Below are positions 1-64,000 of a DNA stretch of 64,000 nt, one piece after another. The first letter of the stretch is position 1. Every line of letters begins with the position of its first letter. Source of the DNA: Apostichopus japonicus (lineage: Eukaryota; Echinodermata; Holothuroidea; Aspidochirotida; Stichopodidae); assembly GCF_037975245.1 (NCBI RefSeq), contig NC_092572.1:22736489-22800488 (forward strand), written 5' to 3'. Both the position numbers and the translations under genes were made by a program. The notes beneath the pieces are model-generated. The model was not told the origin of the DNA, ran no database searches, and was given only the letters and a program-made list of their open reading frames with translations.

Positions 1-1320
1 TACCTTGCCCCGTCAAGCTTCCAGTTATACAAAATATTGTGCAGGAACAGCGAACAATATGTTATGACGACGCAAATTCTAATTGTGTGGAGATTGCACA
101 TTGTGAATATCAATCTTTCTTTTCGTTACCGGGAGGAGGGAGGAGGGCGGATGAATCGCGTGTGTGCAGGCTGTATGAAAGCATGATTCCTACTTTGATA
201 TTGTCTATAGGCTTTAAATGAACACAATTCGGTAGCATTTCGCAAAGGTTCCCGTTTTATCGATCATTTTTTGATTATCAAAAATTTGTCCAATTTGAAA
301 TTATCATAGAATACTTATTTTGAAACACAAATGGTAGTCAGTTTCAATTGATGAGTAAGTTGTAACAAAACTTGACACTACACATGTCGTTAAAGTTTGA
401 GAATGGGGGAGGGGAGGGAGGTTGGATGGTTCAGCAATGACTTAAAGACTTTGAAATAAAAAATAAACATTAGTATAAGATCATTTCATATACATAAAAC
501 TATGATTGGTTAACATTGACTATGGAAAGAAATCCCTATGTTCAAAGATGTGATGTCATTCGCTGCAATTTTAAAGTAACCTCTATCTATCGAAAAACAA
601 TAGAATGTAATGATTTTGTAGCTTTTCTCAAAAGATCTGATGAAGTATCGTTGTGAGAAAAAAAATTGAGCAGCATCGATTTTGGGTTTTTCAATATTAA
701 CAGTTGTGATCAGTTCTCAAACTTAGAATAGTCGTTTTTGCTTTAATATCTAGCAAACAAGGAATTTATTATTATGGTCATTGTGATTTCAAGAATGCAC
801 TGATTTAAATCTTATGAGTTTGAGAGGATTTGTTTGCATATATAATTTAGTTTACAGCTGATTGCTTTACTAAAATTGAGGAAAAGTACCTCATTTTGAA
901 CTAGGTTTATCGAATTTGTCAGAAAAACAGAGTAGAAAATATTCTCACAATCTCATCTCAGCGATAACGCCACAAAATAGTACATTAAAACTTGACAACT
1001 AATTTATGTATGATTGTTTAAGGTGTGTTAACTTCTTCTGCAATGAATACTAACTGAGATTTAAGCACATTTTGTATACTTAATTCTTTCTCAAAAACAA
1101 GCACATACATACTTAATTATTGATATCAAATGTAGTGGTAGTCAATCTTTTCAAGACTTTTTAATGTTAACATTTCGAAACGGGTTTTTGATGGCATTAA
1201 ATGTAGCTCTTTAATACTTTAATTGACTGTCATTACAACAATGCGATGATAACAATAGCAGTGAAAATTTGAAAATAAAACGTTCACGTTAGTTTCACGA
1301 TATATTCAGGAACGGATTAA

Positions 1321-1925
1321 ACGATTTTAATATATGATTAATTAATACACTCATTTGTCATACAACCACCTTCTGATTAATCTATAGACAACACGTTATT
1401 TGCGGTCTATTGGTGAATCAGAAACGATTTTAATATATGATTAATTAATGCAATCATTTGTCAAACAACTAATTTCTGATTAATCTAGAGACAACACAGT
1501 ATTTGCCGTCTATTGTAATATATGATTATATAATACAATCATTTGTCATAAAACTACCTTATGATTAGTTTATAGACAACACGTTATTTGTGGTCTATTG
1601 ATGAATCAGAAGCGATTTTAATATATGATTAATTAATACAATCATTTGTCATAACACTACCTTATGATTAGTGTATAGACAACACGTTATTTGTGGTCTA
1701 TTGATGAATCAGAAACGATTTTAATATATGATTAATTAATACAATCATTTGTCATAACACTACCTTATGATTAGTGTATAGACAACACGTTATTTGTGGT
1801 CTATTGATGAATCAGAAACGATTTTAATATATGATTAATTAATACAATCATTTGTCATAAAACTACCTTCTGATTATTCTATAGACAACAAAATATTTGT
1901 CGTTTATTAATTAATCATAAACTAT
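1321..1925. repeat. 103-bp tandem repeat array
   Basis: About 5.8 units. The landmark ACGATTTTAATATATG recurs at 1,321, 1,424, 1,612, 1,715 and 1,818, so the period is 103 bp; one unit between 1,424 and 1,612 is 18 bp short. Each unit has a near-palindromic AT core (ATGATTAATTAAT) and the segment ATAGACAACACGTTATTTG. The copies at 1,612-1,818 are the most alike. The array is absent from the duplicated block at 8,195-10,970. Confidence 0.9.
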
Positions 1926-2472
1926 TTCTTGAAGACTATATATACATTACTTTCACTTTAATAAAACATTAATTAAACATTATCTAGTAATGATATGCCG
2001 GTTTGTTATTTAACATAAAATTTCACATTTAAACATATAACGTTCATAGAAATATGAGAAATATTACAAATAGAATATACTCTCAAGGCAAGTTAAGGAG
2101 AACTATAGAATGTTGTTCAGTTACAAATTTTACCTGCAGGAGTTTACTCGATCGTGATAATAATTCAGATTTTATTTAAAGCTGGTAGATATGAGTCCAG
2201 CAAAACTAAATTCCCTCAGTGATAGCACACATATGCTTATTGGAACAATTCTGTAAATAAAATTGGAACATACCTTTTACATTTCATTGTAAATTCAAAG
2301 TTACTGTAAAAGCACTGTTGATATGTCTCGTAGCTGAAATGTTCTTTAATTTCACACTTATTGTCCACCCGAAAACAAGCGGTAAAGACTCATCTGTGTG
2401 AGGTATTACAGTGCATTTTATCTGACAGTTTAAGAAATTTACGCCAACGTTACATCATGAAAAACAACCAAT

Positions 2473-2541
2473 ATATTTCCGTTGACTTATACTATAAGTC
2501 AACGGAAATATAAAAACACTCTATAAGTTAAAGAGTGTTTT
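2473..2541. repeat. Perfect 39-bp palindrome followed by a second hairpin
   Basis: Positions 2,473-2,491 and 2,493-2,511 are exact reverse complements (19-bp arms, one-base centre). A second stem follows directly: AAAACACTCT at 2,513-2,522 pairs with AGAGTGTTTT at 2,532-2,541 across a 9-base loop. The homologous site in block B (about 9,241-9,262) has only the left arm, so the palindrome arose after the duplication or was lost from B. Confidence 0.9.
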
Positions 2542-3001
2542 AGCTTGAGTTTCCATATTCTTGTAATTATCTTTCTTTCTCTCTAGTAATTTCAGTCAGT
2601 TTTAAATCAATCTGTGGAATCGATGTCAAGCATAACATGAATAACTTAGGTCGGATGATATCTGTGATTTTTAGTTGACAACTACATTTATGCTCCATTA
2701 ATTTCTTCTTCTTTTTATTTTCCATTTTCCGAATGTCTTACTACTCATTGTTCTCCTGTTGATTACGGAAATGGTCACTAGGTGGTTTGAAGAAGAAAAA
2801 AAACTCCGAACTTTACCTCTGTTGGTTAGTCATAAATACTTAATTTTATCTACATAGTATACAACGTTAGTTGCTGTTTTGGTAAATATATTATGCCAAC
2901 TTGTTGCTAGTGCCGTTATACCATCAACTTGTTCTTTATGTTGCTGCATCGTTTTACAGAAAATGCGTAGGGTTTGAATACAAGTTTACATATAACATTC
3001 A

Positions 3002-6000
3002 CTAAACTTCTATTTCACAGACGAAAAACAAGTTATCAGTATCCGATGAGGGAGTCCACTTTCTGTCATTTCTGGAATCTATCATGACGCCGCAACCGTA
3101 ATCATGGCAACAAGCATTGATTGTGTCAGGACAAGTCTTGTAATAAGGGTCAGACCAGTTCTCATATTCTGGGAGCGATAAATCATGGTGCCATGCCCAA
3201 TGATCTGAAACAAATAGGCAATGTTAATTAGAAAGTGTACCACATAGTGAAAAACACATTCTTGTAAAAGCATGTGAGCATGACTTTTGAGTATATAAAA
3301 CACCAGGTTAGAGTTCAATTTGCAGGGAATCATTATTTTATGTGACAAAACGTGGTCGACAGTGAAAAACGGAAGTAGCATTAACAAAGAATGAAACGTA
3401 TAGGAACGCAGAGGAGCATTGTTTTATCAATTCAAAGGCAATCAAACAAGTTAAGGACACCATTGAATGACATAAAACACCATCAGTCGTTGACACATTG
3501 AGCCTTTAAAAGTCGTATGCTTCCCTTATGAGTATATTGAGTTGCATCTGCGCAAATAAGGTAATCATTGGGGCTAAGACTATGTGTAGTGTCTGTTTGT
3601 TTATTCAAACGACCCATGATACACAGTTGAAATTGGATTAATAAAATTGATTAGTTATATCGTTTGCTCTTCCTGTCCAGGCTCTTTCTTAGGTGACCTT
3701 TCTTAAAAGGAATCATTTGCATCTTTAAAATGTTGCGGATTGTGCAACCCATGAAATACTTCATTAACACCCATTCTCGACGGTGTTTACCTTTGGTACT
3801 ATTGTTTAGTAGTGATAATCACACGCTCATGTCGTTTCACTCTTTGCCGAAACATTGACCTATCCGTTGGGATCGAGCCAATGGAAATTCGGACAAAAAA
3901 GCCACCGAGTGTCCCGCCTTAGTTTACGCAAAACACTTACTTTAATGTACTTTTAACACTGTAAATGAAAAACATAAATCCAATCTTCTTTTCATTGGAA
4001 TGTTTCATATCAAGAAAGTGCAACACAAATCATAATGAATGCATTCTTCTGTGCAGTTAATAAGTGGCAAGTCTGTCGTACTTCGTGATTATATACTGAT
4101 TGAAAAATATACAATCAATTTCAATATATACAGAGTAGGTTAATTTATATTACTTACCATCATAAATAGTCACCTGTAAACAATCCAAGTATCCGAACCC
4201 ATTGTAAGTTGGGAAACAAAGTCATCTTCCTCTACCGAACTTATCGAAGCGAGATGGGCGTCATCATATGTACGGCATATATCCTCTGCCTCTTGCAGGT
4301 TTTGAAATTCTGGAATCATGCAATAGAAGCTACGATCCAGTTGATGCCATTGACCACAACCTGTTTCATTAAACGATATAGAAATAAATTGAAACAGCAG
4401 TTTTTGCTTTTATGAATGACATAAAAGGAGATTATGATAAAAACAATAAATATAAGGAATGTTTACTACTTAGTTGATTTGATGGAAAATCGTGGCAAAT
4501 GATGGTGTTCACACTTTACTGATAATGTTGACTTGATAACTGTTTAATTGATCGTTTCTGAGTCGAAAATAAAAGCTGTTGATTAGTATATACTCAGCAG
4601 TTAATGGCAATATGAGAAAGCACTCATTGTTTATTATTCTCCATGCATGAAGTCAGTTAATCACTACTTACTGGCGTCTGTTGGCGGTTCATACATTGAT
4701 GCTGTTGAGATGTCTCCAGTTGTTTTAGTCGTTATATTATCTATACTAATCCCACCATCTGCGGTAACTAACGTACCAGGTAAGCTAGTTTGCGATGTAC
4801 TGACTTCCATTGTAAATGCTAAACGAAAATTAAATAGAAACATGAAGTTTTAATTTTCCAGAGACAGCGGTAGCATTACAGGAGCGTCTTTCAAATTGCA
4901 AATAATCAAATTAATATACCCTACAAGAAAAAGAAACAGACGTTTAGATCTTCGGTAACGGATTCTTTCAAGCATCTTGAGAGAACTTGAGACCATATAT
5001 TAACTGTTGATAATGTTGACTTGATTACTGTTTAATTGATCGTTTCTGAGTCGAAATTAAAAGCTGCTGAGTAGTACGATCGATTTATTCGCCGAAATCG
5101 TAGTTACCTAACTAATTATGTACTATTATGTAGTAATTATGTACTTTTAGCTTCAAGTGCATCTTGGAAAATTCTCAGGATCTGAACTGATGCCGACTTA
5201 CTGTTGATTGTAAGCAATCCTTTCGCATTCGTAGATGATGTTACCGATGAGAGCCTCGTACTGAAATCAATATTTATAACACAACTAAACAGACATGTAT
5301 AATTAGCTATACTATTAATGCAGTCTCAGCCATGATGGTAGGCTTTGTTTGATACTAATTAAAACAATAATGAGACATAATACTATCGGTATATGATGTC
5401 ACATCATACTGATTAGTTCATGGCAATATGAGAACGCACTAGTAGTTTATTATTCTCCATGCATGAAGTCAGTTAAACACTACTTACCGGTGTCTGTTGG
5501 CGGTTCATACATTGATGATGTTGAGATGTCTCCAGTTGTTTTAGTCGTCATTTGATATGTACTAATCCCACCATCTGCGGTAACTAACGTACCAGGTAAG
5601 CTAGTTTCCATTGTAAATGCTAATGAAAATTAAATAGAAACATGAATTTCTAATTTTCCAAAGACAGCGGGAACATTACAGAAGTGTCTTTCAAAATGCA
5701 AAATAATAAAATTAATACACCCTACAAGAAAAATGAACAGACGTTTAGACCTTCGGTAACGGATTCTTAAAGCTTCTTGAGAGAAGTTGAGACCAGGTTT
5801 AAACCATGTTCGTTAATATGGGAAGATCCAGGTTACTCACTGGAATCCATTTTGTCTGCTGCACAGTGTCCGGTTGTAATAGGTACCGTCGGTAATTCTG
5901 TGGTATTCACGTGATTTTTGATCGTTGTAGCTTTCTTCATGTTGGTAGATGAAGCAATACGTTTAGCATAAAACCCTTGGGAAAACAACAAGGTTCGTGT

Positions 6001-6442
6001 TAATGGTATTCTTTATCACATGAAAATGTTTCATTGAGCGCGAAGTGAATTGACAAATATTAACTCACCCATCAATTCTCCAACTGAGACTTCCTCTAAG
6101 GATGTGAATGTTTTCACGGTTCCGTCATTGTCAGTTAAACAGCTTGTCATCTTAATTGTTACATCTTGATTGTTAAGTCGGTGGAAACTGTAACACACGG
6201 GGTTTGCTGTAATTAAACATTCTAGAAATTCATGATTATACCTTAACATAAAAAAAGATAATATCTCATAAAGATAAGCTACCATGGTTATATTTTTTGT
6301 TATAACAAGGAAGTAAAAAGAATTTAAAAAGGATGAACTTTGACGAAAGAAAAGTAAAATATTAAAACATACCCAATAATAAGGTACATCTTAAAGAAAT
6401 AATCATAAAGCAACTGATAAATATCGCCGCGATGATGTCCAT
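3002..6442 (-). CDS. Secreted C-type lectin (copy A), 7 exons, one-base frame defect
   Basis: Exons, high to low: 6442-6373, 6206-6069, 5975-5841, 5619-5488, 4818-4672, 4360-4158, 3204-3002 (stop TAG). All internal junctions have GT/AG ends and phase 1. Exon 1 encodes a hydrophobic signal peptide (MDIIAAIFISC...). Exon 2 is an unrecognised two-cysteine module. Exon 3 and the two related exons 4a/4b are Ser/Thr-rich, linker-like. Exon 6 starts CGQWHQLDRSFYC and contains QEAEDICR and HLASISS, the N-terminal half of a C-type lectin domain; exon 7 has HWAWHHD, LPEYENW and ends FFVCEIEV, the C-terminal half. Exon 6 is 203 nt, one short of what its flanking phases need; the frame breaks just after TWI (near 4,181). 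It is either a recent pseudogene or a consensus-sequence indel. EPN/QPD and WND calcium motifs are not evident. Predicted length is about 342 aa if the frame is continuous. Confidence 0.75.
5202..5260 (-). other. Possible extra Ser/Thr linker exon of lectin A
   Basis: A segment bounded by an acceptor (TTTCAG) and a donor (GTAAGT) on the minus strand lies between the two linker exons. One frame reads SSVTSSTNAKGLLTIN, close in style to exon 3 (SSTNMKKATTIKN). Its entry phase is 2, while all other exons of the gene join at phase 1, so including it would break the frame. It is probably a decayed linker-exon copy. Confidence 0.35.
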
Positions 6443-6518
6443 TGCTGGAGTCTAATCACTTGTGCAAGCAGATTCGCTACACTTGTTGATTGAGTTGTAG
6501 CTTTTGTCGGCTCTGCTT

Positions 6519-6526
6519 CTTTATAT
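6519..6526 (-). promoter_or_regulatory. TATA box of lectin A
   Basis: ATATAAAG on the minus strand, about 77 bp upstream of the start codon at 6,442, leaving room for a ~45-nt leader. Block B diverges from A upstream of its start codon and has no equivalent element. Confidence 0.55.
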
Positions 6527-6529
6527 GAA

Positions 6530-8194
6530 CAACTTTTCTTCAATACAGAGATTACACTGGTCGGAACTGTTCATGTGTGTATTAGAGTGCTTAAGAATTT
6601 CACAAGAAATGGAGTAATCGATTTTTTTCTTTTTCTAATTCCCAGATATGTTTTGAGAGCTCAGTTCTTTTTGGAAACATTCGTTGCGGACACATTTTGT
6701 GTGATTGTTGTACCTTGCCTTGAAGCTTCCACTAGCTAGACCGATATAAACGGTTGTCTCTTGCGAGTAGTGACCTTTACTTTGTAGATTATATCGCTGG
6801 CGAGACATTCTCCGGACAGGGATCAGTTGATCTTTTTTTCTGCAATTGCAAGTTATTTCCCTGGTCTCCGGGTTAGCTTTCGTTATGATTTGTCATTGCG
6901 GGCTTTTATTATTTGCCATATACTCATCAAACAGCTATATCCAATTATGATGCTCTTATAAAATATCTTGTGTAAGGCAAGGTCACAAGGAAAATGTTTT
7001 TTTTATATACCAGTTTCAGAAACTGCGCACCCACATTGGTCTTTAACGCTTCTGCTATATTGTTGGGTGTTACCATATTCTTTATCGGGCTTTGTTCTTT
7101 TTGTTCTTTTTCTGGGTATTGTTGTTGCTCCTCGGTGTGTATTTAGTTTCCTCCTTGTATCCAGCTCTCCGGAGGGCTGTATTGTAGACCGGTGCTGCTT
7201 CTTTAAATTTATCATAGCTCGAGGAGAGGGTATAGAATCCTTTGCCTCTGGCTTGTGGCAAGCCCTTTTGTGATAGATGGAGGGTGGTAACAATATCGGT
7301 TGATGTAGACTTGATGTGAGTAGAGTCATAGATACAGCAAGCCCTCTACTAAAGTTTGCAGCAAATCAACTCCTTGAATTAAAAGATTGCCATCATAGAG
7401 GCTGATGTGTGCGAGAAAGTGGATGGGGGGGGGGGACTGGGTTGGAGGGGGGGGCTCGTATTGAAGTTCAGGTAGGGCGTTAAAAATCATCGAGTTGTAG
7501 ACTAGTGTCACTAATGTCACATGGCAACTCTTACATCAAAACAATTAGCAGCGAAAATCCCAAGAATTGTAACGTCAGATCGTAAGCGAAACAGAGATAA
7601 AATAACTAGAATACTGAGCTTTAAACTTGAAGCCATATCTAGTAAATAAATAAATTAAACATACACATGCAGTTAACAGCAGTCCTTGCATTGAACAATT
7701 TTGTTTGCTTATATTTACAAAGTAATATTTCTTCAATCCGAGATATTAGCCAACCCTTTATTTTTTGGCTAAAGTTTATCATTTTGTAAAGCTGTACCCT
7801 GATGTTTTTTTCTCAATATTGGCCCAAATCGTGTCTTTTGAATATGTTTCCAAAATCATGACGGGAGGGCTTCTATGTAACCAAGTTATACGGTTCATCT
7901 TTCGTCCTGAATCACTTAATTATATTCATATTGATAGGATCGTTATGCACCAGCCATTCCTCTCGCTTCCCATATGTAGTTACCTTAGTAACAATAAAAC
8001 AAATATCTTTCTCTGTTATAATATACTGCTGTTTATACAGTCGCCCAATGTAAATCTTACAAGTTTATTAAAATATCAACAAAGCAATATGTTTCGGTTT
8101 CATGAATAGTTAAAGGCGGATGATATGCATCTACTCCCATTGTTATTGCACGGGCTGAAAATTATATTGCAACTAAACTACTACAAAAATCGAT
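6530..8194. other. Intergenic, no supported gene
   Basis: Upstream of lectin A and downstream of block B. Open frames here (for example 6,968-7,273 and its antisense 7,003-7,329) lack splice context and domain features. It holds G-runs near 7,425-7,455 and a ~40-bp dispersed repeat at 7,341-7,380 (landmark CAACTCCTTGAATT) that recurs at 11,813-11,852, so part of it is likely transposon-derived. Confidence 0.5.
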
Positions 8195-9362
8195 GATAGC
8201 TTGCCCCCTCAAGCTTCCAGTTATACAAAATACTGTGCAGGAACAGCGAACAATAAGTTATGACGACGCAAATTCCAATTGTGTGGAGATTGCACATTGT
8301 GGATATCAATCCTCATTTGTCGTTACTGGGGGAAGGGGGGGGGGTTATCTATAACATGGTGAGGGGTTGTGTGCACACGCGTGTGTGCAGGTCTTTATGA
8401 AAGCATGGTTCCTACTTTGATATTGTCTATAGGCTTTAAATGAACACACTTCGGTAACATTTCGCAAATTTTCCTGTTTTGGGGGATCTCTTGTAGAGTG
8501 TCCATGATTTGTCCATTTATAAATTAACATAAAATACTTTCTTTGAAACACGAATTTTTAGTCAATTTCAATCGATGAGAAAGGTGTGACATATTCCATA
8601 AAGTTGATCCTACACATGTCGGTAGCCTATGGGAGGGGGGGGGGGTTGGATGGTTCAGCGATGAGTTAAAGACTTTGGAAATTAAGAATGACACCTGTTT
8701 GTTGAAGATAACACATAACTTTTAAATTCGACACACTTAATATAACATTATCGAAATACATATATGCCGGTTTGTTATTTAACTTCAGACTTCACATTAA
8801 GCATATAATTAACGTTTGTATAACGTTTGATAGAAATTTGAGTAATATTACAAATATAATGTACACTCGAAGCAAGTTAAGGAGAAATATTATAGAATGT
8901 TTCTTCAGTTACCAATTTTATCTTTAGGAGTCTACTCGATCGTGATAATCATTCAGATTTGATCTAAAGCTAGTAGATATAAAACTAAAATCCCTCAATG
9001 ATAACACACAAATGCTTATTGGAACAATTCTGTAAATAAAATTGGAACATTACTTGCACATTTCATTGTAACCTCAAAGTTACTGTTAATATGTCTCGTA
9101 GTTAAACAGTTCTTAAATTTCACACTTATTGGGCACCCGAAGAAGAAGCGATAACGACACACCTATGTAAGGTATTCAGGCACATTGTATCTGTCAGTTT
9201 CAGAACTACGTTACGCCAACGTTACATCATGTATCACAACCAATATATCTCCGTTGACTTATAGAGTCTTTACGTTTGAATCAATGTAACGCATCACATG
9301 AATAAAAATTATCGTTTTGCAGGAAATGCTTAGGGTTTGATTACAAGTTTACTTAACATTCA

Positions 9363-10942
9363 CTAAACTTCTATTTCACAAACGAAGACATAGTTAACAA
9401 ATATCGCTGCGGGAGTCCACTTTCTTTCATTTCTGAAATCCACCATGACGCCGAAACTGTAACCATCGCAACAACCTCTGGTTGTACCAGGACAAGTCTT
9501 GGAAGAAGGGTCAGACCAGTTCTCATATTCTGGGAGCGATAAATCATGGTGCCATGCCCAATGATCTGAAACAAATAGGCAATGTTAATAGAAAGTGTAC
9601 CACAAAGTGAAAAACACATTCTTGTAAAAGCATGTGAGCATGACTTTTGAGTATATAAAACACAGGTTAGGGTGCGATTTGCAGGGAATCATTATTTCAC
9701 AGACAAAGAACTTGCAATAATACATCTCTTGGAGAGACCACTTTCCTAGCTGTTCGAGATTCTTAACGACACCGCACCCTGTACCAGAGCAACAACTAGC
9801 GGGTCTATGATGACAAGTCTCGGAAGAAGGGTCACACCAGATCCTATTCTGGGAGCGTTAAATCATGGTGCCATTCCCAATGATCTGAAACAAATAGGCA
9901 ATGTTCATCAGAAAGTGTACCGCAGAGTGAAACACACAATCCTGTTTAATATATGTTCTTGACTTCTCAGAATATAAAGCACATGTAAGAATGCGATCAG
10001 CAGGAATTCATTCATACATTGAGGATGTTGAGATGTCTCCAGTTGTTTTAGTCGTCATTTGATCCGTACTTAGCCCACGTTCTGTGGTAACTAACATACC
10101 ATGTAAGCTAGTTTGCGCTGTACTGACTTCCATTGTAAATGCTAAATGAAAATTAAATAGAAACATGAATTTCTAATTCTCCAGAGACAGCGGTAACATT
10201 ACAGGAGTGTCTTTCAAAATGAAAATTTTAAAATTAAAACACCGTACAAGAAAACGGAACAGACGTTTAGACCTTCGGTAACGGATTCCTAAAGTTTCTT
10301 GAGAGAACTTGAGACGAAGTATAAAACAAGTTTGTTAATATGGGAAGCAACATGTTACTCACTGGAATCCATTTTGTCTGCTGCACAGTGTCCGGTTGTA
10401 ATAGGTACCGTCGGTGATTCTCTGGTAGTCACGTGATTTGTGATCGTTGTAGGACTCTTCATGTTGGTAGATGAAGCAATAAGTTTAGCATAAAACCCTT
10501 GGGAAAACAACATGGTTTATGTTCATGGTATTCAATATTACATGAAAAGCGAATTGAGTTGCGAATTGAATTTACAAATATTAACTCACCCATCAATTCT
10601 CCAACTGCTAAGGTGGTGAATGTTTTCATTGTCCCGTCATTGTCAGTTAAACAGCTTGTCATCTTAATTGTTACATATTGAATGTTATGTCGCTGGTAAC
10701 TGTAACATACGGGGTTTGCGGTAATTGAACATACTAGAAATTCATTATTAGTCATTAAATTTAACAAAGATATCAGTTGATAATGATAAACTTCAATGTA
10801 TTCATCTTTGTTTATAACAAGGAAGAAATAGAATTTAAAAAATAACCTTTGACGTAAAATAAGTTAAATTTTGAAACATATCCAATAATAAGGTGCTTCT
10901 AAATGAAATAATCATGATCAACATCGCCGCGATGATGTCCAT
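9363..10942 (-). pseudogene. Decayed C-type lectin copy B
   Basis: Remains of exons matching lectin A: start-codon exon (from 10,942), 10,718-10,590, 10,497-10,363, a truncated linker 10,141-10,011, and the last lectin-domain exon 9,565-9,363. Lesions seen: the exon 1 donor GTATG of copy A is ATATG here; the exon 2 acceptor CAG is CCG; the linker exon is fused to unrelated sequence near 10,011 and has no donor; the N-terminal half of the lectin domain is missing; the promoter is not conserved. The last exon alone is intact: it reads HWAWHHDLSLPEYENW..., ends FVCEIEV and has a TAG stop, but in place of copy A's cysteines after CC it has phenylalanine (CCDGYSFG versus CCHDYGCG). Confidence 0.75.
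9690..9884 (-). pseudogene. Third, frameshifted copy of the lectin C-terminal exon
   Basis: A tandem copy of the last lectin exon with the same acceptor (TTTGTTTCAG) and start (HWEWHHDLTLPE). It then loses two bases relative to its sister exons, giving an immediate in-frame TAG. After the shift the lectin signature continues (SCCSGTGCGVV, then KFFVCEI). The ~125-bp intron segment upstream of the A and B1 exons is repeated here too, so the duplication unit was exon plus flanking intron. Confidence 0.75.
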
Positions 10943-11311
10943 TAATGAAGTCTAGCAATTTTTCCTAGCAGATATCAACCCTCGCTTCAAGAGTGCACAT
11001 TGTAACATGATTGTAACATATGTGTCATCGACGGCTCGAGAAAAAAAGACTAATAACTGCACCGAAGTGATAAAAAACATCAATTATTGTTGGAAAATTT
11101 GGTCCAATCCCATTCTTTCAATATTAAACTTTGAGTTTTATTGATTTTAAGCCGTCACAAGATGCATCACGTCGCAATAACTGCAATCTGAATGAATCTT
11201 CCTTTACCTTTACACCAGCAGATGCTGTATAAAACTTTCTATGATTTTTCTTGTTACTTTTGTTATAAATATGCTCAAATATATACTGTGATTCAATATG
11301 ATCAATAAAGA

Positions 11312-11356
11312 ATATATATATATATATATATATATATAGATATAGATATATCGATA

Positions 11357-11400
<44 letters not shown>

Positions 11401-11406
11401 TATATT
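11312..11406. repeat. (AT)n microsatellite
   Basis: Almost uninterrupted TA dinucleotides with a few AGATATAGATA and TATCGATA interruptions. Confidence 0.95.
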
Positions 11407-11570
11407 CATTATTTGTTTTCCACAAGAACAATGAATAACTCAAAAAATAAGAATAATAGATGTGAAAGGAAGTGATCTAAAAACCTTTGTAGGCTTAGCC
11501 TGGAGGTCAACAAATCTCTGGGAAAAAGGAAGCTAAGAAAAAATTCAAGAAAAAAAGAAAAACCTCCTAA

Positions 11571-11573
11571 ACG

Positions 11574-11650
<77 letters not shown>

Positions 11651-11705
11651 GTGTGTGTGTGTATATATATGTATATATATATGTGTATGTATGTATATAT
11701 ATATA
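11571..11705. repeat. (AT)n/(GT)n compound microsatellite
   Basis: A TA run of about 65 nt, then a short GTGTGTGT block, then TATATGTATG-type repeats. Confidence 0.95.
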
Positions 11706-12833
11706 GAAATTATCAAATGTTAAACGTTCCATTAAATATCCTTGTTGAAACTTTCAAAAACAATGAATTTGAAACCTGATTCGAACTTTATCCACAAGTC
11801 AAAGAGACACCGGGCCCTCTACTAAGGTTTGTCGCAAGTCAACTCCTTGAATTCCTTTTCATTCCTTCTTTACTTAATATTTTAATTTCTTTCCTTATTA
11901 ACTCGTTTATAGTTCAGACTGAAGCAATAAGTGAAATACGAATTGTGAAATTAAATATCTTACAACAAAGTGCAGTATACGAGTTTAAATCCTACAAATT
12001 CTAAGTAAAACTGAAATAAAATTAGGCACACACATATACCATATAATGCTTTTCTTTTGAGGAGTGACTGTTGAAATTGTAGAGAAAATTTGGTACTCGC
12101 ATGCTTGGATGAACACCAGTATGTATTGTACACATTGTAGCTGAGCCGGTTCGAAGACAATTAATAAAGGCTACGTAGAAAGCTAAACTCTATTTTCGCA
12201 TAAGCTATTAAACGTCAAAGAACGCAGCAAGGCTGATTCTTCGAGCATAATATAACATGCTCCTCTGGGTGGTTTCCCACGGTCTGACTGTAAACTAAGC
12301 TATATATATGAATCTGTAGCAAAAACCAAACACAGCGACATAACAAGCAGCAACATGACCCGATGCAGGAATATTAATGTCACCCACCTCACCTCCACCC
12401 CTCCCCGAAGAAGAGCTCATTTCACTAAACCTTGTACCATGAATTAGGTTTCCGTGTTTATTTACCACTTCTAGACGCCCGAATATGGTATTCTGAAGAT
12501 TTTTCCCCTTAGGGTGGGTGGCTATCAGTTTCGGAACATGTCACCAGGACTGATCTGGGATCCTGGACCTGGGCGACGGTATAGTCCGCACCAATTCCAA
12601 GCGCAAAGTTACGCTGCTGCTTAAATACAGAAAACAAAAATAAGTTTTATAACCTGATTTTTTTTTATATATTCAGTCTACGATACTGAGCGTCACAGAA
12701 CGTAGACTGCGAAACTATAGGTAACATTTGTAGGATGCAAATAATATCGTCTTTTATTTGATTACATAGCACAGTCATTCTGAGACTCCAATGTATTGTT
12801 CCCGTTCACACTCTTGTCTTGAATGTTGGTTGT

Positions 12834-12838
12834 TTAAT
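12834..12838 (-). CDS. Possible alternative terminal coding segment of the Ig-domain gene
   Basis: After a good acceptor (TATACTTTTACAG) the phase-1 frame gives one histidine codon and TAA. A TTTATT at 12,753-12,758 supplies a minus-strand AATAAA about 80 nt downstream. Joined to 13859-13807 it gives an in-frame total of 1,446 nt. Support is only phase and splice signals. Confidence 0.35.
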
Positions 12839-13806
12839 CTGTAAAAGTATACAAAGAGGCATATTTTTGTCAAACTTTATATATTACTATGATGGCAGGT
12901 GTTGTTATCGCTCTTAATCCATTGGAAATACAATACTTTCTCAATCGATTGGAAATAGACCACAACTGATAAATCCATACATTGGTACTGAAAGGGTCTT
13001 TAGAAGCAACATATTCATGAATTGGGCGGCGTCTTCATAAACTTGGTTTTGTCGTTAATTTACACTTCTAGAATTAAATGGAATCAATTTAAACTGAATT
13101 TACAATTAAATATCAAATTAATGAAAAAAGTGTTACAAACGTTGCATATCCGTCTCCGTCAAGTTCAACACCAACCAACGATGAACCTAAAGCAGAAGAA
13201 ACCAACCATTTATTAAAATCATTTATAATCAAGACCATACGGTACGACTTGGTTTCACATTAAGCATTAAAGTTAGTCTTCTCTGTAATGTGTGTTTTGT
13301 CTTGATCTAGTTAACACTTTATCTTATTACAGCTGCGTGTTAAAGATGACAATTTTTAATGCCCTGTTGCAGATTATCACATAAATGGGAAATTGGATGA
13401 TTTGAAGTACATCACTTGTATGTGTTAACAACGGGTAACATTCCATTGTTCAAATACAAACATGACTGTCCAATCAGTCTGACTTGATCATGCGCGTGTG
13501 GTATGGCAAAAGCAACACGAGAGCACATGTCACCTGCTTAAAGAAATAAACTATCAATGACGTCACATTGAAAATACTCAGAAGCGAAGGGCGTGTTACA
13601 GACATAGAAAGTATAGGCTGTATACATGTCAGTTGCAGTAACTATACTTGACATGCGTTTATATTACAATGGACTCTAATTTGAATGTTTAATATACTTT
13701 GCTGTGCCTATCATCTTCTAAGTATGCTTAAAGTATTCCATGAGTATTTCATTGCCTTGAGAAACGATTCCACATTAGGACAGTTTCGCAGCGTGTTCGT
13801 ACTTAC

Positions 13807-13859
13807 GATTCTCCTGCCTGTCATATGATTTTATGGATAAACTTCGTTCTGATCCATAG
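13807..13859 (-). CDS. Possible alternative cytoplasmic-tail exon of the Ig-domain gene
   Basis: Bounded by acceptor TTTTCATCAG and donor GTAAGT on the minus strand. It enters at phase 2, matching the exit phase of 15832-15793, and leaves at phase 1. It encodes YGSERSLSIKSYDRQEN, a hydrophilic tyrosine-containing tail. It would bypass the exons at 15,385 and 14,662. Confidence 0.4.
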
Positions 13860-14630
13860 CTGATGAAAACAAAAGAGAAAGAGTTAAGCACTTAATACAA
13901 TAACAGTTACAAACCGTGAAAAGTATTAACTTGTTTGCTTTGACATTACTAATAGTTGAAGGACATGCTTCAAACCAATGATTGCGTACTTTAAATATTT
14001 GCTTTCTGATTAACTTTCGTGTTTCTTGTATGGCATAATACTAATGTATAATACATTTTGTAAACTGTTCAGCTAACTGCAGTGTATTTTAATATTGTCA
14101 GACAGTTAAACATTTCCATGTTGTGATAGGCTTGCAAACCGTTATCGTCTTTTTGATTTGTAAATACATTTGGCCAGAAAAACATGAATATGGTTTATAT
14201 GCGAATACACAGTAGCACAGCACGACATACTCTCCTCACCCAACCAAAGCCATCCCAAAACCATATCCCCCACCCCCCTCGCCCACTCTTACTCACATGC
14301 ATACATAGAGACAGGTCAACACATTAACGATTTAACATTTACTTTCAATTGCAACATGTTTTATATGAAACTTTGAACTAACATCAAGAAGCAAATTGAT
14401 AAAATATCACGTGATTCGAATTTGCAGCCGCCAGAAAGAATAGCAAATCTTCATTTTAAAGGTTAGTAGCGCCTTATATTAAGGTGGGCATTACATCAAG
14501 ACTGGTTGCCTCACTCAGCATTGATCCTTACAACGGGTATTGTGTTATGAATTGTATTCAGTGCTGTCCTCCTTTATATTAAACTATGCTGCTATATTCA
14601 TTAAGTTGGTATGTTCGCCTATTATAATAT

Positions 14631-17600
14631 TCAAGCTGAATAATGCTTTCCATTACCACGATCTGAAAAACATGAGATGAATTAGTGACTCTGTTCTTAA
14701 TAATAACACAATCTTGGCAGCGTATTCTCTGCCATTTTTGTTAAGAGGGGTGCTTGATGATATATGTTATTGTCAAAAAGACTGTCGATGTTCATGTCGG
14801 TTTCTTTTGCTTTGAATACATTTACATATTACTATCATGGTTCTTCTTATTATTTTTTTAGTGTTTTAACATATTGTATTGATTAACATATTACATATTT
14901 ACCATTCATAATATTTGGGAAATTGTTTCGCATATGTTTCCCGATCAGGTGTTTTACTGGAAAATTCTGTCAAGTAGAAAATTAAAAATGCCTAAATCTT
15001 TCTTTTCTATATGACATTGGTTGGTCGTTACTGTAAAAGCTTCCGGAATAAATTTAATATGATTAATTAAACAAGGTTTTGAAAGTTGATTTCATCATTA
15101 AATATTCACTAAAATATTTAATTATTTACAACTAAACAATAGCATAGCATATTGACATTATCATAAAACTGTCAAATTAATACTTCATGAATTGTACCCC
15201 AAGTTAACTTCCAGTAACATGCATTGTTTATGGAGGCATCACAGCATAGTGTAAAGAAGTGGTGTAAACAGCATATGAAAGGGTGCTTACTGTGTTGGTT
15301 CGATTTAGAGGCAGCAACATTAGCAGAAGATGAATTGCTGCTAGGTTGCATGTTGTGCTGGTTCAGTCTAATAACATCCGGAATTCTGTTACATGATATA
15401 GAGAAAAATAATTTGAAGGATATGACTATCATAAAAGTAGTTAGGTATTATACTTGTGGGAAGGAATAAAACAATTTTCAACCACTTATCTTTCTGAAAG
15501 TCTGTTGTCTCTTATCTTCAATCATTACATGTAGAAAATGATTAATCTCTAGTTAGCATGTCAAGTGGACATTCTTCTAAGTAGACAAACGTACTTTATA
15601 GATCAACATTCGCAAAGAGTTACAGACACTTTCTTGTGATATTTTGCGCTATAAAGGCTACATATATGTTTGTTCTAGTGTTTTCGGGCTACTGGAAAAA
15701 TCATGTTGCAATCACATTAGGTAGCATTATTTCTCTTCGGTTGTACATTCTGTAAGAACTAACGGAATAACTGAATGAGATAAATAACTTACGTATTCGA
15801 TTGTTGTGACATCTCGAAGCTAGTATGCCTTCCTAATGACGAATAAGAAAAATCAAATAGTATACTGCCAGTTCAAAGCTCGAAGTTCGACTGGACAGGC
15901 ACTAGCGCACGGTTCGAGGTTAAACATGCTATCGTACTATAAATTGAACTTGTTCTAAATGTATTCCAGGCCTTTCTAGAGGACCCACTCTAATGCATAT
16001 GCATGAACGTTCTGCACATATCAGCCAATTGGGACAGTTTTCTAGTGCTAATATATCTCTACACTGTCCTCCCATATCATGCTCCAAAGCACTCGTACTG
16101 ACAGTATGAACAGTTCCTAACTTTTATCTGATTCTAATGGTAATACCACTCTATACTGTTGTCCCATGTCATGCGACAAAGCACTCATATGCCAGTATGA
16201 ACAGTTCCTCACCTTTATCTGATAGAAACATTATATACTGACAATACAAGTGCTTTGGGAAGCGGGATTTGGAAGTTCAGTATAGAAAATCATGTCCTGA
16301 CTGGATGAACATAGTTACACTATTCTTTCAGCGGCTGACAGAGTTTTCTATTGCACGCGGTGTTTCTTTTCATTCCTTATGATTAACATCCTTTATTCGT
16401 TTAGTACACCAAACCTTGTAAGTCTTAACACTGGGCGTTCTAGTTTCATTTCTATTCATGCACACAAATTAGTTCCTTCTTCCTATACAGAAACTAATTA
16501 ATATGCATATTAATAGCTAAGGAGATGATTCTATAAATACAGCACGAATAACACTTTCATTTGATACTTCAAGATATAGTCAATTTCCTGTGATATATTT
16601 TCCAAGATTCAATCACATCGTTCTGACAGAGTTTATAATCATGGAAGGTATACGTTAATCAATAACGTGCAATATAGATTTAAAAAATTATCACTTTACG
16701 GTATCTTCTGCAGAACAAAATAGTTGTTATTCCAGCCACCAATAGAATGAAAACACACAATGATGACGCAATCCATAGATGGAAATAGCCTGTGTCAAAA
16801 TTGGACATAAATTGGACAAAAATATAAATGTAAGAGATGATCCAAATGTCATAATTATGTAACAAATGTAGATTGCTACAAAGTAAATTTGTTATTGGTT
16901 TTACAAGACAGAAACAAATAAAGAGAACAAAGACAGAAAACTAACTTAACATTTTCTCTTACTATCAGATTATGTCCAATTTCAGATTTATTTTCATTAG
17001 TGTGCCAATATTATATGTGCCACCGGTTCGGAAGATTTAATATTAAATGTTTTACCTATTACGATGCCATTTTCTATTTTCCAAAAAGACATTACTGTAA
17101 GGCGGTTGATGTCCTTATTACATAGCAATAAAATGAATTATTTCACACAATGTTCCTTTCTTATTTCGTTGTCTACGTTCACATTATTTTCTTATGCTTT
17201 TGAGCAGTTTTTTTGTTTTTAATAATGTTTACATTAAGCAGCAAGTGACGGATCTTAGTTTACCGTGGGTCACTGTAACCAGGACATGAAGAGATGTAGC
17301 TGGTTTTCCTTTCGAGTTAAAGGCCCAACACCTGTAACTCCCTCTAACATCTGGGTTCACATCTCGAAAATAAAACTGCCATAATCCTGAAACATTTCCC
17401 TTGTTTGGTATATAGGATGGTAGCAAGATCCATTCACGATTGACGAGTTTCTGTAACTTTACCTCAGCCGGTGGACTAGACTCAGCTTTGCATTCTATAA
17501 CAAAATTCTCATAGATCTTTACTGCCATAGTGGATGGAGACGTCATCAATACCACTGCAGGATCTTGATGAGTCAGTAAATTGGATGTAAAAAAAAAAAG

Positions 17601-20600
17601 TTTAACTTACAAACAGATTTCAATATAAAATAAGTACTCTGATTTGCGGTGGAATGGATACTAAGGAAATTGCGGTGGAATGGTTACTAAGGATACTAAA
17701 CTGTTTACTTTCTCTTTATTCCCCGAACTTTCTTTTTAAGTATTATGTAACATATTCAGTCTTCTATAAAAATGGATTTATTTATTGGCAATGGAGACGT
17801 TTCCTCGAAATACAGATACAACTCGTTACTTTTGCGTAGGTTCAGAAAAAATGAAACTTAACTGATCAAATAATTTCCCATTCCGTAACTTTTAATGAAG
17901 TATAGAGGTAGACTTACATGTTATGGTGATTTGTCTTTCGACTTTCATACTTCCAATTCTGTTTCCTGATTGACAGACGTAGAGGCCGGATGCATTTCTT
18001 GTTACATTCTTCATCTGGAAAACTTTCCTTGAAAGTAACCCAATAGTTTCGTTCTGTATTAATGTAAACGCCATCGGTTTACCATCTTCTCCTTCTAAGG
18101 TAACATTCGGTGCTGGATTTCCCTTAGCTACACATTCAATAGTGAGTATTTGGTTTTCTTCAACCGAAATAGAAGTATCAGATTCGTGTGTTCCTTCCAC
18201 ACTATTGAACTGGACACTGGGCTCATCTGAATGTGGACAACAATATGAATTTGAAACCTTAGAAAAGATTCCTGTCATATATTAAGAATAAACACTTGTG
18301 CATAATTTACGATACGCGAATATAAGAACAACAGCCCTTCGAGAGGGTGATTTGTCATAGAGCTAACTTCATATAATTTCTAATCGAATTATCATTTCTG
18401 TGTTTATAACAGATTATGTAATTTTATAAACAATGTGAAGCGATTCAAAGGGAATGAATACATGGACTACCGTAGGAATTGTAGTTTTCCAAATGTATCC
18501 TAACTAAGTGTGACTATTTAATCTAACATTCCTGGGCTCCTGGCAATGTATCCAAATGGACATATAACAATATCTTAGTTGGGTTGAGTATGTGTCAATA
18601 TATTGTATGTATACATTCGTCAGTATCCTAGAGTCATACTCACAATAAACATACAAAACACCAGAATTTGTCCGGTTACTGGTTTTTGGCATCAAACACA
18701 TTATAGTTTGGTTATGTAATCTGCGGTGACTGGTTACTTCTATCACTTCGCAGAAGCTTGTGTTTGGATTCTCCATCTGTGGTCGAGAAACAATGACCTC
18801 CTCTAGTGCTTGATTCTTATTATTTTCATTTAAATACCAGGAAAAGGAAGGTTCCATCTTTTTACCAGCAAATTGCAAGCAGCATTGTGCAAAAATCTGC
18901 TCGCCTTCGTTTGTAAGTTGAGTTAAATTTCTCATTTCAGGACTTTCTGTAGACAACGACAGGAATAGAGCGCAATGTTTGAGATGAAATAGAAACTGTT
19001 CGTGTAACAACTTAAAATTTCTAAAAGTCATTAATGATTATATTAATAGTTACACTAATTGATACATTAACTTGTCAATCGCTTTGGTTAAGTATTGTTT
19101 TAAAAAGTGAAAAGGGGCTATGAACCATTTACTTTTGTTTCACCTAGCTAATGGTATGTTACATTTTGTGCACAAAACAGGTTTCAGTTGCGTGTGCGTG
19201 TTTATCCTTTTGAATAAGTAACATCATCTTGAAAATTGTTTCCCCATTTAAGTTGTACATATTTCTATCACAACCATCCTAACACTGTAAAGAAATGTTG
19301 GTTGTGAAAAAATATCATTCTATGACAAAAAATAGGAATCTGACCTGGAGAGGTCTCGTTAATACTTTATGACACTTTGGTCATAACAAATGCTGAATAG
19401 AAACGATCCCAGGGAGTATCAAGTTAAATCTGTCACTTGAAAAATAATGTTATTATTTCTGCAGTAATTTGATATGAGTGCCCATGTTATACTGACATTA
19501 GGTGGACATTATGTGGTCATTAGTTGGACATTCGCTGGACATTAGGTGGACATGAGCTGGACATTAGCAGGACAACCGCTGGACTTAGTTGGACATTAGC
19601 TGGACATTAGCTGGACATTAGCTGGGCAATAGTTGAAAGTATAGCTATTTTTGGACTGAAGTCGTGACAACTTCCCTGCTTTTAATGAAATGGTTGTCAG
19701 CACTTCTATTGGAATCTATTTGAACTGTAGGGTGAACAAAGTGATGCTATGGAAAACGACTACCGATAGTGATGCGAAGGCCAAGCCATGATGGGTGGGG
19801 TTACATGGGTAGGACGTTTTCCGAATGCAAAACGAAAAAAACATCAGAGATTCTCAGCCGAAGATACAGGACTCACACATATGGAAACGTAACCGTATTT
19901 GAATTGCCGAAGCTATATCTTTGAGATGTAAAAATTCACAATAAACTTGATCTATTTTGTATTCTTGTTAGATGCAATGATGTGGATGAATGTTAAAAGG
20001 TATGACATTCTCCTATGTTCACACATAACCTTATACACTTATTGTATCCTTTTCGGTTTGTTATTTCTTACCATATATAGTTAGATAAAACCACGTTTCC
20101 TCCATCCCACCTTCAGTGTAATAGGCCTGGCACAAATATCTCCCAGCATCGTCGAATGTTGCTCTTTCCACTGAGAACGTGGAACAAGAATTTTCTTCGT
20201 CAAAGTCTAACAAGTCTCTGTAGTTGTTCCATTGTTCCTTAGATGAAACGTATCGTCCAAATTCTTTATTGTTCTTACTCCAGATGATAGAGTCTACGGG
20301 ACCATCTTTGAGATTACACTGTAATTCAATTAGACTCCCTGATAAAGTGTAAAAATCTTCATTCCCTGTTGATGTAAAAAAACATAAACTCACTCTCCTA
20401 TCAATATCCCATCTCTATTTATTTCTTATGACATTTACATGTAAACAGGTGCGTATCCAGGGGGGCGTTGGGGGCGCGCGCCCCCCGGGTAAGAAAAAGA
20501 GAAGAGAAAAAAAAAAGAAAAAAGGAAAAAAGAGGGGAAAAAAGAGGAGGAGGAGAGGAAGGAAGGGAAAAGAAAAAGAAGAAAGAGAGAAAAAGGAGAA

Positions 20601-23404
20601 AAAGAGGGAGTAAAAGCAAAACGCGAAGACACCGGGAAGAGAAAGAAGAACAGTGACATCATTACAGCGCTGAAGGGTAGCCAGTGACGGATCAATGATT
20701 TCGTAAAAGTGTGACTCACCCTACCCCTTACACCGACAACTCCATTTTTTGACGTTTCCATTTTCCTCTCTCACTAATGATCTATATATATACTATATAT
20801 GGTCTATCATAACGCGTGTGTAGAATTGTGCTATGAAACCAACTGTGGCTGGTCTCGAACTCGACCGTGTCGTCGGGGAACATGACTCATTTTGGGATGG
20901 GGGCGACCGCCCGCCCCCCCCCCCTTATTCAGCATTTTTTTAAATGATATCGCTAAGTAATTTCAAAATAGAAAGTGCTTAGTGGCAACATACAAGGCCT
21001 GGGAAGTGTCATTTCCAGCGATCTGGGAGACATTTTCGGCCAAAATTTGCTTGTACGCTTCGCGCCAACCTATGGTGGCGCTACGCTTCGATAATTTGCC
21101 TACAGGCTTCGCCCCTCCCTTGGCAAATTCCTCACTACGCGCCTGTTCGAATTTGTAACGCAAACAACAGATATCACATCATATCAGTGAGCATGAAAAT
21201 GGCGTTCCAGGATGAAAAGCCTCAAAACTGTCCGACTTGCCTGAAAAAATAACCAAAAATTTTCGCGCGCGAAGCGCGCGTTCAACGTGTTCATGTCAAT
21301 ATCATATAAGCAAGCATCGGTTATTACATCGCATGCCATCATGTACCGTACGGTCCGTTCAAATTGTGCAGTATACCGCGGGATGCTAATGTAAACAACG
21401 ACATGTCTCATGTAGATGTATAAAAAGCATGGAGGTCCAATTATGTCAAAACTCTTTTTTACATTAGTAATGGCGAATTAGGGCCTGCACCCCCGCCGCG
21501 CAGTGGCGGAGTGTCCATATGGTCAGGGGGGCGGATGCCCCCCTGACGGACTCAAATGGACTGCTGGCGCCTTTTTCAGCTCTTTACCACTTTTTACTTA
21601 TTCTAGATTATTGACTTTTTTATTGCGCTCTCATCTACTTATTGACATTTGTCACATTTTGTTGCTGTAATTTGGCGATGACACCTTATTCTTCGTTTAT
21701 CTGCAAATTAGCCAGGCCCGGAAAGGCTCATTTCCGGCGATCTAGGGAGTATCTTTACTCAAAAATTTTCTGTACGCTACGCGCCAACCAGTGGTAGCGC
21801 TCCGCTTAGATAGTGTCGAAAGCGCCCCTTCAGACCATTCTCGCCACTCCTGACCAATACCCCTAGCTCCGCCACTGCCGCCGCGCCTCCTACGCCAATG
21901 TGTGTAGTGTTCGGTTTCGGAAATATCTGCTATTTTTTCATTTCCTACAACCAAGTTTTATAATAGCCGTTATAACAGGTTTTAATATTTGTACACCAAT
22001 AAATTAACTGTGTCTGAATTTTCGAAAATTTCTGACCAACATTCTACATCACACTTCCCTCTACTCGTGCAATTTTTACCGGTCTGTTAGGGGTTGAAGG
22101 AAGTTTTTTTTATATTGGTTGTCCATAGATGAAATTTTGTGCAACATTATGGGTATGTTTTGAATTGAGTTTATTCACGAGAAATGTGAATTTTCAAATT
22201 CTGAACAAATATGGGGCTTAAAACCTTGAAAAGTGGGCCTGACGGGTATTGTGGGCCGCGACGTAGAATCACCTACAAAAGCAAAGACCCACAGGTGATG
22301 CGATCAGGTCGAACATGATGTGTGCCGGGTTGACAATCTTCAAAAAGGTTATGGATGGAAAAAAACTATTAGGAAATACTTGGTTCTCAGGCAAGAAGTG
22401 TACATCTGGTTGGTCATTTCAAGCCCGAGAAGTGCCGTTTCCGGTGATCTGGGGGGTTTCAAAACAAGAAATTTTCTTGTACGCTGCGCGCCAACTGATG
22501 GTGGCGCTCCGCTTAGATAGTAATTCGCGCCCCCCGGGTTTGAAAATCCTGGATACGTGCCTGGTAAATGTATTTAAATGACTGTTTGTTAGTAATCCAT
22601 TAAGTTCTTAGCCGTTTATTCCAACACATGTCTATTTTTATAGGTTTATTGCTTGCATGAGCATAAGCTTTCCCTATCATCAATATTAGAGAAAGTCAGA
22701 TGTTTAAACATTAAGGTGCTCTTTAATTGGTTATTCGTTAATTATACGATGGAAAGAAGAGACTAACAGCTAATTAAGTATGACTTGCCCCGTTGAGTTT
22801 TGGTTTCTTTGAAATAAACATTGTCGTTGAAATTTATTATGAATGTCCCACAGAAGTAGGCAAACGCGCCTTAATTCAAAATTCCGGTTTTCGTCTTTTA
22901 ATAATTTTCTATATAATTCCATAAACATGCAGTGTATACAAACGACCTTTACTGGAAATAAACCAGAACAGAAAAACAAGACACAAAACGAAACATACAG
23001 CATAAAATGAAACAATTATGGTACTGAGCAAGCTTATTTCTGCAAGCTCAAACAAAAATAATTATCTCTTCAACCCAATGTATAGCTTCGTGTAACTGTT
23101 ACGTTAATTGAGTGTATCGCTATTTTAAATATAAGTTTTTGGCAATTATGTTAGAGCAACGACAATGCACAATTATGTTTAATGACAACATAGTTATATT
23201 GTGTATTTTCATTGCTTCTTGCAAAGAGAACGCTATGGTACACTCTTTGGGGTGTAAATAGCGTTTTAAATGCTGGTTAATAATAATAATATCATGTCTT
23301 AGCAGGTTATAAAACATAAATATCGGTGACTTGAATGACTTACCAGCATGGCAAACCGCAGACAGTGAACCCAACATTAACATGAGAAGAACCGTACAGT
23401 ACAT
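14631..23404 (-). CDS. Type I membrane protein with four Ig domains
   Basis: Exons: 23404-23344 signal peptide (MYCTVLLMLMLGSLSAVCHA); 20365-20072 Ig1 (ELQCNL...DDAGRYLCQAYY); 18946-18644 Ig2 (AQCCLQF...FSWYLN...IMCLMP); 18226-17918 Ig3 (LTIECVAKGNPAP...ASGLYVCQSG); 17554-17264 Ig4 (FVIECKAESSPPAE...VRGSYRCWAFNSKG); 16789-16700 membrane helix (LWIASSLCVFILLVAGITTI) then basic stop-transfer RRYR; tail exons 15832-15793, 15385-15291, 14662-14631 (stop TGA). Ectodomain joins are all phase 1; the tail joins are 1, 2 and 1. The exon sum is 1,515 nt, giving 504 aa in frame. One domain per phase 1-1 exon is the classic Ig-superfamily layout. The tail is Ser/Asn/Gln-rich, and I see no ITIM or ITAM motif. 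A cell-surface receptor or adhesion role is inferred. The ~3 kb first intron carries a transposon relic. I do not assign an orthologue. Confidence 0.8.
16680..16789 (-). CDS. Membrane exon read through to an early stop (short-tail isoform)
   Basis: If the donor at 16,694-16,699 (GTAAAG, after AGATACC) is not used, the membrane exon continues for six more codons (KVIIF and stop TAA). The tail would then be only nine or so residues, and the protein 455 aa. The donor is weaker than the others in the gene, so retention is plausible. Both choices keep the frame. Confidence 0.5.
19499..19640. repeat. 11-bp minisatellite in an Ig-gene intron
   Basis: About twelve degenerate copies of CTGGACATTAG and variants (TTGGACATTAG, GTGGACATTAG); the cleanest run is at about 19,580-19,630. 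It lies in the intron between the first and second Ig-domain exons. Confidence 0.9.
20491..20610 (+). repeat. 120-nt uninterrupted polypurine tract
   Basis: Only A and G for 120 bases on the plus strand, ending at the T of 20,611. Several long open frames on both strands here (Lys/Arg/Glu-rich, or Ser/Phe/Leu-rich on the other strand) are by-products of this composition. Confidence 0.95.
20999..21120. repeat. Transposon internal motif, copy 1 of 3
   Basis: Begins GCCTGGGAAGTGTCATTTCC, includes GCGATCTGGGAGA and TTGTACGCTTCGCGCCAACC, then TGGTGGCGCTACGCTTCGAT. The other copies are at about 21,714-21,826 and 22,421-22,520, all in the same orientation. Confidence 0.8.
21522..21547. repeat. GC-rich perfect hairpin
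   Basis: GTCAGGGGGGC (21,522-21,532) and GCCCCCCTGAC (21,537-21,547) are exact reverse complements around a GGAT loop. It lies just after a CAGTGGCGGA sequence that resembles the end of a transposon inverted repeat, so it may mark a nested insertion. Confidence 0.85.
21714..21826. repeat. Transposon internal motif, copy 2 of 3
   Basis: Same order of landmarks as at 20,999: GCCCGGAAAGGCTCATTTCC, GCGATCTAGGGAG, TGTACGCTACGCGCCAACC, GTGGTAGCGCTCCGCTTAGA. Confidence 0.8.
22421..22520. repeat. Transposon internal motif, copy 3 of 3
   Basis: GCCCGAGAAGTGCCGTTTCC, GTGATCTGGGGGG, TTGTACGCTGCGCGCCAACT, ATGGTGGCGCTCCGCTTAGA. It runs directly into the right terminal region of the element. Confidence 0.8.
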
Positions 23405-23896
23405 CTTCGGGCAAAGCAAATTATTCTTTTACCGCAATAGATGAACTTTTCTGGGCTTTTCAAACAGATGAAGAAGTGCACTTGATATAATAGATAACTC
23501 ATCAAGTGTAACGAGAATAGTTTTTGTTGTTGCAAAATATATACAACAGACAGTGAAAGTGAAAGTAGGTTTAATTTCCTGTGATTATACTCTTATGTGC
23601 TCATTTTGTATTGGCCTGTCACGTGAGTATACTCTTGAAATTAACTTGCTTAATAACGAAACTGCGAGTAACCTCAATTTACTAAACAAGTTCGACCAGT
23701 ATGTTAGTAGTGCAATAAATATTTGGCTGAAGTGCATCATTAAACTAGTTTTGTTATGACGGGTGTAACCAGTAGTGTTAAGCTGAAGATAAACATTTCC
23801 CCACTTAATTTAGATATTTCCTTTTCAATAACAAAACCAACGCATAATTATGAGGAACTGAAAAATACTCGTCTTGGAACTGTATGGTACAGCCAC

Positions 23897-23937
<41 letters not shown>

Positions 23938-25244
23938 CACATCAAGGGCACAACCACATTTACTTCTTTTTGATAACATATTACAAATCAAAACCGGTGT
24001 ACCTAATATATATTACATACAAACACGCAGTATAAGCAGAATTCTTTAACATTGTTTCTAAATATAGCCTTTTTATTTTGCATCTAAGCACCCTCCGTTA
24101 TACAAATTGTATTTCTCAAATTGGAGGGACACACCTCCTCTTAGAATCACCCTTGACAACATAACATCTTACCCCCTCCCCAACAGTGCTAATAGGTAGC
24201 CCCCACCCCACACACCCCATCCCCTTTCCCATCTGTAAAGTAGAAGTTTTGGCTTACGTCATAAACTAAGTTAACAGTTGTTCTCAAGATATCAGACAAT
24301 CTGTCGTCGGGGTGTAATTTATGAATAAATAATTTCCAATGGCTCCTGCATGAACACGACAAGAGGACTATTCTACTTGCTCCAACAATAACCTTTTAGT
24401 ACATCAGTTCTTTAATTCCAATTCTGCCGCCTGTACGACAGATGTACGAGTGTGGCTGCACGTGCTAGCAAAGTTCACATGGTTTTATGTTTCTGTAACA
24501 GATGAAACATGCCAAATGATACAAATGGATTCTATTTAGTTCTAGACAGTCGCATAGCAACAATGTTAACTTTTGCATATAGAACAAACACGACTTTTGT
24601 AAAACTACTAAGTTAATTCTTCCATGCGGTGTATAACTGCTGCTGACAAACATTCCACCAGATGTGTTAAGCAAACACGTCATGCATTTGTGATAAAGTT
24701 ATCGATTACATCCTTTGACGGAGGTAAATGTTCCAAAACGTCCCATCCTTGTTTTGTTTATATTAAGGTAAACAACCAACCAGCTGCTTCAGCAATTGAC
24801 TTCGTTTCTTATCCTGCTCTACGCACTTTATTATTTTATCGATGATTGACCCCAAACTGTTAACTTTGCTATTCTTTCTGTTATTTACTATTCACTAAGC
24901 TATTCTGTATTTTCTTTATTCTTTATATCGCTATATTTCTCTTAATTACTCTGCCGTTGGCCATGATTCGGTGATCAACACCCCTTACGTAGGTGACAGA
25001 AGCACTGCCGGACTTGGTTTGCAAATGCATGATACCGAAAATAATTTCAGCTGTAGATACATGACAACATACTTAAATGAAGGGTGCTGCTCATAAAATA
25101 AAGTTGCGTTATGTAACAACTAAGTCAACTGCATTGACCTAACACTATAGCGTACGGTAAGTTCGCTATACTAGTGCAAAGTCTGTCTCATTACTTACAG
25201 TAGTTTTGAAAAATTTCTAATGATAACAGTCTAGCGTTACCTGT
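23405..25244. other. Upstream flank of the Ig-domain gene, no supported gene
   Basis: A TATATAT at 23,537-23,543, about 135 bp upstream of the start codon on the minus strand, is a weak promoter candidate. An AT microsatellite lies at 23,901-23,934. The open frames here (23,553-23,759, 24,465-24,683, 24,624-24,845) lack codon character, domains or splice context. Confidence 0.5.
23901..23934. repeat. (AT)n microsatellite
   Basis: Seventeen uninterrupted TA dinucleotides. Confidence 0.95.
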
Positions 25245-25252
25245 TGCGGAAG

Positions 25253-26263
25253 CACTGGTGGATCCAGGGCCTTTGTTTCGGAGGGGCCAAAGTGGCATTA
25301 GAGTGATATGGGGGAGGGGTCTAAGGGGAGGGGATGCCCCCTCCCCTTTGGAAAATTTTCTATTGCTGAATGCCCTCAGATGCAATTTGGTGCGACAAAA
25401 GTGTACAATAGTGATGTTAATTTACTTTTAAAAAAAATGTTTCCCAGGTGTAATTTTCTAAAATATTTATAAAACAAAGTTGGGATCATTTTCCTCAAGA
25501 AATTTATTTCTCATAGGTTATAAATTTCTTACAACCAGCCTGTAACTGCAAAATGGTGTTAAACTGTAAATCCTCATGCTCATACATTTACATAGCTCCC
25601 AACTCTTGAGAAGGCAAATGCTGGTCCATGCCAAGAATCGTCGTCCTGGGGGAGGGGTATAAGGGGAGGGGGTGTCCCCCTCCCCTTTTGAATTGTTTTG
25701 GAATCCCGGTGATGCCTACATGTAAAATGGTGGCACTTAGAAAGGCTTTTGTCACCCAAAATTTTCTGAGAAATATGCATTTTTTTGTGTGTAACATCAA
25801 TAAATTGAATAGTAGGTGATAATTCATTCTTTCCCGTGGTATGAAAATGTTCGCTGCTCGCCCCAATGAAAAGAAATTTAGGCTTATTTGAGGTTCAAAT
25901 GATGCTGTAAAGGAGGTTTTATACTCTATTATGCTAAATGCTAAAGAAATGATGGTTGCTAAGTCAAAATTTGATGCAATTTTTTTTATGTATACTTGAC
26001 AATTACAATTTTTTCGTACGCTTGTGCGGGTCAGCGGGTTTGGGTGTTAGAATGCGGGTCTAATTCCCGCGAATTGCGGGTCAGTTGGGAACTCTGCATT
26101 TAATTTTAAACCAGAAAACGAAAAGGTTTAGACTAGTCTACCACTGCTATTCCTCTCGATTTTTTAATTTCCAATCATATGATTTAGCGGATGTTCGGAA
26201 ACACTTTTTGGCTCACCTTGGGGGGCCATGGCCCCCCTTGGCCCCCCCTTGGACCCGCCAGTG
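25253..26263. mobile_element. 1,011-bp non-autonomous DNA transposon with 8-bp target duplication (hAT- or P-like)
   Basis: The left end is CACTGGTGGATCCAGGG and the reverse complement of the right end is CACTGGCGGGTCCAAGG. The element is flanked by perfect 8-bp direct repeats TGCGGAAG at 25,245-25,252 and 26,264-26,271. An 8-bp duplication is typical of hAT and P superfamilies; the superfamily call is inference. There is no transposase frame. Inside, a GGGGAGGGG...CCCCTCCCCTTT motif occurs twice (25,311-25,352 and 25,649-25,688), suggesting internal duplication. Confidence 0.85.
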
Positions 26264-26271
26264 TGCGGAAG

Positions 26272-28369
26272 TAGCTGAATAATTGTAGAGGGCAGTAGTG
26301 AAATTTAAAGGGGTCTTGGCATTTTGCAACTAGAGACAACAAACTGTGTAGCGCACTTTATCGTACGGTTACAAGTAGCCAAGGAATACACTTTCAAATG
26401 GACATGTAAGCAAAACGTTAGGTTATCTAAATTCAAGGAACTGATTTATTATCACTTTTAAATTATTAAAAATCGTGTCTGATGCTCGGCTTACAACTTA
26501 ATGTAAAACGAGTAACTATATAAAGTTAGTGGATTAGTGGTGTAGTTTAGTCCCGCCCCCCTCCCCCACCCCAATTGGCAGAGATCTAGCATCTCAGCAC
26601 TGTATGATTAAGATAACACAAAAGTCAACTGTATGATTCTTCAATGTCTTTGGAGTCTGGTGTAAGATTAATACATACAAACAAAAACTTATATTTGTCT
26701 GCTAGTCCATTTAAGTCACTAACAGGCGGTACAGGTAAACCTCCTAATGTATATTATCGGCAAGGTATAGGTTTTTTATATATCAATCATGTTATATGTA
26801 ACGTCGCTATTCGCATACTGCATTCTACAGAAGAATATTAAGAACAGCTGATCCTATCAAATTTAACCTACCCTAGATATATTTCTGATCTTTGCAAGCA
26901 CCCCCTGAACTTGTTTACTCTCTACTTGCTTGACTATGTTTAATCATCAAATATTGCTGGCACTCAAAGAAATAATCTATATGAAAACCTTTTCAAAGTT
27001 ACAAAAAGACCTTTTCCTTATTACGAATAAAGAAAATTTTGCATGCACCCTCTGAAATTGTTGGCTCTCTATACTTGACCATGTTTTAATATCTAATATT
27101 GCTGGCACTCAAAGAAATAATAATATATACAACTTTTCAAACTTACAAAAGACCTTTTGATAATTTACAGATAAAGAAACTTTCGATATTTACAATATTA
27201 CGTCAAGTTTGTTTGGCTCCGAAGTTGCATTATTACGAAAGGAGCCATGCTTGCCACAGTATTCTTTAGGTTTAATTTAACAAACGACAGTGGGTGTATT
27301 CCATATTACTTCGCGGATCTCGATTATGAAGACTTCATCGAACAATAATCGTATTTCTTCGCAGCCAGTAACATAAAGAAATAAGAATACAATTTCTTAC
27401 AAAATGTGATTGCACTTTTTTCACTTTCTGTTTGATTTCATACCAGAATTGTACCTGATTGCAATGTTACCTGATTACTTTGGTCAACACTGTGTATAGT
27501 TGTTGGAGTAATCTTGAAGCTAGCTCACAAAGTCATTCATAAACACTTAAATATGTCGGTTCATAGTGTTCCAGATAATATATTCATCAGATATTCTTGA
27601 TCCTCTTCTGAATTATGCATTATGAGATAATAAAGTCATTGTTATAATATAAGCTAGATTTTACTTATTTCGATATTATAAAAATAAATCATATATGTAT
27701 GTATGAAATGTAAGTAATTTTTCTTTCCCTAATTTGGAGTGGCAGCAATATGAATTCGTGCATATTAATTCTTCATGCACAGTTTGATTTGAAATGATGC
27801 CACTGGCTGGATGTCTTTTCTTGATAGCACATATGTAGGCGGAGCTAAATTTAAAAGTTCTCACCATCACTTGTGATTGGTTCCATCACTTTAGTAAGCA
27901 ACTTTTTCATTTATGACAATACTAATCCGCTTTAATCCCACCAATAGCACACCTTGGTTAGTATCAATGGTCTATGAAAATGTATTCATTTATTGTGGAG
28001 TCACTTTTCACCAATATTGAGTGTCTTTTTACTTCCGACATGTCTAACTTTCCTCAAGTCGCTGACAACGTTAAGGTCAATGGACACAAGAGTTGCGAAA
28101 CACATCATTTTGATGTATCTATGAACATATATTTAATCTTGTTTAAAGGCGTATTTGTTTTCAATTAAATTTTCTTTTGGCATGAAAACTTAATTAAATA
28201 TATAATTTAATAATTTTTGAAGCAGTGAACCTTTACAAACAGATGGCGTGTAACCGAACATATCCTGTGAAGACATATCGATAGTTACGCTTGTGATTTT
28301 ACTTCGCTACAGCAGAGTGAGTTAAGTGAAAAACAATTTCTTCGAAAATGTCATGGAATATATTCATAT
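26272..28369. other. Intergenic, no supported gene
   Basis: AT-rich single-copy-looking sequence. A short diverged direct repeat (CTCAAAGAAATAAT context) occurs near 26,960 and 27,105. Open frames at 26,644-26,841, 27,676-27,870 and 27,974-28,168 have no domain, splice or compositional support. Confidence 0.5.
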
Positions 28370-28380
28370 ACATATATATA

Positions 28381-28444
<64 letters not shown>

Positions 28445-28487
28445 TATATATATATAAGTATATATATATATATATTTATATATTATA
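28370..28487. repeat. (AT)n microsatellite
   Basis: About 118 nt of TA dinucleotides broken by a few TTTATA or AAATATA steps. Confidence 0.95.
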
Positions 28488-29680
28488 TTGGAAATTGGGG
28501 GAATGTGTGTGATAAATAGTCTAGCTTTTCTTAAATAGTCAAAAAAAAGTTAAAAAGTCAATCTGGAGGCATAGCACATATTCTTACTATTGTACGCCAC
28601 AGGTAAATTCTTATAAGCGTTGCTTTTTTAACCCTTTTTCACGACTATGTGACCTACTTTAGTAAGCATCAGAAAGTGGTTTTCTTGGACTTAATTTACA
28701 TCCAGTCAGAGGACTATTTTGTAAAAGAACATTGATATCAATGGGAAGAAAAACAATTGTTAACTTCATATCTGATGTGTTTCACTTATGTTGGGCTCAT
28801 TATGTATGCAAATATTCAAATTATGTCCCCAAATAGCTTATTTTGGAATACATACCACCAATAGCAGTAAAAAGCACTGATTTTAGTGTATTTTTTGTTA
28901 AAACAGGAATCTAAATATTTCCTATCCATTTGAGGCTAAAATTGTGGAAAATAGTTGGAAAATTACCGAAATATAAGGATTGTCATAAGAACTGCGGACA
29001 CGCCAAAATGTAAGCTGGTTCATTATCAGTGCTATTTTTTGTAGACCCTTTGTTTATCACCTCATTAATGCAGAGGAATATTTTGTACAGGAACCTTTCT
29101 ATCAATGGGATCGACAGCAATTGGGGAGGTCAATTCTGATAAGGTTAACTTATTTGGGGCTCATTATGTATGAATGTCGATATGATTAACGCCCAATGTC
29201 TGTTACATAGGAACCAGCCCGGCGCTACTTAGAACTTGATCAGTGAAAATGGACAAATCACCGATTATTTCTCTACCTCTCCCTTCCTTACTATGTATAA
29301 TGAGTTGACTTTTCAATACATACACAGTGTTATGCTTAATCGAAGCCTTACACAGGCAAAATTGTTTTGCGACTTTAAGGCTATATTGCCGAGGTAACGA
29401 AACGTTTCATCACTTACACTGTTCCGTGGAAGAACGTCGTAATGACATCATCTAAACTCATAGTCAATGGAATCGCTTCTCACATAATTAATTTGCATTA
29501 AAAATTGTGCAATGAACAGGACAAAATTGACATCAAAATTTGTCAAAAGTGTTAAGAATAAAGTCTGAATGGAAATAAGGCTTGTGTATGCAGTCACATA
29601 TTTCATGCAATTATTGTTCATAAAAAAAATCGGATAAATGTCTATAAAAATATAACATTGATTCGATTAAAATATAATAA

Positions 29681-29835
29681 TGACGTCACAAGCACCCAAT
29701 AATAACATAGCAATGACGCCATCATGCCAAGATTGCGAAATATTGATGACGTCACAAACACTGGATTATGAAAGAGCAATAACAAAAATGTAGAAATGAC
29801 AGTAGAATCACAAGCTGACATTAGCATTGACGTCA
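29681..29835. promoter_or_regulatory. Cluster of three TGACGTCA motifs
   Basis: Perfect cAMP-response-element-type palindromes at 29,681-29,688, 29,747-29,754 and 29,828-29,835, each followed by CA, plus a near match TGACGCCA at about 29,714. The spacing (66 and 81 bp) and shared flanks suggest a degenerate minisatellite. The site is 2.8 kb upstream of the first gene of the array, whose promoter also has TGACGTCA. Enhancer activity is a guess. Confidence 0.4.
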
Positions 29836-29862
29836 CAAACAAATTATTCGATAAACCAATCA

Positions 29863-30060
29863 GGAGACAATGATGCCATTTTGCTTTATGAATAACATTA
29901 TCCCAGGTAAAGTTAAGTTTGTGTTCGCTGCATAATAATCTTTATATGCAACGCTCGTTTTGCATTCATTTCCCTTGTTGGTCTTGAAAAACTTTAATTC
30001 CTCTTCGAGAACTGCTCTCATCGTGTTCGGAATTTGACATTCATCCATCGCTGACTGCAT
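29863..30060 (-). CDS. Open frame of unknown status, possible exon
   Basis: 66 codons from ATG. The composition is more protein-like than its neighbours: MDECQIPNTMRAVLEEELKF, then TNKGNECKTSVAYKDYY, amphipathic and charged. I recognise no family. No clear partner exon or promoter was found. It could be a fragment of a decayed gene or transposon. Confidence 0.25.
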
Positions 30061-30606
30061 GTTACACTATATCGATATTTTTCAAGGCAATGAAAAGCAG
30101 AACGGTTTAAAACTAGCTTGTAAATGTGAAGTCACAAAAGCCTGCAATATATTGCTTACTTCTATAATCATATAAAAGTCTTACAGCCAATACTTGTAAG
30201 CTATTTAATTTTGGCTCAATAGGTTCATTTGTTCAGTCGATGGATTCATTTAAAATATGTTATGTCCTCCTTATCTCACTTCAATGTTCTATTGTAACAT
30301 CAACATTAAATGAAAATAAAGTTTTCGTTTTCTTACGATATGAAAAGCTTTGTTATCTTTGAATTACTTCCAGTTCATGACATCAGGTCCGTATGTCGAA
30401 ATTTCACAAGGAAACACCCCCCCCCCCTCCTCACCGCCCCCACTATTCCTCCACCACTCACCACTCCTATCACAGGAGAATACGTCCAATAATAAATAAT
30501 TAAGTTTCTTACCCCCTCCTCATACATTCCTGGTTAAAGGGTTGTATTTGAGTAGCACATTAATTAGTTTGTTAAGATGCAAAGCGTGGTTCAGCTATGA
30601 AAGGAA

Positions 30607-30899
30607 CAGGAATGTGCATAATAAGATTTGAAATATACAGTATCCATAAAGAGAGAGGACTAAAGTACTCTACAAACATTATAGTTCTTGTTTTTATACT
30701 GAGAACAAGGGAATGTCTTGCAATTTACAATACCCATAAAGGGAAAGAACTGTATAACAGTTTCTTTTTTTTATACTGAGGACAAGGGAATGCCTTGAAA
30801 AATACAATAAGATTCGAGAGAAAGAACTAAACTAAGTACTATACAAACATAACAGGTTCTTGTATTTATACTAAAGACAAGGGAATGTCTTGCATTACA
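30607..30899. repeat. Triplicated ~90-bp segment upstream of gene copy 1
   Basis: Three diverged copies end in GGGAATGTCTTGCA-like sequence at about 30,709, 30,786 and 30,882. The corresponding place in units 2-4 has a single copy (for example 38,285-38,405). Confidence 0.7.
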
Positions 30900-31437
30900 C
30901 AGAAACACACAATTGCTTAATCATAATAAATAGCAACGCAACTGAACACTTAATTTGCATAATAAACGAACAGATTCTTTTAAGTGACTACATTACCACG
31001 AAAGTAAGTAGTCTACAAACGCGTAACATAAAGATACGCCGTAATTTACTTCAACTTAACAAGAACCAATCCTAGACTGGGTGATAACTTAAACGACTGA
31101 TGACATAAACCTCATACTCGGGAATGTGAAAACCGTGTTATGAAATCATTTCACACGTTTTAAAAGCAAAATATAGCACCATTTTGCACCCACCTAACTT
31201 GGGCGACCTAACATCGTATACACCTTCTTAAGTGCAAAACAGGAGGTTGCCTACTATACTGGTGTGTGTGTCATCATTTTACAACAACTTCAAGATCTCA
31301 TGAATTGCTGCATAGTAGACCATTTGGTGTCTAATCCGACTGACACCTGTTACCGTACACTGGTTTGCTCTGATTCGATTACCTCAAAACCAGTAAACGA
31401 CTTTTTTCTTATGGTAAGGTATTCCTGGAAAAGTTCA

Positions 31438-31565
31438 CGATGACTGGGATGTGTGAACTGTACACTAAGGTAACCAAGCTGTCTCTACATGCCAGCCCAT
31501 GTAAGAATTGATTACTCTTTGGGGCCGTATCCACCATTTTAGTTATGCAGAGTGGGAATGGATAT
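31438..31565. repeat. Single copy of the ~100-bp intergenic minisatellite
   Basis: Contains TAAGGTAACCAAGCTGTC, CATGTAAGAATTGATTACTC and CCACCATTTTAGTTATG, the landmarks that are tandemly repeated at the same place in units 2, 3 and 4. Confidence 0.8.
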
Positions 31566-32465
31566 GATGTTATATCGTACCGAGTAAATGTCTAATGGGA
31601 GGGGGTAGTTGTGGAAAATTGCTATAATTTTCAACTATTTAAAACAAAGATGAACGTGCGGAGGGGAGGGCTTTTCCTCCTTCGTTTTATGGTGGGTTTC
31701 ACCCACCCCCTGCACCCCCTATAAGTTACACCCCTGTCACTCTGTATATAAATTACCGTACAGCTAATACACAGGTGAGTATATTAGAATACCATGAATA
31801 TTCAGTAGGGTGTATCGTGTTCATTCTGAAAACTATATTCAACAAGTCTGCTACATAGTGCACACTGTTTAATTTAGTAAATTCAAAATGGCGCACAGCA
31901 TACAATGTGCTCTTCATAAGAGTTGATACTCGATAATAGATTACTTTACCAGCAATGTGTATTTTTTCTTGTGGAGCCTAAACCCTCAATAACATCATAC
32001 TGGTTAATGCCAAATCATTGCATTTGTCATCATAAATGAAAACAGCAATTTTACCTTACAAATGACACCTTAAACCTAACTAAATGTCTTTATTTCTTAG
32101 TTATTTGCCTATTTTCTTCTCTTTTATCTTTTCTTGCTTAACTTTGGTAAAACAAGAATGGAATCAACTAATCGTTTTCTACAGACCACAATTCTGCTAA
32201 GAGTAAACATTGGAGGTTTAAACGAATGAATATCGGTCGGGGATGAAACTAGCTAACAGATTGGTAGGTACTTTATACTTGTTTTTTTTTTTTTGCATAC
32301 GTGTGTTCTCTCAAGTATGAATAGTTTTTTTTTTCATTTACAAATTAATGAATTTTACACAAAACCTAATGACGCTTTCTACGTGAATATTAATTATATC
32401 TATAATTATACATTATAATTATATCCATGGCTTAAGGTACTGACGTAGGTACGGTTCATTACGTG

Positions 32466-32637
32466 TGACGTCATTCACCCTAAAGATAAAAAATATATAA
32501 CCACCCAGAAGAAAATACTTCATCAAAACTTCTTATAAAAAGCAAGGACAGGCACCATCTCGGTACATTCAAAAAGATCCTAGCCGAAGCATCGCTTGTG
32601 TGTTTATTACATCCGAAGTTACTCCATTGAAGATTCT
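32466..32637 (+). promoter_or_regulatory. Promoter and non-coding exon 1 of gene copy 1
   Basis: In order: TGACGTCA (32,466-32,473), AAATATATAACC, TATAAAA (32,534-32,540), then a ~75-nt transcribed segment ending AAGATTCT before the donor GTAAGT at 32,638. The spacing from TATA box to donor (104 bp) is the same in copies 1, 2 and 3. It contains no start codon in frame with the protein, so exon 1 is read as 5' untranslated. Confidence 0.65.
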
Positions 32638-34771
32638 GTAAGTACCAATTTGATTATTTTTGATTTTACTTTTAAAAGGTTCTCTTCGACATTCTGAAGT
32701 TGTAGTTTCTGTACTTACTTATATCGGAAATGTGTCATACATATATATTTATATTTACGGAGGTTTAAGGAGGCTCGTCAATTTAAATGTCAAATCTTTT
32801 CCATATACAAAAAGTAAATATAAAGGCATTCATATATGCTTGTCCTTCCTGGACTAAAGATTTCGGGTGTTAAAAATTATGAAGGATCTCAAGCGATCGA
32901 CGGTTTTAACAAACTTGTTTGTAGTTTAATTTTCTTTCCGCCTCTGCGTTGATTTCAGATATAGCAACAATGTTTTTTAACTTCTGATCATCTGTTTAAT
33001 AGTGTACTGATGTGTGCTTTCTTGTGACGAAAACTCAGAAGAGTTATTACCAGGTTTACCAGTCGCATTAAAATCAGTTTAATCTACATGTTGTTTGTCA
33101 GTTAAACACAAATGAGTCAAACTTACAACCTAGGCATTTCTACGCTGAAACAAATAGATATATAACCTTTTAGCAGCAATATTGGTTTCCCGTTATTTCA
33201 AGAGATTATGCCATAACAATAATGAATATGTGTTTAACTTCGTATTGTGGTTCATGGTTACACATCAATGGATACATTTCACGGTCCCATCTTTAATGAC
33301 AAGTTTATTTGGACATAATATCCATAGTCGGCATTGAAAGATTTCACTTTTTTACTAAAAATGTATTAAACCGTCAATAACATAAACATAAACAATTATT
33401 TTAACAATCAGTGAAAAACTTTTCAGGAAGAAAGGGGGCGAAATTTTCTTGGACTGGTGTGAGGGCGGTAACAACGTGCAAACAAAAACCTGTAACGTTA
33501 TCATGTACAAAGATTTCAAGTTAAATGTGATTAATTACTTCAGTTTTACCTGTAACCAAATTGAAACGGTAAACTTTTTAAATGATAAAATAAAGTAAAT
33601 GGTCACTCAGTTGCATTAAAGAGTGCAACTTTTTTCATACTTATGGAAAAGGAAAAGCCAAGAGTTTCGTAATTCTATTTCATATGATCTTTATTTAAAC
33701 AACAGAGGAAAGAAATGAAATTAATGCTACTTTTGTTAACCAACATTACAATATTAAGAGTTTTTACTATCGATGTGGGAGAGATTCGTTGATATGTTTC
33801 AGATGAAGGAAGACAGTGTTTGATATATTCAACTTCGAGTGCGAAGCTGTAAATAATAGTAGTATGATCTGATACTATAATAGACTAACTTTTAGTGTAA
33901 CGATTTGGAAATATCAACCCCTTTATATGATCCAGAAATTCAACGTGAAAATGTAAAACTGTTCAAGTTAATTTAATGCGATGATGAATGGATACTGTAA
34001 ATGCATACTTGTTCTCTCAAATTTGTCATGAAGAATTAATTAACTGGAATTATGTGATATAGCCTATCACCTGTTGGATGAATCGAATTGCTTAGTTTTG
34101 ATCATATATCAGTAACTAAATAATGAATAGAATGTACTTCAACTGTAAGACATCGTGATAGGAAACAATGAACTCAAATTAAGTTCCTACCAAGATTATA
34201 TCAGAGACTTGAAGACATATGGTGTTCCAACTCACATACAGTGATTCCAACAAGGTTTTATTTCTTTACTTATCCCTTGTAAATTAAAAGTATTAAAATA
34301 TTATAAATTAGAAAAAGTTCATTGAAAATGTATCAATTTAGCTTATATCTTAATAGATGGATAAAAAAAAGTACAAAATATGTAACAACTATGTCACTCT
34401 TTGTGAGTACAGATAAAAACGACAAAATAAAGTTACCACCGTTTTCCTACTGTCTTTCTTTATTTTCTTTTATAGTATTATTATTTTATGTTTGAAATGC
34501 TTAACATTATTCGAGATTTAAAATTCATAGCAATTCAAGTTATTGGTTCACAGGTATAATTGTGAATTCAAACAATAGAGAAGCTTCCAGATTTCTGATT
34601 AAACCTGGAAGTTGAAAATAGGCATTAAACTTATAGAAAACAGTAACTTTTTCCAAATGTATGGTATTATACAGCTACCTGGTTTATTATACATTTTGTC
34701 TAGTTATGGACTATGAAACGCTTCAATATGTTTATTTTCTTTCTTTTTTTCTTTTCTTTTTCTGAAGCACC

Positions 34772-35998
34772 ATGCAATCTAAAATCGTATATTTCCTTCT
34801 GGCACTGTCTGTGCTCGTTGCCGTGGCAGCTGCTTACGAGGAGGAGGATGAGCTGCTCGACATGATGGTGGATAATTACATGGTGAAGAGAGGCAAAGGA
34901 AAGGGGAAAGGCAGAGGAAGGGGGAAAGGAAACTCGGGATATGTAGGTAAGTAATGAAACCTAGATGAGGGCTAACTTACCAGTCACTTCTGCATCTTTT
35001 AAAGTATTTCAACAACAAAAAATGCCACTTTTTTCTATTGAAGGTTGTATTTGCATTCTACAAGTACACCTTAAAATAATCAGCTACATGTTTATAATGA
35101 CTTATTGTAAAAACGAGAATGAAATATTTTTCCATAGCTATAAATTGTCTTTCAAAACAATTTTTTCGGAGTTAAAATATAAGTGATGAATAAAAACACT
35201 CGATTAAGAATCAATTAAATAATCAATATTTCCTCTACCTCTGTTCACATGATAATTCCTCTGTATTTCATGTCATATTTTAGAATGTCCTGGTAAACCG
35301 CATTGCTTCTGCTTACAAAAACCCGATGGCACATATCAAGAAGCAGCCTGTGGATCTCGTAAGTACAAATGAAATTCATTGGTTGAATCTAAGTGTATTT
35401 GTGTACTAAATCGTATTGTGTTTGTCAAATATTTACTTATGCAAATCGGGTAGCATGTCAAAGTTCAATAAAGTTAATAGTTTCGTTATAGATGTGCCAC
35501 CGAGGGTTCTTCCCAACCATTAATAAGTCTCCGTATGATAACGCTAGTTAGAATAATATTGGTTATTCATAGTATCATCTGCCAGCTAAAGACTTATTGA
35601 ATTCGGATCCTTTTTAAATGAAGAAAGATCAAAGGAGTTATATTTGGAGCATGAAGCAGAACGTAGTATGTTACTGGCCATTTATCGACAATTCAACTGT
35701 GTATTCATGTTTATAAATGAATCTTGCGATAAGGTCCTATCTTCTATTTAAACATTGCTCGTTTTCTCAATTAAATATTGCAGCAAGAATAGGTTAAAAT
35801 TTAAAGTTTTAAGATTAGATCCTCATCGTTAACCAGCATTGCGATCTTGCAAATAAGGAAACATAATGTCATGACTCCCTCGAAATGATATCTATAAATT
35901 AAAAATCATTAAATGATCCTCCACGTATTATTCATTTTAATTTCGTTTGATTGTTTTTTATTTTTACGTTTTCAGTCCTTGGCAACGTTGGACTCTAA
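34772..35998 (+). CDS. Secreted cationic four-cysteine peptide precursor, copy 1
   Basis: Coding exons 34772-34946, 35284-35358 and 35976-35998 (273 nt, 90 aa), with exon 1 untranslated near 32,562-32,637. Exon 2 follows a long pyrimidine tract (acceptor at 34,766-34,767), and ATG is four bases in (CACCATG). Layout: residues 1-21 signal peptide (MQSKIVYFLLALSVLVAVAAA); 22-38 acidic pro-segment (YEEEDELLDMMVDNYMV); KR at 39-40, a prohormone-convertase-type site; 41-53 Gly-Lys/Arg repeat (GKGKGKGRGRGKG); then a tail with Cys spacing C-x5-C-x-C-x12-C, ending LLGNVGL. The mature form is about 50 aa with net charge near +5. The arrangement resembles antimicrobial precursors such as echinoderm strongylocins in logic but not in cysteine pattern. 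Adhesive or signalling roles are alternatives. Poly(A) signals are at 36,332 and 36,357. Confidence 0.85.
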
Positions 35999-36331
35999 TC
36001 CAAAGTATGGAACAGACCTCTCCCTGTTTGACATTTGACCTGTATCCACCGACGACAGCCAATTATAGCATCTAGGCTACTGCAACATAAAATGTAGATG
36101 TTGATTATTGAATTTTCAAAGTCAGCAGCTTAACTAAGAATGAAGTGTGAGCCTCACAACCGATAATTGTAGGCCAACATGGGTACCTCTTTTTTTTTTT
36201 TTTTGAGGTATATCAATGAGCGTTTCTTGCTGTAGCTGTGCTCCTAAACTCGTGCGGTTATGTCAGTGGATTTCTCAAGACTAAGAAATTGAATTTATAT
36301 CTCGTTTTAATGTTCTATAAAATGAATTAAA

Positions 36332-36362
36332 AATAAAGAGTTTTCGTTTGCAGTAAAATAAA
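36332..36362 (+). terminator. Poly(A) signals of copy 1
   Basis: AATAAA at 36,332-36,337 and 36,357-36,362, about 335-360 nt after the stop codon. Both are conserved in copies 2 and 3. Confidence 0.6.
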
Positions 36363-38944
36363 GCAGTGTGTTTTTTCTTCTTTTCTATACTATCGAATCG
36401 AATTGTGACGTTCTTGATCAACTACCCATGGTCCCTCTCCTACCATCTTCTCCCTAACTTATTTCGTGTCGTATAATGCCATCCTTTAGGATTTATAAAG
36501 AGTATTTAAACGTCTCAGTTTTAAGGGTGTGTTTCTTCTAATACATTCCAGGCGGTTTCATTCATGACAAGAGCTCCTCTTGCGATTGAATTTACTTGCA
36601 AACACCGTGATTAGATCTGAAGTTCATCCTATTTAGTCCCGATATCTCGGATAACTATATTTTGACTGCTGCAACAACTGGAAAGAAAATGGAGTCATAT
36701 TGGTACTAATCTAACAGAGGGCGCTTTTCCGACTTGTACATTAAAGTAGTTCTACTGTGATGAAGCTCTGTCATAACAACATTGTCTGAATCTCATCTCA
36801 CTCATCTCAGACATTTTAATTGTAATTTCATGTCACGCTTCTAAGCCTTTACTGTAGTATTAACAGTATAGAGATCCGATACCGACCAAATTAACTGTTC
36901 ATACAGGCAGTACGAGTGCTATCAAACATGATGTGAGAAAACAATATAGAGTGTTATCAGAAAATGGTCCCAACAGCTCTACCCTAGATGTTCGAACAGT
37001 ATATTTAGTCAGTTGTCCCTCATTCTTGCTAAATTCGCCCTAATCTGGCCTCCATTTTGCTTCGACTATCTTCATCTAATCTGGCCGCCATTTTGCTTCG
37101 ACTATCTTCATATGGTTGCGTTGCTGATTACTATGGGAAAGTAATTTAATAATTCCTTCCTGGTAGTTCGAACAACAATTTAAGTCGGTTATCCCTAATT
37201 GTCCCTAATCTGGTGCCCCTTTGTTCCCATCACTTTTATTGACCTGTTCGTTGTTTTCATCATAGCATAAATATGGTCCAAAGTAAAAGTATGGACAAAG
37301 AATTCTCAGCCAGACTTTTCAATAACATTTCACGTTATGTTATTTAAAGCCTTCGTGACATAGCTTCAAATGTGTTCTATAATTAGACATTTAGCGTAAA
37401 GAAATTTTAGAAGCCAAGCGGATATCTAAAAACATGCTTGTATTGGGTGAAAGATTTGATTTAGAAAGATTTCATTTTCACTAATAAATTTAATAATAAA
37501 TTAATATTAGTTTTGAGCCTGTGTTCTAGTTAACATCAAATAAAATTAAATAAAACTGTCCTTTTCTTACAAGAAGAAAAGATTTGTTCATTTTGAAATT
37601 ACCTCCATTTCTTTTGTTTCAGGCCCTTATTATAACATTTGTAAGAAAACAATCGCACCCATCCCTTCCTCTTCCTCATGTCCGCCCAAGTTAATTAAAA
37701 TATTAAGGAGTACATATTATCTTATCTTACTTATTTATTTAGCTATTTACATATGCCTACTGTTTCATTAGTGTGCTTAACAATTAAAAACTGGTGAACG
37801 TGTCCTCATGTTTCTTACCCCCTCCTAATAAATTCCGGGTTAAAGGGCCTGTGTTTGAGTAGCACATTAATTAGTTTCTTCCTATAATTTGTCCTCATTC
37901 TCCATTACCCCCTTCTCCCTTTAATCCTAAATGCATGGCAGACCATCAAATGGAGTACTTTCAGTTTCAGGTAATCACAGATGAATAAACATAAAATATC
38001 TTACAAACGCGTCATTTCTCTTTTCTGTTGGAAACGCCCCACCGCATCCCACACCCTTTAACCTTCTGTCTTCCTCTCCATCGCTCAACCTTACCACTAT
38101 ACTTTCTTCCGTCGTACCCCCGTCCCTCATAATATCTATTATTATGTGACCTCCGTAAGCGGTTTGTTAACTACCGTTAGTTAAACAACAGAGAAAGGCC
38201 AAGTATCTCTCAATTAGTCACCATAGACTTAAATGAACTTCATACTCGTTAGATAAGACAAAGCGTGGCTCAGCCATAAAAGGAACAGGAATGTGCATAA
38301 TAAGACTTGAAATATGCAATACCCATAAAGAGAGAGGACTAAAGTACTCTACAAACATAATAGTCTGTTGTATTTATACTGAATACAATGGAAATACTTG
38401 CATTACAAAGAAACACACGATGGCTTAAACATAATAAACAGCAACGCATCCCACTGAACACTTAATTTCCATAATGAACGAACAGATTCTTTTAAGTTAT
38501 TACATTACCTCGAAAGTATGCATTATACAAACGCATAATATTAAAATACGCCATAATTTACTTCAAACCATCAAAAACCAGTCCTAGACTAGGTGACAAC
38601 TGAGACGACTAATGACAAGTACATTATGCACGGGAATGTGTAAACTGTCTTATCAACTCGTTTCAGAAGTTTCAAAATCAAAATATAGCACCTTTTTTCC
38701 ACCCACTTCACTTAGACGACCTAACATAGTTAACACCTTTTTAAGTGTAAAGTAGGTGTGTGTGTCATTATTTTACAACAAATTCAGGATCTCAGGAAGT
38801 GCTGCAATGGTAGATCATTTGGAATAAAATCCGAATGTCACCTGTTACCGTACACAGGTCTTCTCTGAGTCGATCACGCCAATACCAGTAAACGACTCTC
38901 TCTTGTGGTAAGGTAATGCCGGAAAAGTTGACAATGACTGTGGA

Positions 38945-39480
38945 TGTCTGAACTGTAAACTAAGGTAACCAAGGTGTCTCTACATGTCAGTCCATGTCAG
39001 TAATAGTTTCTCTGTACGGGGGGGGGGGGGGTATCCACCATTTTAGTTATGGAACTGTAAACTAAGGTAACCTAGCTGTGTCTACATGTCGGTCCATGTA
39101 AGTAACAGTTTCTCTGTGGGAGGGGGGTGGGTATCCACCATCTTAGTTATGGAACTGTACACTTTAAGGTAACCAAGGTGTCTCTACATGTCATCCCATG
39201 TTAGTATCGGTTACACTGTGGGGGCGTTTAATCATTTTAGGTTTTGAATTGTACACTAAGGTAACCAAGCTGTCTCTACATGTCAGTCTGTGTAAATATT
39301 GGTTACTCTTAGGAGGGGGCGTATGTAAGTATTTGGTTACTCTCTGGGGCGTATCCACCCTTTTAGTTATGGAACTGTACACGATGGTAACAAAGCTGTC
39401 TCTACATGTTAGTCCATGTAAGTATTGGTTACTCTTTGGGTCGTTTCCACCATTTTACTTATGCGGAGTGGCAAGGGCTA
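38945..39480. repeat. Intergenic minisatellite of unit 2 with poly-G runs
   Basis: Five to six copies of a 92-126 bp motif; landmark GGTAACC/GGTAAC at 38,964, 39,066, 39,168, 39,260 and 39,386. Each has TCTCTACATGTCAGTCCATG and a G-run (for example 12 G at about 39,019-39,030). The frames it opens are repeat by-products. Confidence 0.85.
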
Positions 39481-40917
39481 TGATGTTATATCGTCCCGAG
39501 CAAGTGTCTATTTGCAGTGGGAAATTGTAGAAAACTGCTATTATTTGCAACTATTGAAAACAATGTTTCAAAAGTGAACGTGCGGCGGGAGGGCTGTTCC
39601 TCCTTGATTTTATTGTGGGTTTCACCCCACCTCAACCTCCCGCAGAGGTTGCGCCCCATGTTTATCTGTATGTACGTTACCGTACAGATAATACATAGGG
39701 GAGTATATTAGAATACCCTTGCCCATTATTATTCAGTAGGGTGCATCGTGTTCATTCTGAAACCTTTATTCGACAAGTCTGCTACGTAGTGTATACTGTT
39801 TAAAAGAGTACATTCAAACTGGTGCACAGCACACAATGTGCTCTACGTAAGAGTTTATACTCGATAATGAATTGATTGTTATACTTGAAATGTGTATATT
39901 TTGTTTTGTTCTCTTTCAACTGTGGATGAGTTAACAATATATCATAATTTTCAGTTCGTTTTGCATATTCACCTCCTCAAAGTTACGTTCGATCTTGCTG
40001 TGAAAACCTGCATTATTGTTTTGATTTCACTTTCATCGCGATGTAGCCTAACTTTCAATAACATCAAAGGGATTGATGCCCAATCATTGCACTTGTCATA
40101 ATCAATAAGAACCGCATTTTTACCTCATGCATGATATGTTAAGCCTAACTAAATGTCATGATCTACGAAGAACCAAAATACCCCTTAACGCATAGACTCT
40201 TGAAGTGTGACCTGATTAATTCACTTTGACTTCAGAGCACAACGTTTATGTATGTTACCGTGTTGGACGAATCTAACCGTAATAGTAGTTACCGACTTTA
40301 CGATCTGCGTTATAGTCTTTGCCGACTTTGCAATCCGATGTCCTCTTATTGCAAGGTCGGTAAGAGTGACTCCATAGTTTTCCCCCTTTAGGGAAACCAA
40401 ACAGGAAACATTAGAAATTGATTATTTAATTCCCCGAATGTGAGTTACAGATGGCGAAATGTCACAATTTTGTTCAATGCATACGTTGCTTAGAAAAAAA
40501 TGTGGGCGAGATTTAAGTCAACTATGTGTCTGCTATAGACAATGAATACATGAATAGACTTCAGCGAGATCTTTATTTCTTAGTGATTTTTCTTAATTTA
40601 TTTCCTTTTATCTTTCCATGCTTAACTTTGGTAAAACAAGAATGGAGTCAACTAATCGATTCTACAGACCAAAATTCTGCTAAGAGTAAACGTTGGAGGA
40701 ATATACGAATTAATATCGGTCGGGAATGAAAATAGTCAACAGATTGGTCAGTACTTTATACTTGTTTTTCCATATGTGTGTTCTCTCAAGTATCACGTGT
40801 ATTTTTTTTAACATTACAAATTAATCATTTTTACACAAACCTAATGACGCGTTCAACGTGAAGATTATTGATATATCCGTGGGTTTATGTACTGAAGTAG
40901 ACACGGTTCATGACGTG

Positions 40918-41090
40918 TGACGTCCTTCATCTTAAAGATAATAAATATATAACCATCCAGTAGAAAATACTTAATCAAAAAGTTGTTATAAAAAGCAAGG
41001 ACAGGCACCATCTTGGTACATTCAAAAAGATCCTAGCCGAATCATCGCTTGTGTGTTTATCATATCCGAAGTTACTCCATCGAAATTTCT
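40918..41090 (+). promoter_or_regulatory. Promoter and non-coding exon 1 of gene copy 2
   Basis: TATAAAA at 40,987-40,993, then exon 1 ending ATTTCT before donor GTAAGT at 41,091. The upstream motif is TGACGTCC (40,918-40,925), not the palindromic TGACGTCA of copies 1 and 4. Confidence 0.65.
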
Positions 41091-43281
41091 GTAAGTACCA
41101 AATTTTGATTATTTCAATTCAAATTTTACTCTTAAAATATACTCTTCGATATTCAAAAGTTCTAGTTTCTGTACTAGCTTATGTTAGAAATGTTTCATAT
41201 ATATATATATTTATATTTACTTCAAGTTTAAGAAGGCTCGTCAATTTAAATCTCAAATCTTTTCCATTTACATGACAAGAAAGAAAAACTAATGAGGGAA
41301 ACTGCAAATTTAAAAGCATCGTACCTTATTTAGGCATTAATATATGCTTGTCCTTCCTGGACTAAAGATTTCAAGTGTAAACAAATCTAAAGGATCTCAA
41401 GCGATCGACAGTTTTAACAAACTTGTTTGTAGTTTCATTTTCTTTCCGCCTCTGTTTTGATTGCATATATAGCAACGATGTTTTTAAACTTCTTTTCGTC
41501 TGTTTAATAGTGTACTGCTGTGTGCTTAATTGTGACGAAAACTCAGAAGAGTTATTACTAGGTTTACCAGTCGCATTAAAATCAGTTTAATCTACATGTA
41601 GTTTGTTAGTTAAACACAAATAAGTCAAACATACAACCTAGGCATTTCTTGGACGCTGAAACAAATAGATATAGAACCTTAAGATTTCAAATTAAATGTG
41701 ATTAATTACTTCAGTTTCACCTATAACCAAAATGAAACGGTAAACTTTTTAAATGATAAAATAAAGTAAATGGTCACTCAGTTGCATTATAGAGTACAAC
41801 TTTTTTCCATACTTATGGAAATAGGAGAAGCCAAGAGTTTCGTAATATCATTTGATATGATCTTTCGTGAAACAAAAGAGGAAAGAATTGAAATTAATGT
41901 TACTTTTGTTAATCAACATTATAATATTAAAAGTGTTTACTATCGATGTGGGAAAGATTCCTTTATATGTTTCAGATGAAGAAAGACAGTATTTGATATA
42001 TTCAACTTCAAGTGCGAAGCTGTAAATAATAGTAGTATGATCTGATACTATAATAGACTAACTTTTAGTGTAACGATTTGGAAATATCAACCCCTTTATA
42101 TGATCCAGAGAGTAAAGAGTGTTGAGGCGTGTTTTTGTCATATTGTGGCTGGGTGTTTCATGTAAAACTGAATTGTTTATGGTTCCTCCAATTTAAATGA
42201 TGTTACATTGGTTGTATATTACAAAATCAGCTAAACTCAATATGTTGTTTCTGAGGGTATGTTTTAAAGGGAGTTTGTCGTTCCATCAGTATACTTTAGA
42301 AGGTTGAGACGGGACCAGTCGCTTGATTGTGACGATGTATTCATTAAATGACCTACTTTAATGAACATACAAATGTTGACTCTGTTTATTCTGGAGGAGG
42401 AAGCTCTTTACGAACTCCTGGGTCTTTCGATTTATGTGTTACGAAATTCAACGTGAAAATGTAAAACTGTTCAAGTTAATTTAATGCGATGATGAATGGA
42501 TACTGTAAATGCATACTTGTTCTCTCAAATTTGTCATGAAGAATTAATTAACTGGAATAATGTGATATAGCCTATCACCTGTTGAATGAATCGAATTGCT
42601 TAGTTTTGATCATATATCAGTAACTAAATAATGAATAGAATGTACTTCAACTGTAAGACATCGTGATAGGAAACAATGAACTCAAATTAAGTTCCTTACT
42701 ACCAAGATTATATCAGAGACTTGAAGACATATGGTGTTCCAATTCACATACAGTGATTCCAACAAGGTTTAATTTCTTTACTAATCCCTTGTAAATTAAA
42801 AGTATTAAAATATTATAAATTAGAAAAAGTTCATTGAAAATGTATCAATTTAGCTTATATCTTAATAGATGGATAAAAAAGTACAAAATATGTAACAACT
42901 ATGTCACTCTTTGTGAGTACAGATAAAAACGACAAAATAAAGTTACCACCGTTTTCCTACTGTCTTTCTTTATTATCTTTTATAGTATTATTATTTTATG
43001 TTTGAAATGCTTAACATTATTCGAGATTTAAAATTCATAGCAATTCAAGTTATTGGTTCAAAAGTATACTTGTGAATTCAAACAATAGAGAAGCTTCCAG
43101 ATTTCTGATTAAACCTGGAAGTTGAAAATAGGCATTAAACTTATAGAAAACAGTAACTTTTTCCAAAAGTATGGTATTAGACAGCTACCTGGTTTATTAT
43201 ACATTTTGTCTAGTTATGGACTATGAAACGCTTAAATATGTTTATTTTCTTTCTTTTTTTCTTTTCTTTTTCTGAAGCACC

Positions 43282-44510
43282 ATGCAATCTAAAATCGTAT
43301 ATTTCCTTCTGGCACTGTCTGTGCTCGTTGCCGTGGCAGCTGCTTACGAGGAGGAGGATGAGCTGCTCGACATGATGGTGGATAATTACATGGTGAAGAG
43401 AGGCAAAGGAAAGGGGAAAGGCAAAGGAAAGGGGAAAGGAAAATTGGAATTTGTAGGTAAGTAATGAAACCTAGATGAGGGCTAACTTACCAGTCACTTC
43501 TGCATCTTTTAAAGTATTTCAACAACAAAAAATGCCACTTTTTTCTATTGAAGGTTGTATTTGCATTCTACAAGTACACCTTAAAATAATCAGCTACATG
43601 TTTATAATGACTAATTGTAAAAACGAGAATGAAATATTTTTCCATAGCTATAAATTGTCTTTCAAAACAATTTTTTCGGAGTTAAAATATAAGTGATGAA
43701 TAAAAACACTCGATTAAGAATCAATTACATAATCAATATTTCCTCTACCTTTGTTCACATGATAATTCCTCTGTATTTCATGCCATATTTTAGAATGTCC
43801 TGGTAAACCGCATTGCTTCTGCTTACTAAGGCCCGATGGCTCATATCAAGAAGCAGCCTGTGGTTCTCGTAAGTACAAATGAAATTCATTGGTTGAATCT
43901 AAGTGTATTTGTGTACTAAATCGTATTGTGTTTGTCAAATATTTACTTATGCAAATCGGGTAGCATGTCAAAGTTCAATAAAGTTAATAGTTTCGTTATA
44001 GATGTGCCACCGAGGATTCTTCCCAACCATTAATAAGTCTCCGTATGATAACGCTAGTTAGAATAATATTGGTTATTCATAGTATCATCTGCCAGCTAAA
44101 GACTTATTGAATTCGGATCCTTTTTAAATGAAGAAAGATCAAAGGAGTTATATTTGGAGCATGAAGCAGAACGTAGTCTGTTACTGGCCATTTATCGACC
44201 ATTCAACTGTGCATTCATGTTTATAAATGAATCTTGCGATAAGGCCCTTTATCTTCTATTTAAACATTGCTCGTATTCTCAATTAAATATTGCAGCAACA
44301 ATAGGTTAAAATTTAAAGTTTTAAGATTACATTCTCATCGTCAACCAGCATCGCGATCTTGCAATTAAGGAAACATGATGTCATGACTCCCTCGAAATGA
44401 TATCTACTAATTAAAAATCATTAAATAATCCTCCACGTATTTTGCATTTTAATTTCGTTTGATTTTTTTTTATTTTTACGTTTTCAGTCCTTGGCAACGT
44501 TGGACTCTAA
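43282..44510 (+). CDS. Secreted cationic four-cysteine peptide precursor, copy 2
   Basis: Coding exons 43282-43456, 43794-43868 and 44488-44510 (90 aa), with exon 1 near 41,015-41,090. The signal peptide, acidic pro-segment and KR site are identical to copy 1. The repeat is seven uninterrupted Gly-Lys pairs followed by LEFV, where copy 1 has Arg substitutions and NSGYV. In the tail, copy 1's LQKPDGTY becomes LLRPDGSY; the four cysteines and the LLGNVGL end are kept. Poly(A) signals are at 44,751 and 44,776. The 3' untranslated region is shortened relative to copy 1. Confidence 0.85.
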
Positions 44511-44750
44511 TCCAAAGTATGGAAAAGACCTCTCCCTGTTTGACCTTTGACCTGTATCCACCGACGACAGCCAATTATAGCATCCAGGCTACTGTAACAT
44601 AATATGTTGATGTTGATTAATCAATATTCAAAGTCAGCATCTTAACTTAGAATGAACTGTGTCTAAACTCGTGCGGTGATGTCAGTGGATTTCTCAAGAC
44701 TAAGAAATTGAATTTATATCTCGTTTTAATGTTCTATAAAATGAATTAAA

Positions 44751-44781
44751 AATAAAGAGTTTTCGTTTGCAGCAAAATAAA
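44751..44781 (+). terminator. Poly(A) signals of copy 2
   Basis: AATAAA at 44,751-44,756 and 44,776-44,781. Confidence 0.6.
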
Positions 44782-47369
44782 GCAGTGTGTTTTTTCTTCT
44801 TTCTATACTATTGAAGCGAATTGTGACGTTTTTTGATCAACTACCCATGGTCCCTCTCCTACCATCTTCTCCCTAACTTGTCTTTATTCATGTCGGATCA
44901 TGCCATCCTTTATAAAGGATTTATAAAGGAAATGTAATTTCTCAGTTTTAAGGGTGGGTTTCTTCTAATAAGTTCCAGGCGGTGTTCATTCATTACAAAG
45001 AGCTCCTCTTGCGATTGAATTTACTTGCAAACACCGTGATTAGATATGAAGTTCATCCTGTTTAGTCCTGATATATCGGATAAGTATATTTTGACTGCTG
45101 CGACAACTTGATACTGATACTGATACTTGGTACTAATCTAACAGAGGGCGCTTCTCTGACTTGTACATTAAAGTAGTTCTACTGTAACGAAGCTCTGTCA
45201 TAACAACACTGTTTGAATCTCATCTCACTCATCTCAAACATTTTAATTGCAATTTCATGTCACGCCTCAAATCCCGTACAGTAGTATTAACAGTATAGAG
45301 ATCCGATACCGACCAGATTAACTTTGCATACTGGCAGTACGAGTGCTATCAAACATGATGTGAGAAAACAATATAGAGTGTTATCAGTATTAGAAAATGG
45401 TCCCAACAGTTCTATCAGTTCGAACAGTAAATTAAGTCAATTGTCCCTCATTCTCGCTATATTCGCCCTAATCTGGCCTCCATTTTGCTTCGACTATCTT
45501 CATCTAATCTGGCCGCCATTTTGCTTCGACTATCTTCATATGGTTGCGTTGCTGATTAATTTAATAATTTCTTCCTGGTAGTTTGAACAACACTTTAATT
45601 CGGTTATCCCTAATTGTCCCTAATCTGGTGCCCCCTTTGTTCCTATTACTTTTATTGACTTGTTCGTTGTTTTCATCATATCACAAAAACACTCCAAAGT
45701 AGAAATATGGACGAAGAATTCTCAGCCAGACTTGTCAATAACACTTCACGTTATGTTATTTAAAGGCTTGGTGACATACCTTCAAATGTGTTCTATAATT
45801 AGACATTTAAAATAAATACATTTTAGCAGCCAAGCAGATATCTAAAAACATGCTTGTATTGGGTGAAAGATTTTATTTAGAAAGATTTGTTGATTTTCAC
45901 TAATTAATTTAATAACAAATTAATATTAGAGGTCGAGAAACCACGAACGTAGTATGACCCTTTGTTCTATTGTAACATCAAATTAAATAAAAATTAAATT
46001 TTCCTTTTCTTACAAGAAGAAAAGATTTGTTCATTTTGAAATTACCTCCATTTCTTTTGTTTCAGGCCCTTATTATAACATTTGTAAGAAAACAATCGCA
46101 CCCATCCCTTCCTCTTCCTCATGTCCGCCCAAGTTAATTAAAATATTAAGGAGTACATATTATCTTATCTTACTTATTTATTTAGCTATTTACATATGCC
46201 TACTGTTTCATAAGTGTGCTTAACAATTAAAAACTGGTGAACATGTCCTCATGTTTCTTACCCCCTCCTCATAAATTCCGGGTTAAAGGGCCTGTGTTTG
46301 AGTAGCACATTAATTAGTTTCTTCCTATAATTTGTCCTCATTCTCCATTACCCCCTTCTCCCTTTAATCCTAAATGCATGGCAGACCATCAAATGGAGTA
46401 CTTTCAGTTTCAGGTAATCACAGATGAATAAACATAAAATATCTTACAAACGCGTCATTTCTCTTTTCTGTTGGAAACGCCCCACCGCATCCCACACCCT
46501 TTAACCTTCTGTTTTCCTCTCCATCGCTCAACCTTACCACTATACTTTCTTCCGTCGTACCCCCGTCCCTCATAATATCTATTATTATGTGACCTCCGTA
46601 AGTGGTTTGTTAACTACCGTTAATTAAACAACAGAGAAAGGCCAAGCATCTCTCAATTAGTCACCATAGACTTAAATGAACTTCATACTCGTTAGATAAG
46701 ACAAAGCGTGGTTCAGCAAGACTTGAAATATGCAATAACCCATAAAGAGAGAGGACTAAAGTACTCTACAAACATAATAGTCTGTTGTATTTATACTGAA
46801 TACAATGGAAATACTTGCATTACAAAGAAACACACGATGGCTTAAACATAATAAACAGCAACGCATCCCACTGAACACTTAATTTCCATAATAAACGAAC
46901 AGATTCTTTTAAGTTATTACATTACCTCGAAAGTATGCATTATACAAACGCATAATATTAAAATACGCCATAATTTACTTCAAACCATCAAGAACCAATC
47001 CTAGACTAAGTGACAACTGAGACGACTAATGACAAGTACATTATGCACGGGAATGTGTAAACTGTCTTATCAACTCGTTTCAGAAGTTTCAAAATCAAAA
47101 TATAGCACCTTTTTTCCACCAAACTCACTTAAACGACCTAACATAGTTAACACATTTTTAAGTGTAAAGTAGGTATGTGTGTCATTATTTTACAACAAAT
47201 TCAGGATCTCAGGAAGTGCTGCAATGGTAGATCATTTGGAATAAAATCCGAATGTCACCTGTTACCGTACACAGGTCTTCTCTGAGTCGATCACGCCAAT
47301 ACCAGTAAACGACTCTCTCTTGTGGTAAGGTAATGCCGGAAAAGTTGACAATGACTGTGGATGTCTGAA

Positions 47370-47800
47370 CTGTAAACTAAGGTAACCAAGGTGTCTCTAC
47401 ATGTCAGTCCATGTCAGTAATTGTTTCTCTGTTGGGAGGGGGGGGGTATCCACCATTTTAGTTATGGAACTGTAAACTAAGGTAACCTAGCTGTGTCTAC
47501 ATGTCGGTCAATGTAAGTAATAGTTTCTCTGTGGGAGGGGGGGGGGGGGGATCCACCATCTTAGTTTTTGAATTGTACACTAAGGTAACCAAGCTGTCTA
47601 TACATGTCAGTCCATGTAAGAATTGGTTATTCTCTGGGGGCGTATCCAAAAGTTTAGTTATGCAACTGTACACCATAGTTACAAGTTGTCTCTACATGTC
47701 AGTCTGTGTAAATATTGGTTACTCTTAGGAGGGGGCGTATGTAAGTATTGGTTACTCTGTGGGGCGTATCCACCATTTTACTTATGCGGAATGGGAAGGG
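47370..47800. repeat. Intergenic minisatellite of unit 3 with poly-G runs
   Basis: About four copies of the ~100-bp motif found at 38,945-39,480, with a run of 12 or more G at about 47,537-47,550. It has fewer copies than unit 2. Confidence 0.8.
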
Positions 47801-49254
47801 CTATGATGTTATATCGTCCCGAGCAAGTGTCTATTTGCAGTGGGAAATTGTAGAAAACTGCTATTATTTGCAACTATTGAAAACAATGTTTCAAAAGTGA
47901 ACGTGCGGTTCCTCCTTGATTTTATTGTGGGTTTCATCCCACCTCAACCTCTCGCATAGGTTGCGCCCCCTGTCAATCTGTATGTACGTTACCGTACAGA
48001 TAATACATAGGGGAGTATATTAGAATACCCTTGTCTATTATTATTCAGTAGGGTGTTTCATGTTCATTCTAATACTTTTATCCAACAAGTCTGGTACATA
48101 GTGTACACTGTTTAAAAGAGTAAATTCAAACTGGCGCACGGCATACAATGCGCTCTACGTAAGAGTTTATACTCGATAATGAATTGATTGTTATACTTGA
48201 AATGTATAAATTTTGTTTTGTTTTCTTTCAACTGTGGATGATTTAACAACATATCATAATTTTCAGTTCGTTTTGCATATTCACCTTTCTGACCCCTTTA
48301 ATTCACTTATTTGTTTTTCCTCCTCAAAATTGAATCCGATCTTGCAGTGACAACCTGCATGGCTGTGTATGCGATGTAGCTTAACTTTCAATAACATCAT
48401 AGGGATTGATGCCCAATCATTGCACTTGTCATAATAAATAAGAACCGCATTTTTACCTCATGCATGATATGTTAAGCCTAACTAAATGTCATGATCTACG
48501 TAGAACCAAAATATCACTTAACGCATAGACTCTTGAAGTGCGACCTGATTAACTCTCTTTGACTTCAGAGTACAACGTTTCTGTATGTTACCGTGTTGGT
48601 CGAATCTAACCGTAATAGTAGTTACCGACTTTAAGATCCGCGTTATAGTCATTGCCGACTTTGCAATCCGATGTCCCCCTCATAACTTTGCAAGGTCGGT
48701 AAGAGTCACTCCATCGTTTTCCCTTTAGGGAAACCAAAATGGGAAACATAAGAAATTGATTCTTTAATTCCCCGAATGTGAGTAACATATGGCGAAATGT
48801 CACAATTTTGTTCAATGCATACGTTGCTTAGAAAAAAATGTGGGAGAGATTTAAGTCAACTATGTGTTTACTATAGACAATGAATACATGAATAGACTTA
48901 ATCAAGATCTTTATTTCTTAGTGATTTTCCTTATTTTCTTTCCTTTTATCTTTTCATCTTTAACTTGGTAAAACAAGAATGGAATCAACTAATCGATTCT
49001 ACAGACCAAAATTCTGCTAAGAGTAAACGTTGGAGGAATATACGAATTAATATCGGTCGGGAATGAAAATAGTCAACAGATTGGTCAGTACTTTATACTT
49101 GTTTTTCCATATGTGTGTTCTTTCAAGTATCACGTGTATTTTTTTTAATATTACAAATTAATCATTTTTACACAAACCTAATGACGCGTTCAACGTGAAG
49201 ATTATTGATATATCCGTGGGTTTATGTACTGAGGTAGACACGGTTCATGACGTG

Positions 49255-49427
49255 TGACGTCCTTTACCTTAAAGATAATAAATATATAACCATCCAGTAG
49301 AAAATACTTAATCAAAAAGTTGTTATAAAAAGCAAGGACAGGCACCATCTTGGTACATTCAAAAAGATCCTAGCCGAATCATCGCTTGTGTGTTTATCAT
49401 ATCCGAAGTTACTCCATCGAAATTTCT
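49255..49427 (+). promoter_or_regulatory. Promoter and non-coding exon 1 of gene copy 3
   Basis: TGACGTCC (49,255-49,262), TATAAAA (49,324-49,330), exon 1 to 49,427, donor GTAAGT at 49,428. Nearly identical to copy 2. Confidence 0.65.
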
Positions 49428-50281
49428 GTAAGTACCAAATTTTGATTATTTCAATTCAAATTTTACTCTTAAAATATACTCTTCGATATTTAAAAGTTCT
49501 AGTTTCTGTACTAGCTTATGTTAGAAATGTTTCATACATATATATTTATATTTACTTCAAGTTTAAGAAGGCTCGTCAATTTAAATCTCAAATCTTTTCC
49601 ATTTACATGACAAGAAAGAAAAACTAATGAGGGAAACTGCAAATTTAAAAGCATCGTACCTTATTTAGGCATTAATATATGCTTGTCCTTCCTGGACTAA
49701 AGATTTCAAGTGTAAACAAATCTAAAGGATCTCAAGCGATCGACAGTTTTAACAAACTTGTTTGTAGTTTCATTTTCTTTCCGCCTCTGTTTTGATTGCA
49801 TATATAGCAACGATGTTTTTAAACTTCGTTTCGTCTGTTTAATAGTGTACTGCTGTGTGCTTAATTGTGACGAAAACTCAGAAGAGTTATTACTAGGTTT
49901 ACCAGTCGCATTAAAATCAGTTTAATCTACATGTAGTTTGTTAGTTAAACACAAATAAGTCAAACATACAACCTAGGCATTTCTTGGACGCTGAAACAAA
50001 TAGATATAGAACCTTAAGATTTCCAAGTTAAATGTGATTAATTACTTCAGTTTCACCTATAACCAAAATGAAACGGTAAACTTTTTAAATGATAAAATAA
50101 AGTAAATGGTCACTCAGTTGCATTATAGAGTACAACGTTTTTCCATACTTATGGAAATAGGAGAAGCCAAGAGTTTCGTAATATCATTTGATATGATCTT
50201 TCGTGAAACAACAGAGGAAAGAATTGAAATTAATGTTACTTTTGTTAATCAACATTATAATATTAAAAGTGTTTACTATCG

Positions 50282-52069
50282 ATGTGGGAAAGATTCCTTT
50301 ATATGTTTCAGATGAAGAAAGACAGTGTTTGATATATTCAACTTCAAGTGCGAAGCTGTAAATAATAGCAGTATGATCTGATACTATAATAGACTAACTT
50401 TTAGTGTAACGATTTGGAAATATCAACCCCTTTATATGATCCAGAGAGTAAAGAGTGTTGAGGCGTGTTTTTGTCATATTGTGGCTGGGTGTTTCATGTA
50501 AAACTGAATTGTTTATGGTTCCTCCAATTTAAATGATGTTACATTGGTTGTATATTACAAAATCAGCTAAACTCAATATGTTGTTTCTGAGGGTATGTTT
50601 TAAAGGGAGTTTGTCGTTCCATCAGTATACTTTAGAAGGTTGAGACGGGACCAGTCGCTTGATTGTGACGATGTATTCATTAAATGACCTACTTTCATGA
50701 ACATACAAATGTTGACTCTGTTTATTCTGGAGGAGGAAGCTCTTTACGAACTCCTGGGTCTTTCGATTTATGTGTTACGAAATTCAACGTGAAAATGTAA
50801 AACTGTTCAAGTTAATTTAATGCGATGATGAATGGATACTGTAAATGCATACTTGTTCTCTCAAATTTGTCATGAAGAATTAATTAACTGGAATTATGTG
50901 ATATAGCCTATCACCTGTTGAATGAATCGAATTACTTAGTTTTGATCATATATCAGTAACTAAATAATGAATAGAATGTACTTCAACTGTAAGACATCGT
51001 GATAGGAAACAATGAACTCAAATTAAGTTCCTTACTACCAAGATTATATCAGAGACTTGAAGACATATGGTGTTCCAACTCACATACAGTGATTCCAACA
51101 AGGTTTAATTTCTTTACTAATCCCTTGTAAATTAAAAGTATTAAAATATTATAAATTAGAAAAAGTTCATTGAAAATGTGGGAAAGATTCCTTTATATGT
51201 TTCAGATGAAGAAAGACAGTATTTGATATATTCAATTTCAAGTGCGAAGCTGTAAATAATAGTAGTATGATCTGATACTATAATAGACTAACTTTTAGTG
51301 TAACGATTTGGAAATATCAACCCCTTTATATGATCCAGAGAGTAAAGAGTGTTGAGGCGTGTTTTTGTCATATTGTGGCTGGGTGTTTCATGTAAAACTG
51401 AATTGTTTATGGTTCCTCCAATTTAAATGATGTTACATTGGTTGTATATTACAAAATCAGCTAAACTCAATATGTTGTTTCTGAGGGTATGTTTTAAAGG
51501 GAGTTTGTCGTTCTATCAGTATACTTTAGAAGGTTGAGACGGGACCAGTCGCTTGATTGTGACGATGTATTCATTAAATGACCTACTTTAATGAACATAC
51601 AAATGTTGACTCTGTTTATTCTGGAGGAGGAAGCTCTTTACGAACTCCTGGGTCTTTCGATTTATGTGTTACGAAATTCAACGTGAAAATGTAAAACTGT
51701 TCAAGTTAATTTAATGCGATGATGAATGGATACTGTAAATGCATACTTGTTCTCTCAAATTTGTCATGAAGAATTAATTAACTGGAATAATGTGATATAG
51801 CCTATCACCTGTTGAATGAATCGAATTGCTTAGTTTTGATCATATATCAGTAACTAAATAATGAATAGAATGTACTTCAACTGTAAGACATCGTGATAGG
51901 AAACAATGAACTCAAATTAAGTTCCTTACTACCAAGATTATATCAGAGACTTGAAGACATATGGTGTTCCAATTCACATACAGTGATTCCAACAAGGTTT
52001 AATTTCTTTACTAATCCCTTGTAAATTAAAAGTATTAAAATATTATAAATTAGAAAAAGTTCATTGAAA
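50282..52069. repeat. 894-bp tandem duplication in intron 1 of copy 3
   Basis: Unit one is 50,282-51,175 and unit two 51,176-52,069. The junction reads AAAATGTGGGAAAG, sharing ATGT between the two fusion points, so short homology probably mediated it. The two units differ at only a few positions. Confidence 0.9.
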
Positions 52070-52511
52070 ATGTATCAATTTAGCTTATATCTTAATAGAT
52101 GGATAAAAAAGTACAAAATATGTAACAACTATGTCACTCTTTGTGAGTACAGATAAAAACGACAAAATAAAGTTACCACCGTTTTCCTACTGTCTTTCTT
52201 TATTATCTTTTATAGTATTATTATTTTATGTTTGAAATGCTTAACATTATTCGAGATTTAAAATTCATAGCAATTCAAGTTATTGGTTCAAAAGTATAAT
52301 TGTGAATTCAAACAATAGAGAAGCTTCCAGATTTCTGATTAAACCTGGAAGTTGAAAATAGGCATTAAACTTATAGAAAACAGTAACTTTTTCCAAAAGT
52401 ATGGTATTAGACAGCTACCTGGTTTATTATACATTTTGTCTAGTTATGGACTATGAAACGCTTAAATATGTTTATTTTCTTTCTTTTTTTCTTTTCTTTT
52501 TCTGAAGCACC

Positions 52512-53740
52512 ATGCAATCTAAAATCGTATATTTCCTTCTGGCACTGTCTGTGCTCGTTGCCGTGGCAGCTGCTTACGAGGAGGAGGATGAGCTGCTCGA
52601 CATGATGGTGGATAATTACATGGTGAAGAGAGGCAAAGGAAAGGGGAAAGGCAAAGGAAAGGGGAAAGGAAAATTGGAATTTGTAGGTAAGTAATGAAAC
52701 CTAGATGAGGGCTAACTTACCAGTCACTTCTGCATCTTTTAAAGTATTTCAACAACAAAAAATGCCACTTTTTTCTATTGAAGGTTGTATTTGCATTCTA
52801 CAAGTACACCTTAAAATAATCAGCTACATGTTTATAATGACTTATTGTAAAAACGAGAATGAAATATTTTTCCATAGCTATAAATTGTCTTCTAAAACAA
52901 TTTTTTCGGAGTTAAAATATAAGTGATGAATAAAAACACTCGATTAAGAATCAATTACATAATCAATATTTCCTCTACCTTTGTTCACATGATAATTCCT
53001 CTGTATTTCATGTCATATTTTAGAATGTCCTGGTAAACCGCATTGCTTCTGCTTACTAAGGCCCGATGGCTCATATCAAGAAGCAGCCTGTGGTTCTCGT
53101 AAGTACAAATGAAATTCATTGGTTGAATCTAAGTGTATTTGTGTACTAAATCGTATTGTGTTTGTCAAATATTTACTTATGCAAATCGGGTAGCATGTCA
53201 AAGTTCAATAAAGTTAATAGTTTCGTTATAGATGTGCCACCGAGGATTCTTCCCAACCATTAATAAGTCTCCGTATGATAACGCTAGTTAGAATAATATT
53301 GGTTATTCATAGTATCATCTGCCAGCTAAAGACTTATTGAATTCGGATCCTTTTTAAATGAAGAAAGATCAAAGGAGTTATATTTGGAGCATGAAGCAGA
53401 ACGTAGTCTGTTACTGGCCATTTATCGACCATTCAACTGTGCAATTATGTTTATAAATGAATCTTGCGATAAGGCCCTATATCTTCTATTTAAACATTGC
53501 TCGTATTCTCAATTAAATATTGCAGCAACAATAGGTTAAAATTTAAAGTTTTAAGATTACATTCTCATCGTCAACCAGCATCGCGATCTTGCAATTAAGG
53601 AAACATAATGTCATGACTCCCTCGAAATGATATCTACTAATTAAAAATCATTAAATAATCCTCCACGTATTTGGCATTTTAATTTCGTTTGACTTTTTTT
53701 TATTTTTACGTTTTCAGTCCTTGGCAACGTTGGACTCTAA
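52512..53740 (+). CDS. Secreted cationic four-cysteine peptide precursor, copy 3
   Basis: Coding exons 52512-52686, 53024-53098 and 53718-53740 (90 aa), with exon 1 near 49,352-49,427. The predicted protein is identical to copy 2: same signal peptide, acidic pro-segment, KR site, seven Gly-Lys pairs with LEFV, and four-cysteine tail with LLRPDGSY. Intron 1 is about 3.1 kb because of the 894-bp duplication; splice signals are unaffected. Poly(A) signals are at 53,981 and 54,006. Identity with copy 2 implies very recent duplication or conversion. Confidence 0.85.
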
Positions 53741-53980
53741 TCCAAAGTATGGAACAGACCTCTCCCTGTTTGACCTTTGACCTGTATCCACCGACGACAG
53801 CCAATTATAGCATCCAGGCTACTGTAACATAATATGTTGATGTTGATTAATCAATATTCAAAGTCAGCATCTTAACTTAGAATGAACTGTGTCTAAACTC
53901 GTGCGGTGATGTCAGTGGATTTCTCAAGACTAAGAAATTGAATTTATATCTCGTTTTAATGTTCTATAAAATGAATTAAA

Positions 53981-54011
53981 AATAAAGAGTTTTTGTTTGC
54001 AGCAAAATAAA
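53981..54011 (+). terminator. Poly(A) signals of copy 3
   Basis: AATAAA at 53,981-53,986 and 54,006-54,011. Confidence 0.6.
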
Positions 54012-56604
54012 GCAGTGTGTTTTTTCTTCTTTCTATACTATTGAAGCGAATTGTGACGTTTTTTGATCAACTACCCATGGTCCCTCTCCTACCATCTTCT
54101 CCCTAACTTGTCTTTATTCATGTCGGATCATGCCATCCTTTATAAAGGATTTATAAAGGAAATGTAATTTCTCAGTTTTAAGAGTGGGTTTCTTCTAATA
54201 AGTTCCAGGCGGTGTTCATTCATTACAAAGAGCTCCTCTTGCGATTGAATTTACTTGCAAACACCGTGATTAGATATGAAGTTCATCCTGTTTAGTCCTG
54301 ATATATCGGATAACTATATTTTGACTGCTGCGACAACTTGAAAGAAAATGGAGTCATATTGGTACTAATCTAACAGAGGGCGCTTCTCTGACTTGTACAT
54401 TAAAGTAGTTCTACTGTAACGAAGCTCTGTCATAACAACACTGTTTGAATCTCATCTCACTCATCTCAAACATTTTAATTGCAATTTCATGTCACGCCTC
54501 AAATCCCTTACAGTAGTATTAACAGTATAGAGATCCGATACCGACCAGATTAACTTTGCATACTGGCAGTACGAGTGCTATCAAACATGATGTGAGAAAA
54601 CAATATAGAGTGTTATCAGTATTAGAAAATGGTCCAAACAGTTCTATCAGTTCGAACAGTAAATTAAGTCAATTGTCCCTCATTCTCGCTATATTCGCCC
54701 TAATCTGGCCTCCATTTTGCTTCGACTATCTTCATCTAATCTGGCCGCCATTTTGCTTCGACTATCTTCATATGGTTGCGTTGCTGATTAATTTAATAAT
54801 TTCTTCCTGGTAGTTTGAACAACACTTTAATTCGGTTATCCCTAATTGTCCCTAATCTGGTGCCCCCTTTGTTCCTATTACTTTTATTGACTTGTTCGTT
54901 GTTTTCATCATATCACAAATACACTCCAAAGTAGAAATATGGACGAAGAATTCTCAGCCAGACTTGTCAATAACACTTCACGTTATGTTATTTAAAGGCT
55001 TGGTGACATACCTTCAAATGTGTTCTATAATTAGACATTTAAAATAAATACATTTTAGCAGCCAAGCGGATATCTAAAAACATGCTTGTATTGGGTGAAA
55101 GATTTTATTTAGAAAGATTTGTTGATTTTCACTAATTAATTTAATAACAAATTAATATTAGAGGTCGAGAAACCACGAACGTAGTATTGACCCTTTGTTC
55201 TATTGTAACATCAAATTAAATAAAAATTAAATTTTCCTTTTCTTACAAGAAGAAAAGATTTGTTCATTTTGAAATTACCTCCATTTCTTTTGTTTCAGGC
55301 CCTTATTATAACATTTGTAAGAAAACAATCCCACCCATCCCTTCCTCTTCCTCATGTCCGCCCAAGTTAATTCAAATATTAAGGAGTACATATTATCTTA
55401 TTCATTTATTTATTTAGCTATTTACATATGCCTACTGTTTCATTAGTGTGCTTAACAATTAAAACCTGATGAACCTGTCCTCATGTTTCTTACCCCCTCC
55501 TCATAAATTCCTGGTTAAAGGGCCTGTGTTTGAGTAGCACATTAATAAGTTTCTTCCTATAATTTGTCCTCATTCTCCATTACCCCCTTCTCCCTTTAAT
55601 CCTAAATGCATGGCAGACCATCAAATGGAGTACTTTCAGTTTCAGGTAATCACAGATGAATAAACATAAAATATCTTACAAACGCGTCATTTCTCTTTTC
55701 TGTTGGAAACGCCCCACCGCATCCCACACCCTATAACCTTCTGTCTTCCTCTCCATCGCTCAACCTTACCACTATACTTTCTTCCGTCGTACCCCCGTCC
55801 CTCATAATATCTATTATTATGTGACCTCCGTAAGTGGTTTGTTAACTACCGTTAGTTAAACAACAGAGAAAGGCCAAGCATCTCTCAATTAGTCACCATA
55901 GACTTAAATGAACTTCATACTCGTTAGATAAGACAAAGCGTGGTTCAGCAAGACTTGAAATATGCAATAACCCATAAAGAGAGAGAACTAAAGTACTCTA
56001 CAAACATAATAGTCTGTTGTATTTATACTGAATGCAATGGAAATACTTGCATTACAAAGAAACACACGATGGCTTGAACATAATAAACAGCAACGCATCC
56101 CACTGAACACTTAATTTCCATAATAAACGAACAGATTCTTTTAAGTTATTACATTACCTCGAAAGTGTGCATTATACAAACGCATAATATTAAAATACGC
56201 CATAATTTACTTCAAACCATCAAGAACCAATCCTAGACTAAGTGACAACTGAGACGACTAATGACAAGTACATTATGCACGGGAATGTGTAAACTGTCTT
56301 ATCAACTCGTTTCAGAAGTTTCAAAATCAAAATATAGCACTTTTTTCCACCAAACTCACTTAAACGACCTAACATAGTTAACACCTTTTTAAGTGTAAAA
56401 TAGGTGTATGTGTGTCATTATTTTACAACAAATTCAGGATCTCAGGAAGTGCTGCAATGGTAGATCATTTGGAATAAAATCCGAATGTCACCTGTTACCG
56501 TACACAGGTCTTCTCTGAGTCGATCACGCCAATACCAGTAAACGACTCTCTCTTGTGGTAAGGTAATGCCGGAAAAGTTGACAATGACTGTGGATGTCTG
56601 AACT

Positions 56605-57215
56605 GTAAACTAAGGGAACCAAGGTGTCTCTACATGTCAGTCCATGTCAGTAATAGTTTCTTTGTACGGGGGGGGGGGGATCCACCATTTTAGTTATGGA
56701 ACTGTAAACTAAGGTAACCTAGCTGTGTCTACATGTCGGTCCATGTAAGTAATAGTTTTTCTGTGGTAGGGGGGGGGGGTATCCACCATCTTAGTTATGG
56801 AACTGTACACTTTAAGGTAACCAAGGTGTCTCTACATGTCAGCCCATGTTAGTATCGGTTACACTGTGGGGGCGTTTAATCATTTTAGGTTTTGAATTGT
56901 ACACTAAGGTAACCAAGCTGTCTCTTCATGTCAGTCCATGTAAGAATTGGTTATTCTCTGGGGCGTATCCAAAAGTTTAGTTATGCAACTGTACACCATA
57001 GTTACAAGTTGTCTCTACATGTCAGTCTGTGTAAATATTGGTTACTCGGGGAGGGGGCGTATGTAAGTATTTGGTTACTCTGTGGGGCGTATCCACCCTT
57101 TTAGTTATGGAACTGTACACGATGGTAACAAAGCTGTCTCTACATGTTAGTCCATGTAAGTATTGGTTACTCTTTGGGTCGTTTCCACCATTTTACTTAT
57201 GCGGAGTGGCAAGGG
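56605..57215. repeat. Intergenic minisatellite of unit 4 with poly-G runs
   Basis: About six copies of the ~100-bp motif, with G-runs of about 10-11 near 56,669-56,679 and 56,768-56,778. It is the longest of the three arrays. Confidence 0.8.
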
Positions 57216-58656
57216 CTATGATGTTATATCGTCCCGAGCAAGTGTCTATTTGCAGTGGGAAATTGTAGAAAACTGCTATTATTTGCAACTATTGAAAACA
57301 ATGTTTCAAAAGTGAACGTGCGGCGGGAGGGCTGTTCCTCCTTGATTTTATTGTGAGTTTCACCCCACCTCAACCTCCCGCAGAGGTTGCGCCCTATGTT
57401 TATCTGTATGTACGTTACCGTACAGATAAAACATAGGGGAGTATATTAGAATACCCTTGCCCATTATTATTCAGTAGGGTGCATCGTGTTCATTCTGAAA
57501 CCTTTATCCGACAAGTCTGCTACATAGTGTATACTGTTTAAAAGAGTACATTCAAACTGGTGCACAGCACACAATGTGCTCTACGTAAGAGTTTATACTC
57601 GATAATGAATTGATTGTTATACTTGAAATGTGTATATTTTGTTTTGTTCTCTTTCAACTGTGGATGAGTTAACAATATATAATAATTTTCAGTTCTCTTT
57701 GCATATTCACCTCCTCAAAGTTACGTTCGATCTTGCTGTGAAAACCTGCATTATTGTTTTGATTTCACTTTCATCGCGATGTAGCCTAACTTTCAATAAC
57801 ATCAAAGGGATTGATGCCCAATCATTGCACTTGTCATAATCAATAAGAACCGCATTTTTACCTCATGCATGATATGTTAAGCCTAACTAAATGTCATGAT
57901 CTACGAAGAACCAAAATACCCCTTAACGCATAGACTCTTGAAGTGCGACCTGATTAATTCACTTTGACTTCAGAGCACAACGTTTATGTATGTTACCGTG
58001 TTGGACGAATCTAACCGTAATAGTAGTTACCGACTTTACGATCTGCGTTATAGTCTTTGCCGACTTTGCAATCCGCTGTCCTCTTATTGCAAGGTCGGTA
58101 AAAGTGACTCCATAGTTTTCCCCCTTTAGGGAAACCAAACAGGAAACATTAGAAATTGATTATTTAATTCCCCGAATGTGAGTTACAGATGGCGAAATGT
58201 CACAATTTTGTTCAATGCATACGTTGCTTAGAAAAAAATGTGGGCGAGATTTAAGTCAACTATGTGTCTGCTATAGACAATGAATACATGAATAGACTTC
58301 AGCGAGATCTTTATTTCTTAGTGATTTTTCTTAATTTATTTCCTTTTATCTTTCCATGCTTAACTTTGGTAAAACAAGAACGGAATCAACTAATCGATTC
58401 TACAGACCAAAATTCTGCTAAGAGTAAACGTTGGAGGAATATACGAATTAATATCGGTCGGGAATAAAAATAGTCAACAGATTGGTCAGTACTTTATACT
58501 TGTTTTTCCATATGTGTGTTCTCTCAAGTATCACGTGTATTTTTTTTTAATATTACAAATTAATCATTTTTACACAAACCTAATGACGCGTTCAACGTGA
58601 AGATTATTGATATATCCGTGGGTTTATGTACTGAGGTAGACACGGTTCATGACGTG

Positions 58657-58760
58657 TGACGTCATTCGCCTTAAAGATAATAAATATATTGCCATCCAGT
58701 AGAAAATACTTAATCAAAAAGTTGTTATAAAAAGCAAGGACAGGCACCATCTTGATAAGT
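58657..58760 (+). promoter_or_regulatory. Promoter of copy 4 with exon 1 deleted
   Basis: TGACGTCA (58,657-58,664) and TATAAAA (58,726-58,732) are kept, but about 75 bp corresponding to exon 1 is missing at 58,754. At the junction the donor GTAAGT of copies 1-3 is ATAAGT. A transcript started here would lack the normal first exon and its splice donor. Confidence 0.75.
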
Positions 58761-61282
58761 ACCAAATTTTGAATATTTTTCAATTCAAATTGTACTCTTA
58801 AAATATACCCTTCGACATTCTGAAGTTGTAGTTTCTGTACTAGCTTATATTGGAAATGTTTCATACATATATATTTATATTTACTTCAAGTTTAAGAAGG
58901 CTCGTCAATTTAAATGTCAAATCTTTTCCATTTACATGAAAAGAAAGAATAACTAATGAGTGAAACTGCAAATTTAAAAGCATCGTACCTTATTTAGGCA
59001 TTAATATATGCTTGTCCTTCTTGGACTAAAGATTTCAAGTGTTGAAAAATGTAAAGGATCTCAAGCGATCGACAGTTTTACCAAACTTGTTGGTAGTTTC
59101 ATTTTCTTTCCGCCTCTGCTTTGATTTCATATATAGCATCAATGTTTTTTAACTTCATTTCGTCTGTTTAATAGTGTACTGCTGTGTGCTTAATTGTGAC
59201 GAAAACTCAGGAGAGTTATAACCAGGTTTACCAGTCGCATTAAAATCAGTTTAATCTACATGTTGTTTGTTAATTAAACACAAATGAGTCAAACTTACAA
59301 CCTAGGCATTTCTTGGACGCTGAAACAAATAGATATATAACCTTTTAGCAGCAATATTGGTTTCCCGTTATTTCAAGAGATTATGCCATAACAACAATGA
59401 ATATGTGTTTAACTTCGTATTGTGGTTCATGGTTACATATCAATGGATACATTTCACGGTCTCATCCTTAATGACAAGTTTATTTGGACATAATATCCAT
59501 AGTCGGCATTGCGAGATTTCATTTTTTTACCAACAATTTTTTATTAAACCGTCAATAATATAGAAATAAACAATTATTTTAACAATCAGAGAAAGAATTT
59601 TTCAGGAAGAATGGGGGCGGGATTATCTTGGACTGCTGTGAGGGCGGTAAAAGTGTGCAAATATAAACCTCTAACGTCATCACGTACAAAGATTTCCAAG
59701 TTAAATGTGATTAATTACTTCAGTTTCACCTATATCCAAAATGAAACGGTAAACTTTTTAAATGATAAAATAAAGTAATTGGTCATTTAGTTACATTAAA
59801 GAGTGCAACTTTGTTTCATACTTATGGAATAGGAAAAGCCAAGAGTTTCGTAATTCTATTTGATATGATCTTTTGTTAAACAACAGAGGAAATAAATAAA
59901 ATTAATGTTACTTTTGTTAACCAACATTACAATATTAAGAGTTTTTACTATCGATGTGGGAAAGATTCGTTGATATGTTTCAGTTGAAGGAAGACAGTGT
60001 TTGATATATTCAACTTCGAGTGCGAAGCTGTAAATAATAGCAGTATGATCTGATACTATAATAGACTAACTTGTGTAACGATTTGGAAATACCAACCCCT
60101 TTATATGATCCATAGAGTAAAGAGTGTTGAGGTGTGTTTTGTGTGATATGGTGGCTGAAGGTTTCATGTAAAACTGAATTGTTTATGGTTCCTCCAATGT
60201 AAATTATGTTACATTGGTTGTATCTTACAAATCAACTCACCTAAATATGTTGTTTATGAGGACTCAAAGCATGTTTTACCTAGGAGTTTGTCGCTCCATC
60301 AGTGTACTTTAGAAAGTTGAGACGGGACCAGTCGTTTGATTGTGACGATGTATCCATTAAATGACCTACTTTTATGAACTTACATATGTTGACTCTGTTC
60401 ATTCGGGAGAAGGAAGCTCTTAACAAAATCCTGGGTCTTTCGATTTATGTGTTACGAAATTCAACGTGAAAATGTTAAACAGTTTAAGTTAATTTAATGG
60501 GATGATGAATAAATAATGTAAAAAGGCATACTTCTTCTCTCAAATAAGTCATGAAGAATTAATTACCTGGAATAATGTGATACATTACATATTGAATGAA
60601 TCGAATTGTTTAGTCTTGATCATATATCAGCAACTAAATATTGAATACAAAGTACTTAAACTGTAGGACAGCGTGATAAGAAACAATGAACTCAATTTAA
60701 CTTCCTTACTACGAAGATTAGATATAAGAGACATATGGTGTTCCAACTCACATGCAGTGATTCCAACGATGTTTATTTCTTTACTCATCACTTGTAAATT
60801 AAAAGTATCAAAATATTGTAAATTAGTAAAAGTTTATAGAAAATGTATAAATTTAGCTTATGTCTTAATAGATGGATAAAAAGGTAGAAAATATGTTATC
60901 TATGTCACTCTTTGTGAGTACAGATAAAAACGACAAAATAAAGTTACCACCGTTTTCCTACTGTCTTTTTTTATAATCTTTTATAGAATTATTATTTTAT
61001 ATTTATAATGCTTAACATTATTCGAAATTTAAAATTCATAGCAATTCAAGTTATTGGTTCAAAAGTATAATTGTGAATTCAAACAATAGAGAAGCTTCCA
61101 GATTTCTGATTAAACCTGGAAGTTGAAAATAGGCATTAAACTTATAGAAAACAGTAACTTTTTCCAAAAGTATGGTATTAGACAGCTACCTGGTTTATTA
61201 TACATTTTGTCTAGTTATGGACTATGAAACGCTTAAATATGTTTATTTTCTTTCTTTTTTTCTTTTCTTTTTCTGAAGCACC

Positions 61283-62363
61283 ATGCAATCTAAAATCGTA
61301 TATTTCCTTCTGGCACTGTCTGTGCTCGTTGCCGTGGCAGCTGCTTACGAGGAGGAGGATGAGCTGCTCGACATGATGGTGGATAATTACATGGTGAAGA
61401 GAGGCAAAGGAAAGGGGAAAGGCAAAGGAAAGGGGAAAGGAAAATTGGAATTTGTAGGTAAGTAATGAAACCTAGATGAGGGCTAACTTACCAGTCACTT
61501 CTGCATCTTTTAAAGTATTTCAACAACAAAAAATGCCACTTTTTTCTATTGAAGGTTGTATTTGCATTCTACAAGTACACCTTAAAATAATCAGCTACAT
61601 GTTTATAATTGATAATTCCTCTGTATTTCATGTCATATTTTAGAATGTCCTGGTAAACCGCATTGATTCTGCTTACAAAGACCCGATGGCTCATATCAAG
61701 AAGCAGCCTGTGGATCTCGTAAGTACAAATGAAATTTTTTGGTTGAATCTAAGTGTATTTGTGTACTAAATCGTATTGTGTTTGTCAAATATTTACTTAT
61801 GCAAATCGGGTAGCATGTCAAAGTTCAATAAAGTTAATAGTTTCGTTATAGATGTGCCACCGAGGGTTCTTCCCAACCATTAATAAGTCTCCGTATGATA
61901 ACGGTAGTTAGAATAATATTGGTTATTCATAGTATCATCTGCCAGCTAAAGACTTATTGAATTCGGATCCTTTTTAAATGAAGAAAGATCAAAGGAGTTA
62001 TATTTGGAGCATGAAGCAGAACGTAGTATGTTACTGGCCATTTATCGACAATTCAACTGTGTATTCATGTTTATAAATGAATCTTGCGATAAGGTCCTAT
62101 CTTCTGTTTAAACATTGCTCGTTTTCTAAATTAAATATTGCAGCAACAATAGGTTAAAATTTAAAGTTTTAAGATTAGATCCTCACCGTCAACCAGCATC
62201 GCGATCTTGCAATTAAGGAAACATGATGTCATGACTCCCTCGAAATGATATCTATAAATTAAAAATCATTAAATAATCCTCCACGTATTTTTCATTTTAA
62301 CTTCGTTTGATTGTTTTTTATTTTTACGTTTTCAGTCCTTGGCAACGTTGGACTCTAATCCAA
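61283..62363 (+). pseudogene. Fourth copy of the peptide precursor gene, disrupted
   Basis: Coding-exon equivalents are 61283-61457, 61644-61718 and about 62336-62358. Exon 2 is identical to copies 2 and 3, so signal peptide, pro-segment, KR and Gly-Lys repeat are intact. In exon 3 the codon for the second cysteine is TGA (61,664-61,666), which would end the product at 65 residues, after CPGKPH, with one cysteine. Intron 2 has a ~150-bp deletion near 61,610. Exon 1 and its donor are also lost (58,754). Exon 3 otherwise shares variants with copy 1 (TTACAA, GGATCT). A Gly-Lys-only product remains conceivable if another promoter is used. A poly(A) signal is kept at 62,675. Confidence 0.8.
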
Positions 62364-62674
62364 AGTATGGAAAAGACCTCTCCCTGTTTAACCTTTGACC
62401 TGTATCCACCGACGACAGCCAATTATATCATCTAGGCTACTACAACATAATATATTGATGTTGATTAATGAATATTCAAAGTCATCATCTTAACTAAGAA
62501 TGAACTGTGAGCCTCACAACCGATAATTGTAGGCCAACATGGTTACCTCTTTTGTTTTTTGAGGTATGTCAATGAACGTTTCTTGTGCGGTGCGGTGCGG
62601 TGATGTCAGTGGATTTCTCAAGACTAAGAAATTGAATTTATATGGCGTTTTAATGTTCTATAATATGAATTAAA

Positions 62675-62680
62675 AATAAA
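62675..62680 (+). terminator. Poly(A) signal retained by copy 4
   Basis: AATAAA in the same context as in copies 1-3. Confidence 0.5.
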
Positions 62681-63908
62681 GAGTTTTCGTTTGCAGCAAA
62701 ATAAAGCAGTGTTTTTTTCTTCTTTCTATACTTTCGAAGCAAATTGTGACGTTCTTGACCAACTACCCATGGTCCCTCTCCTACCATCTTCTCCCTAACT
62801 TGTCTTTATTCATGTCGTATAATGCCATCCTGTAGGATTTATGAAGGAAATGTAATTTCTCAGTTTTAAGGGTGGGTCTCGTCTAATAAGTTCCGGGCGG
62901 TGTTCATTCATTACAAAGAGCTCCTCTTGCGATTGAATTTACTTGCAAACGCCGTGATTAGATATGAAGTTCATCCTGTTTAGTCCTGATATATCGGATA
63001 ACTATATTTTGACTGCTGCGACAACTGGAAAGAAAATGGAGTCATATTGGTACTAATCTAACTGAGGGCGCTTCTCTGACTTGTACATTAAAGTAGTTCT
63101 ACTGTGATGAAGCTCTGTCATAACAAGACTGTCTGAATCTCATCTCACTCATCTCAGACATGTTGATTGTAATTCCATGTCACGCTTCTAAGCCCTTACA
63201 GTAGTATTAACAGTATAGAGATCCGATACCGACCAGATTAACTGTTCATATAAACTGGCAGTACGAGTGCTATCAAATATGATGTGAGAAAGCAATAAAG
63301 AGTGTTATCAGTATAAGAAAATGGTCCCAACAGTTCTATCCTAAATGTTCGAACAGTAAATTTAGTCAATTGTCCCTCATTTTTGCTATACTTGCCCTAA
63401 TCTGTCCTCCATTTTGCCTCGACTATCTTCATCTAATCTGGCCGCCATTTTGCTTCGACTATCTTCATATGGTTACGTTGCTGATTACTATGGGAACGTA
63501 ATTCAATAATTCCTTCCTGGTAGTTTGAATAACACTTTAATTCGGTTATCCCTACTTGTCCCTAATCTGGTGCCCCCTTTGTTCCCATCACTTTTATTGA
63601 CTTGTTCGTTGTTTTCATCATATCACAAATATACTCCAAAGTAGAAATAGGGACGAAGAATTCTCAGCCAGACTTGTCAATAACATTTCACGTATGTTAT
63701 TTAAAGGCTTGGTGACATACCTTCAAATGTGCTCTATAATTAGACATTTAAAATAAATACATTTTAGCAGCCAAGCAGATATCTAAAAACATGCTTGTAT
63801 TGGGTGAAAGATTTTATTTAGAAATATTTGATTTTCACTAACTAATTTAATAATAAATTAATATTAGAGGTCGAGAAACCACGAACGTAGTATTGACCCT
63901 TTGTTCTA

Positions 63909-64000
63909 TTGTAACATCAAATTAAATAAAAATTAAATTTTCCTTTTCTTACAAGAAGAAATAATTTGTTCATTTTGAAATTACCTCCATTTCTTTTGTT
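63909..64000 (+). repeat. Start of a fifth tandem unit (cut by window end)
   Basis: Matches the first ~90 bp of units 2, 3 and 4 (landmarks AAATTTTCCTTTTCTTACAA and TGAAATTACCTCCATTTC), so at least part of another unit follows. Confidence 0.6.

What the first reader, a model, noticed from the sequence alone, without database searches (positions are those of the whole stretch)
30290..64000. Tandem array of a secreted acidic-pro/Gly-Lys/four-cysteine peptide family
Seen: four units of 7.2-9.2 kb, each with a promoter-like region and the same four-exon structure, encoding a 90-aa precursor with signal peptide, acidic pro-segment, KR site, Gly-Lys repeat and C-x5-C-x-C-x12-C tail. Known: an acidic pro-segment that neutralises a cationic mature peptide, released at a dibasic site, is common in antimicrobial precursors. 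Inference: a new cationic defence peptide family; adhesive or signalling peptide not excluded. I do not recognise the cysteine pattern.
Basis: partly seen in the sequence, partly recalled or inferred. Interest (0 to 1): 0.88.

Follow-up and report, generated by a model that had tools for sequence, protein, structure and literature searches.

The report
Sea cucumber cationic four-cysteine peptide genes
A sea cucumber chromosome carries a family of about a dozen small genes for secreted, positively charged, cysteine-containing peptides that look like host-defence peptides, five of them in a tandem array, but their expression and activity have not been tested here.

Summary
The array is real. The predicted exons, splice sites and 90-aa precursor hold for three of the four window units. 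Unit 4 is broken: TGA at the second cysteine codon, and the exon-1 donor stretch is missing. A fifth, intact unit lies beyond the window. The genome is a sea cucumber, very probably Apostichopus japonicus. Main new result: seven strongly diverged paralogs on the same chromosome. Six of the seven have the matching cysteine exon, in the same phase, C-x5-C-x-C-x(12-13)-C; five also have a plausible last exon ending Gly-Ile or Gly-Leu. The gene structure is therefore supported by evolution, not by one sequence. Apart from its cysteines the core is poorly conserved, and pro-segment charge tracks mature charge (Spearman -0.88, n=7). Best reading: a secreted cationic host-defence peptide; this function is inferred. 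Pfam and PDB show no credible relative. Membership in the starfish CrAMP family could not be tested, because that sequence is not in the held library.

The parts
32465..32502 (+). unit 1 promoter-like: CRE-like GTGACGTCA and TATA
   Evidence: consensus matches only
32525..32637 (+). unit 1 exon 1 (5' UTR); start estimated from the TATA, donor after 32637
   Evidence: conserved with units 2, 3, 5
34768..34946 (+). unit 1 exon 2: signal peptide, acidic pro-segment, KR, Gly-Lys tail (CDS from 34772)
35284..35358 (+). unit 1 exon 3: four-cysteine core
35976..35998 (+). unit 1 exon 4 coding part, LLGNVGL and stop; AATAAA at 36332
40978..41090 (+). unit 2 exon 1 (approximate start), CRE-like at 40917, TATA at 40944
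43278..43456 (+). unit 2 exon 2
43794..43868 (+). unit 2 exon 3
44488..44510 (+). unit 2 exon 4 coding part
49315..49427 (+). unit 3 exon 1 (approximate start), CRE-like at 49254, TATA at 49281
52508..52686 (+). unit 3 exon 2, same protein as unit 2
53024..53098 (+). unit 3 exon 3
53718..53740 (+). unit 3 exon 4 coding part
58656..58752 (+). unit 4 remnant of promoter and exon 1; 3' part of exon 1 and its donor missing
61279..61457 (+). unit 4 exon 2, intact
61644..61718 (+). unit 4 exon 3 with an in-frame TGA at the second cysteine codon: broken copy
62336..62358 (+). unit 4 exon 4 coding part

Best explanation
This is a multigene family of secreted cationic host-defence-type peptides in a sea cucumber. 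Each complete gene has a predicted 5' UTR exon, an exon for signal peptide, acidic pro-segment and basic (mostly Gly-Lys) tail, an exon for a four-cysteine core, and an exon for a short C-tail ending in Gly-Leu or Gly-Ile. The precursor enters the secretory pathway. The acidic pro-segment keeps the basic mature part quiet until a furin/convertase-like enzyme cuts after Lys-Arg. The released peptide (41-53 residues in the complete models) has a flexible basic tail that binds anionic surfaces (bacterial envelope, lipopolysaccharide, sulfated glycans) and a small beta-hairpin held by two disulfides. Shown by sequence: exon structure, family, charges, conserved cysteines. Inferred: secretion, cleavage, disulfides, hairpin, antimicrobial action.
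For: Array and 90-aa product. Seven diverged paralogs, 42-46% identical to unit 1 over exon 2 for five of them, 35 and 37% for C3 and C2. Six of the seven have the cysteine exon in the same phase with consensus splice sites. Four cysteines are invariant in 8 of 8 core sequences aligned, while non-cysteine core identity is 23% against 49% for the signal peptide, a pattern common in defence peptides (general knowledge). Mature parts are basic, pI 8.8-10.3, in all 9 precursor types with a cysteine core. Pro charge tracks mature charge: Spearman -0.88, p 0.009; Pearson -0.75, p 0.052; n=7, leaving out the near-duplicates u2 and u5 and the incomplete C2. Unit 1 versus 2: 0 changes in 120 nt up to the cleavage site and 11 in 150 nt after it, 9 of them amino-acid changing, against 23 in 954 intron positions, Fisher p 0.0035. 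Tandem duplication with identical and broken copies.
Against: No transcript, proteome or activity data. No kappa-B consensus around 5 of 5 promoters. The recurrent Gly-[Ile/Leu] C-terminus is not an ordinary antimicrobial feature and could mean receptor recognition. The core plus C-tail has net charge 0 or below in 7 of 9 precursor types; the positive charge sits in the tail. C2 and C3 have Thr-Arg, not Lys-Arg, at the cut. C2 has no cysteine exon in the 18.6 kb read downstream, even with a relaxed pattern, and A2 no convincing last exon. The u1-u2 excess in the mature part holds against introns only: the 300 bp 3' of the stop differ at 14 of 207 aligned positions (6.8%), about as much as the mature coding part (7.3%), and gene conversion could also cluster changes.
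Confidence: 0.6

Rival explanations
1. A secreted signalling peptide (cytokine- or hormone-like) acting on a receptor, with the C-terminal Gly-Leu/Ile and cysteine hairpin as the recognised part.
For: The last exon ends in Gly-[Ile/Leu] in the five array units and, as chosen candidates, in 5 of the 6 paralogs that have a cysteine exon; processing grammar (signal, pro, Lys-Arg) is shared with neuropeptides (general knowledge); CRE-like element in 5 of 5 array promoters.
Against: Mature core less conserved than the signal peptide; tandem near-identical and broken copies; no C-terminal Gly for amidation; basic tail of variable length.
Confidence: 0.18
2. A structural or adhesive secreted peptide that binds sulfated glycans or mucus in the body wall or epidermis through its Gly-Lys tail.
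For: Basic repeats bind polyanions and sea cucumber body wall is rich in sulfated glycans (both general knowledge, no call).
Against: C1 and C3 have short tails without Gly-Lys repeats yet keep the cysteine core and C-tail, so the repeat is not the conserved part.
Confidence: 0.12
3. A small protease inhibitor or other binding module with a targeting tail.
For: CxC followed by a DG/NG turn and a distant Cys resembles the end of several small inhibitor folds (by eye, recalled).
Against: No credible Pfam or PDB match; no position between the cysteines is invariant.
Confidence: 0.06
4. Not a functional gene family; chance ORFs or a decayed array.
For: Unit 4 is broken; no transcripts could be checked.
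Against: Exon grammar 10 of 10 behind an exon 2 and 0 in 15.84 Mb control; frame and splice phases kept in six diverged paralogs.
Confidence: 0.03

Closest known systems
PpCrAMP, cysteine-rich antimicrobial peptide of the starfish Patiria pectinifera (Kim et al. 2018, doi 10.1016/j.dci.2018.05.002; paper not held, seen only through passages of the reviews PMC11767717, PMC12466427, PMC11273428, PMC9656538 and PMC6891385)
   Same: Echinoderm; cysteine-rich antimicrobial peptide; [quoted passage not shown] From recall only: about 38 residues, cationic, four cysteines paired C1-C3 and C2-C4.
   Different: Sequence not available here, so homology was not tested. A Gly-Lys tail is not mentioned in the passages I saw.
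Strongylocins and centrocins of sea urchins (PMC11767717 passage)
   Same: Cationic echinoderm defence peptides.
   Different: Strongylocins have six cysteines and a brominated Trp; centrocins are heterodimers of a 30-residue and a 12-residue chain joined by a disulfide. The present family has four cysteines and, as predicted, a single chain.
Holothuroidins of Holothuria tubulosa (passages of PMC11767717 and PMC10608444)
   Same: Cationic antimicrobial peptides of a sea cucumber; one review calls them the only characterised ones.
   Different: 12 and 14 residues, alpha-helical; too short to hold the four-cysteine core seen here.

Membership tests
Starfish/echinoderm CrAMP family (PpCrAMP) | Sequence homology to PpCrAMP | not testable with these tools
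   Paper not held; the name occurs in 3 held papers, and the passages shown from them give no sequence.
Starfish/echinoderm CrAMP family (PpCrAMP) | Small cysteine-rich mature peptide (four cysteines: recalled) | tested here: met
   Four invariant cysteines in 8 of 8 cores aligned; the count for PpCrAMP itself is recalled, not seen.
Starfish/echinoderm CrAMP family (PpCrAMP) | Beta-hairpin structure | not testable with these tools
   Structure prediction switched off; a DG or NG between Cys3 and Cys4 in 6 of 8 aligned cores is only suggestive.
Starfish/echinoderm CrAMP family (PpCrAMP) | Antibacterial activity | not testable with these tools
   No assay.
Antimicrobial-type precursor (signal, acidic pro, dibasic cut, cationic mature) | Acidic pro followed by basic mature part of balancing charge | tested here: met
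   Pro -2 to -12, mature +3 to +11 in 9 precursor types; Spearman -0.88, p 0.009, Pearson -0.75, p 0.052 in 7 paralogs.
Antimicrobial-type precursor (signal, acidic pro, dibasic cut, cationic mature) | Dibasic cleavage site | tested here: inconclusive
   Lys-Arg in 10 of 12 genes; Thr-Arg in C2 and C3.
Strongylocin | Six cysteines | tested here: not met
   Four cysteines in the mature part of each of the 9 precursor types with a cysteine exon.
Any Pfam-A family | Score above the curated cut-off | tested here: not met
   EBNA2_Core matched 4 of 9 precursors (best E 0.0013), on the Gly-Lys repeat and at 11.6 and 13.4 bits against a cut-off of 35 in the two members shown; DUF6520 (E 0.013), GRP (0.023) and Albumin_I (0.2) matched 1 of 9 each. 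Scores of the other members were not shown.

The most novel reading that the evidence does not exclude
A sea-cucumber-lineage host-defence peptide family of at least 12 loci, all detected on one chromosome, unrelated to any described antimicrobial family. Its mature peptide is bipartite (a length-variable basic tail encoded with the signal peptide, joined to a fast-evolving four-cysteine exon and a recurrent Gly-Ile/Leu end), and pro-segment acidity has co-evolved with mature charge.
Probability: 0.35. Interest if true: 0.65.

Novelty: new variant of a known kind. Interest (0 to 1): 0.5.

Why it matters
One review names holothuroidins as the only characterised sea cucumber antimicrobial peptides (PMC11767717 passage), although Apostichopus japonicus is called the most economically valuable sea cucumber (PMC10344927 abstract) and suffers from Vibrio splendidus (PMC6816312, listing). 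Twelve loci, nine of them with full coding models (units 1, 2, 3, 5 and A1, B1, C1, C3, D1), give peptides that can be synthesised and assayed at once. The paralogs also offer a natural test of charge co-evolution between a pro-segment and its peptide.

Tried and rejected
Relation to solved structures or Pfam: no PDB hit below E 0.07; most hits lie on the Gly-Lys tail, but one (Elongator complex protein 1, E 0.63) covers residues 58-76 with the first cysteines and was dropped as chance. Pfam as in the membership table. Which echinoderm class: a pattern for the NGFFY/NGFFFamide peptides gave 0 matches, the NGIWYamide pattern 5 tandem matches; that these peptides mark classes is recalled, with NGIWYamide tied to A. 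japonicus and NGFFYamide to starfish. Reading through exon 3 into the intron (...GSRKYK stop) as the real C-terminus: rejected, because read-through residues differ between paralogs while a later exon ending Gly-[Ile/Leu] recurs. The exon-4 choice in paralogs is partly post hoc: candidates ending in Gly plus Ile/Leu/Val/Met/Phe numbered 2 for A1, 4 for B1, 1 for C1, 1 for C3 and 2 for D1, and 2 unconvincing ones for A2. Off-chromosome exon-2 matches (5 of 16, 1 of 12, 0 of 10) had E 0.17 or worse; I inspected two, both low-complexity, and dropped all six. Exon 3 of unit 1 as query found 5 of 5 array units but no paralog, and the D1 core found only itself: single-core searches do not reach the paralogs, so members known only by their core could be missed. 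Kappa-B sites: none in 5 units with one strict consensus. My regex and first notes allowed 10-13 for the third cysteine gap; recounted it is 12-13.
Full report
What the window is. The window is G000:C12:22736489-22800488 of a 671,581,487-base genome in 35 contigs. A degenerate pattern for the sea cucumber neuropeptide NGIWYamide flanked by dibasic sites hits five times in tandem on C5, while the pattern for NGFFY/NGFFFamide gives none. The published chromosome-level assembly of Apostichopus japonicus is 671.60 Mb in 34 scaffolds and 23 chromosomes (PMC10344927, abstract and table headings seen in the outline). I take the species to be A. japonicus; this is inference from size and marker, not a label.

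The array. Self-comparison aligns the units from about 30.8 kb to the window end in pieces 74-99% identical; a short stretch at 30290 also matches inside the later units. Coding exons: exon 2 at 34772, 43282, 52512, 61283; exon 3 at 35284, 43794, 53024, 61644; exon 4 at 35976, 44488, 53718, 62336. Units 1-3 give a 90-aa precursor; units 2 and 3 are identical in protein. Exon 1 has a donor after 32637, 41090, 49427 and (unit 5, in window numbering) 68294. The TATA consensus was found in units 1-3 and the CRE-like TGACGTC in 5 of 5 units. Unit 4 has an in-frame TGA at the second cysteine codon, and 102 bp of unit 1 that include the exon-1 donor correspond there to 36 unaligned bp: two separate lesions. 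A fifth unit, intact, starts at C12:22807243, outside the window.

Paralogs. Whole-genome searches with exon 2 of unit 1, of paralog D1 and of paralog C2, and a profile of eight exon-2 sequences run on the regions fetched, give seven more genes, all on C12: A1 7078366(-), A2 7093658(+), B1 12350933(-), C1 12485472(-), C2 12491453(+), C3 12503234(-), D1 12615588(+). With the five array units that makes 12. Off-chromosome hits had E 0.17 or worse and were dropped. A strict exon-3 grammar (pyrimidine-AG, phase 1, C-x5-C-x-C-x(10-13)-C allowed, phase-1 GTRAG donor) was found behind 8 of 9 exon-2 sites examined one by one in 4 kb each (unit 1, unit 5 and the seven paralogs; C2 is the miss). On both strands of all 264 kb read it occurs 10 times, always behind an exon 2, and 0 times in 15.84 Mb, one strand, of order-1 random sequence. 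The observed third gap is 12 or 13 residues. For C2 a relaxed search of the remaining 18.6 kb downstream also found nothing. Spliced models for A1, B1, C1, C3, D1, and for A2 without its last exon, were checked against the DNA. Each exon 2 has an acceptor-like AG within about a dozen bases before the ATG, which suggests a 5' UTR exon in the paralogs too; no such exon was located there.

Last exon. In the five array units it encodes LLGNVGL. In A1, B1, C1, C3 and D1 a candidate behind a pyrimidine-rich tract ends in GFGL, NVGI, NIGI, QVGI and EIGI. For A2 no convincing one was found. Because I chose by the Gly-hydrophobic ending, this is supportive rather than independent evidence.

Evolution. 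Across seven distinct paralogs mean pairwise identity is 49% in the signal peptide, 40% in the pro-segment, 43% in the Gly-Lys tail, 37% in the cysteine core (23% without the cysteines) and 33% in the C-tail. Between units 1 and 2 there is no change in the 120 nt up to the cleavage site and 11 in the 150 nt of mature coding sequence (9 amino-acid changing), while introns 2 and 3 differ at 23 of 954 positions; Fisher p 0.0035 for mature versus intron. Against a simple selection story: the 3' flank of the same pair differs at 14 of 207 positions, about as much as the mature part; gene conversion is likely in such arrays; and unit 2 versus unit 5 shows 3 silent and 1 changing difference in the last 32 codons.

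Chemistry. In the 9 precursor types with a cysteine core, pro-segments carry -2 to -12 and mature parts +3 to +11. The two co-vary (Spearman -0.88, p 0.009; Pearson -0.75, p 0.052; n=7, without u2, u5 and C2). The positive charge is in the tail; the core plus C-tail lies between -3 and +2. Mature length is 41 to 53 residues in the complete models, and 61 for A2 without its last exon (all).

What it most likely does. The processing grammar, the charge balance, the variable core with fixed cysteines and the tandem copies point to a secreted cationic defence peptide: the tail docks on anionic surfaces and a disulfide hairpin acts beside it. This mechanism is inferred. The recurrent C-terminal Gly-Ile/Leu is the observation it explains least, and keeps a signalling role open.

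What is known. No Pfam family reaches its cut-off in the members shown and no solved structure matches below E 0.07. Text searches of the held library for peptide fragments of the family gave no paper; the 3 hits were for the name PpCrAMP. Further searches on echinoderm and sea cucumber antimicrobial peptides listed nothing recognisable as this family from titles and abstract starts: 15 of 5,859 listed; 20 of 201; 20 of 57; 19 of 19; 12 of 12; 15 of 17. A preprint on gene families of Holothuria glaberrima does not use the word antimicrobial (PMC13228809, passages). Reviews (passages) name PpCrAMP of a starfish as a cysteine-rich antimicrobial peptide, by two of them a predicted beta-hairpin and by one the prototype of an echinoderm family. 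Most subscription papers and general sequence databases were not searchable here, so 'not in print' cannot be claimed.

Noticed in passing
window 17229-20393, minus strand: Four open frames with immunoglobulin-domain matches (above a Pfam cut-off in two of the four), probably exons of an Ig-domain gene upstream of the array.
   Followed up: partly
window 1319-1927: Tandem repeat of a 103-bp unit, and duplicated stretches between about 1-6.5 kb and 8.2-11 kb.
   Followed up: no
window 38950-39222, 47367-47620, 56600-57045: A minisatellite with a unit of about 100 bp and poly-G runs sits in the spacer before units 2, 3 and 4.
   Followed up: no
G000:C12:12491453 (paralog C2): Exon 2 with a very basic GKKGRKGRKGRKG tail but no cysteine exon found in 18.6 kb downstream: decayed, or a cysteine-free variant.
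   Followed up: partly
G000:C5:20940018-20940202: Five NGIWYamide copies in tandem, the marker used to identify the class.
   Followed up: yes
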